This document shows positions 1-64,000 of a stretch of DNA of 64,000 nucleotides, piece by piece. The DNA comes from Paraburkholderia fungorum (GTDB lineage: Bacteria; Pseudomonadota; Gammaproteobacteria; Burkholderiales; Burkholderiaceae): NCBI RefSeq assembly GCF_900099835.1, contig NZ_FNKP01000002.1, forward strand, positions 2,790,001-2,854,000, given 5' to 3'. How positions within the stretch are numbered: the first letter of the stretch is position 1; every line of letters begins with the position of its first letter. The notes under the pieces were generated by a model. The model had not been told where the DNA came from, made no database searches, and was given only the letters and a program-made list of their open reading frames with translations. Position numbers and translations under genes: made by a program.

Positions 1-310
1 AAGCAAAGCGCATGCCAACGAGTACGAACCGTATCGCGCCTGATATCGTGATCTGAACTCAAGCGCCGGTCGCGCTCTGTCTGATACCGCGCAAACACAC
101 ACCGCGCCTGACGCGCCGCATGCCGATACCGGCCGACGGCCCGTGAAAACGACCTTCTGCGCGGGAAACACACAGGCGCGTCGGGTGCCCTGATCGAGAG
201 AGCGAAACATGAGCCCGTGGTAAAAAAGCGCTGCCAACACGACAATTCACGACCATTCTTACTAACCGGCCTGGTAGCCGGATCAACCACCCGCGCAGAA
301 CATCACCGAC
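1..310. other. Left-edge region without a supportable gene
   Basis: Open frames enter from the left edge on the + strand. One reads SKAHANEYEPYRA and stops at 41-43; another stops at 54-56. Either could be the last codons of an upstream gene, but too little is present to choose. From there to 310 I see no gene with plausible protein composition. A short inverted repeat (CCGGC, 6 nt, GCCGG) lies near 267-282 and has no T-run. The GNAT gene that follows has no clear Shine-Dalgarno sequence. Confidence 0.3.
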
Positions 311-784
311 ATGTCCGACCCGAAGCCCAACCTCACGCTGCGCCAGGCACTTCCCGCCGACGAAGCCTTCCTGTTCGCATTGCGCAAAGCCACGATGACC
401 GGCCACCTGAAGCGCGTCGGCGAACCGGCTGACGACGCCGCGCATCGCGCGCGTCTGCTGCATCGTTACGACGCAGCGCAGGTGATATGTCTCGACGGCG
501 TGCCCGCCGGTTTGCTGAAAGCGCATCGCACGGACGCCGAATGGGTCGTCGTGCAAATCCAGATTTCGCCTGCGCTGCAAGGACGCGGCATTGGCGAACG
601 CGCGCTACGGGTTGTGCTGCGTGCCGCCGAAGCCGACGCATTGCCCGTCACCTTGAAGGTGCTCAAGGGCAATCCCGCGAAACGGCTGTACGATCGGCTC
701 GGCTTCGAGATCGTCGGCGAAGATGAGACACAGTTTCACATGAGGCGCGCGGCGCGCACGTCGGCGGAAACTGAAGCAGAATGA
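311..784 (+). CDS. GNAT family N-acetyltransferase
   Basis: This 157-residue protein is a single GNAT domain that would transfer an acetyl group from acetyl-CoA to an amine. The acetyl-CoA pyrophosphate loop (motif A) is visible as QGRGIG at residues 90-95, after the typical strand VVVQIQIS. The C-terminal motif NPAKRLYDRLGFE at 121-133 is the usual motif B. Its length is normal for the family. The ATG at 311 is chosen because the fold begins within ten residues, although no strong ribosome-binding site precedes it. The next gene starts 35 bp downstream on the same strand, so the two may be cotranscribed. The substrate cannot be predicted; small-molecule and protein acetylation are both possible. 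Confidence 0.88.
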   Translation: MSDPKPNLTLRQALPADEAFLFALRKATMTGHLKRVGEPADDAAHRARLLHRYDAAQVICLDGVPAGLLKAHRTDAEWVVVQIQISPALQGRGIGERALRVVLRAAEADALPVTLKVLKGNPAKRLYDRLGFEIVGEDETQFHMRRAARTSAETEAE

Positions 785-819
785 ATGTCGGATAAAGCCA
801 GATAGACAATGGACCTGTA

Positions 820-1170
820 ATGACTCTTCGCGACACCTCTGCCATCTCAAGCTGGCATGCTCACATCTATTTCGATTCGACCAGCCGCGACGCCGCATGG
901 GCATTCCGCGAACAGATCGAAGCCTTCTGGAACGACAAGCTGCAGATCGGCCGCTTCCATGAGCGACCGGTCGGGCCGCATCCCATGTGGTCGTTTCAGC
1001 TCGAATTCACGCAAACGCAATTTGCGGACGTGGTGGGTTGGCTCACGCTGAACCACGGCGCGCTCGATATTTTCATGCATCCGAATACCGGCAACGCATT
1101 GCGCGATCATCGCGATGCGGCCGTCTGGATCGGCCGCTCGCACGAGCTTGTGCTGAAGGTGTTTGGCTAG
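820..1170 (+). CDS. DOPA 4,5-dioxygenase family protein
   Basis: This is a 116-residue cytosolic protein of the DOPA 4,5-dioxygenase family. Founding members are fungal or plant extradiol enzymes that cleave DOPA; bacterial members are mostly uncharacterised. The signature is the N-terminal SWHAHIYFD stretch (His13 and His15), followed by GPHPMWSFQLEF and a late LDIFMHPNTG stretch, giving several histidines suited to binding iron. The full family length is present. It follows the GNAT gene closely and converges with the HiPIP gene. No aromatic pathway genes adjoin it, so the true substrate is open. Confidence 0.85.
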   Translation: MTLRDTSAISSWHAHIYFDSTSRDAAWAFREQIEAFWNDKLQIGRFHERPVGPHPMWSFQLEFTQTQFADVVGWLTLNHGALDIFMHPNTGNALRDHRDAAVWIGRSHELVLKVFG

Positions 1171-1198
1171 CCTGTCAGAGGCCGCACGCGCTGTGGCG

Positions 1199-1513
1199 TC
1201 ACATTGTCGAGTACGAACTGCACCAGCCGCGCGCCGCGACCTGCTTGGTGCCGAACAACGTGCAGCCGCCATATGCGTCCGTGGCCTTGCCCTGGAACAG
1301 CGAGCAACTTGCGCACGTTTGTCCGGCCGCATAGGTAGGGAACTTCGCCTTATTGACCTTCGATGCGTCTTCCGTATAGCCGACTGCCTGCGCAGCCGGG
1401 TCGGATTCGCTGAGCGTGCTGGCCGCGTCGGCGAATGCCGTGCCATTTAAAACGAGCGATGAGCCGAGGCCCGCACCCAGCATCAGAAATTGACGGCGCG
1501 ATGTTTTCATCAT
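1199..1513 (-). CDS. High-potential iron-sulfur protein (HiPIP)
   Basis: This small periplasmic [4Fe-4S] electron carrier has about 104 residues when started at the tandem ATG codons at 1513/1510. An upstream in-frame start at 1555 would only add an unlikely extension before the signal. The N-terminus KTSRRQFLMLGAGLGSS is a twin-arginine signal (SRRQFL), so the folded cofactor-bearing protein would be exported by Tat. The four cluster cysteines are arranged C-x2-C-x13-C-x13-C near the C-terminus, with the Gly-Trp-Cys ending typical of HiPIPs. It lies about 50 bp downstream of the nitroreductase on the same strand and may share its transcript. HiPIPs usually donate electrons to reaction centres or oxidases; no such partner is visible here. 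Confidence 0.92.
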   Translation of the reverse strand: MMKTSRRQFLMLGAGLGSSLVLNGTAFADAASTLSESDPAAQAVGYTEDASKVNKAKFPTYAAGQTCASCSLFQGKATDAYGGCTLFGTKQVAARGWCSSYSTM

Positions 1514-1564
1514 AGTGGTCCGGGTAAGGTGGGGGCGCGCTGTTCGCGCGCGCAATGGTTATGG

Positions 1565-2254
1565 TTATTCGATGAAACGCACGAACCGTTCGACCGGTTC
1601 GCGTTCGGTGCGCAATGTGTTGACCAGCGCGTGTTCGTCGGCGTAACCGAGCGACATGCCGCACACCAGTTGCTCGTTTTCGTCCAGCTTGAGGTGCTCG
1701 CCAATCACCCGATGAAACTGCGTGAACGCGGCCTGCGGGCACGTATCGAGTCCGCGTCCGCGCGCCGCCGTCATGATCGACTGCAGGAACATGCCGTAGT
1801 CGAGCCAGCTGCCGCGCTCCAGCACGCGGTCGATGGTGAAGAACAGACCCACCGGCGCACCGAAGAAACGGTAGTTCTGCGCGTGCTGTTGATGCATGCG
1901 CGCCTTGTCGCCCTTTTCGATACCGAGCAGCCCATACAGGTCCCAGCCGATCTTGCGCCGCCGGTCGAGATACGGCGACACCCAGCGCTGCGGATAGTAC
2001 GGATATTCCTCGTGATACAGCGCGTCGCGTTGCGGATCGTCGTAAGCGGCGAGCAGATCGCGCGAAAGACCCGCGAGCGATTCACCCGTCACCACATAGA
2101 CTTTCCACGGCTGCGTGTTGGTGCCGGACGGCGCGCGGCCGGCGGCTTCGAGAATGGCCTCGATCTCGGCGCGCGGCACCGGCGTGGGAAGAAACGCGCG
2201 GATCGAACGCCGCGTGATAAGCGCAGCGTCGACGGGATTGGCAGGGGTGGTCAT
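1565..2254 (-). CDS. Nitroreductase family protein
   Basis: This 229-residue FMN-dependent oxidoreductase would be cytosolic and use NAD(P)H. The N-terminal RRSIRAF stretch, the APSGTNTQPWKVYVV segment and the late DTCPQAAF segment are standard nitroreductase FMN-binding elements, and the length fits the family. Substrates of relatives range from nitroaromatics to quinones and cannot be inferred. It precedes the HiPIP gene on the same strand and is separated by about 100 bp from the sensor kinase gene upstream. Confidence 0.9.
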   Translation of the reverse strand: MTTPANPVDAALITRRSIRAFLPTPVPRAEIEAILEAAGRAPSGTNTQPWKVYVVTGESLAGLSRDLLAAYDDPQRDALYHEEYPYYPQRWVSPYLDRRRKIGWDLYGLLGIEKGDKARMHQQHAQNYRFFGAPVGLFFTIDRVLERGSWLDYGMFLQSIMTAARGRGLDTCPQAAFTQFHRVIGEHLKLDENEQLVCGMSLGYADEHALVNTLRTEREPVERFVRFIE

Positions 2255-2358
2255 CGGCGGATTCCGGCAGAGCCTGCAAATTGAAGGTTGCGAGAATTCT
2301 AGCGCGAGCGGGCGAGGTTCCGCTCGCAGCCCTGCACGCTCCGGTGCGGCCGCGAATC

Positions 2359-5300
2359 TCAGCTCTGCGGCGCGTTCAGTGCGTCGATCAGATGCGTCAG
2401 TTCGTAAGGTTTGCGCAGCGAGATAGCGTGCGGCAAAACCTCACGTTGCTCCGGCGTCAGCACGAGGTCATAGCCGGTCAGAAAGATCACTCGCAGATCC
2501 GGCCGCTCACGGCATACGTCCATTGCCAGATCGACGCCCGACTTACCCGCCAGCCCTACGTCGGTCAGCATCACGTTGATCGCGTGCTCGCTGAGTATTC
2601 GCTTCGCGTCTTCCTCGCCTTCGGCTTCGAGAATGTCGAAGTCGAAGGTGCGTAGCAATTCGGCCGTGCTGACACGGATCAGTTCATCGTCTTCAACCAG
2701 CAAAATTCGCATGCGTACCTCAGGGGTAAAGCTGTCGGCACTCGCCGACGTAACCGGTGGATCGATCTGCAAACGCTCCTGCTCGAGTTCGGCAAGCTCC
2801 ACTGCCTGCGGATTCTGCGTCTGCAATACATAGCGGACCTTGCGCGCCAACGCTTCGTGCGTGTACGGCTTGCTGAGCAACTCGATGCCTTCGTCGAGCC
2901 GCCCCGAATGCACGATCGCGTTGTCGGTATAGCCCGACGTGAACAGCACTGCGATCGACGGCAAACGCTCGCGGGCCTTGCGCGCGAGTTCGGTACTGCG
3001 CAACGGGCCGGGCATCACCACGTCGGTGAATAGAATGTCGATCGGCACGCCGCTTTCCACAATTGCCAGCGCACTTTGCGCATCCTTCGCTTTCAGCACG
3101 CGATAACCGAGGTCGGACAGCATCTCGACCACCGTCGTGCGCACTTCTTCGTCATCCTCGGCGACGAGGATCGTTTCCCTGCCGCCCTTCGCGGGACCGG
3201 CGTCGATATTCGTTTCGAGATCTTCTTCCTCGCGCACGCGCGGTAAATACACGCGGATCGTGGTGCCGTGCCCCCGTTCGCTGTAGATCTTCACGTGGCC
3301 GCCCGACTGCTTGACGAAGCCGTACACCATGCTCAATCCGAGCCCGGTGCCCTGTCCTTCCGGCTTGGTCGTGAAGAACGGTTCGAATACACGCTCACGC
3401 ACTTCCGGCGACATGCCCGCGCCCGTATCCGTGACCGCCAGCATCACGTACTGACCCGGCGTGACTTCGGCGTTGCGTTTGGCGTAGGCGTCGTCGAGCG
3501 CGGCATTGCCGGCTTCGATCGTGAGCCGGCCGTGTCCGTTCATCGCGTCGCGCGAATTGATCGCCAGATTCAGCAGTGCGTTTTCGACCTGGAATGGATC
3601 GACCAGCGTATTCCACAACCCACCCGACACGATGGTTTCGATTTCGACGCCGTCGCCCAGCGCGCGCCGCAGCATGTCGTCGAGACCGCGCACGAAGCGG
3701 CCGAGGTTGACGACCTTCGGCGCGAGCGGCTGACGCCGCCCGAACGCGAGCAATTGCGACGCGAGATTCGCGCCGCGCGCGACGCCGGCGAGCGCATTGC
3801 GCACCCGTTGCTCGGGTTTCTCGGAACCGGCCACGTCTTTTGCCAGCAGTTGCAGATTGCCGCCGATCACTTGCAGCAGGTTGTTGAAGTCGTGCGCGAC
3901 GCCGCCCGTGAGCTTGCCGATCGCTTCCATTTTCTGCGCCATGCGTAACGCTTCTTCGGCGTGATACAGCGCCTCGGTCGTTTCCTTGTCGGCCGTGACG
4001 TCGCGGCCCACGCCGTGAATGCGCTCGGTGTCGGGGTCGAGCGCGAGCGTCCACGCGACCCAACGCCACGTGCCGTCGATCCGCCTGAAGCGGTTTTCGT
4101 AGCGCACCGGCACGCCCGTGCGGCGCAGTTCGGCCAGATGCATGCCGACAATGCCGATGTCGTCGGGATGCACCAGATCGACATACGAACGCGATTTCAG
4201 CCAGTGCAGGTTGTGGCCGAGCATGCTGCTCCACGACGGACTCACGCGCTGCAGGCGCCCTTCGATATCGGCCACCACGAGCAGGTCTTCGCTCAGTTCC
4301 CACAAACGGTCGCGGTCGGTCACTGCTTCGATCACGCGACGCTCCAGCGTTTCGTTCAGATCGCGCAACGCGTTCTGCGCCCGGGTGCGCTCGGCGATTT
4401 CGCGTTGCGCGGCTTCGTAGAGGCGCGCATTGTCGATAGCGATCGCGGCCTGCGCGGCGATCCCGGCGACGATCCGCTCGGCGCGTTCGGTAAACACACC
4501 CGATTCCGGGTGGCCGAAAAACAGCCCGCCCACCACTTCGCCATTGCGCGACTGCACCGGTGCCGCGAGATAGCTGCGCACTTTCAGATGCCCCTCGGGC
4601 ATGCCGCGATGCGGCGCGTTGTGGCCGTAGCGCGGGTCTTTCGTGATGTCGTCGGAACGAACGATACCTTCGCCGCCGAAGGTCGGCGCGAACACGCCCG
4701 TGTTGCGCGGCATCGGAAACTTTTCGAACGTGTCTTGCGGCACGCCGGACAGCGTGTACAGCATGTAGCTGCCGCCCTGCTCGTCGAGCACGTTGTAGAA
4801 GAACGAGCCGAACGCGGCACCGGTGAGTTCGGTGGCGGCGTCGGTGACGATCTGCACAGCGCGCTTCAGATCGAGTTCGGCGGCCACGGTCGAGCCGACG
4901 CGATTGAGAATTTCGAGTGTGCGCGATTCCTCGCGCAGCTTCATTTCGGTCTCGCGGCGCAAGCGCGCGAGTTGCAGATTGCCCGCCACGCGCGCCAGCA
5001 GTTCGCGCGACGAAAACGGCTTGGTCAGATAGTCGTCGGCACCCTGCTCGATGCCGTCGACCCTGGCTTCTTCGCCCGCACGCGCCGACAGCATCACCAC
5101 CGGCGTTTCGCGCAAGACCGGATCGGCGCGCAGTTCGCGCAGCAGCCCGAAGCCGTCGAGGCGCGGCATCATCACGTCCGACAGCACCAGATCGGGCGGG
5201 TCAGCGCGCGCGGCCGCGAGTGCCGCTTCACCGTCGGTGGCGAGGTGCACGTCGTAGCCCGCTGCGCGCAGAATGCGGCTCATGTATTCGCGCAAATCGG

Positions 5301-7296
5301 CGTTATCGTCGACGACCAGCAGATGCGCGGGCGTGGCGGACGCGTGTCCAGAACTTGTCGATCCGGCCGTCACAGTCGGGTTTTGCGGCACGTCCTCGGC
5401 GAGAATTTCGTTCTCGGGACTCCAGCGCAAAGCGGCGTCGACATAGGTTCGCGCGTTCGGGCTCATCGCGGCGCGCACCGCCTCGTCGCCGGTTGGCGGC
5501 AGCATAGCGACGCGCGGCAACGCGACGGTAAAGCAAGCGCCCTTACCCAATTCACTGTCGACCCGCACGGTGCCGCCATGCAGCTTCACGAGTTCCTGGA
5601 CCATCGCGAGTCCGATGCCGCTGCCTTCGACGGAACGGCCCGGCGCACCCGCCACACGATGAAAACGCTCGAACAGGCGCGGCACTTCTTCCTGTGCAAT
5701 GCCGATCCCGCTGTCCGCCACGCTGACCTCGACACCACCGTCTTCCGTAGCCTGCACGGCCACACGAATCGTGCCGAAGAACGTGAACTTGTACGCGTTC
5801 GACAGCAGGTTCATCACGACCTTTTCCCACATCTCGCGATCGAGCCGCGCAATAACGGGCCGCGACGGAATCTGCAATTCGAGCCGCAAGCCCGCCGCCT
5901 GAATCGCCGACTCGAACAGCGACGCGAGTTCGGCGGTGAACGACGCGATATCGGTAGGCTGCGGGTGAATCTGCATGCGCCCGGCTTCGATCCGCGAAAA
6001 ATCGAGCAGTGCATTGACGAGCTTCAGCAAACGCAAGCCATTGCGATGCGTGATTTCGATCAGCGCGCGGTCGTCGGGGTTAGCGTGTTGCGCGTCGTTG
6101 TCCATGCTGACGGGCAACGGCGGCCTGGCCAGCAACTCCTCCAGCGGGCCGAGCATCAGCGTTAACGGCGTGCGGAATTCGTGGCTGATATTGGAGAAGA
6201 ACGTTGTCTTCGCGCGATCGATTTCGGCCAGCGCTTCCGCGCGCCGCCGCTCCTCTTCATACGCCTGCGCGTAGCCGATTGCCGCGCCGATCTGACCGGC
6301 CGTCAGGTTCAGGAAACTGCGGTACTCGTCGTTGAAAAGACGGCACGGGTTCAGACCCGCGACCAGCACCACCGTATGCGCCGTTTCGCTCCCCGCCGAC
6401 ACCGGCAGAATCACTGCCTGCTCCGGCGCGAGATGCCACGGGCCACCTGGTAACGCCGCACCAAAACGCTCGATCAGACCGCGCACCATTTGCGGCGCCT
6501 GAATCCTGACCACGTCGGCAACCGGCCATGACGGCGCGTCATTACCGTCGCCGTCGAGCCGCATCGACTCGGGCGCGCCGGGCTGCCCGGGCACAATGCC
6601 GCTCGCCCCGACCAGCGTGACCGTATCGCTGCCGGGAGCGCCCGCGTAGAGCAGCGCGAACGGCAGGTCTTGCGGATTGGTGCGCAGCGCCGCCGCGCTC
6701 AGTTGACACGCCTCGCGCCAGTCGCGTCCATCGGGACTCGCCGCCGCGAGTTCCTTCAGCAGCGCAAGTTGCCGCTCGCCGACCACCCGCGCGGTGTCGT
6801 CGCTATTCGCGCAGATGATGCCGCCGGGCTCGCCGTCATCGCCGGGAATCGGGCTGTACGAGAACGTGTAATACGTTTCTTCGGGAAAGCCGTTGCGCTC
6901 CATGATGAGCAGCTTCTGCTCGACGAAAATGCCTTCGGCACCCGCGAGCGCAGTGTTCAGCAGCGGCTCGATGTCGGACCAGATTTCACGCCACACGACG
7001 TGCGTCGGCTGACCAAGCGCAACCGGATGCTTGCCACCGATGATCGATTTATACGGGTCGTTGTAGAAGTAGAGCAGCTCCTTGCCCCAGCCGATCCAGA
7101 TCGGCTGCCGCGACGTGAGCATGATGCGGATCGCGATCTTCAGTCCTTGCGGCCAGGTGTCGGGATCGCCGAGTTCGGTGCGGCTCCAGTCATAAGCACG
7201 GATCAATGCGCCCAGTTCGCCGCCGCCCGCGAGAAACGACGGCGCGGCAACTTCGGCGGGGGGTGCATCAGGCAGGAAACGGTCCGGCTCTTTCAA
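2359..7296 (-). CDS. Giant hybrid sensor histidine kinase, two transmitters and three receivers
   Basis: Counting from the GTG at 7311, this 1650-residue protein has the following order: PAS-like domain (about 40-175), divergent GAF-like region (190-345), HisKA with His377 in ISHEFRTPL, HATPase (485-600), receiver 1 (663-780, Asp712), coiled coil, GAF (800-965), PAS/PAC (1000-1110), a second HisKA with His1140 in [11 protein letters not shown], a second HATPase (1240-1358), receiver 2 (1380-1495, Asp1430) and receiver 3 (1535-1646, Asp1584). No transmembrane segment is visible, so it should sense in the cytosol. I prefer the TTG at 7296 because AAGGAG lies 6 nt before it, while the GTG at 7311 has no Shine-Dalgarno. 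No separate response regulator with an output domain is nearby, so the output target is unknown. Confidence 0.93.
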
Positions 7297-7656
7297 CGCG
7301 ATCTCCTTCACGCGGCGGCATTCGATTCATGCGGACCGGCGTCGCAAAAGCGGTGCCCGGGTCCGACGGACCACTAACGAGAACGACGCCATAGATATAG
7401 CGCGATTCTCGCATGGAGCGGCATCGCGGAGGAAGGAGAGACGGCGCGTGAACGCCCGATACGGCGGGGATTTGCGAGGTTTTGCGCGTTTTCGGCCAGG
7501 TCGCGTTGGCCGCGTCGGAGAACGACGCGGCGCAGACGGAAAATCGCGGTAAAACATACCTCGACGAAGAGAGCGTACGAGGCGAACTTCCCGATCGGGT
7601 TTTCATGAGGCAACTCATGCGCCGACCGGTTTCGCCGCCTTAAAAACAGGCTTTTC
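7297..7656. other. Intergenic region upstream of the sensor kinase
   Basis: This roughly 350-bp stretch separates the kinase start from the end of the iron-uptake operon. Short leftward frames exist here, but their arginine-rich composition and lack of a ribosome-binding site do not support genes. The promoter of the kinase should lie here; I could not identify convincing -35/-10 boxes. A weak hairpin (GCCTT/AGGC) near 7640-7656 might end the iron operon. Confidence 0.4.
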
Positions 7657-8379
7657 TTACATCGTGGCCATGCAAACGGCGGCCGCGATCGACCCTAGCA
7701 CCAGCACCACGCCAACCGTCTTGCGCTTATTCAACTCGGTCCACAGCAGAACGCCGGTGAGCGACAGAAGAATCAGACTGCCTGCAAGCGTATCGATCAG
7801 CAGCACCCAGCCGACGCTCAGGCCGACGCCTTTGTGCAGGTTCGTCAGCATTGCGAGGAAGGTGTTCTCGCTGCGCTTGACCGTCACAAAGCCATTGCCG
7901 ACCCAGTATTCAACCGACGTATTCTCACGCGGCGACGCGAAATTCAATTGCCAGTGTTCAGGCTGAACGACGCTGCGGTCGCCCCACGCAACGGGATGTG
8001 CCGGCTCTTTCTGCACGCGGCCCGGATTACCCGTCAGCTTGAGTTCGTGCTTGAGCCATTTGCCGAGTTCGCGCGGCGTGTCCGGCGCGGGTTGCGGCAC
8101 CGGCACCTGCATCGACGACACTTGCGGCTCGCCGGTCGACACTCTGAGCGGGCCGCCCCGATGATTCAGAAAGAACCCGGTCGTGCCGAACAGCAGGCCT
8201 AAAACCGCGCCCCACAAACCGACCCAGCCGTGCACCTTGCGCAGCCACTTGACGAAGGTCGCGCGCCGCGAGCGCTTCTGGCGCGACTTCAGCTCGTCGC
8301 TGTCGAGTCGGTGCGGCTCGCGCGCCGCGCGCTCCATGCCAGCAGGCGGTTGAAGGTCGATAGTCTCGGGTACGCTCAC
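7657..8379 (-). CDS. PepSY-associated TM-helix membrane protein of iron operon
   Basis: This 240-residue inner-membrane protein belongs to the PepSY-TM family. A basic N-terminal tail (about 1-45) is followed by a first membrane helix containing [20 protein letters not shown], a periplasmic region (70-185) and two helices at the C-terminus (about 190-235). Relatives next to siderophore receptors are thought to act as membrane reductases or accessory factors in iron release. The GTG start at 8379 overlaps the stop of piuC by 4 bp (GTGA) and is preceded by GGAG, which indicates translational coupling. It is the last gene of the Fur-controlled receptor-piuC-pepSY unit. Confidence 0.85.
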
Positions 8380-9059
8380 GTTTCACTCCAGGTACGCAAT
8401 AGATTGTGATAACAGCCGACCAGGCTGCGGCGTGCAGCATCGTCGGCGTGGGTTGCATTCAGACGTTGAATGGCGGTGTCCATATCGAACAGCAACGCGC
8501 GCTGCGTGTCGCTGCGCACGAGGCTCTGCACCCAGAAGAAACTGGCGACGCGAACTCCGCGCGTGACCGGCGTGATCTGATGCAGGCTGGTGGCCGGGTA
8601 GACGATCATGTCGCCCGCCGGCAGCTTCACCTGCTGCACGCCGTAGGTGTCTTCGATGACGAGTTCGCCGCCGTCGTAATCGGCCGGATCGGAAATGAAC
8701 AGCGTCGCCGATACGTCGGTGCGCAGTTTCACGCCGTTGGGCAAGACCCGCACCGCACCGTCGACGTGACTGCCGAAATGCATGCCGTCTTCGTAACGAT
8801 TGAACAGCGGCGGATACACCTGATTCGGCAGCACCGCGCTGATGAACAGCGGGTTGCGTTCGATCGACGCGACAACCACGTCGCCGAGTTCGCGCGCCAC
8901 CGGCGAGTACTCGGCGATCTGCTGGTTGCGCTTGACTGGCGCACCTTGATAACCGGCAGTCGCGCGGCCATCCACCCAGGCGTCGCCCGCCTGGTCGAGC
9001 CGCTCGCGTACGAAGCGCAACTGCTCTGTATCCAGTACGTTCGGAATATGCAGCAACAT
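8376..9059 (-). CDS. piuC: Fe(2+)-dependent 2-oxoglutarate dioxygenase PiuC (PKHD-type hydroxylase)
   Basis: This 227-residue cytosolic oxygenase has the iron triad His98, Asp100 (HVD) and His160, and Arg170 for 2-oxoglutarate. It matches the PKHD-type hydroxylase family that accompanies siderophore receptors in Pseudomonas and Burkholderia; the substrate is not established. An in-frame start 90 bp further upstream exists, but the ATG at 9059 is chosen because AAGGAAA lies just before it and because it gives the normal family length. It is the middle gene of the iron operon, overlapping the PepSY gene by 4 bp. Confidence 0.94.
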
Positions 9060-9073
9060 TGTGTTTCCTTTGT

Positions 9074-9145
9074 GTCGGCTTGCCGGCTGGCCGGCGTTTT
9101 CGTGCTTGTTCGTGTTACCGAAGTTAACAGACCGGCAAGCCCGAC
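9074..9145. other. Long-range inverted repeat between receptor and piuC
   Basis: The 13-nt arm GTCGGCTTGCCGG at 9074-9086 pairs with CCGGCAAGCCCGAC at 9132-9145, with one bulged G. The left arm overlaps a second palindrome (GCCGGC-TG-GCCGGC). In the leftward transcript this forms a stem between the receptor stop and the piuC ribosome-binding site. It could act as an attenuator or an RNA-processing stem that sets different levels for receptor and enzyme; this role is inference. Confidence 0.45.
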
Positions 9146-9167
9146 GCATCCGATTCGCGTGAATCGA

Positions 9168-11417
9168 TCAGAAGCGGTAATCGAACGTCGCCAGCAACGT
9201 GCGGCCGATGCCCGGCACCGAACGGCCGCCGTCAGACGGAATCAGCGCGTCGAAGTATTCCTTGTTGGTCAGGTTCAGCAGATTCAGGCGCACATCGTAC
9301 TTCTTCGCGTGATACGCAGCCGTCGCGTCCCAACGCGTATAGCCCGGCACGCGCACGTAGTTCGTGTTCGACGCGTAACGCGGCGACATGTAGGTCGGAC
9401 CGCCGCCGATCTCCCAATGCGGCGTGATCGCGTAGGTCGACCACAACGTCAGCGTATTGCGCGGCGTGTTGGCCGGTACGTGACCCTGCGTGCCGTCGGC
9501 GGCCTTCAGGATGATCGCGTCCATGTACGTATAGCCGCCGAAAATCTGCCACTTGTCGGTGATGTGACCCGTCACGCCGGCCTGAAAACCGTCCACGCGG
9601 ATGTCGCCGTCAAGCTCGTATTCGGTCGTCGACACCTGGGTGCGCGCGTTGTCCATTTCCTCGCGGAAGAACGCGGAATTCACCGACAGATTGCCGCCCA
9701 GCAGATCCCACTTGCCGCCCACTTCATACGATTTGGTCGACTCCGGCGCGAGGTTCTGCGTCAGGTTGGTCAGCGTCAACGCTTCGAGCGACGGGTCGAA
9801 CGACGTGCCGTACGACACGTAGTACGACTGCCAGTCGCTCGGCTGATAAATCACGCCGGCGCGGACGCTGGTGAAGAAGTTAGTCTGTGTCGCGTAGGAC
9901 GGCAGGCTGACCGTGTTGTGGATCTGCGCCTGAAAGCGATCCCAGCGCAGGCCGCCAATCACCTTCCAGTGCTGATTCAGCGAGACGGTGTCGTTCAAAT
10001 ACGCGGCGATTTCGTTCGACCCCGAATCGGCGAAGTTGCCGACCGTGGTCGTCACTCCGGCTGGCGACGACATGATCGCCGGGTCGACCATCGTCACGAC
10101 CGGCAGGTTGTTACGCGTGTAGGCCTGGTTCGTGTAGCTGTCGTGGCCGAGTTCGATACCGGCGATCATGTCGTGCTTGATCGGGCCGGTGTCGAATTTG
10201 TATTCGACCATCGTGTCGTTGTAGATCGAGTGGTTCTCGATCACACGATCGTGGCTCTGCAACTTGATGAACAGTTCCGACGGCGGCAGCGTCGTGAAAT
10301 TGCCGTTGGTCAACGCCGTGCTCGTCGAGAGCGGACCGGTCAACACCGCTTGCGGCGCGGTTTCGCGCGCATCGGTCATCGAGTGCGAGAGCTGCGTCTG
10401 GTTGGTGAACGTGAGCGCGTCCGAGAACTTGTGCTTGATCGACGCGTTGAAGGTCTGCACGTCCTGGATCGTGCGGTCGCTGGTCAGGCCGTAGAACGTG
10501 TTGCGCGACACCGGCGCAGGGCGGCCGTTCAACGCCTGGATGCCGTAGTCCGGCTGGTCGTGGTTGTGCTGGATCAGCGCGGACAGCGTGACTTCGGTCG
10601 GCGTGCCGATGCCGAAGCGCACTTCCGGCGCAATGCCGAAGTCCTTGTTCTTCATCACGTCCCGCGTCGAACCGATGCTCTGGCCGAACGCGTTCAGGCG
10701 GATCGCCGACGTGTCGGTGAGCTTGTGATTCACGTCGACCGAGGTGCGATAGTGGTCGTCGGTGCCGACCGTCGTCGAGATTTCCGCGGAGTCTTTCAGG
10801 TTCGCTTTCTTGCTGACCTGATTGATCACGCCGCCCGTCGAGCCACGACCGAACAGCATCGACGAAGGACCGTACAGCACTTCGATTTCTTCGAGGTCGA
10901 AGGTGTCGCGATAGTACTGATTGCGATCGCGGAAGCCGTCCAGGTAAATGTCGTTCTGCGCCGTGAAGCCGCGCAGGTTGATGTTGTTGCCGATCTGCCC
11001 GCCTTCCGCGCCGCCGATCGTCACGCCCGGCGCATTGCGCAGCGCGTCCTGAAACGACGTCGCGCCTTGCGACGCGAGCACGTCCTTGTTGATGACCGTC
11101 ACGGTCTGCGGGATGTCGCGCAGCGCCGTCGGCGTCTTCGCGCCGACGTTCGAGCGCTCGGCCTGGAAGTCCTGTTGCTCGACTTGCGCGGCGACGCCGA
11201 TGGTCGGCAAGGTGCCGCTGTCGGCGGCAGTGGTTGTTTTCGTTGCGGTTGTTGCTGTGTTCGTCGCTGCGTTCGCGTTTGCGTTTGCGCCGGTCGCTGC
11301 GTTGTCGGTCGCGGATTGCGATGTAGCCTGGGGCGCGGTCTGCGCCACTGCGGGTGTTGCAAATGGAATGGCAAAAGCTAGCGCTAACGCAGTCGCGAGC
11401 GGCGTGTGGTTGAACAT
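9168..11417 (-). CDS. TonB-dependent catecholate-type siderophore receptor (Fiu-like)
   Basis: This 749-residue outer-membrane receptor imports a ferric siderophore using TonB energy. A signal peptide ends at AVAQ (about residue 26). An unusually Ala/Thr/Asn-rich linker (27-75) precedes the plug domain (about 90-200, with LRDIPQTVTVI and the segment IEVLYGPSSMLFGRGSTGG) and a 22-strand barrel that ends in the expected terminal aromatic (ATFDYRF). Family placement near Fiu/PiuA rests on these plug motifs and on the piuC neighbour. The siderophore is unknown; catecholates are likely by analogy. A Fur box lies upstream, so iron repression is expected. Confidence 0.93.
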   Translation of the reverse strand: MFNHTPLATALALAFAIPFATPAVAQTAPQATSQSATDNAATGANANANAATNTATTATKTTTAADSGTLPTIGVAAQVEQQDFQAERSNVGAKTPTALRDIPQTVTVINKDVLASQGATSFQDALRNAPGVTIGGAEGGQIGNNINLRGFTAQNDIYLDGFRDRNQYYRDTFDLEEIEVLYGPSSMLFGRGSTGGVINQVSKKANLKDSAEISTTVGTDDHYRTSVDVNHKLTDTSAIRLNAFGQSIGSTRDVMKNKDFGIAPEVRFGIGTPTEVTLSALIQHNHDQPDYGIQALNGRPAPVSRNTFYGLTSDRTIQDVQTFNASIKHKFSDALTFTNQTQLSHSMTDARETAPQAVLTGPLSTSTALTNGNFTTLPPSELFIKLQSHDRVIENHSIYNDTMVEYKFDTGPIKHDMIAGIELGHDSYTNQAYTRNNLPVVTMVDPAIMSSPAGVTTTVGNFADSGSNEIAAYLNDTVSLNQHWKVIGGLRWDRFQAQIHNTVSLPSYATQTNFFTSVRAGVIYQPSDWQSYYVSYGTSFDPSLEALTLTNLTQNLAPESTKSYEVGGKWDLLGGNLSVNSAFFREEMDNARTQVSTTEYELDGDIRVDGFQAGVTGHITDKWQIFGGYTYMDAIILKAADGTQGHVPANTPRNTLTLWSTYAITPHWEIGGGPTYMSPRYASNTNYVRVPGYTRWDATAAYHAKKYDVRLNLLNLTNKEYFDALIPSDGGRSVPGIGRTLLATFDYRF

Positions 11418-11871
11418 GGAAATCCCGTCAGATGTGCGCGTGCCAAATTCGCATGAATGTCATGGAATCGATGACAAAAACGCAAGTGGCTGGCTGCCGT
11501 TCGCGCTCGTCGAGCACGCGATGACGGGGTGGCTGGCTGGTTTTTAAATGAGAATCGCTATCATTCCACACGCCTTACAACCCTACAATCGCGACTTATC
11601 TAACCGGATGTAATGAAATTGTTTCGGAATTTTACGAGCGAATGGCGTTTGTAAAGATCAGCCTATGCCTCATCGCGTTTTATTACTTATTTGTAATATC
11701 AGACGATTTAAAAGCCAATCAGCATAGGGATTCTGGATATTTAAAGCGTCTCTTTATTCTTTCAAATAAATAACGTCAGATTGCCGTTGTGAAGCACACT
11801 AAATTGCGACTCCGTTTATCCTTTTTGCAACACTGCATCGCGCTAGTGCCCCGTCCATCCCGGAGTGAGTC
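11418..11871. other. AT-rich divergent intergenic region
   Basis: This 454-bp region separates the iron receptor from the aldo/keto reductase gene. Its right half (about 11580-11800) is strikingly AT-rich for this genome. It holds the Fur box described separately and the presumed promoters of both genes. I see no coding frame, no tRNA-like fold and no clear terminator in the remainder. It could bind a nucleoid protein such as H-NS/MvaT, or contain an unrecognised small RNA. Confidence 0.5.
11549..11563 (-). promoter_or_regulatory. Fur box of the siderophore receptor operon
   Basis: The sequence TGAGAATCGCTATCA matches 12 of 15 positions of the 7-1-7 Fur core TGATAATCATTATCA and sits inside a longer palindrome with AATGA/TCATT ends. 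It lies about 130 bp upstream of the receptor start. A possible -35-like TTGTAA on the minus strand lies just upstream of the box, so bound Fur would cover the promoter under iron-replete conditions. Confidence 0.85.
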
Positions 11872-12867
11872 ATGCAATACCGCAAATTCGGCCATACCGG
11901 CCTGAACGTTTCGCGCCTGTGTCTCGGCACGATGACTTTTGGCCTGCAAACTGAGGAAGACGTCTCACATCGCATTCTTGATACGGCGGCGGATGCCGGC
12001 GTGAATTTCATCGATACCGCCAATGTGTATCCGCTCGGCGGCGGCGAAAATATTGCCGGGCGCACGGAGGAAATCGTCGGGCGCTGGCTGAAGGGCAAAC
12101 GCGAGCGCTTCATTCTGGCGACCAAGGCGGTCGGCAAAATGGGACCGGCGGACTGGGATCAGGGCGCGTCGCGCAAACATCTGCTGGACGCAATCGACGC
12201 GTCGCTGCGCCGCCTCGGCACCGATTACGTCGACCTCTACCAGCTTCATTCCGACGACGCGAACACGCCGCTCGACGAAACTCTCGAAGCGCTCGACGTG
12301 ATCGTGCGCTCGGGTAAGGCGCGCTATATCGGCGTGTCGAACTTCCTCGCTTACCGGCTCGCGCGCGCCTTAGGACGCGCAGATGTGTTGCGCACGGCGC
12401 GTTTCGTGTCGGTGCAGCCGCGCTACAACCTGCTGTTCCGTCAGATCGAGCGGGAATTGCTGCCGTTGGCGAGCGAGGAAGGGTTGGCCGTGATGCCCTA
12501 CAACCCGCTTGCGGGCGGCTTGCTGACCGGCAAGCATCGACTCGATGCGACACCTGCGACCGGGCGCTTCACCGAGACCGTCGGCAAGGCGGGCGCGATG
12601 TATCAGGAGCGCTACTGGCATCAGCGCGAGTTCGAGACCATCGAGCAACTGAAGGCGATTGCCGCAACGACCGGCGAGTCGTTGACACGCGTGTCGCTCG
12701 CGTGGGTGCTCGCCAATCCGCTGATTACATCGGCGATTATCGGCGCAAGCCGCGCGGAACAATTGAGCGATACGCTCGCGGCCTGCGAACTCGTGCTCGA
12801 TCCGCAGATCAAGACGCAACTCGACGAAGCCAGCGTGCAGTATCGCTGGGGAGATGCCGCGCGCTAG
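11872..12867 (+). CDS. Aldo/keto reductase
   Basis: This 331-residue NADPH-dependent (beta/alpha)8-barrel oxidoreductase belongs to the AKR family. It shows the substrate/cofactor segment NFIDTANVYPLGG, with catalytic Asp and Tyr, then LATKAV for the catalytic Lys, the YVDLYQLHSDD stretch with the active-site His, and the IGVSNF motif. The C-terminal ITSAIIGASRAEQL is the nucleotide-binding end. GGAGTGAG immediately precedes the ATG. It is monocistronic, transcribed away from the iron operon and converging on the glucokinase-like gene. The physiological aldehyde is unknown. Confidence 0.92.
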   Translation: MQYRKFGHTGLNVSRLCLGTMTFGLQTEEDVSHRILDTAADAGVNFIDTANVYPLGGGENIAGRTEEIVGRWLKGKRERFILATKAVGKMGPADWDQGASRKHLLDAIDASLRRLGTDYVDLYQLHSDDANTPLDETLEALDVIVRSGKARYIGVSNFLAYRLARALGRADVLRTARFVSVQPRYNLLFRQIERELLPLASEEGLAVMPYNPLAGGLLTGKHRLDATPATGRFTETVGKAGAMYQERYWHQREFETIEQLKAIAATTGESLTRVSLAWVLANPLITSAIIGASRAEQLSDTLAACELVLDPQIKTQLDEASVQYRWGDAAR

Positions 12868-12908
12868 TCACAGGCGCGGCAGGTCTTGCTGAAGGCCTGA
12901 ACCCGCGC

Positions 12909-13769
12909 CTACTTGAAATGCCCGCTGCGCTGATTGGCTTCCGGCAACTGCCGCGTCTCGCGGAAAGATTTCGGATGCCACAGACGCGCGCCGCCTTCAA
13001 TACCGGCGTCGTTCGAAACGGTCGCCACGTTGGCCGGCAAGTCGAACTTCAGACGCGCCGCATTGCCGCCGCCAATCCACAATTTGTCGTAATTCACGAG
13101 CGAATCGAGAATGCCGATCACTTTCTCGACCCGCTTGTTCCAGCGCTTGTTGCCCACTTTGTCGCGCGCGGCGTCGCCAATGTATTCGTCGTATGCGACG
13201 CCTTTCTTGCTCACCGGATGATGCGCGAGTTCGAGATGCGGCATCAGCTCGCCGTCGCGGAACATCGCGGTGCCCGCGCCCGTGCCGAGCGTCAGCACGA
13301 ATTCGAGGCCGTGTCCTTCGATCGCGGCGAAGCCCTGCATTTCAGCATCGTTGATCATGCGCACCGGCAAGCCGCCCAGCCGCTGCGCCAGCGAATCCGC
13401 AAGCGCAATGTCGTGCCAGCCTTCCACGCCGAAATGCGGCGCGGTCAGAATGCGGTTGTCACGCACCACGCCGGGAAAGCCGATCGACATCAGCGTGGGC
13501 GGTTGCTGCTCGACCAGCGGCGTCACTAACGCGAACAACGCGTCCACCAGTTGCGCGGGCGTGCACGGGTGCGGCGTCGCCACACGCACGCGTTCGGTTT
13601 TCATCTGTCCGTCAGCGTCGATGATCGCGGCTTTCAGGCCGGTGCCGCCCACGTCGATCGCGAGAATACGTTCGGTGCTGGCCGTCGCTTTCGCATTGCG
13701 CGTTGCGCCGCTCGTGGTCTTGCCGGCTGTCTTACTGACTGTCTTGCCTGCGGTTTTACGTGTTGCCAA
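12909..13769 (-). CDS. ROK-family polyphosphate-glucokinase-like kinase
   Basis: This 286-residue cytosolic sugar kinase has the ATP/polyphosphate loop LAIDVGGTGLKAAIIDADG (about 36-54), the segment GFPGVVRDNRILTAPHFG, catalytic Asp in MINDAEMQG, and LGTGAGTAMF followed by an ELAHH stretch. These are closest to strictly polyphosphate or dual polyphosphate/ATP glucokinases. A Lys/Ala/Thr-rich N-terminal tail (1-32, with KTAGK repeats) is unusual and could bind polyanion. The start is a TTG with GGGGGA 5 nt upstream. It lies 36 bp downstream of zwf, so glucose 6-phosphate made here can go straight to that enzyme. Phosphoryl donor preference is inferred. Confidence 0.85.
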   Translation of the reverse strand: MATRKTAGKTVSKTAGKTTSGATRNAKATASTERILAIDVGGTGLKAAIIDADGQMKTERVRVATPHPCTPAQLVDALFALVTPLVEQQPPTLMSIGFPGVVRDNRILTAPHFGVEGWHDIALADSLAQRLGGLPVRMINDAEMQGFAAIEGHGLEFVLTLGTGAGTAMFRDGELMPHLELAHHPVSKKGVAYDEYIGDAARDKVGNKRWNKRVEKVIGILDSLVNYDKLWIGGGNAARLKFDLPANVATVSNDAGIEGGARLWHPKSFRETRQLPEANQRSGHFK

Positions 13770-13805
13770 GGTGTCCCCCGATTATGTTGATCGCGGATGC
13801 TGGAA

Positions 13806-15419
13806 TTACTTCTTCTCGACCGGTTCCTGTTTCAACGGACGCCATGCGTGCCCGTCGCGCGCGAGCAACGCATCTGCCTGCGCCGGTCCTTCGCTGCCGG
13901 ATGCGTAACCATGCACCGGCACCGCGCCGCCGGTTTTCGGATGCAGCACGTCGTCGACCGCGCTCCAACTCGTCTCGATACTGTCCGCGCGTTGAAACAG
14001 CGTTTCGTCGCCGAGCATGCAGTCGTACAGCAGCGTCTCGTAGCCGACATTCGCGCGCTCGGTAAAGAAGTCGTTGTAATCGAACGATGACTGCACCGCG
14101 CCAACCTGCATCACCGGCCCCGGTGTTTTCACGTTGAAGTCGAAGCTCGTGCCGTGCGCGGGATCGATGCGCAAGGTCAGCACGTTCGGCGTGAGCGCAT
14201 CGACCGGCGTGTCGCGGAACAGACGGAACGGCACCGGCTTGAGCTGCACCGAAATCTCCGTGCGACGCGCGGCGAGCCGCTTGCCCGTGCGCAGATAAAA
14301 CGGCACGCCAGCCCAACGCCAGTTCTCGACGAACACGCGCGCGGCGGCATAGGTCTCGGTCGTGCTGTCCGGCGCGACGTCCGGTTCTTCACGATAGCCC
14401 ACGCCAGAAGGGCCTTTTTCGTATTGACCGAAGACCACGTCGTCGGGCGTCAGCGGTTTGATCGCGTCGAAGATATCGGCTTTCTTGTCGCGCACGGCTT
14501 CGGCGTCGAACGAATTGGGCGGCTCCATCGCGACCATACCGAGCAACTGGAACAGGTGGTTCGGCAGCATGTCGCGAAACGCACCGGTCTGCTCGTAGAA
14601 TTTGCCGCGCCCTTCCACGCCGATCGTTTCCGCTGCCGTGATCTGCACGCTGTCGATATATTCGCGCCGCCATACCGGCTCGAACAGCGCATTCGCGAAA
14701 CGCACCGCGAGAATGCTCTGCACGGTGTCCTTGCCGAGAAAGTGATCGATGCGATACACCTGCTCTTCTTTCGCGTACGACAGGATGTGCGCGTTCAGAT
14801 CGCGCGCCGAAGCGAGGTCGGTGCCGAACGGTTTCTCGATGACGATGCGGCGGAAACCGCCTTTATCGCCGTCGCCTTCTTTCAGCAATCCGGCTTTGCC
14901 GAGATGCTCGACGATCGGTTTGAAAAAGCGCGACGTGACCGCGAGATAAAAAATCACGTTACCGCCCGACGATTGATCGAGCTTCTGCTTGAGCTTCGCA
15001 AACGTGTCGTCGCTTTCGAACTCGCCTGCCATGTATTCGAGGCGTTGCGCGACCCAGTCCCATGCTTTGTCGTCGAGCTTGCCCGCGTGGAAGGTGCTGG
15101 CTTTGTCGGCGGCAAACTGTTCGAGCGACTTGTGCAGGTCGTCGACCCACTCCGTCGTTTCGCGCTCGCCATGATTGACGCCGATGATCTTCATGCCATT
15201 GTCGAGCAGGCCATCGACGGCGAGGTTGTAGAGCGCGGGCATCAGAAGACGCTTGGTCAGGTCGCCGCCCGCGCCGAAGATCACCAGCGTGCAGGGTGGC
15301 GCGGGCCGCTTGCCGGCCGGCGACGCAGGCGCCTCCTGCGGGCTTGCGCTGACCTTGCAGCTAGGCGTTTGACTGGCGGCGGATTGATCGGAAGCTTGAG
15401 CGTTCGGTGTAGTCGGCAT
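13806..15419 (-). CDS. zwf: Glucose-6-phosphate 1-dehydrogenase
   Basis: This enzyme oxidises glucose 6-phosphate to 6-phosphogluconolactone with NAD(P)+, the entry to the Entner-Doudoroff and pentose phosphate routes. The nucleotide-binding start VIFGAGGDLTKR and the catalytic segment RIDHFLGKD are intact, and the C-terminal domain is complete. The ATG at 15419 gives 537 residues; about 45 residues rich in Ala, Ser and Pro precede the conserved core, which is longer than in E. coli Zwf. A start at 15476 would lengthen this further and is less likely. It sits between the glucosidase gene and the glucokinase-like gene on the same strand. Confidence 0.95.
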   Translation of the reverse strand: MPTTPNAQASDQSAASQTPSCKVSASPQEAPASPAGKRPAPPCTLVIFGAGGDLTKRLLMPALYNLAVDGLLDNGMKIIGVNHGERETTEWVDDLHKSLEQFAADKASTFHAGKLDDKAWDWVAQRLEYMAGEFESDDTFAKLKQKLDQSSGGNVIFYLAVTSRFFKPIVEHLGKAGLLKEGDGDKGGFRRIVIEKPFGTDLASARDLNAHILSYAKEEQVYRIDHFLGKDTVQSILAVRFANALFEPVWRREYIDSVQITAAETIGVEGRGKFYEQTGAFRDMLPNHLFQLLGMVAMEPPNSFDAEAVRDKKADIFDAIKPLTPDDVVFGQYEKGPSGVGYREEPDVAPDSTTETYAAARVFVENWRWAGVPFYLRTGKRLAARRTEISVQLKPVPFRLFRDTPVDALTPNVLTLRIDPAHGTSFDFNVKTPGPVMQVGAVQSSFDYNDFFTERANVGYETLLYDCMLGDETLFQRADSIETSWSAVDDVLHPKTGGAVPVHGYASGSEGPAQADALLARDGHAWRPLKQEPVEKK

Positions 15420-15634
15420 GGGATTCACTTGAGGAAGCCAATGGAACAACGTGGCGGTACATGAAAGACCATGCACGAACCCGCACAGTTCAAAAACGAT
15501 TCTGACGATTTGCGCGGCACGCGAGGTTGTAGGGCTTATGTAACCCCATGTGCCGCACTTTGACGCTGGTGTTTCACGCGCAGTGCCGGTGCGCCCGGTT
15601 CGAAACGCGCTACTCGTTACCTGAGTTAATTGAG

Positions 15635-18445
15635 TTACTTGATCGCCGAGCCGGCTTCGACAGCGGCCGGCTCCGGCACCGACTCCTGCGCATGAACAGG
15701 CGCAGACGCAGCAGCAGGCGGCGCAGCGGCAGCAGCCGCTTCCGGCTCGCCCGTCACCGGCACATTGCCCGATGCGGCCATCACACGCGGTTGCAGCAGC
15801 AGCGCGACCAGTCCGGTCCAGCCAGTCTGATGCGAAGCGCCGACGCCGCGCCCATTGTCGCCGTGAAAATACTCGTGGAACAGGATCAGATCACGCGAGC
15901 GCGGGTCGGCCTGCAACAGCGGATAAGCGCCCATCACAGGCCGCTCGCCGTCCTTGTTCTTCAGAAACAGAGTGGTCGCACGGCGTGCCAGTTCGTCGGC
16001 GATTTCGCTAAGCGAGAACTTTTGGCCCGAGCCGGTCGGATACTCGACACGGAAATTCTCGCCGTAATAGCGGTGAAATTCGTACAACGATTCGATCAGC
16101 AGATAATTCACCGGCATCCACACCGGACCGCGCCAGTTGGAATTACCGCCGAACACGCGCGTGTCGGATTCAGCCGGCAAATACTTCACCGTGAAGCTGT
16201 CGCCATTGTGATTGAACACGAACGGGTGGTCGCGATGGTATCGGGACAGCGCGCGCACGCCGTGATCGGAGAGGAATTCGCTTTCGTCGAGTGCGCGCCG
16301 CAACAATGCTTTCATCCGATGCCCGCGCAGCAGCGACAGCAGCAGCGCGTTGCCTTTGCCCGGCTCGTTCCAGCGCGACACCAGCTTCGCCAGATCGGGA
16401 CGATGTTCGAGGAACCACACGAGCCGCTCGCGCAGACACGGCAGGCCGCCGTGCAGACGTTCTTCGAGCACGTGCACGGCGAACAGCGGAATCAGGCCGA
16501 CGATGGACCGCACGCGCATCGGAATATTGCTGCCGTCGGGCAGGCGCAGCTTGTCGTAGAAGAACTCGTCTTCGCTGTCCCACAGGCCGGTATCGCAACC
16601 GTCGTCGCAACTCACCGCTTCGGCGATATACAGGAAGTGCTCAAAAAACTTCACGCCGATATCGACGAACACATGGTTCGCGTACGCGAGTTCGAGCGCG
16701 ATACGCATCAGGTCGAGCGCGTACGCGGCCATCCATGCGGTGCCGTCGGCCTGATCGATGTGACCGCCGGTCGGCAGCGGCGACGAGCGGTCGAAGATAC
16801 CGACGTTGTCGAGTCCGAGAAAACCACCCTGGAAAATATTGTGGCCGTCGGCGTCCTTGCGGTTCACCCACCACGAGAAATTCAGCAGCAGCTTATGAAA
16901 GACGAGTTCGAGGAAATCGCGATCCGCCTTGCCGGTCATCGCGCGGTCGATCTCGTAGACGCGCCACGCGGCCCACGCATGCACCGGCGGATTGGCGTCG
17001 CCGAGCGCCCATTCGTATGCCGGTAGCTGGCCGTTCGGATGCTGATAGCGGTCCTTCACCAGCAACAGCAACTGACGCTTCGCAAACGCCGGGTCGATCA
17101 GCGCGAATGCCGCGGCATGAAACGCGAGATCCCACGATGCGTACCACGGGTACTCCCACTTGTCGGGCATCGACACGATGTCGGCATTGCACAGATGCCG
17201 CCAGTCCGCATTACGGCCGTGTTTGCGCCCGGCAGGCGGCGCAGGTTGCAGCGGATCGCCTTCGAGCCAGCGTTGCACGTCGTACTGGTAATACTGCTTC
17301 GACCACAGCATGCCCGCGAGCGCCTGCCGCTGCACGAGCCGTGCATCAGGATCGGCTATTTCGTGCTGCAACGCGCCATAGAATTCGTCGGCTTCCGCGA
17401 TACGCCGCGCGAAAACGGCCTCGGCGTCGAACTGCACATCGTCGGGAGCCGACTGCGGACGCCAGCGCATGTAGACGACAGCGCGTGCATGTGGCGCGAG
17501 TTCCAGCGCCGCGTGCGCGCCGGCCTTGGTGCCCGCGTCGTCGCGGATGGCATGCTGGTCGCCCTGCACGAGGTAGTCGTTGAAGCCGTCCTTGAACGGA
17601 CCCGCGCCGTCCATGTTGAAAAGACGCTTGACGTTCGTATCGTTTTCGCAGAACAGCCATTTGATTTGCGGCGCGTCGTTCGACCAGGCGGTCACGACGA
17701 TCGGCTCATGACCATGCTGACGACCCACCAGATGAACGCCGCCGTCGTGATCGGTTCCGGCAACCAGCGATGGCTTGTCTTTGTTCTCTTTCCACGACCA
17801 CGAATTGCGCGCCCAGATTTGCGGCAGCACATCGAGCGACGCCGCCTGATCCGCGCGATTTTCGATGGTCACGCGCATCACGATGTCGTCGGGCGCGTGC
17901 TTCGCATATTCGACCTGCACGTCGAAATAACGCAGATCGTCGAACACGCCGGTATCGAGAATTTCGTACTCCGGCATGTCGCCGCCACGGCGCGCGTTTT
18001 CCTGCACGAGGTCGTTATACGGAAAAGCCGCGTGCGGATACTTGTAAAGCATGCGCATGTACGAATGCGTCGGCGTGCCGTCGACGTAGAAGTACAACTC
18101 CTTCACGTCCTCGCCGTGATTGCCTTGCGAATTCGTGACGCCGAACAAACGCTCTTTCAGGATCGGGTCCTTACGATTCCACAGCGCGAGCGATACGCAC
18201 CAGCTCAGCTTGTCGTCGCCGAAACCGGCAATACCGTCTTCGCCCCAGCGATACGCGCGGCTGCGCGCATGATCGTGCGGGAACGAGTCCCACGCGGTGC
18301 CGTCTGCGCTGTAGTCCTCGCGCACCGTGCCCCACTGACGCTCGCTCAAATACGGCCCCCAGCGTTGCCAGTGGGCGCAGTCGGCGGAGTGCAGTCGGGA
18401 ACCTTCGATGGTGGCGAGCAGATTGGCAGCGCGCAGCGGTGGCAT
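15635..18445 (-). CDS. MGH1-type glucosidase (GH63-like)
   Basis: This 936-residue protein belongs to the bacterial 'glucosidase' family with an (alpha/alpha)6 barrel of the mannosylglycerate-hydrolase/GH63 type. Its core includes PYYWEY-like and WDLAFHAAAFALIDP segments, DADGHNIFQGGFLGLDNVG with acidic residues, and YWRGP-like NSNWRGPVWMPVNYLL near the C-terminus. No signal peptide is present, so it acts in the cytosol. The ATG at 18445 is chosen because AAGGACG lies 8 nt upstream; an earlier GTG/ATG at 18484 would place the start in the spacer. The C-terminal 45 residues are a low-complexity Ala/Pro tail. It follows the debranching enzyme by 50 bp, suggesting joint trimming of glucans or oligosaccharides. 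Confidence 0.85.
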   Translation of the reverse strand: MPPLRAANLLATIEGSRLHSADCAHWQRWGPYLSERQWGTVREDYSADGTAWDSFPHDHARSRAYRWGEDGIAGFGDDKLSWCVSLALWNRKDPILKERLFGVTNSQGNHGEDVKELYFYVDGTPTHSYMRMLYKYPHAAFPYNDLVQENARRGGDMPEYEILDTGVFDDLRYFDVQVEYAKHAPDDIVMRVTIENRADQAASLDVLPQIWARNSWSWKENKDKPSLVAGTDHDGGVHLVGRQHGHEPIVVTAWSNDAPQIKWLFCENDTNVKRLFNMDGAGPFKDGFNDYLVQGDQHAIRDDAGTKAGAHAALELAPHARAVVYMRWRPQSAPDDVQFDAEAVFARRIAEADEFYGALQHEIADPDARLVQRQALAGMLWSKQYYQYDVQRWLEGDPLQPAPPAGRKHGRNADWRHLCNADIVSMPDKWEYPWYASWDLAFHAAAFALIDPAFAKRQLLLLVKDRYQHPNGQLPAYEWALGDANPPVHAWAAWRVYEIDRAMTGKADRDFLELVFHKLLLNFSWWVNRKDADGHNIFQGGFLGLDNVGIFDRSSPLPTGGHIDQADGTAWMAAYALDLMRIALELAYANHVFVDIGVKFFEHFLYIAEAVSCDDGCDTGLWDSEDEFFYDKLRLPDGSNIPMRVRSIVGLIPLFAVHVLEERLHGGLPCLRERLVWFLEHRPDLAKLVSRWNEPGKGNALLLSLLRGHRMKALLRRALDESEFLSDHGVRALSRYHRDHPFVFNHNGDSFTVKYLPAESDTRVFGGNSNWRGPVWMPVNYLLIESLYEFHRYYGENFRVEYPTGSGQKFSLSEIADELARRATTLFLKNKDGERPVMGAYPLLQADPRSRDLILFHEYFHGDNGRGVGASHQTGWTGLVALLLQPRVMAASGNVPVTGEPEAAAAAAPPAAASAPVHAQESVPEPAAVEAGSAIK

Positions 18446-18495
18446 GACAACGTCCTTGCATCGGGCTTGCGGTGGGACACACATCGTAGCGCGGT

Positions 18496-20484
18496 TTACG
18501 CGGACGTGGGCTTCAACCCGGCAAGCAGGCTTTCAATGCGCAGCAACTCGCCGAGCGACCAGGCCTGAAACGGCGTACCCGCAGGCGCGTGAGGCGCGTC
18601 GCCATCCGCGATTTCAGACAGATGATCAAGGCCCGCGTGATCGAGATGCGCGTACAGCGGCGCGAGAAAACGCTGTTCGGCTTCGGCGCGCGCGTCGGTT
18701 GTGTTGCCGCGAACCCGCAGCCACGCCTCGACGAACGGCCCGAGCAGCCACGGCCACACCGTGCCTTGATGATAGGCGCCGTCGCGTGCGAGTGGCGAGC
18801 CGCCGTAACGGCCGCGATACGCGGGGTCGGATGCCGCGAGCGTTCTCAAACCCATTGGCGTGAGTAACTGCGCCTCGACCTGATCGACCACCGCGCGCGC
18901 CGCCGCGCCATCGAGTAATTGAAACGGCAGACCGCCTACCGCGAAAATCTGGTTCGGACGAATCGAGCGATCCGTCGCGCCCTTTACATGATCGACGTCG
19001 ACGTTATCGAACAACATCTGCGTGGACGGGTCGATGAAATGTTCATGAAACGCTTGCAACGCTCGCGCGGCAGCCTGCTGCCACTGCGGATTCCAGCTTG
19101 CTGCAATGCGCAAAGCGTTGATCCACAGCGCCTGCACCTCGACCGGTTTGCCGATGCGCGGCGTGACCACCCAATCGCCGACCTTTGCGTCCATCCACGT
19201 GAGTTGCACGCCGGGAACGCCTGCGCTCAGAAGGCCGTCTTCAGTGCTCGCGTGGATGTTGAAGCGCGTGCCGTTCGTGTAGCCGGTGATGATTGCTTCA
19301 ACCGCCTGCTGAAGACGCGCTCGCGTTTCAGCGCTTGCATGAGGGGTCGCTAGATAGTCGTGGACGGCGACGACGAACCACAACGATGCATCGACGGAGT
19401 TGTATTCGGGTGTATCGCCGTAATCGGGGAAGCGATTGGGCAGCATGTCTTCGGACAGCGTGCCTGACCATTCGAGCAGAATCGCCTCGGCGTCGTCGAG
19501 CCGGTTCGACGCGATCAGCAAGCCGCGCATGGCAATGAACGTGTCGCGGCCCCAGTCGGTGAACCACGGGAAGCCCGCGAGAATCGTGCGGCCTCCGTTG
19601 CGCGAGACCACATAGGCATCGGCGGAACGTTGCAGGCGCGAGCCTAGTTTCGCGCGGCGCTGCTGCTCGGCGCTCATGAGTTCGGCGGAATGACCGGCGG
19701 CCGTCTGCGCGCTCACGCAGGAAGACGCCGACGCCACCGCCGCGCTCGTCGCGCTGAGAATCATCACCGCATCGGCGTCGGCGAGATTGAAGCTGAACAC
19801 GCCGGGCGTCGCGAGATCTTCGGTGAAATCGAGACCTCGCTCCCGCTCGCGGACATAGCAGAAGTTTCGATACCAGTCGGGCGCGTGCGTATAAGCGCCA
19901 TTCGTTGCGGCGTGAATGACCGGTAAATCGCCATAGGGTTGCCAATTCACGCACGCGCTGTCGTCGCTGATTTTCGCATTGAAATTAAACGCGGAATTCT
20001 CATGATGAAGCGAGTGGTAATCGCGACCCGACAGCAATAGCCTCACCTTCAATACAGGCGCAATCATTTCTGCAGATTTTTCGGCGTTTTCAATACGCCA
20101 GCGCAATACCGTTTCGCAGGTCGCCTTGCTCACCAGCACTTCGGCCACGACCGACGTTTGCGTATTCAACTGGAAGCGCCACGTGGGCCACGGCTCGGTA
20201 TCGAACGCGACGAGACTCGCGCTGAGGTCCGGGTAGATCACATCCGGCGCATAACGCTGCATGCTCAGCGGATACCGCTGCCCGCCCGCCTCGAGCCATG
20301 CTTCGACGCCATTGACGAGCACCGTGCGCCCGCCAGGCGGACGCGTCGCCGTGAGCAGCAGCGCGTGATAGCGCCGCGTACGAAGGGTGCCCACCGTGCC
20401 CGACGCGAAGCCGCCGAAGCCATCCGCTTCCAGCCATTCGTCCTCGAATCGGGCCATGTCGAAAGCTCGCTCTATGCGTGTCAT
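18496..20484 (-). CDS. Amylo-alpha-1,6-glucosidase (glycogen debranching enzyme, archaeal/bacterial type)
   Basis: This 662-residue cytosolic enzyme would hydrolyse alpha-1,6 branch points of glycogen or limit dextrins. The N-terminal GDE_N-type domain (about 10-230) begins with EWLEADGFGGFASGTV. The C-terminal (alpha/alpha)6 catalytic domain (about 270-655) includes GFPWFTDWGRDTFIAMRGL with the catalytic Asp region, and later YHQGTVWPWLLGPF. The ATG at 20484 lacks a good Shine-Dalgarno; an internal ATG at 20457 is an alternative. It is the first gene of the leftward operon leading to the glucosidase, zwf and the glucokinase-like kinase. Confidence 0.9.
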   Translation of the reverse strand: MTRIERAFDMARFEDEWLEADGFGGFASGTVGTLRTRRYHALLLTATRPPGGRTVLVNGVEAWLEAGGQRYPLSMQRYAPDVIYPDLSASLVAFDTEPWPTWRFQLNTQTSVVAEVLVSKATCETVLRWRIENAEKSAEMIAPVLKVRLLLSGRDYHSLHHENSAFNFNAKISDDSACVNWQPYGDLPVIHAATNGAYTHAPDWYRNFCYVRERERGLDFTEDLATPGVFSFNLADADAVMILSATSAAVASASSCVSAQTAAGHSAELMSAEQQRRAKLGSRLQRSADAYVVSRNGGRTILAGFPWFTDWGRDTFIAMRGLLIASNRLDDAEAILLEWSGTLSEDMLPNRFPDYGDTPEYNSVDASLWFVVAVHDYLATPHASAETRARLQQAVEAIITGYTNGTRFNIHASTEDGLLSAGVPGVQLTWMDAKVGDWVVTPRIGKPVEVQALWINALRIAASWNPQWQQAAARALQAFHEHFIDPSTQMLFDNVDVDHVKGATDRSIRPNQIFAVGGLPFQLLDGAAARAVVDQVEAQLLTPMGLRTLAASDPAYRGRYGGSPLARDGAYHQGTVWPWLLGPFVEAWLRVRGNTTDARAEAEQRFLAPLYAHLDHAGLDHLSEIADGDAPHAPAGTPFQAWSLGELLRIESLLAGLKPTSA

Positions 20485-20518
20485 GGAATTAGCCGTTATG
20501 CAAAACCATTAGATTTTC

Positions 20519-20537
20519 CGAATTGCTGCGAATTGCT
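20519..20537. repeat. Tandem 9-bp direct repeat upstream of the debranching gene
   Basis: The sequence CGAATTGCT occurs twice with a 10-bp period, about 35 bp upstream of the debranching-enzyme start. Helical-phase spacing fits a regulator that binds side by side on one face of the DNA. There is no direct evidence of the protein involved. Confidence 0.4.
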
Positions 20538-20632
20538 ATATGTCAGGCAAATGGCGCTTCAGTGACCATTGTCCTTCCTGTTACTTTCCATTTCCTTTCG
20601 AAAAACCGACGAATTAGAGAAAGTTTTACTAC

Positions 20633-20648
20633 TCGCAAACGTTTCACA
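20633..20648. promoter_or_regulatory. Possible LacI-family operator
   Basis: The sequence TCGCAAACGTTTCACA has an AAACGTTT centre with the CpG typical of LacI/GalR-family operators. It lies between the divergent debranching-enzyme and lipoprotein genes, so a sugar-responsive repressor could control the carbohydrate operon. No LacI-type gene occurs in this window, and one site is weak evidence. Confidence 0.25.
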
Positions 20649-20704
20649 ATTATTTCTTGAAAGGATTGGAGACTGCACGCGCTTTCACAAAAACGGATGC
20701 AGAG

Positions 20705-21070
20705 ATGAAAAGAGACAAACATCTGGGCCGCACTGCACGGGTTGCCATGGCGACGATCGCATCGAGCATCGCGCTGAGCGCAGCGTTGAGCGGTTGCGGC
20801 GCGGACGATTCCGCACCGCCCACGACCTCTTCGGCCACGTCGTCATCTTCATCGCAGGGCAAGGTTGCTAACGATGCCGCGCAGCAAAGCATGCCCGCCT
20901 CGATTGCAGCATTCGCACCTAGCGCGTCCGCACCGTCCGCCCCTTTCGCCGCCGACCCCGCCGCCTCCGATCCGGTCGCAGAGACCATGCAGGCCAATCT
21001 CGCTGCCGACAACCAGCAGATTGCCCCCGTCATGCGCTACGCACCTGGCGACGGCAGGAGCAGCAACTGA
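20705..21070 (+). CDS. Small putative lipoprotein
   Basis: From the ATG at 20705 this is a 121-residue protein with a basic start (KRDKHLGRTAR), a hydrophobic segment and the lipobox LSGC, so it should be lipid-anchored after signal-peptidase II cleavage. The rest is low complexity, rich in Ser, Ala and Pro, and ends in MRYAPGDGRSSN. An in-frame TTG at 20657 would add 16 residues but has no ribosome-binding site. No domain is recognised. It lies 76 bp before the phospholipase C gene and could be cotranscribed with it; a role in its export or anchoring is speculation. Confidence 0.65.
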   Translation: MKRDKHLGRTARVAMATIASSIALSAALSGCGADDSAPPTTSSATSSSSSQGKVANDAAQQSMPASIAAFAPSASAPSAPFAADPAASDPVAETMQANLAADNQQIAPVMRYAPGDGRSSN

Positions 21071-21146
21071 ACGGCCTCGGTAGTCGACCCAATTCCACCG
21101 GTGCGCACGACGCGCCATTCTTTCCCCCCGCAGAAGGTGATATTCG

Positions 21147-23297
21147 ATGACATCAAATAGCCGTCGCCGTTTCCTGCAGACCGTGGCTTCGTCGGCGGGC
21201 GCTGCTGCCGCCATGACCGCGCTGCCCGAGTCGATCCGTAACGCACTTGCCGTGCCTGCATTCTCGCGCACCGGCACGATCCGCGATGTCGAGCACATCG
21301 TCGTGTTCATGCAGGAAAACCGCTCGTTCGACCACTACTTCGGCCACCTGCGTGGCGTGCGTGGCTACAACGACCGCTTCCCGATTCCGCTGCCGAACGG
21401 CAAGACGGTGTGGAACCAGCCGTCGAAGGAAGACCCGACCCAGCCGGTGCTGCCGTTCCATCTGAACACGGCCACCACCAGCGCGCAATGCGTCGGCGAT
21501 CTGGATCACTCGTGGTACAAGACTCAGTATGCGATCGACGGCGGCCGTTACGATCAGTGGCCGGCCAACAAGACCGACATGACGATGGGCTACCACCTGC
21601 GCAGCGACATTCCGTTCCACTATGCGCTGGCCGATGCATTCACCATCTGCGATGCGTATTTCTGCTCGCTGCCCGGACCGACGCACCCGAACCGCGCGTA
21701 TCTGATGACCGGCATGGTCGATCCGAGCGGCACGATGGGCGGCCCGCTGCTCGACAACAACGACTGGGTGGACGGCGACGGTCCGCCGAATTATCAGTTG
21801 CTTTCGTGGACGACGTATCCGGAGCGCCTGCAGGCTGCTGGCATTTCGTGGCAGATCTATCAGCAGGGGCTGACGGGCGCCGATCCGCTGAACGGCAACT
21901 ACGGCACCAACATCCTGCAGAACTTCACGAACTACATCAACGCGCAGCCGGGCACGCCGCTGTACGAGCGCGCGCAAACCGTGCGCACGATCGACGACCT
22001 GAAGGCCGACGTGCTCGCGAACAAGCTGCCGCAAGTGTCGTGGTTGTGTCCGCCGGCTGCATACTCAGAGCATCCGCAATATACGCCCGCATACGGCGCG
22101 GAATACACGTCGCAGATTCTCGACGCGCTGACGTCGAATCCCGAGGTGTGGAGCAAGACCGTGCTGTTCATCATGTACGACGAGAACGACGGCTTCTTCG
22201 ATCACCTCGTGCCGCCGCAACCGGCGACCACCGCCGCGCAAGGCAAGTCGACGGTCAGCACCGAGGGCGAGATTCACAATGTGGTCAATCCGCAGCGCGG
22301 CGGCAGCTATACCGCCGACGGCTATCCGTACGGCCTCGGCCCGCGCGTGCCGATGACGATCGTGTCGCCGTGGACCAAGGGCGGCTTCGTGTGCTCGCAA
22401 GTGTTCGATCACACGTCAGTGATCCGCTTTATCGAAACGCGTTTTGGCGTGCACGAGCCGAACATCACCGCATGGCGTCGCGCGGTGTGCGGCGACCTGA
22501 CCACCGCATTCGACTTCCGCACGCCGGACTCGAAAGTGCCGCCACTGCCGGACACCAGCAACTACAAGAGCATCGCCGACAACCAGTGCGCAACGCAGCC
22601 GAAGCCGACCGTTCCGGCGACGCCTGGCACGATTGATCCGCAGGAAAGCGGGATTCGTTTCGCGCGTGCGTTGCCGTACGAACTGCATGTGAACGGCTCG
22701 GCGAACGTGTCGAAGAATACGTTCTCGATCACGATCGCCAACACCGGCGATCAGGGCGCGCATTTCTACGTGTACGCGACGAATCGCACGGACGGTCCGT
22801 GGCGCTATACGGTCGAAGCGGGCAAGTCGCTCAGCGAGACCTTCGATCTGACGACGACGAACGGCGTGTACACGTTCGAAGTGTTCGGGCCGAACGGCTT
22901 CGTGCGCAAGTACGCGGGCAATACGCAGGCGACTTCGCAAACGACGCAGCTTGCGGGCCTGCATATCGGCAACAAGCCGGCTCAGCCCGAAGTGATCGTT
23001 CAATACGACGTCGCGAACGGCAACGTGTTCCTGAAGTTCAGCAATAGCGGCGGCGGAATCGCCCGTCTGACGGTGACCGATAACGCGTACGGCGCACGTG
23101 CGCGTCCTGTTCTGGTGCCGGCCGGTATCGCCATCGAAGAAGCCTGGGTGCTGGCGTCGAGTCATCACTGGTACGACCTGACGGTAACGAGCAACGATGA
23201 CTCGAGCTTCTCGCGCCGTCTCGCCGGGCACGTCGAGAACGGTCGGCCGAGTATCAGCGATCCGGCAGCGGTGGCGCCGGTGCTGGTGGTGAGTTAA
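21147..23297 (+). CDS. plcN: Phosphocholine-specific phospholipase C (Tat-exported)
   Basis: This 716-residue enzyme hydrolyses phosphatidylcholine to diacylglycerol and phosphocholine outside the cytosol. The N-terminus NSRRRFLQTVASSAGAAAAM is a twin-arginine signal. The phosphoesterase domain (about 45-480) starts with IEHIVVFMQENRSFDHYFG-type residues and includes YDENDGFFDHLVPP. Two C-terminal beta domains of the bacterial PLC type follow (about 510-600 and 615-700). Length and order match non-hemolytic PLCs of Burkholderia and Pseudomonas. AAGGTGAT precedes the ATG. A role in phosphate or choline scavenging or in host membrane damage is known for relatives. No Pho box was identified. Confidence 0.93.
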   Translation: MTSNSRRRFLQTVASSAGAAAAMTALPESIRNALAVPAFSRTGTIRDVEHIVVFMQENRSFDHYFGHLRGVRGYNDRFPIPLPNGKTVWNQPSKEDPTQPVLPFHLNTATTSAQCVGDLDHSWYKTQYAIDGGRYDQWPANKTDMTMGYHLRSDIPFHYALADAFTICDAYFCSLPGPTHPNRAYLMTGMVDPSGTMGGPLLDNNDWVDGDGPPNYQLLSWTTYPERLQAAGISWQIYQQGLTGADPLNGNYGTNILQNFTNYINAQPGTPLYERAQTVRTIDDLKADVLANKLPQVSWLCPPAAYSEHPQYTPAYGAEYTSQILDALTSNPEVWSKTVLFIMYDENDGFFDHLVPPQPATTAAQGKSTVSTEGEIHNVVNPQRGGSYTADGYPYGLGPRVPMTIVSPWTKGGFVCSQVFDHTSVIRFIETRFGVHEPNITAWRRAVCGDLTTAFDFRTPDSKVPPLPDTSNYKSIADNQCATQPKPTVPATPGTIDPQESGIRFARALPYELHVNGSANVSKNTFSITIANTGDQGAHFYVYATNRTDGPWRYTVEAGKSLSETFDLTTTNGVYTFEVFGPNGFVRKYAGNTQATSQTTQLAGLHIGNKPAQPEVIVQYDVANGNVFLKFSNSGGGIARLTVTDNAYGARARPVLVPAGIAIEEAWVLASSHHWYDLTVTSNDDSSFSRRLAGHVENGRPSISDPAAVAPVLVVS

Positions 23298-23429
23298 GCG
23301 CGTGTCACGGCGGGCTTCGGTTGAGTGGCTGCGTTACGCAAGACCACTTGATCGAAGCCCGGCACGGTCCTGCACGATCGGGCGGAAAGCGTTAAAGTCG
23401 TCGTCACTATTTCCCCCGATGGTGACCTC

Positions 23430-23696
23430 ATGGATCGCGACACATTCACCGAAAGCCTGACGAAAGATGGCTTCCCCGAGGCCGTTTTAGTGACCCGCGA
23501 AGCCAACTCGGCGATGGATGTTCATCAGCATCCGTTCGAAGCGAAGGCACTCATTGTCGAAGGCGACCTGCACATTCGCGTCGGCGATCAGGAACGCGCG
23601 TACAAGGTCGGCGATGTTTTCCACTTGCAGGCCAACGAAGCGCATTCGGAACGCTACGGTCCAAATGGCGTGACGTATCTGGTCGGACGAAAATAG
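23430..23696 (+). CDS. Small cupin-domain protein
   Basis: This 88-residue single-domain cupin shows the motif-1 residues MDVHQHPFEAKALIVEGDL (two His and Glu) and a shorter motif 2 (HLQANEAHSER). It lacks a signal peptide. Such mini-cupins bind a metal and either sense or process small molecules; the ligand is unknown. GGTGAC precedes the ATG. It follows the phospholipase gene by 132 bp and is closed by a strong terminator. Confidence 0.8.
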   Translation: MDRDTFTESLTKDGFPEAVLVTREANSAMDVHQHPFEAKALIVEGDLHIRVGDQERAYKVGDVFHLQANEAHSERYGPNGVTYLVGRK

Positions 23697-23717
23697 CCAC
23701 ACGAACAGGCAATAGAA

Positions 23718-23762
23718 AACGGGAGCGTTTCTGACTTGCAGAAAACGCTCCCGTTCTTTTTT
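23718..23762. terminator. Strong bidirectional Rho-independent terminator
   Basis: A perfect 13-bp stem (AACGGGAGCGTTT at 23718-23730 with AAACGCTCCCGTT at 23743-23755) has a 12-nt loop and is followed by CTTTTTT on the + strand. On the minus strand the stem is followed by TTTTC. It separates the convergent cupin and deacylase genes and should stop transcripts from both sides. Confidence 0.93.
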
Positions 23763-23777
23763 CAGGCAAATGAAAAG

Positions 23778-24893
23778 TTACGCGCCCAGCAAGACGCCGG
23801 TTCTGAATGCGCGCGTTCCGGTCACACGTCCCAGCGGCGCGCCCGTTGTGACGAAACGGATCGCGCGTCGCATATAGAGCACGCCTTCCGTGTTGCTGCA
23901 GATGGTCGTGGTCTCGTCGGTCAGCGGATCGACGATATCGAACAGCGCCTGGCCGACGCGAATCGTGTCGCCGATTGTCGCGCGATGCACGAGAATCCCG
24001 CTGACAGGCGCGTAAAACTGCTCGCTCCCGGCCAGCGGCGTAGCGGGCGACAGCAACTCCGGCAACGGCTTCGCGTCGAGCCGGATCGCCTTGCGCCACA
24101 CGAGGTAATCGACGATCGCATCGGCGTCCTGCTGCGCCACTTCGTACGAAACATCCCGCTGTCCGCGACACTCCACCGTCACCGCAATCGCGCCGTTCGG
24201 CACCGGTTTGTCCGCGGGCAATTGCTGCTGCAGCGTCCACCACAACAGGCTGTGCGTTTCATCGAACGACTCGCCGCCCGAATTGGTCGCGAGCAACGAC
24301 GCCTGCGCGCCGAGATAGCGCGACAACGGCTCGAACTCGGGCCACGCAGCCTCGCTGGTGTAGAGGTGCATCGCGGCTTCGAGCGAGCAATGCAGATCGA
24401 TCACGACGTCGGCGTCGAACGAGAGCTTCAGCATCGCCAGTTGCAGCGATTCGAATTCGGTCAGCGGCTTTTGCTCCGCGAGTTCCGCCGCGATCAACTC
24501 GCGAACGATCCGGCGGTTCTCCTTGATGTCGGAACCTAACGCCTCTTTCGCGCGCGCGACGAGTTTCGAGAATTGCAGGAAGTGCCGGTTGAAGTTCTTG
24601 CCGCTGCCCAGATCGAAACGTCCGAGAAACTGACCGAGCACGTACTGACCGAGACCGACCGGATTCGCCACCGGCACCAGCACGATTTCCGCATCCAGCA
24701 GACCCTGCTTCTCCAGTTCGATCAGACGACGCTTGAGCAGCACGGTCGTGAGCATCGCGGGCGTTTCGTCCGCGTGCAACGACGACTGGATATAAATCTT
24801 TTGACCGCTATTTTCAGGGCCGAAATGAAACGACACCAGTTCGCGGTGCGTGCCGATAGCCGGCGATAGAAGCGGAATCGATTGCCTGTTCAT
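23778..24893 (-). CDS. Succinylglutamate desuccinylase/aspartoacylase family deacylase
   Basis: This 371-residue M14-type zinc hydrolase would deacylate an N-acyl amino acid or related amide. Zinc ligands are His40 and Glu43 in SSLHADETPA and the later His in VVIDLHCS. The C-terminal portion (about 285-370) forms the beta-sandwich seen in this family, with YAPVSGILVHRATIGD. The ATG at 24893 is used; the frame continues upstream but would then overlap the transporter gene with an Arg/Ser-rich, non-protein-like extension. It follows the amino-acid-binding protein gene by 40 bp, which suggests that its substrate is imported by that transporter. Confidence 0.87.
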   Translation of the reverse strand: MNRQSIPLLSPAIGTHRELVSFHFGPENSGQKIYIQSSLHADETPAMLTTVLLKRRLIELEKQGLLDAEIVLVPVANPVGLGQYVLGQFLGRFDLGSGKNFNRHFLQFSKLVARAKEALGSDIKENRRIVRELIAAELAEQKPLTEFESLQLAMLKLSFDADVVIDLHCSLEAAMHLYTSEAAWPEFEPLSRYLGAQASLLATNSGGESFDETHSLLWWTLQQQLPADKPVPNGAIAVTVECRGQRDVSYEVAQQDADAIVDYLVWRKAIRLDAKPLPELLSPATPLAGSEQFYAPVSGILVHRATIGDTIRVGQALFDIVDPLTDETTTICSNTEGVLYMRRAIRFVTTGAPLGRVTGTRAFRTGVLLGA

Positions 24894-24933
24894 GAGCGGA
24901 AAGCCTGCGCAATAAAAGTAAGAAGTAAGAGAA

Positions 24934-25701
24934 TCAATTACCGTACGGATCGAAGTCGAAGTACTTCTTCGCGATCTGCGCGTACGTGCCGTCCTTGAGC
25001 ATCGACGCGATGGCCGCGTTGATCGACGCCTGCACCGCCGTTTCATCCTTGCGCAGACCGATACCGACGCCACGGTCGCCCATCGAAAGCGGCTCGCCGA
25101 CAAACGCAAAGCCCTTGCCTGCGGGCGTGCGCAAAAAGCCGATGTCCGCTTCGACCGAGCCGAGCAACGCGCCGTCCAGGCGGCCGTTCTGCAAGTCCGC
25201 GAACACTTCGTCCTGCCCCTTGTACGCGATCACGTGCGCGCCGAGCGGCGCCCAGTTCTTCAACGCATACGCCTCGAACTGCGTGCCCGATTGCACGCCG
25301 ATCTGCTTGCCCGCCAGCGCGTTCGCACCGCCCGCGAGCGGCGAACCTTGCCGCGCGACCAGACGCGACTTGAACTGGAAGATCTTCGACGAAAACAGAA
25401 TCTGCTGCTCGCGCTTTTCGGTGATCGCCATCGACGAGAGAATCGCGTCGATCTTGCGCGCCTGAAGCGCCGGGATCATCCCCGAAAATTCGAGTTCGAC
25501 CCACTGGCAGCGCGCGTGGATGCGCCGGCAGATTTCGTTGCCGAGATCCACGTCGAAGCCCTTGAAGCTGCCGTCGGGCGCTTTGGCGTCCATCGGCGGA
25601 TAGCTCGGGTCGATGCCCAGACGCAAGGTGGTCGACTCAGCGGCAAACGCGCCGCTGCTGAAAGTCAGCGCGGCGCTCAGGATCATCAGCGGAATTTTCA
25701 T
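24934..25701 (-). CDS. Amino-acid ABC transporter periplasmic binding protein
   Basis: This 255-residue family-3 solute-binding protein starts at the ATG at 25701 with signal KIPLMILSAALTFSSGAFA. The mature protein opens with STTLRLGIDPSYPPMDAKAPDG and includes GFDVDLGNEICRR, the two-lobed polar amino acid fold. Relatives bind Lys, Arg, ornithine, His or similar ligands. No permease or ATPase gene adjoins, so it must share a membrane complex encoded elsewhere. It is paired with a deacylase gene and lies divergent from a LysR gene. Confidence 0.9.
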   Translation of the reverse strand: MKIPLMILSAALTFSSGAFAAESTTLRLGIDPSYPPMDAKAPDGSFKGFDVDLGNEICRRIHARCQWVELEFSGMIPALQARKIDAILSSMAITEKREQQILFSSKIFQFKSRLVARQGSPLAGGANALAGKQIGVQSGTQFEAYALKNWAPLGAHVIAYKGQDEVFADLQNGRLDGALLGSVEADIGFLRTPAGKGFAFVGEPLSMGDRGVGIGLRKDETAVQASINAAIASMLKDGTYAQIAKKYFDFDPYGN

Positions 25702-25819
25702 GGGGGCGAGGTGTGGTTTTGGGCGGATTGCACGCATCGTAAGGTGTTGCCGCGCTTCAAAGAAGTCCCATTCGGACTATCATGATCACTTTTACCGATC
25801 ACCAGAACCGGAAGACTGC

Positions 25820-26740
25820 ATGGCATTGACGATCTCGCAGTTGCGCGCATTCACCGCCGTCGCCGAGCACGGCAGCATTCGTGCGGCGTCGCGGGCGCTA
25901 GGCATCGCGCAGAGCGGGATCACGCAGCAATTGCAGAACCTCGAATCGATGCTCGGCGCGACGCTGTTCACGCGTACGAATCGCGGTATTGCGCTGACTG
26001 CGCTGGGGCAGCGGCTGTTGCAGCGGGCCGGGGCGATCATCGGCGAATGCGAGCGGGCTGAGCAGGAAGTGCAGCAATTGCGCGGCGATTATGTCGGCGA
26101 GGTCACGTTCGGGATGACCACCGAACCGCTCGTCGACGCATTCGCGCCGGTGCTGATGGAATTTCGCACGCGCTTCGAGCGGGTTGCCGTGCATCTGCGC
26201 ACCGGCACGTCGCGCATGATGATCTCGTGGATCCGCGAAGGCACGCTCGATTTCGCGGCGGCGCTGGTGTCGAAACATACGGACACGGCGGATCTATCGG
26301 TGACGCCGCTGTATCCGTCCGATCCGGTGATCGTGTGCCGGCAGGGTCATCCGAAAGCGGGCGCGACGTCGCTGGCCGAACTCGCCGATTGCACCTGGGT
26401 CGCGACGCGCTCGCCGAATCTCACTGACGATCCGCAGATGAATCGCCTGAATCATCTGTTCGAGAGTCACGCTTTGCCGCCGCCGAAAATCATCGCGACG
26501 GTCGAAGGTTTGTACGAAACGCTGCATCTGGTCGGCGCGACAGATTGTCTGTCGCTGGAGTCGTCGGTCGTGGTGAAGCGCGGGCCGTTTGCGAACACGC
26601 TCACCGCAATTGCCGTGCGCGAGCGGGCGGTCGAGCAGAACGTTTGCCTGCTGCAACGCGCGGCGATTCCGCTCACGCCCGCCGCGCAGGAACTGGCGAC
26701 GATGATCGCTTCGTACACGCGCACGGTGCGCGCGCGGTGA
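25820..26740 (+). CDS. LysR-family transcriptional regulator
   Basis: This 306-residue LysR-type regulator has the winged HTH at residues 1-62 (ALTISQLRAFTAVAEHGSI, then AASRALGIAQSGITQQLQNLE) and a substrate domain from about 90 onward. The ATG at 25820 is chosen because the HTH starts directly there; an open extension upstream overlaps the divergent binding-protein gene. GGAAGAC precedes the start. The 118-bp divergent promoter region suggests that it controls the binding protein/deacylase pair. Confidence 0.92.
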   Translation: MALTISQLRAFTAVAEHGSIRAASRALGIAQSGITQQLQNLESMLGATLFTRTNRGIALTALGQRLLQRAGAIIGECERAEQEVQQLRGDYVGEVTFGMTTEPLVDAFAPVLMEFRTRFERVAVHLRTGTSRMMISWIREGTLDFAAALVSKHTDTADLSVTPLYPSDPVIVCRQGHPKAGATSLAELADCTWVATRSPNLTDDPQMNRLNHLFESHALPPPKIIATVEGLYETLHLVGATDCLSLESSVVVKRGPFANTLTAIAVRERAVEQNVCLLQRAAIPLTPAAQELATMIASYTRTVRAR

Positions 26741-26760
26741 CACTTCGCCGAGGTGCAGCG

Positions 26761-28002
26761 TCAGGCGAACGCTTCGAGCGCGATCAGTTCGTCGATCGTT
26801 TGCCGACGCCGGATCAGCCGTGGCTTGCCCGCCTCCAGCAGCACCTCGGGCGCAAGCGGCCGGCTGTTGTAGTTCGATGACATCGACGCCCCGTAAGCGC
26901 CCGCGTCATGAAACACGATGAAGTCGCCCACTTCCGGCGCGGGTATCGATCGTTCGATAACGACACCGCCTTCAGCTTGCGTGAATACATCGCCGGCTTC
27001 GCACAATGGACCCGCTACCGCATGCGGTTCAACGGGCGCATCGCTGGGAACGCCGCTGCTTTTCAGCACACTGATCTCGTGGTGGCTGCCGTAAAGCGAC
27101 GGCCGCGTCAGATCGTTGAATCCGGCATCGACTAAAGCAAATTGCCGCGTGGGCCGACGGTTCAGCGCATGCACCTCCGCGACGAGCGCACCGGCCTGCG
27201 CCACCAGAAAACGCCCGGGCTCGATTTCCAGTCTCACGCGATGCCCGACATGCGCTTCGATCCGCCGACGCGCGGCGTCCCACAGCGTGAAGTAGTGGCC
27301 GGTGTCGATACGCAGCTCGCCTTCGCGATACGGCACCGACAAACCACCGCCCGCCGAGATGGCCTCGATATCGTGGCCGAGAGCGGTCACGGCATCGACC
27401 ATCGCATCACACACGCGCGACAGGTGCGCATAATCGACGCCCGAGCCGATATGCATGTGCAACCCGACCAGCTTCAACCGATAACGCCGCACGATCTCCA
27501 GTGCGCGCGGCACGTCATCGAGCCAGATGCCGTGCTTGCTATGCTCGCCGCCCGTGTTGGTCTTATTGCTGTGCCCGTGACCGAAACCCGGATTGATCCG
27601 CAGCCACACGCGATGACCTTCGGGGGCGTGCCGTGCTATCCGTTCGAGCATATCGAGCGATCCTGCGTTGACGGTGATGCGCCTGTCGAGCACGGTGGAT
27701 AGCGTCGCGTGGTCGATCAGATCGGCGGTGAAAACCACTTCATCGCGCTCGCCACCCGGCACGAAACCCGCAACAAGACTCCGCGCGATTTCCCCGAGCG
27801 AAACCGCGTCGACCAATACGCCTTCGTCACGCATCAACTTCAGAAGGTGCACGTTCGAACACGCTTTCTGCGCGTAGCGGATCACGTCGAAACTGCGTAG
27901 CTCTCCGATACGTTCACGAATCGTATCGGCGTCATAGACCCAAAGCGGCGTGCCGTGCTGCTGGGCAAGTTCCACGAGTTGCTGCGAATTGAATGGCGTC
28001 AC
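26761..28002 (-). CDS. lysA: Diaminopimelate decarboxylase, enterobacterial type
   Basis: This 413-residue PLP enzyme decarboxylates meso-diaminopimelate to lysine. It shows the PLP lysine in RYAQKACSN, glycine-rich HMHIGSGVDYAHL, EPGRFLVAQ and the catalytic Cys in GPLCEAGDVF. From memory of E. coli LysA, long stretches are nearly identical in order, including RINPGFGHGHS, KHGIW and GASMSSNYNSRPL. The start is a GTG at 28002. It lies divergent from a matching lysR. Burkholderia normally carries another lysA elsewhere, so this may be a second copy or an acquired module; that is inference. Confidence 0.95.
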   Translation of the reverse strand: MTPFNSQQLVELAQQHGTPLWVYDADTIRERIGELRSFDVIRYAQKACSNVHLLKLMRDEGVLVDAVSLGEIARSLVAGFVPGGERDEVVFTADLIDHATLSTVLDRRITVNAGSLDMLERIARHAPEGHRVWLRINPGFGHGHSNKTNTGGEHSKHGIWLDDVPRALEIVRRYRLKLVGLHMHIGSGVDYAHLSRVCDAMVDAVTALGHDIEAISAGGGLSVPYREGELRIDTGHYFTLWDAARRRIEAHVGHRVRLEIEPGRFLVAQAGALVAEVHALNRRPTRQFALVDAGFNDLTRPSLYGSHHEISVLKSSGVPSDAPVEPHAVAGPLCEAGDVFTQAEGGVVIERSIPAPEVGDFIVFHDAGAYGASMSSNYNSRPLAPEVLLEAGKPRLIRRRQTIDELIALEAFA

Positions 28003-28109
28003 GGTTCTCTCGATGTCGAAGCGGAAATGTGATCGACATCATGATGAAAACGGCGCATTCAGTAAAATACCAATTGTTCGACTATCCATTCACTTCTGAT
28101 ATACCCACT

Positions 28110-29045
28110 ATGGCGCTCACTCACCGGCACATCGAAGTCTTTCGCGCGTTGATGACGGCGGGCAGCGTCACCAAAGCAGCCGAAATGCTGTTCACGTCGC
28201 AGCCCACTGTCAGTCGCGAACTCTCGCGCATGGAGCAGAGCATCGGCTTTGCGCTGTTCGAGCGTGCGCATGGACGGCTGCGTCCCACGATGTCCGCGCT
28301 CACTTTGTTCGACGAAATCAAGCGCGCGTATGTCGGGCTCGAACGGATCGCCTCGACCGCAGCCAGCCTGCGTGAATTTCAGGGCGGCCGGCTTTCCATC
28401 ATCGCGCTGCCCGCGTTCTCTCATTCGATCTTGCCAGGCGCGTCAAAGCGCTTTCACGATGCACAGCCTGGCGTAAGCGTTTCGATCGCCACGCAGGAGT
28501 CGCCGTTTCTCGAAGAATGGCTGACCGCGCAACGCTACGATCTCGGCTTGACGGAACACGACGCGCCGCCGCCCGGCACGCGTCTGACGCCGTTGCTCGA
28601 AGTAGACGAAGTGTGCGTGTTGCCGGACGGGCATCCGTTGCTCGCGAGGCGCACGATCGAGTTGAAAGATTTCGCGGATCAGGCCTTCATCAGCCTCTCG
28701 TCGAGTGATCCGTACCGGTTGCAGATCGACGAAGCATTTGCGCAAGCTGGCATAGCGCGCCGCCAACTCATCGAAACGCCAACTGCGGTTTCCGTATGCA
28801 GTTTCGTGCGGCATGGGCTCGGCATCGCGATCGTCAATCCGCTTACCGCTGTCGATTTCGCCGGACGCCATCTGCATATCCGGCCGCTCGCGGTGTCGCT
28901 GCCGTTTCGCGTGAGCGTGGTTCATCCCGAGCATCGTCCGGGGCATCCGCTGGCCGGTGCGTTTGTCAAAGCGCTGCAAAGCGAAGCGGCGGCGCTGCGA
29001 CTACAATTAAAAACTCACGTTGGAACAGGGCGCAAACAGCGATAA
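28110..29045 (+). CDS. lysR: LysR-type activator of lysA
   Basis: This 311-residue regulator begins ALTHRHIEVFRALMTAGSV and has the HTH stretch TSQPTVSRELSRME. It resembles E. coli LysR throughout, including SLREFQGG, QESPFLEEWLTAQR, DEVCVLPDGHPL and VVNPLTA-like residues. E. coli LysR activates lysA when diaminopimelate is present, and the divergent arrangement here is the same. The ATG at 28110 is used; an in-frame open extension back to 27993 overlaps lysA. The 107-bp gap should contain its binding sites; I did not delimit a T-N11-A box. Confidence 0.9.
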   Translation: MALTHRHIEVFRALMTAGSVTKAAEMLFTSQPTVSRELSRMEQSIGFALFERAHGRLRPTMSALTLFDEIKRAYVGLERIASTAASLREFQGGRLSIIALPAFSHSILPGASKRFHDAQPGVSVSIATQESPFLEEWLTAQRYDLGLTEHDAPPPGTRLTPLLEVDEVCVLPDGHPLLARRTIELKDFADQAFISLSSSDPYRLQIDEAFAQAGIARRQLIETPTAVSVCSFVRHGLGIAIVNPLTAVDFAGRHLHIRPLAVSLPFRVSVVHPEHRPGHPLAGAFVKALQSEAAALRLQLKTHVGTGRKQR

Positions 29046-29260
29046 CGCCCGGTTCATATCGGTCATTCACACACGCCCTGCGCAACACGCTCCTGCCGAC
29101 GCCAATTCGGTTTTCGCGCGGCGCGAACATCCGCACACGCGCCGCGCTACCAGGAGCGGGCACGCTTCGAGCTAAACCAGCACACAGGCAATTGATTCGC
29201 GGACGCGAGCGATGCCACGCGTCCTCACACGTCGTAGACCATCAACAGGAGTTTTCCCAA

Positions 29261-30115
29261 ATGATGAATCGAGACAATCCCGTCTGGCTGATTACAGGTT
29301 GTTCCACCGGCTTCGGCCGTGAACTGGCAAAGCTGGTGCTGGAGCGTGGCTGGCGCGCCGTCGTGACCGCGCGCGACCCGTCGAAAGTGAAAGATATCGC
29401 CGAGGGCCACGGCGACCGCGCGCTGGTTCTACCGCTCGACGTCACGAACCGCGCGCAGATCGAGCAGACGGTCGCGCAGGCCAAACAGCATTTCGGCCGA
29501 ATCGACGCGCTCGTCAACAATGCGGGCTACGGCTATCTGGCCGCGATCGAGGAAGGTGAGGACGACGCAGTGCGCGCGATGTTCGAGACCAATGTGTTCG
29601 GTCTCGTCGACATGACCAAGGCCGTTCTGCCAGTCATGCGCGAGCAGCACAGCGGGTTGATCGTCAACGTGTCGTCGATTGGGGGCATTACGAGTTTTGC
29701 CGCAACCGGCTACTACCACGCGACCAAATACGCAGTGGAAGGTCTGTCGGAATCGCTCGCGCAAGAGGTGAAGCCGCTCGGCATCGGCGTGCTGATCGTC
29801 GAACCCGGCCCGTTCCGCACGAACTGGGCGGGGCCGTCGATCAAGCAGTCGTCGACGGTGATCGACGATTACGCGGACACCGCCGGCGTGCGCCGCAAGC
29901 AGACCGGCGAACGTAGCGGCAAGCAGGCGGGCGATCCGGTGCGCGCGGCGCAGGCGATCATCGACGCTGCGCTGTCGGACCAGCCGCCGTTGCGTCTGCT
30001 GCTCGGCAAGATGGCGCTCGATCTCGCGTACAAAAAGCTGGACTTCATGCGCGGCGACTTCGATACGTGGAAAGCCGCGACCGAGGGCGCGGACTATCCG
30101 GAAGGGTCAGCCTGA
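29261..30115 (+). CDS. SDR family oxidoreductase
   Basis: This 284-residue classical short-chain dehydrogenase has the cofactor motif ITGCSTGFGRELAK (TGxxxGxG), NNAGYG, catalytic Ser in NVSSIGG and the pair Tyr/Lys in YYHATKYAVEG. The ATG at 29261 is preceded by AGGAG. An in-frame extension overlapping the end of lysR lacks protein-like composition. The basic residue at the start of helix 2 (TARD) suggests NADP preference. The roughly 215-bp gap before it holds no recognisable element. Substrate unknown. Confidence 0.92.
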   Translation: MMNRDNPVWLITGCSTGFGRELAKLVLERGWRAVVTARDPSKVKDIAEGHGDRALVLPLDVTNRAQIEQTVAQAKQHFGRIDALVNNAGYGYLAAIEEGEDDAVRAMFETNVFGLVDMTKAVLPVMREQHSGLIVNVSSIGGITSFAATGYYHATKYAVEGLSESLAQEVKPLGIGVLIVEPGPFRTNWAGPSIKQSSTVIDDYADTAGVRRKQTGERSGKQAGDPVRAAQAIIDAALSDQPPLRLLLGKMALDLAYKKLDFMRGDFDTWKAATEGADYPEGSA

Positions 30116-30146
30116 AGAAACCCGCGGCGAACCCCGGCGCAGGCCG

Positions 30147-30605
30147 TTAAAACTCGACTAGCGCGAAGTCTTCCTTGCCCACGTCGCAAAGCGGGCAGCG
30201 CCAGTCGGCCGGGACGTCTGCCCAGCGCGTGCCCGGCGCGATACCTTCGTCCGGCAGTCCGGTGGCTTCGTCGTACACCCAGCCGCAGATCACGCAGACC
30301 CACTGCTTGAAGTCGTCCGCGGAAACGGTGCTGGCGGCCGCCGGGCCGGCCGGGCTGACGTCCTGCGACGGCGGCGTCTCGTCGAGACTCACTACCAGCG
30401 GCGCGTCGTTGCCGCCTGCGCCGCCCGCAAGACGCGCTTGCAGGCTTTCCAGCAGGCTTTGCGCCTCGGCCTGCGTCAGATCGATCCAGTAAGGATCGCC
30501 CGCGCCGTCGTTGAGTCGCTCGGGAGAAAACTGGAGTTCTACGGCTACGCCCTTCTTGTACATGGCAATCGGAATATCGATGAAGCCGGCAACGTCTGCC
30601 GGCAT
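30147..30605 (-). CDS. Rubredoxin fused to an unknown N-terminal domain
   Basis: This 152-residue protein ends in a rubredoxin domain (about 97-152): WVCVICGWVYDEATG, then WRCPLCDVGKEDF, so the four iron-binding Cys are intact, although the usual Gly after the last Cys is Asp. Residues 1-70 form an unrecognised domain (YKKGVAVELQFSPERL), with a Gly/Ala/Pro linker in between. I take the ATG at 30605 because the residues before an inner ATG (30563) read as coherent protein (FIDIPIAMYKKG). It may deliver electrons to an oxygenase or peroxide reductase; the partner is unknown. Confidence 0.88.
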   Translation of the reverse strand: MPADVAGFIDIPIAMYKKGVAVELQFSPERLNDGAGDPYWIDLTQAEAQSLLESLQARLAGGAGGNDAPLVVSLDETPPSQDVSPAGPAAASTVSADDFKQWVCVICGWVYDEATGLPDEGIAPGTRWADVPADWRCPLCDVGKEDFALVEF

Positions 30606-30642
30606 AAGGCCCCGAGCGCGATACGACGGCCCGGCGGCGTAA

Positions 30643-30759
30643 TTAGACGAACTGATTCAGCACGATGGCGGCGATCAGACCTGCAGCGCCGATAAGGCCC
30701 AGCAATTGAAGCAAAGTCAGCGATTTTTTCGGTGCGGTGGCGATTTGTTGCGTGTTCAC
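30643..30759 (-). CDS. 38-residue single-pass membrane miniprotein
   Basis: From a GTG at 30759 this frame encodes a very small protein with a short polar head (NTQQIATAPKKS) and one hydrophobic helix (TLLQLLGLIGAAGLIAAIVLNQF). A longer reading from 30852 adds an implausible Phe/Pro/Arg-rich stretch that touches the hydrolase stop. The position, 37 bp before the rubredoxin gene and downstream of the hydrolase on the same strand, suggests a shared transcript. It resembles the tiny membrane proteins that modulate larger complexes; no function is known to me. Confidence 0.6.
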   Translation of the reverse strand: MNTQQIATAPKKSLTLLQLLGLIGAAGLIAAIVLNQFV

Positions 30760-30851
30760 GGGCGTTCTTGGAAATGGAAAAAAACGAAATGGTACACGGG
30801 TGTGAGGGTCGCGCATCCCGATTGGCGCAAACCCGCGTGCATTCGTTGCCA

Positions 30852-31922
30852 TTATCGCCGCTCGAGCGCGCCGGATTGCCTACCCTGCGGAGATGATCTA
30901 ATTCTCCGCCGGGGGGATCGATCGTCGATGAACACGGCCTCGCTCGCGCGTTCGGACACCACCGCCACGATGGTCGCCACCGCGACCGGCTCCAGCGTCA
31001 GGCCAATGTGCCCGACTCCCGGCACGATCGTGACCGGCACCACCCGCCCCGCTTCCTCGAAGACTCCGGCAAACGCATCGGCGTAAAACGCTTCGTCGTT
31101 TGCGCCGACCAGCACTTCGAGCGGCCGGCGCGTCGCGCGAATATCGGCGCGGTAGTTGCTGTGCGGCCGGAAATTCTGCGCGAGGTTGTACGAGTATCGC
31201 GGCGTGAGTCGCGCGGCGGCCTCGGGGGCCAGCGCATACGCAATGACCGGCAGATGGTTGAAGAACCTGATGCGCATCGTGTTGAGGATCGTCAGCACAA
31301 CCGTTCGCGCGATGCCCACGTTCACCCATCCGCCGACCGAAGGCGGTGTGGTTGGCGCGCTCTGGTGGATGAACGGTGCGAGCAGCACGTAGCGGTCGAA
31401 CGCGAGTTGCCGTGCATCGCCCGCGAAGCGCAGTGCGAAGCCGCCGCCCGCTGAGAAGCCCACCAGCGTGCGCGGGCCTGCCGGCTGAACCGCGTCGAGG
31501 AAATCGCCGAGGTCGTCTTCGAGCTGGCCGATGTACGCGATCGTGCCTTTTTTGCCCGATTCGCCGTGACCGCGCATGTCAGGCACGTAGACGTCATAGC
31601 CGGAAGCCGCGAGCGCTTTCGCCAGCGTGTGCATGCTGACACCGCTCGCCGACGAGCCGTGAATCAGTACCGCGCTGCCGCGCGGCTTTGCCGGAGAACG
31701 CCCTGCATAGCGACGGTACGCAAGCGCCGTGTTATCGCGCGCGGTGAAGTGTCTGGTGGGGGGTAAATCGGAAGTATCGACGGATTTGAAAGGCTCGTTG
31801 ATCGACGCGAGCGGTGGCGGCTGCTTCGGGCCGCCCTTCACGAGCGCGACGGCAAGCGCCACGATGACCAGACCCACAAGAAACGCGACAACAGGCACGA
31901 CTGCAAGCAGTTCGGTACTCAT
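30852..31922 (-). CDS. Membrane-anchored alpha/beta hydrolase
   Basis: This 356-residue protein starts with one N-terminal membrane helix (about 5-28) and carries an alpha/beta-hydrolase domain. The catalytic Ser is in VGFSAGGGFAL, the oxyanion region is LIHGSSASG, the acid is probably Asp in VGANDEAFYA and the His is in PGVGHIGLTL. It resembles monoacylglycerol lipase-like serine hydrolases (VYVPDMRGHGES). It is likely bound to the inner membrane. The roughly 190 bp on the far side carry a weak 8-bp hairpin (31998-32022) at the end of the Rieske gene. Confidence 0.87.
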   Translation of the reverse strand: MSTELLAVVPVVAFLVGLVIVALAVALVKGGPKQPPPLASINEPFKSVDTSDLPPTRHFTARDNTALAYRRYAGRSPAKPRGSAVLIHGSSASGVSMHTLAKALAASGYDVYVPDMRGHGESGKKGTIAYIGQLEDDLGDFLDAVQPAGPRTLVGFSAGGGFALRFAGDARQLAFDRYVLLAPFIHQSAPTTPPSVGGWVNVGIARTVVLTILNTMRIRFFNHLPVIAYALAPEAAARLTPRYSYNLAQNFRPHSNYRADIRATRRPLEVLVGANDEAFYADAFAGVFEEAGRVVPVTIVPGVGHIGLTLEPVAVATIVAVVSERASEAVFIDDRSPRRRIRSSPQGRQSGALERR

Positions 31923-32111
31923 CGAATGGGCCTCTCTCTCAGGCGTTAATTATTTTCGCGGATGTTCCGCTCGATGAGTCTGCGCGTGGCGCTTATTGTT
32001 TTCGGACTTCAGACCCGAAAACCACTGAGTGATCTCGGGTCGCCGCTTGGGCACGCCGCTCATCGTCGCCGATGATTGTACGGTCCTTCGCGGCTTCGAC
32101 AAACCCAAATG

Positions 32112-33350
32112 TCAGGTTTTCGCCAACGGGTTGCCCTGGCGCGAATCCCAGAAACGGATCACCGACGTATCGCCGGTTCCTGCACCGACTACGAGGTCCG
32201 GCGCGCCGCCCTCGCGCAACAATGCACGCAGCTGGTTGATCACCGGAAACACCTCGTGATTCCAGTCCGCGCCCTGCGAATCGTGCGCGCGCTGTTCGGC
32301 TTCGACGATCTCGCGATCTTCCTTGAAGATCCGTTCCGTGAACCACACAAGCAACGGCCACGCGAGATTCAACACACCGGGAATGCCTGGCTTGCGGATC
32401 GACAGCAAGCCGAACGTACGGTTGGTACGCTGCTCGCGGTCGAGCGGCACGTAGACGATCCACAGGTCCATCACCAGTGTCTGCTCCGACGTGCGGATTT
32501 TCAGCGTCTGATACGGATACTCGGTGCGGATCGTCATCACGTCCTTGTCGTTGTCGCCGCCGGTTTTACGGCTTTGACCGAACACGATCGCTTCGCCAAT
32601 CGGCTGCTGCCCGGCCATACGCGCAAACGTGTAATCGACTTCGACCCAGCCTTCGCCGTGCCGCCGACCCAGCGAGCGCGCGCGCATCTGCCCCATCTGC
32701 TTGCGGTGCAGGAACTGATGGTTCATGTCCATCAGGTTCTCGTGCATGAACGAGTAGTGGCAATTCACAGGACGGCCGAAGCGGCGCGTCTTGTACTTCT
32801 TGTCCGCGACCGAGCCGAGGTTCGGGAGCGGGCGCTGTTCGGCAAGCGCGGCATCGCCGGGGAATACGAAGATCAGGCCTTCGAGTTCCTGGCACGGGTA
32901 AGAGCGCACGCCGTTCGGCAGACGCTCGCGGCCCAGATACGGCACGTCGATACATTTGCCCGAGCAGTCGTAGGTCCAGCCGTGGTAGCCGCAACGAATC
33001 GACTCGCCATCGACGACACCCTGATGCAACGGCACCTGGCGATGCGCGCAGCGATCTTCGAGCGCGAACACCTTGCCGGACTCCGTACGCGCCAGCACGA
33101 TCGGATCGCCCGCGAACGTGACACCGTGGGTCTTGCCCGCCTTGACTTCATGCGACCACGCGAGCGGATACCAGTAATCAGGATGAATGCCGACGCGGCG
33201 CAGATCGCGGACCGGCGCGTCGTTAGCGGCCACGTCTGGCGCATGGGCGTGGGCCGTGGCGTGAGCGGTGTTTTGCGGAGCGGTCTCGGCAGGCGACGCA
33301 TCGACGGTTATATCGACCGTGTCTTGTTCGAGCGGTGGAACAGCATGCAT
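32112..33350 (-). CDS. Orphan Rieske aromatic-ring-hydroxylating oxygenase alpha subunit
   Basis: This 412-residue oxygenase has a Rieske [2Fe-2S] site (Cys101, His103, Cys120, His123, in CAHRQVPLH and CGYHGW) and the mononuclear iron triad in NLMDMNHQFLH (Asp208 bridge, His211, His215). The ATG at 33350 follows GGAGACTT; the frame is open for 31 more codons upstream but Arg-rich. A disordered Ala/His/Pro segment (about 15-45) precedes the domain. No beta subunit, ferredoxin or reductase is adjacent, so it must borrow electron donors, possibly the rubredoxin-type protein or the reductase encoded near 46 kb. Hydroxylation, demethylation or desaturation are all possible. Confidence 0.9.
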   Translation of the reverse strand: MHAVPPLEQDTVDITVDASPAETAPQNTAHATAHAHAPDVAANDAPVRDLRRVGIHPDYWYPLAWSHEVKAGKTHGVTFAGDPIVLARTESGKVFALEDRCAHRQVPLHQGVVDGESIRCGYHGWTYDCSGKCIDVPYLGRERLPNGVRSYPCQELEGLIFVFPGDAALAEQRPLPNLGSVADKKYKTRRFGRPVNCHYSFMHENLMDMNHQFLHRKQMGQMRARSLGRRHGEGWVEVDYTFARMAGQQPIGEAIVFGQSRKTGGDNDKDVMTIRTEYPYQTLKIRTSEQTLVMDLWIVYVPLDREQRTNRTFGLLSIRKPGIPGVLNLAWPLLVWFTERIFKEDREIVEAEQRAHDSQGADWNHEVFPVINQLRALLREGGAPDLVVGAGTGDTSVIRFWDSRQGNPLAKT

Positions 33351-33545
33351 ACGTGAAGTCTCCGTGCACGGGCGGATAGAAGGTCGCCGCCCTGCAAATG
33401 GAGGGCGGCATCGTCGCCAGTCTACTAGAAGCCGCTGCCGCACGGGTCCGATGGCGGCATGGCAAGCCGGTCCGGCGAGGCTTGCTGGAGACTGTGCACG
33501 CGCCGTGCCTGTGGGTCGCGGAGACGTCCGCGAAATGCTTTAAAG

Positions 33546-33598
33546 TTGACTGAGGTCAAACCTGAGCATCACCTGAGTGGACTCACGTGATGCTCAGG
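33546..33598. repeat. Palindrome pair: TTGAC-N4-GTCAA and a 38-bp near-perfect palindrome
   Basis: TTGAC and GTCAA (33546-33559) form an operator-like inverted repeat. Two bases later, 33561-33598 is a 38-bp near-perfect palindrome: the outer arms CCTGAGCATCAC/GTGATGCTCAGG pair fully, and inner TGAGT/ACTCA continues the stem after one mismatch. It lies downstream of the glycosyltransferase and about 210 bp before the Rieske gene, both leftward. The stem is followed by only TTT on the minus strand, so it may be a terminator, a REP-like element or a regulatory site. The remainder of the 306-bp gap shows nothing clear. Confidence 0.6.
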
Positions 33599-33656
33599 CG
33601 TGATTCGAATAGTGCGGGGAATGCCGTCACGCGCTTTAAAAAACCGCCGCGCGCCG

Positions 33657-35108
33657 TTATTGCTCGTCGGGCGCGACCAGGCCGGAGCGCCGTTGCACGC
33701 CCCACACCCGGCCGCCGCGCAGGAACTGCAACCAGCCGAGTGCCGCGCCGACATGGCGTACCAACTGGAAAGTGAAAGGCTCGGCCACGGCCGCGAGCAT
33801 CGCCATGCCCAGGCTGTTGCCGCTGCGCTCGCCCGTCCAGCGTCGATACAGATGGATGCTCCACAGGTAAAACGCGAGGTCGATCGCCGTTTTCAGGCCG
33901 ATGACGCTGAAGATCGACACCACGATCGCGCCGTGTCCGCCGAACAGAAAGCCGAGCAGCAGCACGAACGCGGTCAGGCCGTAGATGGGCTGCATGGTGT
34001 CGACCGCCTTGACCGGCAGCATCAGCATGCCGAGCGTGCCGTAGCGCGGGTTGCCGGTCATGTCGCGATTCCAGTATTGCGTTTGCAGGAAACCCGCGAA
34101 CCAGCGGCGGCGTTGCCGCAGGAAGCTGCCGAGGTTATCCGGCGCGTCGGTGTGTGCATGCGCTTCGCCGACCACGCGCACGTCCCAGCCCAAACCGTGG
34201 TCGACGGAATAGCGGCGCAAGCGGTGAATCAGTTCGTAATCTTCGACCAGGCATTGCGGATCGAAGCCGCCCACGTCGACTAGCGCATCGCGCCGGAACG
34301 ACGCAAACGCGCCCGAGATCAGCAGCAGACTATCGGCGCGCATCCACGCAAAACGGGCGATGAAATTGCGCATGTATTCGTAAGTCTGGAACCACTGGAA
34401 CACGCGCCCCGACACCGTTTTACCGCAGACCGGCACCAGAATGCCCGCCGCGGCCACCAGCTTCGGCTCGCTCGCGAAAGCCGCGCGCATCGCATAGGTG
34501 GCGTCGTCGTCGAGCAGCGTGTCGGCGTCGACGGTCATCACGGTTTCCGTGGTCATCAGCGTGATCGCCGCGTTCAGTGCGCGGGCCTTGCCGCCATGCG
34601 GCACGCGCAGCCAGAACAGGTTCGGATACAGCGAGCTGGCCGCGCTCAGCACGCCGTCGGCGGCGGGCGTGAGGCCGAAGCGTGCGGTGAGAAGTTCGCG
34701 GGTGGCATCGGTGGAGCCGTCGTCGGCAATCACGATCTGCGCGGGGCCGTACGTTTGCCGCAGCAACGCCGCGAGCGTGACCGGCAACACGGCCGCTTCG
34801 TTATGCGACGCGACGATCACGCCCATTTCCGGCAAGCGGCGCTGATCGGTATCGGCATCGAGCGGCGGCGTGCGGCGCATCAACGGCAGCGATTTCCACG
34901 TGACGAACGCAAGCAGCAGCGTGTCGTACACCACGTACGCAATCCCGGTCGACCATGCCAGAGCGCCCTGCAGAAAAAACGCGCGTGCGAACAGCAGCAG
35001 CCACAACGCGACGACGCTGAAGTGAATCAGCGTGCTCGACAGTGTCGTGCGACGCGGCAGGATGCGCGGCGATGCGAGAGCGAGCGCCTGTTCAAGGGTT
35101 TTCTTCAA
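33657..35108 (-). CDS. Membrane family-2 glycosyltransferase
   Basis: This 483-residue processive-type GT2 enzyme has two N-terminal membrane helices (about 25-72), the GT-A domain (about 90-350) and three or four C-terminal helices. Catalytic features are VIVASHNEAAVL, ADDGSTDAT, the metal-binding VDADTLL, the acceptor base region LVEDYELIHR and the QRRRW motif, as in cellulose, chitin or poly-N-acetylglucosamine synthases. The product is unknown. The start is a TTG at 35108 without a clear Shine-Dalgarno. The gene stands 61 bp after cytochrome b561 on the same strand. Confidence 0.9.
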   Translation of the reverse strand: MKKTLEQALALASPRILPRRTTLSSTLIHFSVVALWLLLFARAFFLQGALAWSTGIAYVVYDTLLLAFVTWKSLPLMRRTPPLDADTDQRRLPEMGVIVASHNEAAVLPVTLAALLRQTYGPAQIVIADDGSTDATRELLTARFGLTPAADGVLSAASSLYPNLFWLRVPHGGKARALNAAITLMTTETVMTVDADTLLDDDATYAMRAAFASEPKLVAAAGILVPVCGKTVSGRVFQWFQTYEYMRNFIARFAWMRADSLLLISGAFASFRRDALVDVGGFDPQCLVEDYELIHRLRRYSVDHGLGWDVRVVGEAHAHTDAPDNLGSFLRQRRRWFAGFLQTQYWNRDMTGNPRYGTLGMLMLPVKAVDTMQPIYGLTAFVLLLGFLFGGHGAIVVSIFSVIGLKTAIDLAFYLWSIHLYRRWTGERSGNSLGMAMLAAVAEPFTFQLVRHVGAALGWLQFLRGGRVWGVQRRSGLVAPDEQ

Positions 35109-35169
35109 AGTGGCTGCCGGTTTCGTTGATAGTGCAACGGGAGAACTGACTGAAAAAGGAACACGCCGC

Positions 35170-35769
35170 TCACGGCACCATGCGCTTCAGAACCGACTTG
35201 CGGTCGATCCACTGATGCTTCAGCGCGCCGCCGATATGCATGGCCAGCAATGCATAGAGCGCGTAACCGAGCCACGTATGCAACGCACCGAAGCGGTCGT
35301 GCAGGCTCTCCTTCAGCGTCGGATCGAGGTTCATCACATAGCCGATACGCGGCCACGGAAACAGATTGAACAGACGCATAGGGTGCGTAGCCGCATCTTT
35401 CCACGCGGAATCGTGCAGCCAGCCTGAAAGCGGCAGCGCAATCATCAGCAGATACAGCAGAAAGTGCGCGACATGCGCGGCAATTTTTTCCCACGATGGA
35501 AACTCGCGCGGCAACGGCGGCGGCTTGTGCGACACGCGCCACAAGATGCGCAGCAGCGCGAGACCGAGCACCGTGATGCCGATCGACTTGTGCGTATCCA
35601 CCACCGGCCGCACCCAGTCGTCGGGCAACGAATCGGCGCTCAGGCCGAGTACGACGTTGCCGATCATCAGCAGCGCGATCAGCCAGTGCAGCGTCATGGC
35701 CGTGCGGGTATAGCGCGTCGGCACGGGTGCGCCGGTTGAATCGGCCAGAGAGTCGGCGTGAGAGTTCAT
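35170..35769 (-). CDS. Cytochrome b561
   Basis: This 199-residue four-helix membrane protein binds two b hemes and passes electrons between quinol and acceptors such as superoxide. The first helix carries the heme His in TAMTLHWLIALLMIGN, the second DTHKSIGITVLGLALL, the third AAHVAHFLLYLLMIALP, and the last LHTWLGYALYALLAMHIGGALKH. Length and His spacing match the bacterial CybB family. It is the upstream neighbour of the glycosyltransferase on the same strand. Confidence 0.93.
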   Translation of the reverse strand: MNSHADSLADSTGAPVPTRYTRTAMTLHWLIALLMIGNVVLGLSADSLPDDWVRPVVDTHKSIGITVLGLALLRILWRVSHKPPPLPREFPSWEKIAAHVAHFLLYLLMIALPLSGWLHDSAWKDAATHPMRLFNLFPWPRIGYVMNLDPTLKESLHDRFGALHTWLGYALYALLAMHIGGALKHQWIDRKSVLKRMVP

Positions 35770-36120
35770 GATGGTTTCGTCCGCGAATTCAATGCTGCGA
35801 AAGCTGTTTGAAAATACGGCTCCTGAGGAGCAGGTCCGGATGCACCGCCGGTATCAGGCTAACGCCCAAGTTTGCCGTTTTATTCCGCTACGCGCTTAAA
35901 TGTATGTTTCAGTTTATTTCGATTGCGCGTTTGAAGGCTTGTGCGGTGTATGTGGCGCGGTGGATTGTTGCGCATCCAACCGCAGGAAGCAGCAGGAAAT
36001 AGACCGCTATTGTCGTTGCTTTGGCGCGGCTATGTTCGGGACGGCGCGAGAAACGCGCAATCGAAACCTCATTGAAAGACAGCCGCTCGCGGCTGTCTTC
36101 CGGCAATGCTCTTTATCGGG
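35770..36120. other. Intergenic region with short palindromes
   Basis: This 351-bp region lies between the cytochrome b561 start and the end of the CFA-synthase-like gene. It has a GCTCC-TGA-GGAGC palindrome near 35820, about 50 bp upstream of b561, and the terminator hairpin described separately. The middle third is relatively AT-rich. No coding frame has convincing composition. Confidence 0.5.
36076..36099 (-). terminator. Hairpin terminator downstream of the CFA-synthase-like gene
   Basis: AAGACAGCCGC at 36076-36086 pairs perfectly with GCGGCTGTCTT at 36089-36099, an 11-bp stem with a minimal loop. On the minus strand it is followed by TTTC, a short T-run. It begins about 20 bp beyond the stop codon of the leftward gene. 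Confidence 0.65.
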
Positions 36121-37224
36121 TCACCGCTTCACAAACCGGTAATGCCCGACGCCCCACTCGTTGCCGTTCGCGTAACCGAACAGTTCGGCGACCGCCATAT
36201 AGAACATGCGCCAGCGTTGCAACCACACGGCGGCATCGCGCGCGCCGTAGGTGTCGGCGAGCATCGGCATGACCCGATCACGCGCGGCGTCGAGCGCGGC
36301 AAGCCAGTGATTCGCGGTCCGCTCGTAATGCGTGCCGCTCACCCACCACTGCCGCTCCATGCGCATATCGTCCTGAAAGTTCAGCAGCAACGCTTCGGAC
36401 GGCATCGTGCCGCCGGTGAAAAAATACTTCGACATCCAGTCGCTGCCGTCCTGCACTTCGAAGTGATACGCGAGCGTGCGATGCACGAAGATATGCACGA
36501 ACAGCTTTGCGTCATCGCGCATCCAGCGTGAAATTTTCGCAAGCAGCAGGCCGTAGTTCTTCATATGCTCGAACATTTCAATCGACACCACGCGATCGAA
36601 GCCGCCTTGAAGCTGCGCGTCGTCGAATTCGAAATCGACGATATTGCCGGTCACTACCGTCAGATTGTGCAGACCTGACTCCGCCGCGCGCGCTTCGATA
36701 AACGCGCGCTGCCCATGCGAATTCGACAACGCGACAATGCGCGAGCGCGGATAGCGCGCCGCCAGCCACAACGACAGCGATCCCCAACCGCAACCGAGAT
36801 CGAGAACGCACTGACCGTCGGTCAGTTCCGCGCGCTCGGCATAGCGTTCGAGCATCGCCGTTTCGGCTTGCGCAAGCGTCTCGTTACCGGTCGGATAAAG
36901 ACAGCACGAGTACTTCAGATGCGGTCCGAGATGCGCATGAAAAAACGCAGCGGGCACCTCGTAGTGCTGCGTATTGGCGGCTTGCGTTTCGATTGCAATG
37001 GGACTCGCGCGCAGATCGTCCAGAAGACGGTTGAGCCGCTGCGCGCGCAACTCGCCGTTGTCGATCGCTTCGTCGCGTAGGCGCTGCCGCATCAACTGCC
37101 GCATACCGAAGCGGATCACGCCATCCGGCAGCCAGCCGCGTTCGCAACTGTGGATCAGCCAGCCGTCGCGGGTTTTGTCGGGCGATGGCGGCGGCATCGT
37201 GCGATCGGTCGTGGAAAGGCTCAT
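36121..37224 (-). CDS. Cyclopropane-fatty-acid-synthase-like SAM methyltransferase
   Basis: This 367-residue methyltransferase has the SAM motif VLDLGCGWGSLSLWLA (about 139-154), the entry NTQHYEVPAAFF and LKYSCCLYPTGNETLAQAE, as in CFA synthases and coclaurine N-methyltransferase-like proteins. It differs from the housekeeping Cfa by its C-terminal half, so the substrate may be an unsaturated acyl chain or an amine. GGGAG lies 8 nt before the ATG. It is the last of three leftward genes with DUF1295 and lipocalin, a set that points to membrane lipid modification or repair. Confidence 0.87.
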   Translation of the reverse strand: MSLSTTDRTMPPPSPDKTRDGWLIHSCERGWLPDGVIRFGMRQLMRQRLRDEAIDNGELRAQRLNRLLDDLRASPIAIETQAANTQHYEVPAAFFHAHLGPHLKYSCCLYPTGNETLAQAETAMLERYAERAELTDGQCVLDLGCGWGSLSLWLAARYPRSRIVALSNSHGQRAFIEARAAESGLHNLTVVTGNIVDFEFDDAQLQGGFDRVVSIEMFEHMKNYGLLLAKISRWMRDDAKLFVHIFVHRTLAYHFEVQDGSDWMSKYFFTGGTMPSEALLLNFQDDMRMERQWWVSGTHYERTANHWLAALDAARDRVMPMLADTYGARDAAVWLQRWRMFYMAVAELFGYANGNEWGVGHYRFVKR

Positions 37225-37278
37225 GTGGCTGACTCCCGTTGTCGTTGTTGTCGGTTTATTCGTGAACGCGCTCGCGTT

Positions 37279-38055
37279 TCAATGCCGCGGTGGCCATGGA
37301 ATCAGCGCGCTGGTGGTGCGCATGTAATCGGCGTAACCCGGACGCCGTTTCGCCATGCTTTCTTCGAGCAGCGGAATACCAGATAGCTTCAGCAGCAAAA
37401 ACGCCATCAGCAGTGGCGGCAGCAGCGTGAACCATCCCCACGGCGTGCCGACCGACAGCGCGATATACGCGAGCCAATGCACGCACTCGAAGAAATAATT
37501 CGGATGCCGCGAGTAGCGCCACAAGCCAGCGCGGCACACCGTTTCGCGATTGGCGGGATCGGACTTGAAGCGCCGCAGTTGCCGGTCGGCGATCGCTTCG
37601 CCCGCCACCGACGCGGTCCACAGCGCAACCGCCAGCACCATCCAGCTGCCGGACACCGGCGTCGTGCGGTACGACGGCACGAGGAACGCAATCGACAGCA
37701 GCATCGATATCACGACCTGCAACTGGAAGAACCAGAACATCTTGCTGGCCGCCTGAGCGCCCCATTGTTCGCGAAAGCGGTGATAACGCGCGTCTTCCGG
37801 TTTGCCGAAGTTGCGCTTCCACAGATGCGTGCCGAGCCGCATCCCCCATACGAGGCCGCCGATCGCGGTCAGCGCGCGGCTCGATGGATCGCCTGTGCCG
37901 AGCACCGCATAGAGCACCGCGACCAAGCCGAGCGAATACGCCCAGATGGGATCGACCATGCCGGCGTTTTCGGTTTTCAATTGCCATGCCCACGTGGCGC
38001 TGAAAATCACGACCAGCGCGACCAGGGCAATCACGACGGCGGCAAGTGGCGACAT
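37279..38055 (-). CDS. DUF1295 (steroid 5-alpha-reductase-like) membrane protein
   Basis: This 258-residue protein has about six membrane helices and the C-terminal signature LWRYSRHPNYFFECVHWLAY, the NAD(P)H-site motif of the steroid 5-alpha-reductase/ICMT-like family. Bacterial DUF1295 proteins often accompany CFA-type methyltransferases, as here (54 bp gap). A reductase acting on fatty-acyl or isoprenoid chains is likely by family; the substrate is unknown. Confidence 0.9.
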   Translation of the reverse strand: MSPLAAVVIALVALVVIFSATWAWQLKTENAGMVDPIWAYSLGLVAVLYAVLGTGDPSSRALTAIGGLVWGMRLGTHLWKRNFGKPEDARYHRFREQWGAQAASKMFWFFQLQVVISMLLSIAFLVPSYRTTPVSGSWMVLAVALWTASVAGEAIADRQLRRFKSDPANRETVCRAGLWRYSRHPNYFFECVHWLAYIALSVGTPWGWFTLLPPLLMAFLLLKLSGIPLLEESMAKRRPGYADYMRTTSALIPWPPRH

Positions 38056-38154
38056 GCGGCTCTCACTTTCTCACTCAGGGGCGATGCGGGTTATACGCGA
38101 TAACGCTGGAATCGGATGCGGCGGATGCGCTGCGGTTTGCTTCCAGTTCCCCAG

Positions 38155-38772
38155 CTAATCCTTGTCGCCGGGCGATGCAAAGCCTTCCTTACCCAACTGA
38201 TCCGGCCGCTGCGGCACGCGCCTGAAACGCGACGTGTCGTAGCCCATCGCGTCGAGCCTGGCGAGTAGCGAGCGGTACATGTCGTCGCTGATATCGGGCG
38301 CGCGCGCAAAGATCCAGCCGAGGTTTTTGCCCGGATAACCGAGGATCGTGTACTGGTAATCAGGGTCCACATACAGCGTCAGTTGCGTGACGTGCACCGG
38401 CCAGAACAACTGCACGCTCCACTCGCCGCCGTCCTTACCCGGCACAGGCGTATCGAGGAACTGATAGTGCTTTTCCGGCGCATCGAAGCTCTTTTTCCGG
38501 GCGTAATACGAATCGTCGATCTTGCCGTCGTCGCGCAATTTCCATTCCGCGCGGCTGCCCACCATGTCGCGCTCGGCGAAATACGGAATGTTCGCGATGA
38601 TGTACCAGCGCCCCATATAGCGCGGCAAATCGACCGGCACCGTGGCAAGCGGCTGGCTCGCACGAGGATTCGGATTCGGCGGATCGTTGGAGCAACCGGT
38701 CATCGACAGCAGCAATGCAGCCGCCGCGGTGGCGGCAGCTGTGACGGCAACGGCATAAACAATACGGCGCAT
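38155..38772 (-). CDS. blc: Outer-membrane lipocalin (Blc-like)
   Basis: From the ATG at 38772 this is a 205-residue lipoprotein with the lipobox MTGC (Cys27) and a lipocalin barrel. The first lipocalin motif is RYMGRWYIIANIPYFAERD (GxW), and the later YPGKNLGWIFARAPDIS is typical of bacterial Blc. It should bind fatty acids or lysophospholipids at the outer membrane. An upstream in-frame extension to 38886 would bury the signal and is rejected. It is the first gene of the lipocalin-DUF1295-methyltransferase set, although about 100 bp separates it from the DUF1295 gene. Confidence 0.92.
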   Translation of the reverse strand: MRRIVYAVAVTAAATAAAALLLSMTGCSNDPPNPNPRASQPLATVPVDLPRYMGRWYIIANIPYFAERDMVGSRAEWKLRDDGKIDDSYYARKKSFDAPEKHYQFLDTPVPGKDGGEWSVQLFWPVHVTQLTLYVDPDYQYTILGYPGKNLGWIFARAPDISDDMYRSLLARLDAMGYDTSRFRRVPQRPDQLGKEGFASPGDKD

Positions 38773-38954
38773 GACGATGGCCTCGAACGTAGCGGTATTA
38801 ACAGGTATTACGTTCGGCTTAGCCAGATGGATGCGCCGGCGATATGAAACACGGTGTGCGAAGGCATCCGCAAACCCATCGCCCATAGAGGAATCAAAGC
38901 CGCGAATGATGCTACATTGCCCTCACTCTGGACTTTGATTCCCGAATCGACAGC

Positions 38955-39848
38955 ATGGAAAATCTGAGCGGAATTGTCGCCTTCGTCCACACGGCAGAGG
39001 CGGCCAGCTTCGTTGGCGCTTCGCAGCGGCTGGGATTGTCGTCTTCGGCTGTAGGCAAAAGCGTCGCGCGGCTCGAACAGCATCTCGGCGTGCGGCTGTT
39101 GCAGCGGAGCACCCGGCGCGTCAGCCTGACCGACGACGGCGAGCGCTTCTACGAGCGTTGCCGGCAGATTCTCGACGCGCTGAGCGAAGCCGAAACGATG
39201 ATGCTGCAGGCCAATGCCGCGCCGCGCGGCCGCCTGCGCGTGAGCCTGCCGACCATCGGCTACCGCTTTCTGCTGCCGATCCTGCCGGAATTCGCCGAGC
39301 GTTACCCGGAAATCGATCTCGAACTGGATTTCAACGACCGTATCGTCGATGTGATCGAAGGCGGATTCGACGCGGCGATCCGCAGCGGCGATCTGCCCGA
39401 TTCGCAGTTGATGGCAAGGCGGCTCGGCCCGTTCCGCTTCGTGTTGTGCGCGGCGCCGGTTTATCTGCGAAAGCATGGCGTGCCGCTCGCGCCTGCGGAT
39501 CTAGCCCTGCATGCGTGCCTGCGGTTCCGCTTTCCGACTTCGGGAAAATTGCAGCACTGGGCGTTTCGCGGATTGCCGGAAGAGGCCGCCGCGCGCTTCC
39601 CGACAGCGTTGACGTGCAACAACATGGAAGCGTTGCGGGCAGCGGCCGAACTCGGGCTCGGTATCGCTTATATGCCCGATTTCCTCGCGCGCGACGCGAT
39701 TCGGGCGGGCACGCTGCAAAGCATTCTCAGCGAGCATCTGCTGCACGCGGGGCAGTTTTCGGTGCTGTGGCCGTCGAGCCGTCAACTGTCGCCGAAGCTG
39801 CGCGCGTTCGTCGATTTTTTGTCGGAGCGATTGTTCAGCGAAGCGTAG
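38955..39848 (+). CDS. LysR-family transcriptional regulator
   Basis: This 297-residue regulator has the HTH at 1-60 (AFVHTAEAASFVGASQRLGLSSSAVGKSVARLEQ) and the subgroup features STRRVSLTDDGERFYERC and CLRFRFP typical of CrgA/AaeR/PecT-like LysRs. It lies divergent from the lipocalin gene with a gap of about 180 bp, so that operon is a plausible target. Inducer unknown. Confidence 0.92.
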   Translation: MENLSGIVAFVHTAEAASFVGASQRLGLSSSAVGKSVARLEQHLGVRLLQRSTRRVSLTDDGERFYERCRQILDALSEAETMMLQANAAPRGRLRVSLPTIGYRFLLPILPEFAERYPEIDLELDFNDRIVDVIEGGFDAAIRSGDLPDSQLMARRLGPFRFVLCAAPVYLRKHGVPLAPADLALHACLRFRFPTSGKLQHWAFRGLPEEAAARFPTALTCNNMEALRAAAELGLGIAYMPDFLARDAIRAGTLQSILSEHLLHAGQFSVLWPSSRQLSPKLRAFVDFLSERLFSEA

Positions 39849-39876
39849 GCAAGCGCGGGCGCAACATCCGGCGGAA

Positions 39877-40719
39877 TTAAAGCCCCAGACACACCGCGCC
39901 CGCCGCCACGACCACGCACGCCATCCAGCGCCTCGCGCTCACGGCTTCCCGCAAAAACACCCGCCCGATCAGCACCGCGAACACCACGCTCGTCTCGCGT
40001 AACGCCGACACCGTGCCCATCGCGCCCGACTGCATCGCCCAGATCACGATGCCGTACGCGCCAATCGAAACCAACCCGCCGGCCAGCGACGACGCCACCG
40101 CGAACGGCGCGGTTCGCACCGGCGTCCACAAGGCGGCGAGTCCGCGCGACGCGATGAACAGCAACGGCATCAGCCAGTAGAACAGGAACATCCACGCGGT
40201 GTAGGCAAGCGCCTGGCCATCCGACAAGCGCACACCGATCCCGTCGATCACCGTATAAAGCGCGATCGTCGCGCCGGTCGTCAACGCGGCGAGCGCACCC
40301 GCGCGCGACACGTGGCTGCCTTGCAACGCGATCGCGATAATGCCGCCCGAAATCATCGCGATGCCCAACGCGTGCAACGCACCAATCGACTCGTGCGCGA
40401 AAAACGCCGCGCCGAGCGTGACCAGCAGCGGCGACGAGCCGCGCGCGATCGGATACGCGAGCGCCAGGTCATTGCGTCGATACGAGCGCACGAGACTCAC
40501 GTTGTAGACGATATGCACGAGTCCCGACGCGATGATGTACGGCCAAGCCGCGCGCGCCGGAAGCGGCACGAAGACGATGACGAGCGTGGCAACTGTCGCG
40601 ATGGCGACGCTCATCCACGTCATCGACAGAAAGCGGTCGCGGTTGCCGTGCAGCATCGCGTTCCAGCTTGCGTGAAGCACAGCGGCCACGAGGACAAGAC
40701 CGCCGGTATAGCTAAGCAT
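39877..40719 (-). CDS. EamA-family (DMT) membrane transporter
   Basis: This 280-residue protein has about ten membrane helices and two EamA repeats, the DMT exporter fold. Characteristic segments are LAYPIARGSSPLLVTLGA (first repeat end) and MGTVSALRETSVVFAVLIGRVFLREAV (second repeat end). The ATG at 40719 is used; a longer frame to 40893 overlaps the divergent LysR gene. It probably exports a metabolite or amino acid. The divergent LysR gene is its likely regulator. Confidence 0.9.
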   Translation of the reverse strand: MLSYTGGLVLVAAVLHASWNAMLHGNRDRFLSMTWMSVAIATVATLVIVFVPLPARAAWPYIIASGLVHIVYNVSLVRSYRRNDLALAYPIARGSSPLLVTLGAAFFAHESIGALHALGIAMISGGIIAIALQGSHVSRAGALAALTTGATIALYTVIDGIGVRLSDGQALAYTAWMFLFYWLMPLLFIASRGLAALWTPVRTAPFAVASSLAGGLVSIGAYGIVIWAMQSGAMGTVSALRETSVVFAVLIGRVFLREAVSARRWMACVVVAAGAVCLGL

Positions 40720-40822
40720 GCAGATCCTGGCGAAAGGGGTTGTAAAGCGAGAAGAATAACTATCTTGTGACAGCTCAACAAACCAGATAAATTCGTCTTT
40801 CGCGTTAGATAACCTCACTCGA

Positions 40823-41743
40823 ATGAAACGGACTCTACCCCCGCTCAATGCGTTGCGCGCCTTCGAGGCCGCCGGCCGGCTCGGCAGCTTCAAGGAAGCC
40901 GCCGCCGAATTGCACGTGACTCACGGCGCGGTGAGCCAACATGTGCGTCTGCTGGAAGATTGGCTCGGCGCGCCGCTGTTCGAGCGCCATAACCGGCGGG
41001 TGGCGCTGACGCCGGCAGCGCGGGCGTATCTGGCGGAAATCGGGCCGCTTTTCGAGCGGCTCTCGCAGGCAACCGGCAAATACGGCTCCCCGGACGCGGT
41101 TTCGCGCACGCTCTCGGTGAATGCGCCTGCCAGCTTCACGTTGCGCTGGCTGATCCCGCGACTGGCGAATTTCCGCGCAGAGCATGCCGATGTGGACATC
41201 CACGTGGAGACGTCGAACCAGCATCTGGAAAGTTTGAAAGGGAGCTACGACCTGATCGTCCGCGGTGGCCCGGATACGTTTTATGGCTACTCGATGCGGC
41301 CGTTTCTGTCCGAAGAAAGGCTGCCGGTCTGCAGCCCCGCGCTCCTGCAGCGATTGCCGTTGCGCACACCGGACGATCTGCGGCACCACACGTTGCTACA
41401 TACGGCGAGCCTGCCGCGACTTTGGCCTGACTGGCTGGCGAGCGTCTCGATCCCCGCACTCAGGCCTGCTGCCACGTTGACCTTCGATCACTTTTATCTG
41501 ACGCTGCAAGCCGCGATCGACGGAATCGGCGTTGCGATGGGACCGACCGCGCTTGCCGCCGACGATCTCGCCTCTGGCCGGCTCGTCGCGCCGTTCGCCG
41601 GTCCTCGCCTGCAGACGCGGAGTTACTGCACTTACGTTCCAGACGGAAAATCCGCTGATGAACTGGTCGCACAGTTCCGTTCATGGCTCGAACACGAAGG
41701 CATGCGCTCGCAAATCAATGCGGCGCTTCCTGAAGACTTGTAG
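40823..41743 (+). CDS. GcvA-type LysR regulator
   Basis: This 306-residue regulator starts KRTLPPLNALRAFEAAGRLGSFKEAAAELHVTHGAVSQHVRLLE, the GcvA/TrpI-type HTH. The effector domain includes RLANFRAEHADVDI and IDGIGVAMGPTALAADDLASGRLV, also typical of the GcvA subgroup. It lies 103 bp from the divergent EamA transporter, a frequent regulator/exporter pairing. Confidence 0.92.
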   Translation: MKRTLPPLNALRAFEAAGRLGSFKEAAAELHVTHGAVSQHVRLLEDWLGAPLFERHNRRVALTPAARAYLAEIGPLFERLSQATGKYGSPDAVSRTLSVNAPASFTLRWLIPRLANFRAEHADVDIHVETSNQHLESLKGSYDLIVRGGPDTFYGYSMRPFLSEERLPVCSPALLQRLPLRTPDDLRHHTLLHTASLPRLWPDWLASVSIPALRPAATLTFDHFYLTLQAAIDGIGVAMGPTALAADDLASGRLVAPFAGPRLQTRSYCTYVPDGKSADELVAQFRSWLEHEGMRSQINAALPEDL

Positions 41744-42038
41744 TCGGCGACGGGGCCACCGCCGTGGTGGTCTTCGATAAGAGCGAATAAATCGTCGCAC
41801 CCTCGTGCAACAACCCCGCGCTTTAACGTCCGTTTTTCTGCCTTCGATCAAAGCCGCACGCATTGATTTCCCGTACCGGCCCGCAGCGCGCGGCCCCGCC
41901 GCAGCGCAAGAAAATAATCTCTGTGAATCAGATCGCGCGATAGGTCAATTCAATTGGTATGCCGCCGGTTCGCATCCTGTAATGGACACCTGTTGCCCGC
42001 GTTCCATCCCGCCCAACCCGGCTCATCCGGAGATATTC

Positions 42039-42242
42039 ATGTCGCAGCCTGAACCCGATATAGACGAAGTCGTCAGAAGCATCGCTGAAGAAACGGATAC
42101 GCCCGCGGAAACGGTGTCGCGCATGTACGCGGACACGTTGGCCACTTATCGGCACGAAGCGCGCGTATTCGATTACGTGCCGCTGTTCGCGGCGAAAAAA
42201 GTTCGCAACCAACTTCGTCATACGGTGAATCGCAAGCACTGA
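42039..42242 (+). CDS. DUF3562 family small protein
   Basis: This 67-residue acidic-to-basic small protein starts SQPEPDIDEVVRSIAEETDTP and ends in RHTVNRKH. It matches the DUF3562 family common in Burkholderiaceae. Predicted mostly helical, no signal peptide. GGAGAT lies before the ATG at 42039; upstream in-frame codons lack protein-like character. Function unknown. The 295 bp before it show only a CCACC-GGTGG hairpin near 41757 and no gene. Confidence 0.75.
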   Translation: MSQPEPDIDEVVRSIAEETDTPAETVSRMYADTLATYRHEARVFDYVPLFAAKKVRNQLRHTVNRKH

Positions 42243-42396
42243 ACGCAGCGGCGCCCGGAGACCACTCGCTGCCCGACACCACTTCTTACGCCGCGGCCCA
42301 TTCGCGCGCCGCGACGTACTCACCCGCGCGCAAACGCGTACCCGTTATTTTCTCGCTGCTAGACTTTGACCCTGAGCCATCGGCCGGGGGGATCGA

Positions 42397-43500
42397 ATGC
42401 GGGTGACAATCGTAGGCGCGGGCATCGCCGGTTTGAGTACCGCATGGTCGCTCATCAAGCTGGGACACCACATCACGTTGATCGAGCAGGGCTCGATACC
42501 GAATCCGCTCGCGGCGTCGGGCGACCGTCATCGAATGATTCGCCGTGCTTATGGCGACGCCGACGGCTACGCGCGCACCATCGCCGAAGCGTTCGATAGT
42601 TGGGATCTGCTGTGGAACGACCTCGGCGTTTCCCACTATGCGAATTGCGGCGTGCTAGGCATTTCGCAATATCCGGGCGACGGCGCGGAGCAATTCCGCA
42701 TCGGCCTCGACCGGATGGGCTTCGACTACGAGCGGCTCGACGCACGCGAAGCAGCCGCGCGTTACCCGTTCCTCGATCCCGGCACGTTTCGCTACGCTTA
42801 TCTCGACCAGGACGGCGGCGCGCTGTTCAGCGAGCGTATTGCTCGCGACGTCAAGGCGTGGCTCAAAATGCGCGGCGCCGACATCCGCATGAACACTAAA
42901 GCGCTCGCGGTCGATCCGCACGCAGCCACCGCGCAACTCGACGACGACACGATCGTGCGCGGCGACCGGCTCGTCGTCACCGCCGGTGCGTGGACGCTGC
43001 GGCTGTTTCCCGCGCTCGCCGGGAAATTGACGACGTATCGCAACGCCGTCGCGTACATGGAACCGCCCGCCGATCTCGAAGACGCATGGTCGAGCGCTCC
43101 CGCGATTGTCGATATCGGCGGACCGAGCGACGGCTACGTGTTACCGCCTCTCGACGGCATCGGCCTGAAGTTCGGCTCGGGAACACAAAAGGTGCGCGCG
43201 CCGGACCCCGACGCCGATCGCGTTGCCGCATCCGGCGAAGGCGACTCGCTGCGCAGATTGTTTTCGCCGCCGTTTGGCCGCATCGACGAATATCGGGTGA
43301 CGGAAGTCAAAACGTGCGCGTACACCTTCACCGCCGACCGGCGCTTCTTCTCGGAACGTATCGGCAACACGCTGGTGGTGTCCGCCTGTTCGGGGCACGG
43401 TTATAAATTCGGCGCGGCGGTCGGCCGGCGCATCGCACAATCGCTTGATACCGACGACCATCTGACGCTCGCGCGCTGGCTTAGAGCCGAGACCGTTTGA
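42397..43500 (+). CDS. FAD-dependent amine/amino-acid oxidase (DAO/sarcosine-oxidase-like)
   Basis: This 367-residue flavoenzyme has the dinucleotide-binding start VTIVGAGIAGLSTAWSLIKLG and the DAO-type C-terminus SACSGHGYKFGAAVGR. The segment KTCAYTFTADRRFF aligns with the place where monomeric sarcosine and pipecolate oxidases attach FAD to Cys, so covalent flavin is possible. It should oxidise a secondary amine or D-amino acid to an imine and H2O2. It is followed by a GNAT gene after 27 bp, likely cotranscribed. Confidence 0.88.
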   Translation: MRVTIVGAGIAGLSTAWSLIKLGHHITLIEQGSIPNPLAASGDRHRMIRRAYGDADGYARTIAEAFDSWDLLWNDLGVSHYANCGVLGISQYPGDGAEQFRIGLDRMGFDYERLDAREAAARYPFLDPGTFRYAYLDQDGGALFSERIARDVKAWLKMRGADIRMNTKALAVDPHAATAQLDDDTIVRGDRLVVTAGAWTLRLFPALAGKLTTYRNAVAYMEPPADLEDAWSSAPAIVDIGGPSDGYVLPPLDGIGLKFGSGTQKVRAPDPDADRVAASGEGDSLRRLFSPPFGRIDEYRVTEVKTCAYTFTADRRFFSERIGNTLVVSACSGHGYKFGAAVGRRIAQSLDTDDHLTLARWLRAETV

Positions 43501-43527
43501 TCTTACATTTACCAAGGAATCCAGAAC

Positions 43528-43989
43528 ATGTCGGAATCGATCGTGATCCGCGCCGCTACCCCTGAAGACTTCGATGCGTGGCTGCCGCTGTGGGACGCCT
43601 ATAACGCGTTCTATGGCCGCTCCGGCGAAACGGTTTTGCCGCGCGACATTACGCACATCACGTGGGGACGATTCTTCGACGGCTACGAGCCGATGCATGC
43701 AATGGTCGCCGAACGCAACGGCCAGTTGCTTGGCCTGGTGCACTTCCTGTACCACCGTCATACAACGATGGCCGGGCCGATCTGCTATCTGCAAGACCTG
43801 TACACGCTCGACACCGAACGCGGCAAAGGCGTGGGCCGCGCGTTGATCGAAGCGGTGTACGCGCGGGCCAAAGCCGATGGTTCGCAACGTGTCTATTGGC
43901 AGACTCACGAGACCAATCAAACCGCGATGAAGCTTTACGACAACGTGGCCGATCGATCGGGTTTCGTCGTGTACCGGAAGGCGTTGTGA
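43528..43989 (+). CDS. GNAT family N-acetyltransferase
   Basis: This 153-residue acetyltransferase has motif A as LYTLDTERGKGVGRALIEAVYARA (about 90-113) and motif B as THETNQTAMKLYDNVADRSGF. It resembles small polyamine/amino-acid acetyltransferases. AAGGAA precedes the ATG. The short spacing after the FAD oxidase suggests that both act on the same amine, though this is inference. Confidence 0.9.
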   Translation: MSESIVIRAATPEDFDAWLPLWDAYNAFYGRSGETVLPRDITHITWGRFFDGYEPMHAMVAERNGQLLGLVHFLYHRHTTMAGPICYLQDLYTLDTERGKGVGRALIEAVYARAKADGSQRVYWQTHETNQTAMKLYDNVADRSGFVVYRKAL

Positions 43990-44032
43990 CGCGCTGAACA
44001 TTTTCATCGCGTCTTCCAGAAAGCGGCGACGC

Positions 44033-44065
44033 AAAAACAAAGGGCGCACCACCCAGTGCGCCCTT
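44033..44065 (-). terminator. Rho-independent terminator of the catabolic operon
   Basis: AAGGGCGCAC at 44040-44049 pairs perfectly with GTGCGCCCTT at 44056-44065, with a 6-nt loop. On the minus strand it is followed by TGTTTTTG, a good U-tract. It lies 50 bp beyond the stop of the MFS transporter, the last gene of the 14-gene leftward operon, and may also stop the rightward GNAT transcript. Confidence 0.9.
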
Positions 44066-44114
44066 CGTCTTCCTGCTATTGCGGCACTTCAACATCGACC
44101 GCCCACCTGAACCT

Positions 44115-45518
44115 TCAAGCCTCCAGTTGCTCCAGCACCTTGCCCTTGGTTTCGATCCCCAGGAAATGCACCGCAAGCGCAGCGACAAACGGCACCGCTG
44201 CAAGAATATAAAACGCCACCTGCAGATTCCCGCCGATCATCGTCTTCGACACGATGGCCGGTGCGAAAATCGCCGCCACCTTGAGCCACGCGCCGCCGAC
44301 TCCGCAACCCATAGCGCGGATGCTGGTCGGGTACAGTTCCGGCGTGTACACATAAGCCGTGATGAAGCCGCAAGCGAGGAAGCCGAGCGCAAACGCGCAG
44401 AACGTCGCGACAACATACACCGACGATTCGTGGAACACCCCAGCCAGCAGCAACGAAACAGCGCACGCCACGAACGACACGTTGATGATCGGCTTGCGTC
44501 CCACCTTATCGACCAGCAACGCGCAGGTCAGCGAACCGAGCACGCCGAGCACCGAAGCGGCCACCGCCAGATTCAGCGCGAGTTGCAGCGGCGCGTGATA
44601 AATCGTGCGATAGATGGTCGGCAGCCACGTCGACAGCCCGTACTGAATGAAGCCGCACGTGATCCACAACATCGCGACGGCCAGCGTGCGCTTCAGATAC
44701 GCGGGACCGAACAGATCGGCCATCCGGCGCTTCGGATGACGATTCGCCATCGCGTCGAATTCGGCGGAATTCGTGACCGGCGGCAACGGACCTTTGGCTG
44801 CACGTTCGAATGCCTGAACCGCTGCATCGGCTTCGACCATCCGCTCACGTTCGGCGAGCCAGCGCGGCGATTCCGGCACGAGCTTGCGCAGCACGAAGAA
44901 CAGAATCAACGGCATGCCGCCGATGAAATACATCGCCTGCCAGCCGAAGCGCGGCACGATCCACGCGCCCAGCGCATTCGACGCCAGCAGTCCAACCGGG
45001 AACACGATTTCATACAGCAGCACGAAACGCCCACGCCCATGCGCGCGGCTGATTTCGTTGATATACGTCGCGGCCACCGGCAATTCGCCGCCGAGCCCCA
45101 AACCCTGAATCACGCGCAGCGCGACGAATACGGCGAACGTCGGCGCAAAACCGCATGCAATACTCGTAATGCCGATAATCCCCGAGCTCAACGCAATCGC
45201 GCGCACGCGGCCCTTGCGTTCCGCGTACCAGGGGAACACGAACGCGCCGATCAACTGGCCGACCGAGCCGGAGCCGATCAGAAAGCCGATTTCCCACGGC
45301 GTCAGGTGCCACTTCGCGATCAGGATCGGCAGCGTGGCCGCGATCGCGATCACGTCGAAGCCGTCGAAGAACGTCGCGAGACCGATCAGGATACGCGCGC
45401 GCACCTGCATCGCATTCGCCGGCATCCGCTCGAGACGCGCGATGATCGAGCCCCGGGTCACGGGACCTGAGACACCGGCGCTGCTGCGGTCCCCCAATGT
45501 GTTGTCGATGGTTCTCAT
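44115..45518 (-). CDS. MFS transporter, aromatic-acid:H+ symporter type
   Basis: This 467-residue, 12-helix permease carries the DGFD motif (Asp52, Asp55) in the first helix, which in PcaK-type aromatic acid symporters is needed for uptake. The loop 2-3 motif (YAERKGRVRAI) and the segment GLGLGGELPVAATYINE are standard for the family. The substrate is probably an organic or aromatic acid. It is the last gene of the Rieske catabolic operon, 25 bp after the ferredoxin reductase, and is followed by a terminator. Confidence 0.9.
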   Translation of the reverse strand: MRTIDNTLGDRSSAGVSGPVTRGSIIARLERMPANAMQVRARILIGLATFFDGFDVIAIAATLPILIAKWHLTPWEIGFLIGSGSVGQLIGAFVFPWYAERKGRVRAIALSSGIIGITSIACGFAPTFAVFVALRVIQGLGLGGELPVAATYINEISRAHGRGRFVLLYEIVFPVGLLASNALGAWIVPRFGWQAMYFIGGMPLILFFVLRKLVPESPRWLAERERMVEADAAVQAFERAAKGPLPPVTNSAEFDAMANRHPKRRMADLFGPAYLKRTLAVAMLWITCGFIQYGLSTWLPTIYRTIYHAPLQLALNLAVAASVLGVLGSLTCALLVDKVGRKPIINVSFVACAVSLLLAGVFHESSVYVVATFCAFALGFLACGFITAYVYTPELYPTSIRAMGCGVGGAWLKVAAIFAPAIVSKTMIGGNLQVAFYILAAVPFVAALAVHFLGIETKGKVLEQLEA

Positions 45519-45543
45519 GCCGTGGTGCCGTCCGTAGATGTGG

Positions 45544-46809
45544 TTAGGCCAGTGCCGTCGAGGCGTCGGTCAGGGTGGCAAGGTCGATCGTGCGGCCCTG
45601 GTTCATCCACTTGCGCGACAGTTTCAGTTCGCGCGGCGTGTTGATAGCGATCACGCCGCGAATCGCGCCGTCTTCCAGATGGAACAGCGTCGCGCGTTTG
45701 CCGGGCAGGTCGCCGCGTACGGCGAGTTGCGCGTCGCCCGGAATGTCGCCGAGGATCTGCAGATTGACGTCGTATTGATCGGACCAGAACCACGGAATAT
45801 CCGCATACGGTTCGAAGGTGCCGAGCAATGCCTTCGCTGCTGCAATCGCCTGGTTCTGCGCGTTGGCCCACGATTCGAGCCGCACGCGGCGCTTCAACCA
45901 CGCGCTCGGATGATTCGCGACGTCGCCGCACGCGAAAATGCGCGGGTCGTCGGTGGCGCCGAAGTGATCGACGACGATGCCGTCGTCCACCTTCACGCCC
46001 GCCGCTTCAGCCAGCGCCGTATGCGGCGTGAGACCGATACCGGCCACCGCGAAATCGGCGTCCAGCGTCGAGTCGTCGGCGAAGGTGGCGCGAATGCGGC
46101 CGGCGTCGTTCGGGTGATCTTCGAGCTTGACGAGCGATGCGTTCAACCGCACATCCACGCCATTGCCGCGATGCAACTCCAGCAGGAAATCGGAGACCAT
46201 CGGCGGCAACGAACGTGCGCACAGACGCGGTGCGCCTTCCACCACCGTTGCGTCGACGCCGAGCTTGCGCGCGGTCGCCGCCACTTCGAGACCGATCCAG
46301 CCGCCGCCGACCACCAGCACGCGCTGGCTCGAACGCAGACGTTCGCCGAGCGCGACCGCTTCATCGAGCGTACGCAGATAGGCGATATGCGAGGTCTTCA
46401 CGAGCGACTCCGGCAGCTTGCGCGCCGCGCCGCCCGTGGCGATCACCAGACGGTCGTATTGCACTTCACGACCCGACTGCGTGCGCACGATGCGCTGCTC
46501 GCGATCGATCGAACTCGCGCAGTCCGGCTGCCACGCTTCGACATTCAGCGCGTCGAAATCGTCCGGCTTCACGAGCCGCACGGTGTCGATATCCGCTTCA
46601 CCGGCGAGCACCGCTTTCGACAGCGGCGGCCGTTCGTACGGCAGATGCACTTCGTCGGCGATCATCACGAGACGGCCGTCGAAGCCTTCCTTGCGCAATG
46701 TCTTCACGACCCAACCCGCCGCCTGGCCGCCGCCGATCACGACGATCGTGCGCGGTGCTTCGAGTCCGGCATGCGCGGCTTGCGCCTTTTCAGTGGCAGC
46801 GTCAGTCAT
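45544..46809 (-). CDS. FAD/NAD(P)-dependent ferredoxin reductase
   Basis: This 421-residue reductase would pass electrons from NAD(P)H to the Rieske ferredoxin. It has the FAD-binding start IVVIGGGQAAGWVVKTLR, the NAD site VLVVGGGWIGLEVAATARKLG and the second FAD motif IFACGDVAN, followed by the C-terminal reductase domain (about 330-415). It matches reductases of multicomponent ring-hydroxylating oxygenases. It overlaps the VOC gene by 8 bp. The overlap and shared operon make the oxygenase encoded at 55.7-56.8 kb its likely client. Confidence 0.93.
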   Translation of the reverse strand: MTDAATEKAQAAHAGLEAPRTIVVIGGGQAAGWVVKTLRKEGFDGRLVMIADEVHLPYERPPLSKAVLAGEADIDTVRLVKPDDFDALNVEAWQPDCASSIDREQRIVRTQSGREVQYDRLVIATGGAARKLPESLVKTSHIAYLRTLDEAVALGERLRSSQRVLVVGGGWIGLEVAATARKLGVDATVVEGAPRLCARSLPPMVSDFLLELHRGNGVDVRLNASLVKLEDHPNDAGRIRATFADDSTLDADFAVAGIGLTPHTALAEAAGVKVDDGIVVDHFGATDDPRIFACGDVANHPSAWLKRRVRLESWANAQNQAIAAAKALLGTFEPYADIPWFWSDQYDVNLQILGDIPGDAQLAVRGDLPGKRATLFHLEDGAIRGVIAINTPRELKLSRKWMNQGRTIDLATLTDASTALA

Positions 46810-47767
46810 TTTTGCGCTCCGTCATGAACTTGCCTTCCGGCGCCTTCGCATTTTTCTGCCGACGCGTATTGCCGTCGATGCCGCCGTCGATCGCCCATTC
46901 GGCGAACACCGTCGGACCCGGCTCGAAATCGCGCGGTTGCCAGTCGGGCGTGAGCTGGTCTTCATCGGCGTAATACTCGATCAAACCGCCAGCCGGATTC
47001 TGGAAGTACCAGAAGTACGCCGACGACACCGGATGACGTCCCGGCCCGAGTTGCGTATCCCAGCCGCAGCGGCTGATATGCATGCCGCCGCCAAACACTT
47101 CGTGGATATCGCGCACGGTGAACGCGACGTGATTGAGACCGCGCTTTCCGTTGGGCAAAGCCAGCAGGAAAATGTCGTGGTGGCCACCGTGCGGCGCGCA
47201 GCGCATGAATGCGCCACGACCCGGATAGCGGTCCGACATTTCGAAGCCGAGCAGTTCCTGGTAGAACTTTTCCTGTTCGGCGAGCTTGTTCGTGAAGAAC
47301 ACGACGTGTCCCACTTCGACCGGCTCCGCGCGTTCGTAGATCGGCGAAGGCTGATCGACACGCAGCGTTTGACCCCACACGTTCGACGGCGAACCGTGCA
47401 CGTCGAGCGCCCGCTTGCGGGTCACTTCGACGCGAATCGCCATACCGTTCGGGTCGATGCAGCCGACCGCGTTGTCGGTTTCGAAATGGCCCGGCTGACC
47501 GGCGAAGCGGCCGCGCAGTTCGTCGAGTTCGGCTTTCGTCGCGACGCCCCAGGTCACTTCGCGCAGCGTCGGACCTTCTTCGAACGCGGGCGGCAGCGAC
47601 GGATCGTTCGCCTCGACGGCGAGAATCGTGCAGCCGTTCAGCGTTTCGAAGCGCGCGTGGGTTTCGTCGTGCGCGGTTTCTTTCAAGCCCCAGTCCGCGA
47701 AAAAGCGGCGGCAGGTGGCGAGATCCGTCACGCCGTAAATAATCTGTTCAATGCCGAGAATCGTCAT
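46802..47767 (-). CDS. VOC-family type I extradiol dioxygenase-like protein
   Basis: This 321-residue protein has two VOC modules. The C-terminal module holds the expected metal triad His154 (VGHVVFF), His213 (LNHVAFT) and Glu264 (GLIEYYAD), with spacing as in type I extradiol dioxygenases such as BphC, plus His197 and Tyr254 in active-site-like positions. Ring cleavage of a catecholic intermediate is the likely role, but VOC isomerases or hydrolases are possible. It overlaps the reductase gene by 8 bp and follows the aldehyde dehydrogenase by 18 bp. Confidence 0.87.
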   Translation of the reverse strand: MTILGIEQIIYGVTDLATCRRFFADWGLKETAHDETHARFETLNGCTILAVEANDPSLPPAFEEGPTLREVTWGVATKAELDELRGRFAGQPGHFETDNAVGCIDPNGMAIRVEVTRKRALDVHGSPSNVWGQTLRVDQPSPIYERAEPVEVGHVVFFTNKLAEQEKFYQELLGFEMSDRYPGRGAFMRCAPHGGHHDIFLLALPNGKRGLNHVAFTVRDIHEVFGGGMHISRCGWDTQLGPGRHPVSSAYFWYFQNPAGGLIEYYADEDQLTPDWQPRDFEPGPTVFAEWAIDGGIDGNTRRQKNAKAPEGKFMTERKND

Positions 47768-47785
47768 AACGTGCCTCTTGCGTAT

Positions 47786-49276
47786 TCAGTTCGCCCACGC
47801 CAGCGGCGCGTCGTTCAAGCCCCAGTAGAGGCTCTTTTGTTGCATGTATTCGCGGATGCCGAGCCGGCCTTTCTCGCGTCCCATGCCGCTCTCTTTCCAG
47901 CCGCTGAACGGCGTCGAGATCGAGAACAGCTTGTACGTATTGATCCAGATGGTGCCGGCTTCTAGCGCGCGGGCGATCCGGTAAGCGCGCTTGTAGTCGC
48001 GCGTCCAGATGCCGGCGGCGAGGCCAAACACGCTGTTGTTCGCGTCTTTCAGCAGCGACGCTTCGTCGTCGAACGGCATCGCGACCAGCACCGGCCCGAA
48101 GATTTCTTCCTGGCAGATGCGCGCGTCATTGGTCAGGCCTTCGAGAATCGTCGGCTGGAAATACGTGCCCTGCTCGCGGCCGTCGCCGACCGGACGCTCG
48201 CCGCCGCACAGCAGACGGCCACCCTCTTCGAGACCAAGGGCGACGTAACGCTCGACCGTTTCGCGATGCGCTGCGGTAATCAGCGGACCCATTTGCGTTT
48301 CCGCACGCGACGGATCGCCGACGCGCAGCTTGCGTGCGCCTTCAGCGAGGCGCTTCATGAACGTGTCGTAAATCGAGCGCTGCACGAACAGACGCGAGCC
48401 CGCGATGCACGCCTCGCCCGACGAACTGAAGATGCCGTACAGCACGCCGTTCACGGCGTGGTCGATATCGGCGTCGTCGAACACGATGGTCGGCGACTTG
48501 CCGCCGAGTTCGAGCGACACCGGCATCAGCTTGTCCGCCGCGATGCGCGCAATGCCGCGGCCCACTTCGGTGCCGCCCGTGAACGACACCTTCTTCACCA
48601 GCGGATGACGCACCAGCACGTCGCCGATCACCGAACCTTTGCCCGGCACCACGCTCACGACACCCTTCGGCACACCCGCCTCTTCGCAGATGCGCGCCAG
48701 CGCCAGCGAGATCAACGGCGTGACTTCAGCGGGCTTCAACACCACCGCGTTGCCGCCTGCGAGTGCGGGAGCGAGCTTCTGCGCGTCGGACGCGATCGGC
48801 GAATTCCACGGCACGATGGCCGCGATCACGCCGATCGGCTCGTAGATGCTCATCGTCAGATAGTCGCCGCGCGACGGCGTGACTTCTTCGTCCAGTGTTT
48901 CGAGGCAGGCTGCGAAATAGCGGAACGTGTTCGCCGCGCTCGCCACCAGCACGCGCGTCTCGCCGATCGGCTTGCCGTTGTCGCGGCGCTGCAATTGCGC
49001 GAGCGCTTCGTGACGCGCCATGATCAGATCGGCGATGCGGTACAGAATCAGCGCGCGTTGATGCGGCTTCAGACCTGACCAGTCCGCTTTACGCCACGCG
49101 ATATCGGCGGCTTCAATGGCGTCGCGGGCGTCGTCGGCATTCGCCGTCGAGATTTCCATGTTGACCGACTGATCCGCCGGATACAGGCTTTTGTACGGGT
49201 TGCCACGCCCTTGCCGCCATTCGCCGCCGATAAAAATATCGCCGTTGGGCACGAGGCTGGTATCGAAGTGAGTCAT
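47786..49276 (-). CDS. NAD(P)-dependent aldehyde dehydrogenase
   Basis: This 496-residue ALDH has catalytic Glu256 (VSLELGGKSP) and Cys290 (SSGEACIAGSRLFV), with the cofactor stretch SFTGGTEVGRGI between. Full length for the family. It would oxidise a semialdehyde or aromatic aldehyde intermediate of the operon's pathway. It lies between the aspartate dehydrogenase (44 bp gap) and the VOC gene. Closest functional types are hydroxymuconic semialdehyde and betaine aldehyde dehydrogenases, but the substrate cannot be settled. Confidence 0.93.
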   Translation of the reverse strand: MTHFDTSLVPNGDIFIGGEWRQGRGNPYKSLYPADQSVNMEISTANADDARDAIEAADIAWRKADWSGLKPHQRALILYRIADLIMARHEALAQLQRRDNGKPIGETRVLVASAANTFRYFAACLETLDEEVTPSRGDYLTMSIYEPIGVIAAIVPWNSPIASDAQKLAPALAGGNAVVLKPAEVTPLISLALARICEEAGVPKGVVSVVPGKGSVIGDVLVRHPLVKKVSFTGGTEVGRGIARIAADKLMPVSLELGGKSPTIVFDDADIDHAVNGVLYGIFSSSGEACIAGSRLFVQRSIYDTFMKRLAEGARKLRVGDPSRAETQMGPLITAAHRETVERYVALGLEEGGRLLCGGERPVGDGREQGTYFQPTILEGLTNDARICQEEIFGPVLVAMPFDDEASLLKDANNSVFGLAAGIWTRDYKRAYRIARALEAGTIWINTYKLFSISTPFSGWKESGMGREKGRLGIREYMQQKSLYWGLNDAPLAWAN

Positions 49277-49320
49277 GTCGGTCGTTCCGGTTTGCTTCAG
49301 CTAATGTCTTAACTCGGGTC

Positions 49321-50151
49321 TCAAATCACGCAGCGGGCTGCACGATTGCGCAACGCGCGAATCGCGCTGTACGCGGTCAACGCGGACGTCTTCGGGTTGT
49401 CCGGCAAAGGCTTGCCGCACATTTCCAGCGACATCTCGCCGAACACGCCGCGCGCCACGACGCGATGCACGTTGCGCGTCACGTTCGGATCGGCGATCAG
49501 GCGGACCGTGGTGTGGTCGAGGCCCAGACCGGCAAGCGCGATCGTCGCCGCCACGTTGGCGTTCTTCGGATAGAGCCGCGCCGCTTCGCGCGCGCTGCCT
49601 TCGAAGATCACCGTTTCTTCGGTGAGCGCGTTCAGATCGCACACCAGTTCGGCGGGTGAGCCGAGCCAGCCCGTGGGCGGCTTGCGGCCCGTGTACAGCA
49701 CTTCGTCGAGGCCGCCGAGCTTGGCTGCGGCCAGCGCGTCCACGCCGCCAATCGCGCCGGACAACAGCGTGAGCGTCGCGTCGCCTTCGTCGGCGGCAGC
49801 GGAGAGTGCGTCGAGCAGCATCATGTCGGACAACGCACCGATCGATGCCACCGCGCAATCCGTGCCGCCCTTCAGCAACGGCACCACGTGATCGACCAGC
49901 GCGCTATGACCCGCGCATTCCAGCGCGAAATGCGGCTGGCTGCTCAACGCGGACACCGACGTGACCACGTCCACCGAGTCGCCTACCACTTCGCGCACCG
50001 ACGCCATATGACGCTCCGACACGATCACGTGCGACACGCGCACGGTCGGATCGGCGGCAACCGAGCGATACACCGCCTGGCCGATCGCGCCGAAGCCGAT
50101 CATCGCGACATCGACGGGAGCGTGGTGACCCGCGTAGCCGGCGTCACGCAT
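49321..50151 (-). CDS. nadX: L-aspartate dehydrogenase family protein
   Basis: This 276-residue protein has the NAD fold [16 protein letters not shown] (residues 15-30), ECAGHSA, the [18 protein letters not shown] segment and the family hallmark [17 protein letters not shown]-aspartate dehydrogenases interconvert aspartate with iminosuccinate/oxaloacetate plus ammonia and NAD(P)H. In some bacteria they feed NAD synthesis, but no nadA or nadC is here. Instead the gene overlaps the ThDP enzyme by 8 bp inside a Rieske operon, which suggests a catabolic role, such as handling an imine, amino acid or ammonium released from the substrate. An alternative dehydrogenase or cyclase activity is possible. 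Confidence 0.88.
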
Positions 50152-51802
50152 GTTCCGGCTCCTGTTCCTTGACCGGCGGGCCTGCGAACGCGGTAGCGAA
50201 CGAGCCGACCGACAGCATGTCCACTTCGACCAGCACCGGACCCGCCTTCGCGATGCCTTCGCGAATGATCGCGTCGGCCTGATCGAGCGACTTGATGCGG
50301 TAATGCGTGAGCTTCAGGCTCTCGCAGAACTGCGCGAAATCCGGCTGATGCAGATCGACGTAGCAACGACGGCCGCCGTATTGCGCGTCCTGAATGTTGC
50401 GGATCACGCCGTAGCACTGGTCGTTCATCAGCACGATCATCACGTTGGCGTTTTCCTGCACGGCCGTCGCCAGTTCGCCGACGTTGACCATCAGGCCGCC
50501 GTCGCCGACCAGGCACACCGTCTTCGCCGCGTTGCCCGCGAGCGCCGCACCGATGCCCATCTGCATGCCCTGGCCGATACCGCCGCCGAGTGCGTGGACG
50601 CCCGCGCGCGGCGAGAAAATCTTCAGCATGCGGTTGCCCCACGTGCTGTTCGAGATCGTGACGTCGCGCACCCAGTTGTAGTCGCGGCCCACTGCGGCTT
50701 GCAGCGCGTCGACGAGGCGCTTGTACGGGCCGAGACCCTTGCCCACGTCGGCGACCGCGCTTTCGCGAGCTGCCGCCAGGTCTTGCGCGAACTTCGGATC
50801 GACCTTGATGCGGCCTTCGAGCAGCGTCGCGAGTTCTTCGAGCACGGCCGATGCATCGCCGTGAATGAACATCTCGTTGCGATAGCCGCGGTTATCGGCG
50901 AGCGCGTCGGCGTCGATCCGATACAGCGGTTGCGGCAGCGCCAGCTTGTACTTCAGCGTCTCATTGCCACGCAGACGCGAACCGACCACCACCAGCGCGT
51001 CACACGTCTTGTAGAAGCTCTCGACCGCTGCATGCACGTTGAACGCGCCGAGCGTCGCCGGATGATCTTCCGGCAGCACGCCGCGGCCCTGCACGCTGGT
51101 CACCACGCCGAAGCCCAGCGCCACCAGACGCTCGACCGCCTTCGCAGCATGGCGCGTGCCGCCGCCGAGCCACAACAGCGGACGCTTCGCGTTGACCAGT
51201 TGCTCGGCCAGTTGCGCGACGCGCTGGCTGCAATGCGTGAGCGTCGTGACGTGCGGGGCGGCCAGATCGGCGGGCCACTCCACTTCCGCAGCCTGAATGT
51301 CGATTGGAATTTCGACGCTGACCGGACCGCTCGGTGCGGTTTGCGCTACGCGCACGGCTTCGCGGATCGTCGGCAGCGCGGTTTCGACCGAGCGCACACG
51401 GAACGCAGCCTTCGAAATCGACGACAGCATCGACAGTTGATCCGGTGCTTCGTGGATATACGCGAGGTCCTGATCCAGATATTCGGTTTCGATCTGACCG
51501 GTGACGTGCAGCAGCGCCGTGCCTGCCGTCAGCGCTTCGACCATTGCGCCCGCTGCGTTGCCCGCTGCGGTGCCGGTGCTGGTGAACGCCACACCGAGGC
51601 CGCCCGAGACACGCGCGAGGCCGTCGGCCATGTTGACCGCGCCGGCTTCGCCGCGCGCGCCGACATAGCGGATCTTGCCGCGGTTATGAATCGCGTCGAG
51701 GATCGGCATGTTGTGAATCGAGATCACGCCGAATGCGGTTTGAACGCCGCATTGCTCGAGGAAAGCGGCGATCAGTTCGCCAACGGTGGTTTTGTTAGAC
51801 AT
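50144..51802 (-). CDS. ThDP-dependent decarboxylase/lyase (acetolactate-synthase-like)
   Basis: This 552-residue enzyme has the three ThDP-enzyme domains: PYR (1-170, catalytic Glu52 in [13 protein letters not shown]), middle (190-325) and PP (370-530, cofactor motif GDGG at 433-436 ending in MND at 459-461). It resembles the acetolactate synthase/benzoylformate decarboxylase superfamily but lies with no small subunit, so a dedicated decarboxylase, lyase or carboligase of the pathway is likely. The ATG at 51802 overlaps the SDR stop by 8 bp. The stop overlaps the aspartate dehydrogenase start by 8 bp. Confidence 0.9.
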
Positions 51803-52601
51803 GTCGTGCAACGCCTCCAGAAACATCGATGTGACTGCCCGTCGTGTACGACGACAGCGTGGTAGCCAGATAAAAGAGCGCTTGAGCGGCCTCTTCGGGT
51901 TTGCCGAAGCGACCCAGCGGAATGTTTTTCTTTTTCGCCAGTTCGGCGGTCCAGTCTTCCCAGCTCTGGCCCGGCTGCGCTTCCGCAGCGTGACGGCGGC
52001 GCCACTGACCCGATTCGACGATGCCGATCAGAATCGAGTTGACGCGAATATGCTGCGGCGCGAGTTCTACGGCGAGCGACTTGATGAGGTTCTGCACGCC
52101 CGCGCGCGCCGACGAAGTCGCGACCATGTGCGGCTCCGGCTGCAGCGCGAGCAGCGAGTTCACGCAGACGATCGCCGCGTTGCCGCCGCCAGCCGCATCG
52201 CGCAGCATCGGCAGAAACGCGCGGGTCGGGCGGATCACGCTGAAATACTTCAGGTCGAGTTCTTCGCGCCAGGCGTCGTCGGTCGTGCTGGCGAACGTCG
52301 AGACGCGACCCTGGCCGGCGTTGTTCACCAGCATGTCGGTGCGGCCGAAGCGCGTTTGCACGGCTTGCGCGAAGGCGTTGACGTCGTCGGCGTCGAGTAC
52401 GTCGCAGGCTTGAGCGAGCAATTGCGCGGCGGGAAACTTCGCTTTCAGCGCGGCTTCCGCGTGCGCGAGACGCTCGGTGTTACGGCCGCAAATCGCAACC
52501 GATGCACCCGCCCGCAAAAAGAGTTCGGCAGTCGCGAGGCCGATGCCGGACGAACCGCCCGTCACCACCGCCACCTGTCCGGTCAAATCGATTTGAATCA
52601 T
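51795..52601 (-). CDS. SDR family protein with degenerate catalytic motif
   Basis: This 268-residue protein has a full SDR fold: TGGSSGIG (14-21), NNAG (93-96) and catalytic Ser149 (CVNSLL). At the place of the YxxxK pair it reads ATSSARAGV, so Tyr is Thr162 and Lys is Arg166. Cofactor binding may persist, but normal hydride transfer to a carbonyl would be impaired. It may be a divergent SDR with different chemistry, for example aldol, hydratase or isomerase activity. Its ATG overlaps the IclR stop (TGATG) and its end overlaps the ThDP gene by 8 bp, so it is an integral operon member. Confidence 0.9.
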   Translation of the reverse strand: MIQIDLTGQVAVVTGGSSGIGLATAELFLRAGASVAICGRNTERLAHAEAALKAKFPAAQLLAQACDVLDADDVNAFAQAVQTRFGRTDMLVNNAGQGRVSTFASTTDDAWREELDLKYFSVIRPTRAFLPMLRDAAGGGNAAIVCVNSLLALQPEPHMVATSSARAGVQNLIKSLAVELAPQHIRVNSILIGIVESGQWRRRHAAEAQPGQSWEDWTAELAKKKNIPLGRFGKPEEAAQALFYLATTLSSYTTGSHIDVSGGVARHV

Positions 52602-53485
52602 CAGAGCCCCAGTGCCTTCATGTATTGGCTGCCCGCATTCGGCGCGTTCTTCGGCCGATAGTTGAGCCGCTGCGAAAGTTCATCGGCCGCGCGGCGGACC
52701 TTGTCGATCAGGCCGCTGTCGAGCAGCGACGCGTCGATCTCGTGGCGCGGAATCGTCGTCGTGATGACCGCGACGATGCGCCCCGTGTCGTTGCGAACCG
52801 GCACGCTGACCACCGAAATGCCACGTTCGAACGACGACTCGCTGATCGCAAAACCACGCAGTGCGTCGTCGCGCACACGCTCATAGAGGTCTTCGACGGT
52901 GGCGGGCGTCTGCTTCGTGAAACGCTCCAGTTCCGGCTCGGGATAGAGCTTCTTCAGATCGTCGAGCGTCATGTCGCCCATCAGCACCTGGCCGTGCGTC
53001 GTTGCATAAGCGGGCAGACGGGTGCCGACGTTGACCTTCACCGAACTGAAAATCGGCGCATGGCTTTGTGCTTTGGCAACGAAGACGACATCACGTCCGT
53101 CGCGAATCACGATGTGCGTCGTCAGGCCGGTTTCGGTGCGCAATGCTTCGATGATCGGCAGACCGAGGTCGGTCAATTCGAGCGAACTCAGATATTCGAA
53201 ACCGAGCCGCAGCACGGCGACGCCGAGCCGATAGTTACGGTCTTTGTCGGCGCGTTCGAGAAAGCCGAGCGATTCGAGCGTTTGCAGCAGACGGAACACC
53301 GTCGTGCGCGGAATCTTCAGGCGGCGGGACAATTCCGGCGCGCCGAGGACGGGCTCGCGCGGCGAGAACTCCGTGAGAATCTTCAAACCACGTTCGAGAC
53401 CCGGCACGCGGTAGCTGCTGTCGCTACCGGTGTCGTTGCGGTCGTCGTCCGCGTTGCGCTCGGCGTTGAGTGTGTCGGGCGTCAT
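52601..53485 (-). CDS. IclR-family regulator embedded in the catabolic operon
   Basis: This 294-residue regulator has an N-terminal winged HTH (about 27-90, VPGLERGLKILTEF, then LSRRLKIPRTTVFRLLQTLESLGFLER) and the IclR effector domain (about 105-275, with GTRLPAYATTHGQVLM and FERGISVVSVPVRN). It is a clear paralogue of the regulator at 59143-60111. It lies directly between the hydrolase (no gap) and SDR genes (1-nt overlap), so it should be produced with the enzymes and autoregulated. The palindrome in front of the operon is a candidate target. Confidence 0.94.
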   Translation of the reverse strand: MTPDTLNAERNADDDRNDTGSDSSYRVPGLERGLKILTEFSPREPVLGAPELSRRLKIPRTTVFRLLQTLESLGFLERADKDRNYRLGVAVLRLGFEYLSSLELTDLGLPIIEALRTETGLTTHIVIRDGRDVVFVAKAQSHAPIFSSVKVNVGTRLPAYATTHGQVLMGDMTLDDLKKLYPEPELERFTKQTPATVEDLYERVRDDALRGFAISESSFERGISVVSVPVRNDTGRIVAVITTTIPRHEIDASLLDSGLIDKVRRAADELSQRLNYRPKNAPNAGSQYMKALGL

Positions 53486-54376
53486 TCATTGGCTCCGTTG
53501 TCCACCGCTCGTGCGGCAGAACGTGTCGATGATCGCGGTGTACGCGGCGGGTGCTTCGATATAACCGGCGTGCCCCGCGCGCGGCACGACCTGCAATTGG
53601 GTGCCTGCGGCAAGGGCGATTCGCTCGCAGGCGGCGGGAGGCGTGATGGTGTCGTCCGCGCCGACGGCCACGTTGATGCGGCCTGTGAAGCGCGCGAGGT
53701 CGCTGGCGAGGTCGGCGTTGGCGAGCAGATGCGTCGCCTGCGCGTAGCCGCGCGGGATCACGCGCGACATGTTCCAGCGCACCCATACGCGGGCTTCGTC
53801 GTTTGCATTCGCGGACAACATATTGGTGCTGCGTTTTTCGGCGAGACCTTGCGGGCCGAGTTCGTTCAGCATCGCGAGGCGCTGGTCGCGTTTCGTTTCG
53901 CGCACTTCCGCAGATGCCGCGCCGTAGCCGCCAGCCGGCGACAACAGCAGCAAACCGGCCACGCGCTGCGGATTCGCCGCAGCAAACGCACCGGCGATGA
54001 TCGCGCCGAGCGAGTGCCCGACCAGCACGCATCGTTCGATAGCGAGTGCGTCGAGCCAGTCCTTCAATACCGAGGCGTAGTGAGCGGCCACGGGCGACTC
54101 TGCGTCAACCGGCGTGGACGCGCCATAACCCGGCGCATCCCACGCCAGCACGCGACGGTTCGCGGCCAATACTTCGAACTGCTGCACCCACGACGCCGCG
54201 CCCGACCCGATACCGTGCAACAGCACGAGCGGCAACGCGCCGGTGTTGGCGCTCGCGGCTTCGCGATAGCTCAGCACACGTTGCGACGCCAACTCGACCT
54301 GCTGCGCCGGAAAGCGCGCGAGGCGCGTTTCGAGCGAGGCGTGTTGATCGGCGGTAACGGACGGGACTGCGGACAT
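53486..54376 (-). CDS. Alpha/beta hydrolase (meta-cleavage hydrolase-like)
   Basis: This 296-residue hydrolase has the oxyanion start LLHGIGSGAASW, nucleophile Ser in LVGHSLGAIIAG, acid Asp in VGADDTITPP and His in RAGHAGYIE. It resembles the MhpC/BphD group that hydrolyses C-C bonds of ring-cleavage products, which would fit the VOC dioxygenase in the operon; ester or lactone hydrolysis is the alternative. AAGGAAATC precedes the ATG at 54376. A longer open frame to 54508 is not supported. Confidence 0.9.
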   Translation of the reverse strand: MSAVPSVTADQHASLETRLARFPAQQVELASQRVLSYREAASANTGALPLVLLHGIGSGAASWVQQFEVLAANRRVLAWDAPGYGASTPVDAESPVAAHYASVLKDWLDALAIERCVLVGHSLGAIIAGAFAAANPQRVAGLLLLSPAGGYGAASAEVRETKRDQRLAMLNELGPQGLAEKRSTNMLSANANDEARVWVRWNMSRVIPRGYAQATHLLANADLASDLARFTGRINVAVGADDTITPPAACERIALAAGTQLQVVPRAGHAGYIEAPAAYTAIIDTFCRTSGGQRSQ

Positions 54377-54429
54377 GATTTCCTTCGCGGGTGTTTTTGT
54401 ACTGCTGCGAATCAGACTTCGATAAGGGC

Positions 54430-54957
54430 TTAGCGCTTGAGCTTCGCCAGCGGCGAATCCGGCGGATACGTCGGCGTGACCGGCTTTGGCGAACCGAGCA
54501 TCACGCACATCAGCGCGTCTTCTTCGCCGATGTTGATTTCCGTGCGATACACGCCCGGCGGCACCGAGATCAGGTCACGCTCGCCGAGCACGGCTTCCCA
54601 CGTTTCGCCGTCTTTCTCGCAGATCACTTTCATCTTGCCGCGCAGCACGAAGAAAATTTCTTCGACATCCATATGAATATGGCTCGGACCGATGTTGCCG
54701 GCCGGGATCACCATCGTCGAAAACGTGAAGCCGCCTGCGGGCACCGTGTTCATGTCCTTCGCGACGCCCGTGCCGCCCGTGCCGACATAGCGCATTTGCG
54801 CACGGCGATATTTCGGGTCGTAGTCCGCTTGGAACTTCAACGCGTCCCAGTCGTAGCGACGCGTTTCAAGGCGCGCGACGCGGCTGTCAAGCCATTGTCC
54901 AAAGCTCGCTTCCGCGGGTTGTTCCCACGATTTGCGTTCGATATCGGCATCCGCCAT
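54430..54957 (-). CDS. Cupin-domain protein of the catabolic operon
   Basis: This 175-residue protein has a C-terminal cupin barrel (about 85-160) with motif 1 SHIHMDVEEIFFVLRGKM (His, His, Glu) and motif 2 VPPGVYRTEINIG. It could be a metal-dependent isomerase, dioxygenase or sensor. The N-terminal 80 residues (SWEQPAEASFGQWLDSR, then RYDWDALKFQADY) are an extra segment I do not recognise. AAGGAGAA precedes the ATG at 54957. It stands between two operon genes, 26 bp after the second SDR. Confidence 0.87.
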   Translation of the reverse strand: MADADIERKSWEQPAEASFGQWLDSRVARLETRRYDWDALKFQADYDPKYRRAQMRYVGTGGTGVAKDMNTVPAGGFTFSTMVIPAGNIGPSHIHMDVEEIFFVLRGKMKVICEKDGETWEAVLGERDLISVPPGVYRTEINIGEEDALMCVMLGSPKPVTPTYPPDSPLAKLKR

Positions 54958-54983
54958 CTCTTTCTCCTTTCGATTCGACAAGA

Positions 54984-55751
54984 TCAATTCATCACGAAGC
55001 CGCCGTTCACCGGCAGCAACTGGCCGGTTACGAAGCGCGCGGCATCGGACAACAGGAACAACACGGGCCCGGTCACATCGTCGGGCACCTGAGCGCGCGT
55101 CAAAGCGCGGCCTTGCAGGTAATACTGATGACGTTCGGCAGGCACGTAAGCGGTCGCTTCGACTTCGGTCAGGCCTGGCGCGATCGCGTTGACGGTCACC
55201 TGATGCGCGCCGAATTCACGCGCCAGCGAGCGGGTCATCGAGATCACGGCGCCCTTGCTCGCGACATACGCGAGCAGTTTCGGCGCGCCCCACATCGCCG
55301 TATCCGAAGCGATATTGACGATGCTGCCGCGGCCCGACTCGCGCAGAAACGGCAGCGCGGCTGTGCTCATCAACCAGACACCGCGCACGTTCACGTTCAT
55401 CACGGCGTCCCACGTATCGACCGACAATTCGTCCGCGAACTTGCCGCCGGAGTTGGTGATCGCCGCGTTGTTGATCAGCGCGTCGAGGCCGCCGAGTTGC
55501 GCCGCGCCCTGCTCCGCGAATTGCTGGATGCTTTGCGGATTCGCCAGATCGAGCGGCAGATACGTCGCCGCATGTCCTTGCGCTGCGAGCGATGCCGCGA
55601 GTGCCTGACCTTCTTCATGCAGCACGTCGCCGAACACCACTTTCGCGCCGACCGCGACCAGCGCGCGGACAAACGCCGCGCCGAGACCGCGCGCGCCGCC
55701 CGTCACGAGGACGCGTCGGCCGTTGAGCGCTGCGAGCGCGTCGTTATGCAT
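54984..55751 (-). CDS. SDR family dehydrogenase (candidate dihydrodiol/alcohol dehydrogenase)
   Basis: This 255-residue classical SDR has the cofactor motif VTGGARGLGAAFVRAL, Asp-containing FGDVL (NAD preference likely), NNAAIT, catalytic Ser in NIASDT and the intact pair in AYVASKGAV. It overlaps the oxygenase alpha-subunit gene by 8 bp, so it is a natural candidate for rearomatising a cis-dihydrodiol or oxidising an alcohol formed by that oxygenase. Confidence 0.93.
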   Translation of the reverse strand: MHNDALAALNGRRVLVTGGARGLGAAFVRALVAVGAKVVFGDVLHEEGQALAASLAAQGHAATYLPLDLANPQSIQQFAEQGAAQLGGLDALINNAAITNSGGKFADELSVDTWDAVMNVNVRGVWLMSTAALPFLRESGRGSIVNIASDTAMWGAPKLLAYVASKGAVISMTRSLAREFGAHQVTVNAIAPGLTEVEATAYVPAERHQYYLQGRALTRAQVPDDVTGPVLFLLSDAARFVTGQLLPVNGGFVMN

Positions 55752-56841
55752 GGCTGTGGCCCGCTTCGGCGGTTTGACCGGCTCCCGCTTGCGCCTGAAC
55801 TTGCGCGCGATGCGCGTCGAGATCGGCGAAATGCTGTTGCGCGCGCTGACGCAGCATGCGGCGCACGCGCGTCATGCCGACGTCGTGCTGATAAAGGAAC
55901 TCGTGTTCGCGTGCATTCGGCGCGAGGCTTTCCAGCACGTAGCGGTCTTGCTCCAGCACGTCCCAATGCAGACCTTCCAGACGATTGCGATACAGGAAGC
56001 GCCATGCGTCGCGCTGCCAGCCCTGCACCTTGCGGGTACGCCAGAAATACACCTGGCAGTTGTCGCCGTCGGTCGGAACCGCGAAGCCGATGATCCCGAA
56101 GCTGCCGCCCGGGCCGAACTTCTTCTTGTACGGAATCGCGAGGCGCATCCACAGCGCGCCGGTTTCGCCGAGTTCCACCCAGTCGAAGTTCACGTCGCGC
56201 TGGCCGACCTTTTCGAACATCAGACCGGTTTCGGTCTTGCGCACGCGCATGTCGGCCTGCTTATCGCCTTCGGCCATCGAGTGCGACGTCGCGTGCAGAT
56301 ACGCGCCGTGCATCGGGTCCATCACGTTGTCGATGGCGTACTGATAGTTGCACTTCCAGTTCGACATGCACAGGAAGCTCGCGTATTCCTCGCCGACCAG
56401 CTCTTCCGGCAGCTTGAGCGGCGCGGGTTCCTTATGCGCTTCGTCGCCGAACCACAGGAAGATCGCGCCGGCGTGTTCTTCGACCGGATACGACTTCACG
56501 CACTTGGTGCCTTCGAGCGGGCACGCCGACACGGCCGGCACGCGCTGCACGGTGCCGGTGCCGTCGACTTCGATGCCGTGATACCAGCACGCGACGCTGC
56601 CGCCGAGGTTCCAGCCGAGCGACAGACGCGCACCGCGATGCGGGCAGCGGTCTTCGAGTGCGCGGACCTGGCCTTCCTTGTCGCGCCACAGCACGATCTG
56701 GTCGCCGAGCCGCGTGATGCCGACCGGCGCGTCGCCGACTTGCCAGCTCGGTGCAACGGGATACCAGTAGTTACGCAGGCCTTTGTCCAGGTAGGACTGG
56801 ATCGGGTCGGCCGAGCCTTGAGTTGTAGTGGGGGACGTCAT
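55744..56841 (-). CDS. Rieske non-heme iron oxygenase alpha subunit
   Basis: This 365-residue oxygenase has the Rieske ligands Cys66, His68, Cys85 and His88 (CPHRGARLS, CWYHGI) and the iron triad in DNVMDPMHGAYLH (Asp175 bridge, His178, His183). No beta subunit gene is present, so an alpha-only trimer like phthalate- or carbazole-type oxygenases is expected. Ring dihydroxylation, monooxygenation or dealkylation are possible. The ATG at 56841 has GGAG 9 nt upstream; the long open extension before it is Arg/Pro-rich and antisense-like. Its donors are the ferredoxin and reductase of the same operon. Confidence 0.94.
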   Translation of the reverse strand: MTSPTTTQGSADPIQSYLDKGLRNYWYPVAPSWQVGDAPVGITRLGDQIVLWRDKEGQVRALEDRCPHRGARLSLGWNLGGSVACWYHGIEVDGTGTVQRVPAVSACPLEGTKCVKSYPVEEHAGAIFLWFGDEAHKEPAPLKLPEELVGEEYASFLCMSNWKCNYQYAIDNVMDPMHGAYLHATSHSMAEGDKQADMRVRKTETGLMFEKVGQRDVNFDWVELGETGALWMRLAIPYKKKFGPGGSFGIIGFAVPTDGDNCQVYFWRTRKVQGWQRDAWRFLYRNRLEGLHWDVLEQDRYVLESLAPNAREHEFLYQHDVGMTRVRRMLRQRAQQHFADLDAHRAQVQAQAGAGQTAEAGHSHA

Positions 56842-56900
56842 AAGGAGACTCCGGGTACGAAAGCGATGAAACGTGTTCGCGGGTGTTCGAGGGGGCGCGC

Positions 56901-57197
56901 CTAGTCGGCGAGCAGGCGGAATTCGGCGGCGAGGCGCTCGGCGTCCCACGGCTGGCCTTCCGGGGTGCGGAAGCCGACGCGGTTCAGACCGTCGACGACT
57001 TCCTGCAACTCCATCGCGCCGGCTTCGAAAACTTTTTCGAGCGCATCGCCGAAGTCGTTTTCGTACTGGGTCGGTTCGGCCTTGCGGTTCTGCCAGACCA
57101 TGTTTTCCTGCTGGCCCGGTTTCTCGATCACGCCCTTGCCGGCGACGTTGTTCGGCTGCGGCGCGAGCCACGGCTTCAGGAAAGGATTGAAGTTCAC
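56901..57197 (-). CDS. Recombinase-like HTH domain small protein
   Basis: This protein of about 98 residues starts at a GTG (57197, preceded by GAGAGGT) or at an ATG at 57212. It begins NFNPFLKPWLAPQPNNVAGK and ends in VVDGLNRVGFRTPEGQPWDAERLAAEF, which resembles the HTH 'recombinase' domain of serine recombinases, but the catalytic domain is absent. It sits between the ferredoxin and oxygenase genes, 1 bp after the ferredoxin stop if the ATG is used. In that position it may be an oxygenase assembly factor, a small subunit or a regulator. Its function is unknown. Confidence 0.82.
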   Translation of the reverse strand: MNFNPFLKPWLAPQPNNVAGKGVIEKPGQQENMVWQNRKAEPTQYENDFGDALEKVFEAGAMELQEVVDGLNRVGFRTPEGQPWDAERLAAEFRLLAD

Positions 57198-57213
57198 GGC
57201 TACCTCTCGCATG

Positions 57214-57528
57214 TCATGCCACCTTGATCTGGATTTCTTCGCCCGCAAGACGTACCGAGTACATCTTCAGGTCGCGGCCGCCGGGCTCTTTCAGACATTT
57301 GCCGGTGGGGATATGGAACACGGCTTCGTGCAGCGGACATTCGACGGTGTCGCCGTCGACGAAGCCCTGCGTCAGCAACGCGTATGCGTGGGGGCAGACG
57401 TTTTCGAGTGCGTACAGCTCGTCGCCCACTTTGTAGATGCCGATTTCCGTGCCGTCGAGTTTGAACTCGAGCGGCGCGTCTTCGGACAGGTCGCCGGCAT
57501 GGCCGGCGCAGCGCCATTGATCAGTCAT
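57214..57528 (-). CDS. Rieske-type ferredoxin of the oxygenase system
   Basis: This 104-residue [2Fe-2S] Rieske ferredoxin has ligands Cys45, His47, Cys64 and His67 (VCPHAYALL, ECPLHEAVFH). It belongs to the BphF/CarAc-like carriers that shuttle electrons from a reductase to ring-hydroxylating oxygenases. It is the first gene of the leftward catabolic operon; the -10 box, the palindromic operator and the start codon lie within 70 bp. Confidence 0.95.
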   Translation of the reverse strand: MTDQWRCAGHAGDLSEDAPLEFKLDGTEIGIYKVGDELYALENVCPHAYALLTQGFVDGDTVECPLHEAVFHIPTGKCLKEPGGRDLKMYSVRLAGEEIQIKVA

Positions 57529-57552
57529 TTCTCGCCTTCTCCTGAATCTCTA

Positions 57553-57572
57553 TGTTCCACCTAAGGAACATC
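57553..57572. promoter_or_regulatory. 20-bp palindromic operator before the catabolic operon
   Basis: ATGTTCC-ACCTAA-GGAACAT is a perfect 7-bp inverted repeat 25 bp upstream of the ferredoxin start and just downstream of the predicted transcription start, a position suited to repression. Its 12-bp segment ATGTTCCACCTA recurs as an exact inverted copy at 57845-57856. Two IclR regulators are encoded around it; binding by either is inference. Confidence 0.75.
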
Positions 57573-57589
57573 AGTTCGTGTATGGATAA

Positions 57590-57595
57590 TTATAG
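57590..57595 (-). promoter_or_regulatory. Predicted -10 box of the catabolic operon
   Basis: On the minus strand a perfect TATAAT lies about 60 bp before the ferredoxin start. The region 17 bp upstream is a T-run, not a good -35 element, so an activator or a strong UP-like AT-tract may be needed. Confidence 0.6.
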
Positions 57596-57721
57596 GATTG
57601 GCTTGATGAGGAAAAAAATAAAAATCTGGAGCTGTAGGGGAAAACACCGACTGTCGTGTCCGCAACACAGCATTGCGCGGTGTGGCGGGAATCCGCTTAT
57701 GCGTTTCAAAGCCTTTGGGGA

Positions 57722-57747
57722 CTGGCTCCAGGCCCGTTCGGAGCCAG
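57722..57747. repeat. Inverted repeat in the middle of the divergent region
   Basis: CTGGCTCC at 57722-57729 and GGAGCCAG at 57740-57747 are a perfect 8-bp inverted repeat with a 10-nt spacer, located centrally between the two promoters. It could be a further operator or an RNA hairpin. It is not similar to the GGAACAT motif. Confidence 0.45.
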
Positions 57748-57813
57748 ATCGACCGCCCCACATGCGGGTTTGTACGGGGTCCGAAAATTTATTTTGACCA
57801 CTTTAAGACTCTC

Positions 57814-57819
57814 TATACT
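57814..57819 (+). promoter_or_regulatory. Predicted -10 box of the porin gene
   Basis: TATACT is a good -10 element 150 bp upstream of the porin start. The best -35-like sequence, TTGACC at 57794, is only 14 bp away, so spacing is poor and regulation by an activator is possible. The repeats just downstream would overlap the transcription start. Confidence 0.5.
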
Positions 57820-57822
57820 TTT

Positions 57823-57856
57823 CCATAGGCGATACAGAAGCCCATAGGTGGAACAT
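57823..57856. promoter_or_regulatory. Operator region before the porin: direct repeat plus inverted copy of the catabolic operator arm
   Basis: CCATAGG(C/T)G occurs at 57823-57831 and 57842-57850, with a 19-bp period (about two helical turns). The second repeat runs into TAGGTGGAACAT (57845-57856), the exact reverse complement of 12 bp of the catabolic operator. Shared motif and placement suggest that porin and operon are controlled by the same or related regulators. Confidence 0.65.
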
Positions 57857-57968
57857 AAAGCGGTGCGGTTTTGGCGCATTAAAACCAGAACGGCAATCAA
57901 CCCCAATGCAAGGATCAGGGACGGCCCATTGGCGAGATCCAGGGTCGTATGATCAGGAGAACCAAACG

Positions 57969-59042
57969 GTGAAGCACATCATTGCAGCCGGCTTGACGGC
58001 AATCTGCGCAACGACGGGCGCGTGGGCGCAGAGCAGTGTGACGCTATACGGCAGCCTGGATGCCGGTATCGCGTATGTCAGCAACGTAGCAGGCAGTTCG
58101 AAATGGATGATGGAGCAGGGCAACACGCAGCCTGATCGCTGGGGCCTGAAGGGTGTCGAAGATCTGGGCGGCGGGCTGAAGGCGATTTTCCAGCTTGAAA
58201 ACGGCTTCTATACGAACACGGGCGCATTCGCGAAATCGGGCACGCTGTTTAATCGCCAGGCTTTCGTGGGGTTGAGTTCGGACAAGGTCGGCACGGTCAC
58301 ACTCGGTCATCAGACGCCGTTCAGCTTCGACGTGCTCGGCCCGCTGAGCACCGCTTATCTGGCCGCCAGCTGGTACGCGTTCCACCCGGGCAACATCGAC
58401 TCGCTCGCCGACACGGGCGTCGTGCCCTACGACAACTCGATGAAATTCCGCTCGACGAATTTCGGCGGCTTCACCGTCGGCGCGATGATGGGTCTCGGCA
58501 ACACGACGAACTTCGCGACCGGCAAAAACCTGAGCTTCGCGCTGACCTATGCGAATGGCCCGTTCAAGGCCGGTGCCACGTATGCAGCGGAGAACGACCG
58601 CACGCCATCGCTCGTCACGACCGGTCTCGCCACGTTCCAGGGCGTAGCGTCGGCGAACTATGTCGCGGACAAGGTGCAGAACATGGGCGCGGGCGCGTCA
58701 TACCAGTTCGGCAAGCTGCTGGTGCATGGTCTGTACACGCGCGTGAAGCTGGAATCGGCGGGGCATTCGGACACGTACCAAAGCTACGATGCGGGCGCGA
58801 ACTATCAGTTCACGCCGTTCAACACCGTGGCCGGCGGCGCTGCGACGACGACGCTCGCGGGGCACCGCTGGACGCAGTTCATGATCGGCGACGTGTATTC
58901 GCTGTCGAAGTCGACGCAGTTGTATGCGAACGCGCTGTACATGCGCGCAGGATCGAACACGGACGCTGCTTTCTTTACCGCAGGGGTATCGAGCGGACGC
59001 AACCAGACGATTCTGCTGGCCGGTATTCACCACTCGTTCTGA
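57969..59042 (+). CDS. OpcP-type Gram-negative porin
   Basis: This 357-residue outer-membrane porin starts at a GTG (57969) preceded by AGGAG, with signal KHIIAAGLTAICATTGAWAQ and mature start SSVTLYGSLDAGIAYVSN. The segment DRWGLKGVEDLGGGLKAIFQLENGF and the terminal Phe (HHSF) are standard for the 16-strand general porins of Burkholderia. It is divergent from the catabolic operon and shares operator motifs with it, so it is a candidate specific uptake channel for that substrate. Confidence 0.94.
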   Translation: MKHIIAAGLTAICATTGAWAQSSVTLYGSLDAGIAYVSNVAGSSKWMMEQGNTQPDRWGLKGVEDLGGGLKAIFQLENGFYTNTGAFAKSGTLFNRQAFVGLSSDKVGTVTLGHQTPFSFDVLGPLSTAYLAASWYAFHPGNIDSLADTGVVPYDNSMKFRSTNFGGFTVGAMMGLGNTTNFATGKNLSFALTYANGPFKAGATYAAENDRTPSLVTTGLATFQGVASANYVADKVQNMGAGASYQFGKLLVHGLYTRVKLESAGHSDTYQSYDAGANYQFTPFNTVAGGAATTTLAGHRWTQFMIGDVYSLSKSTQLYANALYMRAGSNTDAAFFTAGVSSGRNQTILLAGIHHSF

Positions 59043-59084
59043 ACACGTTGTGATGTGACGCAATCGTGATGTGATGTGATTGAC

Positions 59085-59119
59085 GCAGGTCCGTGCTGCG
59101 ATTTTTCAGCCGGACCTGC
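59085..59119. terminator. Hairpin between convergent porin and IclR genes
   Basis: GCAGGTCCG at 59085-59093 pairs with CGGACCTGC at 59111-59119; inner GCTG/CAGC extends the stem after one bulge. The loop contains T5. No T-run follows on either strand, so termination strength is uncertain. Confidence 0.5.
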
Positions 59120-59142
59120 AAGCGCACAAACCGCAAGCAGAA

Positions 59143-60111
59143 TCAGTTCGCCGACACCGGTTTGCTGCGAGCCTGAACCACTGTCGGATCGTCCGGCCTC
59201 GGGCGATAGCTCAGACGCTCGGACAAGTCGAGCGCCGCCTGGCATACCTGCACGATGAGCGGTTCGCGCTCCTCCGCCTCGCCGATATCCGAACGCGGAA
59301 TCGTCACCGTCAACGCCGCGACGATCTTGCCGCTCTGATCACGCACGGGCGCGCTCACCACCGAAATGCCCCGTTCGAACGACGCCTCGCTCAACGCGTA
59401 GCCGAGCAGCGCACTTTCGCGCACCCGTTCAGACAGTTCATCGACGGTAGCGGGCGTGCGCTCGGTGAATCGTTCGAGTTGCGGCTCGGGATACAACTGA
59501 CGCAATTCATCGAAACTCAGATCGCCCATCAGCACCTGGCCATGCACGGTGGCGTGAGCGGGCAGGCGCGTGCCGACATGCACCTTCACCGAACTGAACA
59601 TGGGCTCGTGGGTTTGCGCCTTGGCAACAAACACCACGTCGCGCTGATCGCGAATCAGCAGATGCGAACTGAGGCCGGTTGCATCGCGCAATTGTTCGAG
59701 GATCGGCGTGCCGACGTCGGTCAATTCGAGCGAACTCAGATATTCGAAGCCGAGCCGCAACACCGCGACGCTCAGCCGGAAATGACGGTCGCCGTTCACG
59801 CGCTCCAGAAAGCCGAGCGCTTCGAGGGTTTGCAGCAAACGGAAGGTGGTCGTGCGCGGAATGCCGATCCGCTTCGACAACTCGGGTGCGCCGAGTACCG
59901 GCTCGCGCGCGCTGAACTCAGCGAGAATCCGCAAGCCGCGTTCGAGGCCTGGTACGAGATAGGTCGAGCCGCCGCTGCTCTCGTCATCGGCGGGATCGGG
60001 GGTGTCGGGAATGTCGGCAGCAGGCGCCAGGGACAACGCGGTGTCGTCCTGCGCCGCGCCTCGTGATTTCGCCTGTTTGCGTCCCGCTCCGGTCTGTTCT
60101 TCTTTGGCCAT
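59143..60111 (-). CDS. IclR-family regulator, paralogue of the in-operon IclR
   Basis: This 322-residue regulator has a 45-residue disordered, charged N-terminal tail, a winged HTH (about 50-115, VPGLERGLRILAEF, then LSKRIGIPRTTTFRLLQTLEALGFLER) and an IclR effector domain (130-300). It is so similar to the IclR at 52601-53485 through both domains that they must be recent paralogues. It faces the porin convergently. It may sense the same or a related compound, perhaps as activator where the other represses. Confidence 0.94.
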   Translation of the reverse strand: MAKEEQTGAGRKQAKSRGAAQDDTALSLAPAADIPDTPDPADDESSGGSTYLVPGLERGLRILAEFSAREPVLGAPELSKRIGIPRTTTFRLLQTLEALGFLERVNGDRHFRLSVAVLRLGFEYLSSLELTDVGTPILEQLRDATGLSSHLLIRDQRDVVFVAKAQTHEPMFSSVKVHVGTRLPAHATVHGQVLMGDLSFDELRQLYPEPQLERFTERTPATVDELSERVRESALLGYALSEASFERGISVVSAPVRDQSGKIVAALTVTIPRSDIGEAEEREPLIVQVCQAALDLSERLSYRPRPDDPTVVQARSKPVSAN

Positions 60112-60468
60112 CTTGGCTGCCGTTTCCGCTGTTCGTCGTGGTCAGATCAGCATGATAGCGCGAAGCATACAGCGAATATTTATCGGGGCGTACGGCGTAA
60201 GCAATGCTCGAGGGGGCGCAAAAAAAACGCGCTGCTGGTACCGCCCATCGCCGGGATGAAGCGGAAAGTGTCGACGGCTGCGCGGCTCGTGCCGACGTTG
60301 GGCCAATACATGTCGAAAAATGACGCACACGTACGGGTTGGTTAATGCAAATGCCGGGCTGATTTTGCTGCACTGCCACCGTTTCATGCGGTGCTATGCT
60401 TTGATCCGGTTTATCGCGCGAAACGGCGTTGCATGCCCGCTTCGCCCCAGCGTCCGGAGGGCTCGCTC
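60112..60468. other. Intergenic region between IclR and a small unknown gene
   Basis: This 357-bp stretch should hold the promoters of the divergent IclR gene and the gene at 60469. An A-tract (AAAAAAAA) lies near 60221. I see no clear operator, terminator or RNA gene, and no GGAACAT copy. Confidence 0.4.
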
Positions 60469-60756
60469 ATGTCCGAATCCGTTCAGATCCAGGTTGCCGA
60501 CTCGCATCTTTACCCGGGCTGCGCGGTAAGCATCGCGCACTTGCCCGAGCCGGCCAGCGCGGCCGCTGCGATCGTCGAATTCGCGGACGGCTCCGGCGCA
60601 CACGCCACCTGCCACCGGCGCGCGTTCGACGAGCTTGAGTTGACCGTCGACGGTTATGCGACCCGAAAACGTCATCCCGTCGATGCAAGGCATTGGCTGC
60701 TACTGGCCGTCGATTCCACGCACAGCAGCTGGCGCGTGAAGCGTCGATTGCCGTAG
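60469..60756 (+). CDS. Conserved-looking small protein of unknown function
   Basis: This 95-residue protein begins SESVQIQVADSHLYPGCAVSI and ends SWRVKRRLP, with no signal peptide, membrane helix or recognised domain. GGAGGG precedes the ATG at 60469, which supports real translation. A strand-rich pattern with conserved Cys residues (PGC, ATC) hints at a small beta domain. Function unknown. Confidence 0.6.
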   Translation: MSESVQIQVADSHLYPGCAVSIAHLPEPASAAAAIVEFADGSGAHATCHRRAFDELELTVDGYATRKRHPVDARHWLLLAVDSTHSSWRVKRRLP

Positions 60757-60823
60757 TTTTATCCGCTCGCGATTCAAACATGCCGACACTGCTGCGATGC
60801 GTCACGCGCAGTATTGCAACGCT

Positions 60824-61498
60824 CTACTTTGCATCAGCATGCAGCCTCGCGATTACCGCATCTGAAATCTGCTGCGCGGTCTTTTTGATGGTCTTTTTTT
60901 CGTCGCCGCTCGCCATGACGAACTTCGCCGCGATCACATAAGGGTTCAGTCTGACGACCGCGCCAGGCATGTTCCTGCTGTCCGCCTCTTCGACCGCCTG
61001 ATAAAGCGGCGGCAAATCCGCCGCGCCGAGCCGGTCGCACGACACCGCCACCTGAATGTCGTTCTGCCCCGCGCCGAGACCGACGATTGCGCGACGCAGA
61101 CGATTGCCGTCATCGACATTCAGAAACACGCCGCGCACTTGCCATCCTTCGGTGGGCAACGGTTGATCGCGCGCAATACGACGCGCGTCTACGCCGCCGC
61201 TTTTCAGGTCGTCGGTCAGCGCGTCGGCCATCTCGTTCACGATGTGCTTTGCGTGGTCTTGCGGATTCCTGTCCTGTGCGAGCGGCCCGGGTCCATCCGG
61301 CAGCAAGCCACGCAGACGACGCACCCGCTGGCCGGGTCCGCTATCGGGCGAAACGTTCGCCACGTCGAGATCGAAATCGGTGATGTAGACGATCGGCGCG
61401 GGCGCAGAAAAGGGCGTGCTGTCCGCAGCAAAAACGGCGGACGTCATCGCGCAAAACGATCCCGTCAGCAAAGTGATTTGCAAAAATCGGAGCCGCAT
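60824..61498 (-). CDS. Secreted DUF4410-like protein
   Basis: This 224-residue protein starts at the ATG at 61498 with GGAGGAG upstream and a signal peptide (RLRFLQITLLTGSFCAMTSAVFA). The mature part has PIVYITDFDLD near its start and a later VVRLNPYVIAAKFVM stretch, which I associate with DUF4410. It is probably periplasmic or outer-membrane associated. Function unknown; an in-frame start at 61564 is less likely. Confidence 0.78.
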   Translation of the reverse strand: MRLRFLQITLLTGSFCAMTSAVFAADSTPFSAPAPIVYITDFDLDVANVSPDSGPGQRVRRLRGLLPDGPGPLAQDRNPQDHAKHIVNEMADALTDDLKSGGVDARRIARDQPLPTEGWQVRGVFLNVDDGNRLRRAIVGLGAGQNDIQVAVSCDRLGAADLPPLYQAVEEADSRNMPGAVVRLNPYVIAAKFVMASGDEKKTIKKTAQQISDAVIARLHADAK

Positions 61499-61669
61499 CG
61501 CTCCTCCGCAAAACGTCGTCACGAGGACGATTATCGTAACGCCGCGTGTGCCACTAAAACGCATCGCGAGTCCGTTTTTTCGTACCGGATCATCAGACGT
61601 TTGCCTTGAATAACACGCATCGCGGCATAGACTGATAAAGCATCAATTCGCAATCTGTACGGAACTGAC

Positions 61670-62029
61670 ATGCGACTGACTATTCTGATCAACGGTTCCG
61701 ATCCCACCGTCAGCCACGACTATGCGGTCTTATGGCTCGACACCGACGAACACCGGTGGTCGAGAGAAGCGCATCAAGGGATCGATCTGCCCCCGTGGGG
61801 CGAGTTGCACGACGACAATGGCGTGACCACGCTTTGCGCGCCCAGCACAGATGCGCCGCTATGTACGCTGCGCGGTTTGCACGTCGACCGCAAGCAGCGC
61901 GTGAGCGCCGCGCAAGGCGCCGCCGCGTGGACTGCATTGCCCACGCGCGCGCCGGCCAGTGGTTTCTGGCGGCTGCAAGCCGTTGATCGTCAGACGGTTC
62001 GTGCTGAAAACAGCGTGTTCGGTAATTAG
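61670..62029 (+). CDS. Small hypothetical protein
   Basis: This 119-residue frame begins RLTILINGSDPTVSHDYAVLWLD and is rich in Trp, Asp and His, with ordinary amino-acid balance. No signal, helix or known domain is visible, and only a weak ribosome-binding site precedes the ATG. It is divergent from the DUF4410-like gene. Support is moderate and function unknown. Confidence 0.5.
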   Translation: MRLTILINGSDPTVSHDYAVLWLDTDEHRWSREAHQGIDLPPWGELHDDNGVTTLCAPSTDAPLCTLRGLHVDRKQRVSAAQGAAAWTALPTRAPASGFWRLQAVDRQTVRAENSVFGN

Positions 62030-62399
62030 GTTCCTTGCGCTATTTCTTTGCGCTTTAATCGGTCGAAAATTCCATGCGCGTTGTTAATGCGCTCATGCGG
62101 ATGTGCACGCGTATTCGCGTGACGCCGCACAAGCGTGCGCCGACTCACATAACTATTCTCTGGTCGACGGATTTAAGACAACCTTAAGTTTGTGATCGTA
62201 GAGTTTGAATTCCACGCATTAGGGTCGCTGCAAAGCGGCCCATTTTTTTGTCCGCGCGACACGGCTCGTTCATCGAATCCGATTTGATCGCGACGCGTCA
62301 TCTGCATTTCTCCGCTTGCTTCTGTTGCACGTTTTCCGGTCGCCCGATCCGGGTTCGCGACGCTATACTCTTGCGCCCTACCCCTCGACTGACCGACAC
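62030..62399. other. Intergenic region with a terminator and a possible small RNA
   Basis: This 370-bp region follows the hypothetical gene and precedes the endonuclease. It contains the terminator at 62222-62249, which lies almost 200 bp beyond the previous stop, so an independent short transcript ending there is possible. The segment 62160-62215 is AT-richer than its surroundings (TTTAAGACAACCTTAAG). Confidence 0.45.
62222..62249 (+). terminator. Rho-independent terminator
   Basis: GGGTCGCT at 62222-62229 pairs with AGCGGCCC at 62234-62241 (one G-U pair), with a GCAA tetraloop, followed by A and T7 at 62243-62249. It could end the hypothetical gene's transcript or a small RNA. Confidence 0.85.
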
Positions 62400-63149
62400 A
62401 TGAAGAAGTGGTTTGCCTGTCTGCTTTTTGCCGTTGCGGCTCACGCCAGCGCGGCGCCCTCCTGCACCCAGTTCACTCCGAATGCGCAATGGCCCACTCT
62501 GACCAATCAGAAGATGGCGCCGAAAACGCGCATGCTTTGCTATAGCGATTTCGCGGTTCTGCATTCGGGCATTACGCACGGTCCGCTTTGGTCCGCCGAA
62601 CATCTGACGCGCGACCATATCGAAGCCGCGAAAGAGATGGTGCGCACCAACAAGTTCTTCGAAGACACGCGTTTGCCCGACGGTGAAGGCGCAACGCTCG
62701 CGGACTACAAACGCAGTGGCTTCGATCGCGGGCATATGAGCCCGGCGGGAAATCGCTGGAATCAGGAGGCGATGGCACAATCGTTCTCGCTGGCCAATAT
62801 CGTTCCGCAAAACCGCGAGAACAATCAGCGGCTGTGGGCACGGATCGAATCGTCGGTGCGCAAGATCGCGATGTCGTACGACGATACTTATGTCGTCACC
62901 GGACCGATCTTCAACGGCCAGCAGTTGCAGACCATCGGGCCGACCCGCGTGTTCGTGCCGACGCAACTGTTCAAGGTCGTCTACGTGCCGTCGCGGCAGC
63001 TGGCGTTTGCCGTCGTGGTGGACAATGTATCGACTAACCGTTACGACATCAGGACGATTCACGAACTCGAAGCAGCATCGGGCATCCGCTTTCCGGGCAT
63101 TCCGGAAAACCTCAAAGACCAGCGACCGGGAGGACTGAAAGGTGTTTAA
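62400..63149 (+). CDS. Secreted DNA/RNA non-specific endonuclease
   Basis: This 249-residue nuclease has a Sec signal peptide (KKWFACLLFAVAAHASA) and the NUC domain with the catalytic motif FDRGHMSPAGNRW, followed by Asn-containing NIVPQNRENNQRLW that binds the Mg-water cluster. Its role is probably degradation of extracellular or periplasmic nucleic acid. The ATG at 62400 gives the signal directly; an in-frame extension to 62316 lacks support. Its last codons overlap the next gene by 8 bp. Confidence 0.93.
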   Translation: MKKWFACLLFAVAAHASAAPSCTQFTPNAQWPTLTNQKMAPKTRMLCYSDFAVLHSGITHGPLWSAEHLTRDHIEAAKEMVRTNKFFEDTRLPDGEGATLADYKRSGFDRGHMSPAGNRWNQEAMAQSFSLANIVPQNRENNQRLWARIESSVRKIAMSYDDTYVVTGPIFNGQQLQTIGPTRVFVPTQLFKVVYVPSRQLAFAVVVDNVSTNRYDIRTIHELEAASGIRFPGIPENLKDQRPGGLKGV

Positions 63150-63402
63150 ACCCTATTCGAACGATGACGACGTGCTGAACATTCAGGGCGATGCGCTCAC
63201 GCTGACCAACGGCACCACGCGCGTCGTACTGAACGGCACGCTGGAGTTGACGCAGGATCAGCGCGGACTGAAGGCGGCGCTTGCATTGAAGGAAGCGGTC
63301 GATGCGATCGTCGCGAGCTTGCAGGCGCAACCGTCGTTGCCGGCAAAAGTGAAAGACGAACCGGACGCAAAACCAGGCGTCATCGCGAATCCGTTTCAGT
63401 AA
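63142..63402 (+). CDS. Small protein translationally coupled to the endonuclease
   Basis: This 86-residue protein starts at a GTG preceded by GGGAGG and overlaps the endonuclease end by 8 bp, a sign of coupling. It is acidic at the N-terminus (FKPYSNDDDVLNIQGDALTL), helical in the middle and ends in a Lys/Pro-rich tail. It has no signal peptide. An immunity-like or inhibitor role for the nuclease is a guess from position only. Confidence 0.7.
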   Translation: MFKPYSNDDDVLNIQGDALTLTNGTTRVVLNGTLELTQDQRGLKAALALKEAVDAIVASLQAQPSLPAKVKDEPDAKPGVIANPFQ

Positions 63403-63442
63403 CGCTTGAGCGGTTCGATCAAGCCTTAAACGCAGTAGCTTT

Positions 63443-63477
63443 CGTATGACGGCGAGAAATTCTCTCGCCGTCATACG
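63443..63477. terminator. 15-bp perfect hairpin downstream of the nuclease operon
   Basis: CGTATGACGGCGAGA at 63443-63457 pairs perfectly with TCTCGCCGTCATACG at 63463-63477, with a 5-nt loop. There is no T-run on either side, so it may be a stem that stabilises the 3' end, a weak terminator or a repeat element. Confidence 0.55.
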
Positions 63478-63653
63478 CCCTCGCCTCACCCGCAATCTCT
63501 CCTCGCTGATTCAGCACCCCGATATGTATCGGCGGTTACGTTTTGTCACCATCGCGTCGTCAACTCCTGTCGTCTCGTCCGCGTTAAACCGGCAGCGCTG
63601 AAACAATTCAGACGCGACAAAAGAATCAACCGATTCCCAAAGGGAGTTACACC

Positions 63654-64000
63654 ATGAAGACGCTTTTCGCCGCTCTCGCTTCCGCTCTGTTCGTGTCGGC
63701 CGCCTTTGCTCAAACGGCCGCGCCGTCCGCCACGCAATCCGCGCAGCCGATGCAGATGCAACCCGCCGGTCAGGCGAATCTGAAGGCGAGCACCGCCGCG
63801 CAAACCGGTTCCGCAGACCAGGGCGCTGCCGCGACCAAGGCGCCGGCGAAAGCCGCAACGAAAGCGCACATCAAGAAGACGTCCACCACTCATCCGGCGA
63901 CCCACAAAAGCGTCAAGAAAGCCGCTGTCAAAACGAGCGCCGTGAAGACGAAAACGGAGAGCGCGAAAGAGGCCAGCAATGCCCCGGCTAAAGCCGACGG
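63654..64000 (+). CDS. Secreted Lys/Ala-rich protein, cut by the right edge
   Basis: From the ATG at 63654 (preceded by AGGGAG) 115 codons run open to the window end. A Sec signal (KTLFAALASALFVSAAFAQ) is followed by a low-complexity region rich in Ala, Lys, Thr and Gln, with blocks such as KAPAKAATKAHIKK and KKAAVKTSAVKTK. It is a basic, disordered secreted protein of unknown function, resembling histone-H1-like tails. Its C-terminus is outside the window. Confidence 0.75.
   Translation, partial: MKTLFAALASALFVSAAFAQTAAPSATQSAQPMQMQPAGQANLKASTAAQTGSADQGAAATKAPAKAATKAHIKKTSTTHPATHKSVKKAAVKTSAVKTKTESAKEASNAPAKAD

What the first reader, a model, noticed from the sequence alone, without database searches (positions are those of the whole stretch)
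44115..60111. A 14-gene Rieske-oxygenase operon with porin and two IclR regulators: candidate uncharacterised aromatic catabolic module
The sequence shows one leftward run from 57528 to 44115 with gaps below 60 bp, several 8-bp overlaps, and a terminator at the end. It carries a complete three-component Rieske system (ferredoxin, alpha-only oxygenase, reductase), ring-cleavage-type VOC enzyme, alpha/beta hydrolase, two SDRs, cupin, ALDH, ThDP enzyme, aspartate dehydrogenase and MFS transporter, with a divergent porin. The mix of ThDP and aspartate dehydrogenase with Rieske and extradiol enzymes is not that of standard benzoate, biphenyl, phthalate, anthranilate or salicylate pathways known to me. 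I recall similar AspDH/ALDH/ThDP/SDR/IclR gene sets in Pseudomonas aeruginosa and Cupriavidus, but did not verify this.
Basis: partly seen in the sequence, partly recalled or inferred. Interest (0 to 1): 0.87.

Follow-up and report, generated by a model that had tools for sequence, protein, structure and literature searches.

The report
Likely kynurenic-acid breakdown gene cluster
A widely shared 14-gene bacterial operon has the parts expected for dismantling kynurenic acid, a tryptophan product that also acts in animal brains and guts, and may supply genes for a pathway described by 1960s enzyme work; this is a prediction that growth and enzyme tests must still confirm.

Summary
The operon is real: 14 leftward genes (57528 to 44115), spacings -8 to 59 bp, a strong terminator, a divergent porin and two IclR genes. 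The count of 14 needs a small HTH_62 gene; the oxygenase starts at 56841 (365 aa). The 80 relatives kept share the gene order as far as each stretch reaches, except one decayed copy. The same enzymes cluster in Klebsiella, Acinetobacter baumannii, Cupriavidus and alphaproteobacteria; 36 of 55 neighbourhoods hold all nine.

Best explanation: kynurenate catabolism. Rieske system, SDR2 and extradiol enzyme match recalled 1960s steps; ThDP enzyme, ALDH, hydrolase/cupin and AspDH would finish, AspDH capturing the pyridine N-C-C-C unit as aspartate. Hints: in one genome tryptophan dioxygenase and kynurenine formamidase adjoin the module; in that bacterial family tryptophan dioxygenase without kynureninase occurs in 7 of 25 genomes with the module against 1 of 58 without (P=0.0007). 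Against: tryptophan dioxygenase lies near in only 2 of 40 genomes; some relatives lack AspDH, ALDH or SDR1; no enzyme has been tested. No held paper that I saw assigns these genes.

The parts
57214..57528 (-). Fdx: Rieske-type ferredoxin of the oxygenase system
   Evidence: PF00355 1.9e-19; AndAb model 84.7 bits, below its cut-off 150
56901..57212 (-). HTH_62 (PF20552) small protein beside the oxygenase; role unknown
   Evidence: PF20552 2e-25 on 56901-57200; present between Fdx and RO in relatives
55744..56841 (-). RO: alpha-only Rieske oxygenase (365 aa); proposed kynurenate 7,8-dioxygenase
   Evidence: PF00355 2e-22, PF19112 7.9e-14; Rieske Cys/His and D175, H178, H183, D299 invariant in 33 sequences
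54984..55751 (-). SDR2: classical SDR; proposed 7,8-dihydrodiol dehydrogenase
   Evidence: PF13561 3.4e-56; S..YxxSK in 19 of 19 rows aligned
54430..54957 (-). cupin; proposed part of pyridine-ring opening
   Evidence: PF07883 2.3e-10; HxH and following Glu in 14 of 14 rows aligned
53486..54376 (-). ABH: alpha/beta hydrolase; proposed C-C or lactam hydrolase
   Evidence: PF12697 1.5e-23; Ser-Asp-His triad conserved in the rows aligned
52601..53485 (-). IclR1: PcaR/PobR-like regulator inside the operon
   Evidence: PF01614 2.8e-28; TIGR02431 7.4e-50, below cut-off
51795..52601 (-). SDR1: atypical SDR without YxxxK; proposed ene-reductase
   Evidence: NF005468 470 bits, cut-off 266; no YxxxK in 21 of 21 rows; nearest PDB 3LF1
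50144..51802 (-). ThDP enzyme; proposed 2-oxo acid decarboxylase (start could be 51826)
   Evidence: NF005470 964 bits, cut-off 495; cofactor-activating Glu in all rows aligned
49321..50151 (-). AspDH: aspartate dehydrogenase / iminosuccinate reductase
   Evidence: NF009826 529 bits, cut-off 479; His conserved in all rows aligned
47786..49276 (-). ALDH: aldehyde dehydrogenase
   Evidence: PF00171 3.4e-171; Cys and Glu conserved in all rows aligned
46802..47767 (-). VOC: two-domain extradiol dioxygenase; proposed 7,8-dihydroxykynurenate 8,8a-dioxygenase
   Evidence: TIGR02295 2.4e-21, below cut-off; His-His-Glu iron ligands in 15 of 15 rows aligned
45544..46809 (-). FdR: FAD ferredoxin-NAD reductase
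   Evidence: PF07992 2.4e-64, PF14759 2.8e-23
44115..45518 (-). MFS transporter, aromatic acid/H+ symporter-like
   Evidence: PF07690 3.1e-42; TIGR00895 5.9e-66, below cut-off
44030..44085 (-). intrinsic terminator
   Evidence: -30.7 kcal/mol, z -4.67
57553..57570 (.). inverted repeat TGTTCC-N6-GGAACA upstream of fdx; candidate IclR operator
   Evidence: 77 of 79 intergenic regions (window included) hold the looser form GTTC-N8..10-GAAC somewhere; position printed for 12, all starting 41-45 bases before fdx; window: 1 exact and 1 one-mismatch copy, 0.05 expected
57906..59042 (+). divergent porin
   Evidence: PF13609 1.4e-47
59143..60111 (-). IclR2: second PcaR/PobR-like regulator
   Evidence: PF01614 6.5e-34; TIGR02431 below cut-off

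Best explanation
The module takes up and degrades kynurenate (4-hydroxyquinoline-2-carboxylate). Porin and MFS import it. Fdx/FdR feed electrons to the oxygenase, which dihydroxylates the benzene ring to the 7,8-dihydrodiol; SDR2 rearomatises it to 7,8-dihydroxykynurenate; the VOC enzyme cleaves C8-C8a to a 5-(3-carboxy-3-oxopropenyl)-4,6-dihydroxypicolinate; SDR1 (or another reductase) reduces the side-chain double bond; the ThDP enzyme decarboxylates the 2-oxo acid; ALDH oxidises the aldehyde; cupin and hydrolase open the pyridone and cut it so that N1-C2(COOH)-C3-C4 leaves as iminosuccinate, which AspDH reduces to aspartate. IclR proteins regulate, probably through the palindrome before fdx. 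Shown here: gene identities, catalytic residues, conservation, operon layout, genome-level links to tryptophan genes. Inferred: substrate, every reaction and the order. The first three intermediates follow the 1960s biochemistry as I recall it. The split of the last ring opening between cupin and hydrolase, and its C5 product (glutarate or an oxidised form), is the weakest step.
For: (1) Gene content fits step by step and the formulas close: kynurenate through the listed steps gives C9H13NO8 = glutarate + iminosuccinate. (2) Catalytic residues of RO, SDR2, VOC, ThDP, ALDH, AspDH and hydrolase are conserved in the rows aligned. (3) In G914 the module's reductase gene ends 2 bp from a convergent tryptophan 2,3-dioxygenase (TDO; PF03301, 251 bits), followed by arylformamidase (TIGR03035, 285 bits, cut-off 223); kynureninase lies elsewhere, at 3.40 Mb. 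In G558 TDO and kynureninase lie about 9-11 kb from the module. (4) In the family of G728, TDO without a detected kynureninase, as expected if kynurenine goes to kynurenate, occurs in 7 of 25 module genomes with TDO (6 of their 18 genera) and 1 of 58 module-free genomes with TDO, P=0.0007; with only the 80 fresh controls, 1 of 45, P=0.002. (5) Accessory genes point to N-heteroaromatics: a flavin monooxygenase nearest to 6-hydroxynicotinate 3-monooxygenase (E=9e-81) in 17 of 55 fetched neighbourhoods, and Mo-hydroxylase subunits in 6 of 55 plus G1273, some of them 10 kb off. (6) Kynurenic acid is reported to be turned by pseudomonads into glutamate, alanine and organic acids (PMC11354673, passage, citing Horibata 1961), and enzymatic formation of 7,8-dihydroxykynurenic acid is the title of a cited paper (PMC5610271, reference list).
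Against: No substrate or enzyme data exist for any module protein here. No tryptophan or kynurenine genes were found in the operon. TDO lies within 15 kb of the ThDP gene in only 2 of 40 genomes holding both (0.28 expected, P=0.033, threshold chosen after seeing the data). Kynureninase was found in 28 of 42 module genomes, and 9 of the 42 have no TDO hit, so many hosts have another kynurenine route or none. The test in point 4 was suggested by the first 61 genomes and related genomes are not independent. Of the 55 neighbourhoods, G1108 lacks AspDH, G416 lacks ALDH and G966 has only SDR1, ThDP, AspDH and ALDH although each has 40 kb read; 14 lack SDR1, 6 of them with 40 kb read. VOC and cupin in many alphaproteobacterial copies are only 24-34% identical. 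The reported glutamate and alanine are not literally my glutarate and aspartate. G914 also carries a DHDPS-family gene, a possible different lower route. In PMC9162365 (passages) deleting the Kyn cluster of A. baumannii Ab04 abolished growth on kynurenine; kynurenate is not mentioned as tested in the passages seen.
Confidence: 0.66

Rival explanations
1. The natural substrate is another quinoline carboxylate (xanthurenate, quinaldate, a substituted 4-quinolone-2-carboxylate), with kynurenate or its 7,8-diol only a shared intermediate in some hosts.
For: FAD monooxygenases and Mo-hydroxylases sit near the module in some genomes and could feed such substrates. A Vibrio nigripulchritudo plasmid shows only the lower half in the stretch read, without RO and SDR2.
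Against: The window's operon has neither accessory enzyme, so its upper pathway must start from something the oxygenase attacks directly.
Confidence: 0.16
2. An aromatic substrate with an amino-acid side chain (DOPA- or tyrosine-like): AspDH deaminates, ThDP decarboxylates, ALDH oxidises, and the catechol is meta-cleaved.
For: AspDH, ThDP and ALDH are neighbours in many copies, the order an amino acid to acid shortening would use.
Against: AspDH passes an aspartate dehydrogenase equivalog cut-off and keeps the conserved His; dihydroxylation plus diol dehydrogenase is not needed for an already hydroxylated ring; no reason for the tryptophan-gene links.
Confidence: 0.06
3. A methoxylated aromatic acid pathway: the oxygenase is a VanA/DdmC-like O-demethylase and the VOC enzyme cleaves the resulting catechol.
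For: The oxygenase has the VanA_C domain and its nearest solved relative is dicamba O-demethylase.
Against: No need for AspDH, ThDP or a diol dehydrogenase; similarity to DdmC is weak (E=1.5e-23) and alpha-only oxygenases with other chemistry follow closely.
Confidence: 0.06
4. A quinoxaline/lumichrome-type pathway like Lum of Nocardioides.
For: It also combines a Rieske dioxygenase, extradiol enzyme, thiamin-dependent decarboxylase and a cupin hydratase (PMC12746152, results and discussion sections read).
Against: Lum uses an alpha/beta oxygenase and a split LumK/LumL decarboxylase, with P450, hydrolases and xanthine oxidase, and no AspDH is described in the sections read; the window operon lacks these.
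Confidence: 0.03

Closest known systems
Kynurenate degradation of pseudomonads (Hayaishi, Dagley 1960s; recalled EC 1.14.99.2, 1.3.1.18, 1.13.11.10)
   Same: Dioxygenation to a 7,8-diol, NAD diol dehydrogenase, extradiol 8,8a cleavage, then aldehyde and acid picolinates: each step has a matching gene
   Different: The known work is enzymology without genes as far as I recall; the reductase, ring-opening and AspDH steps are my assignment
Lumichrome (vitamin B2) catabolic operon of Nocardioides simplex
   Same: Rieske dioxygenase, extradiol cleavage, thiamin decarboxylation and cupin in one operon for a fused N-heterocycle
   Different: alpha/beta oxygenase, two-subunit thiamin enzyme, no AspDH described in the sections read, different upstream enzymes, actinobacterium
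Dicamba O-demethylase, carbazole dioxygenase and 2-oxoquinoline 8-monooxygenase (alpha-only Rieske oxygenases)
   Same: Solved relatives of RO by sequence
   Different: Distant (best E=1.5e-23); different substrates (recalled: different operons)
Naphthalene-type meta cleavage of fused rings (recalled)
   Same: Rieske dioxygenase, diol dehydrogenase and extradiol enzyme acting on a bicycle, giving an arylidene pyruvate
   Different: Here a ThDP enzyme + ALDH replace the hydratase-aldolase; one relative (G914) also has a DHDPS-family gene
Short-chain oxidoreductase Q9HYA2 (PDB 3LF1, 3LF2; recalled as P. aeruginosa)
   Same: Nearest solved relative of SDR1, E=7e-109; recalled to have an atypical catalytic centre
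   Different: No function known to me; the paper is not held

Membership tests
Kynurenate 7,8-dioxygenase pathway | multicomponent Rieske dioxygenase with its electron carriers | tested here: met
   RO, Fdx, FdR in one operon; metal-ligand residues invariant in 33 sequences; reaction not assayed
Kynurenate 7,8-dioxygenase pathway | diol dehydrogenase and iron extradiol dioxygenase | tested here: met
   SDR2 with S..YxxSK and VOC with His-His-Glu; reactions not assayed
Kynurenate 7,8-dioxygenase pathway | 2-oxo acid decarboxylase and aldehyde dehydrogenase after ring cleavage | tested here: met
   ThDP enzyme and ALDH families present with catalytic residues; reactions not assayed
Kynurenate 7,8-dioxygenase pathway | linkage to tryptophan to kynurenine genes | tested here: inconclusive
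   near in 2 of 40 genomes, 0.28 expected; G914 adjoins TDO and arylformamidase; TDO without kynureninase 7 of 25 with module vs 1 of 58 without
Kynurenate 7,8-dioxygenase pathway | growth on and turnover of kynurenate | not testable with these tools
   needs bench work
Benzoate/biphenyl/anthranilate-type ring-hydroxylating dioxygenase | alpha and beta oxygenase subunits, scores over family cut-offs | tested here: not met
   single alpha subunit with VanA_C domain; AndAc 21.2 of 750 bits, HcaE 20.7 of 830
Aromatic O-demethylase (VanA/DdmC) | close sequence relation to a characterised demethylase | tested here: not met
   best solved relative DdmC at 1.5e-23, covering residues 22-186
Lumichrome Lum pathway | LumC/LumD alpha-beta oxygenase, split LumK/LumL, LumJ xanthine oxidase | tested here: not met
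   not among the operon's families; paper sections read
Aspartate dehydrogenase (PRK13303) | score above NCBIfam cut-off and conserved His | tested here: met
   528.7 bits vs 479; His conserved
Classical SDR dehydrogenase, for SDR1 | YxxxK catalytic motif | tested here: not met
   Thr (Ser in one row) and Arg stand where SDR2 has Tyr and Lys, 21 of 21 rows; register set by eye against SDR2

The most novel reading that the evidence does not exclude
The module is the genetic basis of the kynurenate pathway whose enzymes I recall as orphans since the 1960s, with a lower pathway I know from no other meta-cleavage system: an atypical SDR reduces the arylidene pyruvate, a ThDP enzyme shortens it, and a cupin plus hydrolase split the pyridone so that its nitrogen leaves inside iminosuccinate, rescued by a dedicated aspartate dehydrogenase. 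It would be shared by soil Burkholderiales, Klebsiella and A. baumannii, so human-associated bacteria could destroy a host neuro- and immuno-active metabolite.
Probability: 0.54. Interest if true: 0.8.

Novelty: new variant of a known kind. Interest (0 to 1): 0.67.

Why it matters
If right, it gives genes to a classical pathway that I know only from enzymology, explains a module that the records read here annotate only generically, and lets anyone predict from sequence which bacteria remove kynurenic acid. In A. baumannii the genes annotated as hydrolase, AspDH, ALDH and acetolactate synthase-like (A1S_0954, 0956, 0957, 0958) were reported induced by mucin (PMC5757984, table passage); matched to the module by annotation and order only, they suggest that the pathway may operate in hosts.

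Tried and rejected
Rejected: lumichrome pathway (different oxygenase and decarboxylase); standard ring-hydroxylating operons; O-demethylation as the main idea; chance clustering. Paper searches in which I saw no gene assignment: 0 papers; 32 papers, 30 listed; 0; 99, 30 listed; 20, 19 listed; 5; 1; 55, 40 listed; 10, none relevant. Subscription papers are not in that library and some listings were truncated, so a published assignment cannot be excluded. Taniuchi 1963, Horibata 1961 and the Q9HYA2 paper were looked up and are not held. The class-wide oxygenase search matched only the own genome (1 of 369 at E<=1e-80), so sampling went by the ThDP marker. The homologue search for the oxygenase (2840 proteins at E<=1e-40, 120 listed) showed only generic names. 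The A. baumannii module DNA found no match in E. coli genomes in near mode, which sees only close DNA.

The control result made me raise the odds from 0.60 to 0.66 (novel case 0.50 to 0.54).

Full report
WHAT IS THERE. The finding is correct in outline. Fourteen genes on the minus strand run from 57528 to 44115 with spacings between -8 and 59 bp and end in a strong hairpin followed by a U-rich tract. Pfam and NCBIfam identify them as Rieske ferredoxin, HTH_62 protein, alpha-only Rieske oxygenase, SDR2, cupin, alpha/beta hydrolase, IclR1, SDR1, ThDP enzyme, aspartate dehydrogenase, aldehyde dehydrogenase, VOC extradiol enzyme, ferredoxin reductase and MFS transporter. The 475-aa oxygenase ORF is over-long at its 5' end: the first 110 residues overlie the HTH_62 gene; translation from ATG 56841 gives 365 aa. 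A porin diverges and a second IclR gene follows it.

HOST AND SECOND COPY. The 80 oxygenase relatives kept (of 171 found) are mostly Paraburkholderia and Caballeronia at 82-93% identity, so the window is from a Paraburkholderia-like genome: 8.58 Mb in 4 contigs, window at C2:2790001-2854000. A second copy, 97.8% identical in DNA to window 46806-57622 in two aligned pieces, lies on the 503.6-kb contig C4. It holds Fdx to VOC but no close FdR, MFS, porin or IclR2; the hydrolase was not seen, and this is where the contig ends meet, so that gap may be an assembly effect.

CONSERVATION. Of those 80 loci, 76 hold Fdx-HTH62-RO-SDR2-cupin-ABH-IclR1-SDR1-ThDP-AspDH-ALDH-VOC-FdR in that order; three (L042, L044, L066) are cut by contig ends and one, L036, a symbiont MAG, is decayed. 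Wider sampling by the ThDP marker found it in 15 of 398 genomes of the phylum, own genome included, 29 of 299 of the family of G728, 10 of 248 of the family of G558 and 2 of 7 of the genus of G914. In 55 neighbourhoods (49 genomes chosen by ThDP and 6 named records picked from the 20 listed by RO) the nine enzymes RO, SDR2, VOC, ThDP, ALDH, AspDH, ABH, cupin and SDR1 were all found in 36; 44 hold the eight without SDR1. G1108 lacks AspDH, G416 lacks ALDH and G966 has only four of the nine with 40 kb read; several others are cut by contig ends. Named carriers read here include Klebsiella aerogenes, A. baumannii, Caballeronia sp. NK8, Novosphingobium resinovorum, Cupriavidus campinensis, Paracoccus, Nitratireductor and Pseudosulfitobacter. 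Electron carriers vary: Fdx hits in 12, the window's FdR type in 9, a one-protein VanB-type reductase in 22 of 55, and a FAD-oxidoreductase next to a flavodoxin-domain protein in three alphaproteobacterial records. The enzymes are kept while electron supply and transporters are exchanged, as expected if the substrate is constant.

ENZYMES LOOK ACTIVE. In the alignments (up to 21 rows; hits under 80 bits were left out, which drops the divergent VOC and cupin of several alphaproteobacteria), RO keeps both Rieske motifs and the D-x2-H-x4-H site, VOC His-His-Glu, SDR2 S..YxxSK, the hydrolase its triad, the ThDP enzyme its glutamate, ALDH Cys and Glu, and AspDH its His. SDR1 is the exception: where SDR2 has Tyr and Lys of YxxxK, SDR1 has Thr (Ser in the NK84 row, a 49% paralogue) and Arg in 21 of 21 rows, inside a strongly conserved stretch (register set by eye). 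Its nearest solved relative is Q9HYA2, which I recall as a P. aeruginosa protein described as having an atypical catalytic centre; that paper is not held.

WHAT IT MOST LIKELY DOES. The combination makes sense for one class of substrate: a fused benzene-pyridine acid with carboxylate beside nitrogen and oxygen para to it, that is 4-hydroxyquinoline-2-carboxylate, kynurenate. From memory, pseudomonads oxidise kynurenate to its 7,8-dihydrodiol, 7,8-dihydroxykynurenate and, by 8,8a cleavage, to a 4,6-dihydroxypicolinate carrying an oxo-acid side chain, which becomes an aldehyde and then an acid. RO, SDR2, VOC, ThDP and ALDH match these in turn. What remains is a pyridone in which N1-C2(COOH)-C3-C4(O) is exactly the skeleton of iminosuccinate; releasing it needs a hydrolase and leaves a product that aspartate dehydrogenase can reduce to aspartate. 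The formulas balance. Held papers confirm only the outline: KYNA to glutamate, alanine and organic acids in pseudomonads (PMC11354673, passage) and 7,8-dihydroxykynurenic acid formation (PMC5610271, reference title). Alanine could come from aspartate by decarboxylation (inference). The C5 product is uncertain: hydrolysis gives glutarate, whereas the reported glutamate would suit an oxidised C5 unit.

LINK TO TRYPTOPHAN. In G914 (one contig) the module's VanB-type reductase ends 2 bp from the end of a convergent tryptophan 2,3-dioxygenase (TDO), followed by an arylformamidase (285 bits, cut-off 223); kynureninase is elsewhere at 3.40 Mb. This is what one expects if tryptophan is sent through kynurenine to kynurenate. 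In G558 TDO and kynureninase lie about 9-11 kb from the module. Among 40 module genomes with TDO these two are the only ones with TDO within 15 kb of the ThDP gene; 0.28 would be expected by chance, P=0.033, threshold set after looking. A second test is independent of place. In the family of G728, 25 of 29 module genomes have TDO; 7 of these 25 (G788, G821, G825, G845, G915, G921, G931; six genera) have no kynureninase hit. Of 99 module-free genomes tested (of 270), 58 have TDO and only G841, with a TDO score under the cut-off, has no kynureninase hit. The difference is P=0.0007, and P=0.002 against the 80 controls searched after the idea arose. TDO itself is also commoner with the module (25 of 29 against 58 of 99, P=0.007), which genome size may explain. 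Relatedness was not corrected for. Against a general link: 9 of the 42 module genomes first tested have no TDO hit at all, among them G629 and G517, whose modules resemble the Klebsiella one, and these would have to import the substrate; 28 of 42 have kynureninase.

OTHER HINTS. A flavin monooxygenase whose nearest solved relative is 6-hydroxynicotinate 3-monooxygenase appears in 17 of 55 fetched neighbourhoods, in G677 about 10 kb off. Mo-hydroxylase subunits, a class used on N-heteroaromatics (recalled), appear in 6 of 55 (G677, G605, Cupriavidus campinensis, pNK84 closer by; G588 and G885 about 10 kb off) and in G1273. Caballeronia NK8 plasmid pNK84 has the full module and after it a second Fdx-HTH62-RO-ThDP-VOC set with a three-subunit Mo-hydroxylase. 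A Vibrio nigripulchritudo plasmid shows only the lower half in the stretch read, as if upper and lower halves are separable.

REGULATION. An inverted repeat TGTTCC-N6-GGAACA sits between a TATAAT-like element (seen by eye) and fdx in the window; 77 of 79 intergenic regions hold the looser pattern, with its place before fdx printed for 12, and the window holds one exact and one one-mismatch copy against 0.05 expected. I propose it as an IclR site. The promoter scan found nothing there, so the promoter is unproven.

NOVELTY AND LIMITS. In ten searches of the open-licence library I saw no paper that assigns genes to kynurenate ring breakdown; subscription papers are not covered and listings were truncated. 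The nearest print mention is that A. baumannii A1S_0954, 0956, 0957 and 0958 were induced by mucin (PMC5757984); I matched these to the module by annotation and order, not by sequence. All function statements here are predictions. I put 0.66 on kynurenate as the substrate (0.60 before the control) and about 0.8 on some quinoline carboxylate including kynurenate.

Noticed in passing
G000:C4, both contig ends (L082, L144, L145, L146): A second, 97.8% identical copy of the block Fdx to VOC lies on a 503.6-kb contig of the same genome, without close FdR, MFS, porin and IclR2 and with a divergent IclR1 (79%); the hydrolase was not seen at the contig-end junction.
   Followed up: partly
L036: The module looks decayed in a symbiont MAG: hydrolase not found, SDR1, ThDP and ALDH hits split.
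   Followed up: no
L148:29785-39016 (pNK84): A second oxygenase set with its own ThDP, VOC, three-subunit Mo-hydroxylase and SRPBCC protein after a full module; looks like a sister pathway for a related N-heteroaromatic.
   Followed up: partly
window 56901-57212: HTH_62 (PF20552) proteins sit next to this oxygenase type in many copies; a DNA-binding-like domain of unknown role beside Rieske oxygenases.
   Followed up: partly
L243:11569-18792: Vibrio nigripulchritudo plasmid shows only the lower half of the module plus TRAP genes; its ThDP gene is annotated as two pieces.
   Followed up: no
L242:12160-14612 (pCAR3): Plasmid pCAR3 (recalled as a carbazole plasmid) carries a hydrolase+SDR1+SDR fragment among other degradation genes and recombinases.
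   Followed up: no
L135:8433-9995: A sulfatase gene lies in the module region of G558, with a relative in G688; a sulfated quinoline substrate is conceivable.
   Followed up: no
L177:6562-7551: A DHDPS-family gene lies inside the G914 module between the flavin monooxygenase and HTH_62, possibly an aldolase-type alternative lower step.
   Followed up: no
window 32112-33443: Another VanA_C-type Rieske oxygenase gene away from the operon, with a glycosyltransferase and a hydrolase gene nearby.
   Followed up: no
window 33325-33342: A one-mismatch copy of the fdx palindrome lies inside the ORF 32112-33443.
   Followed up: no
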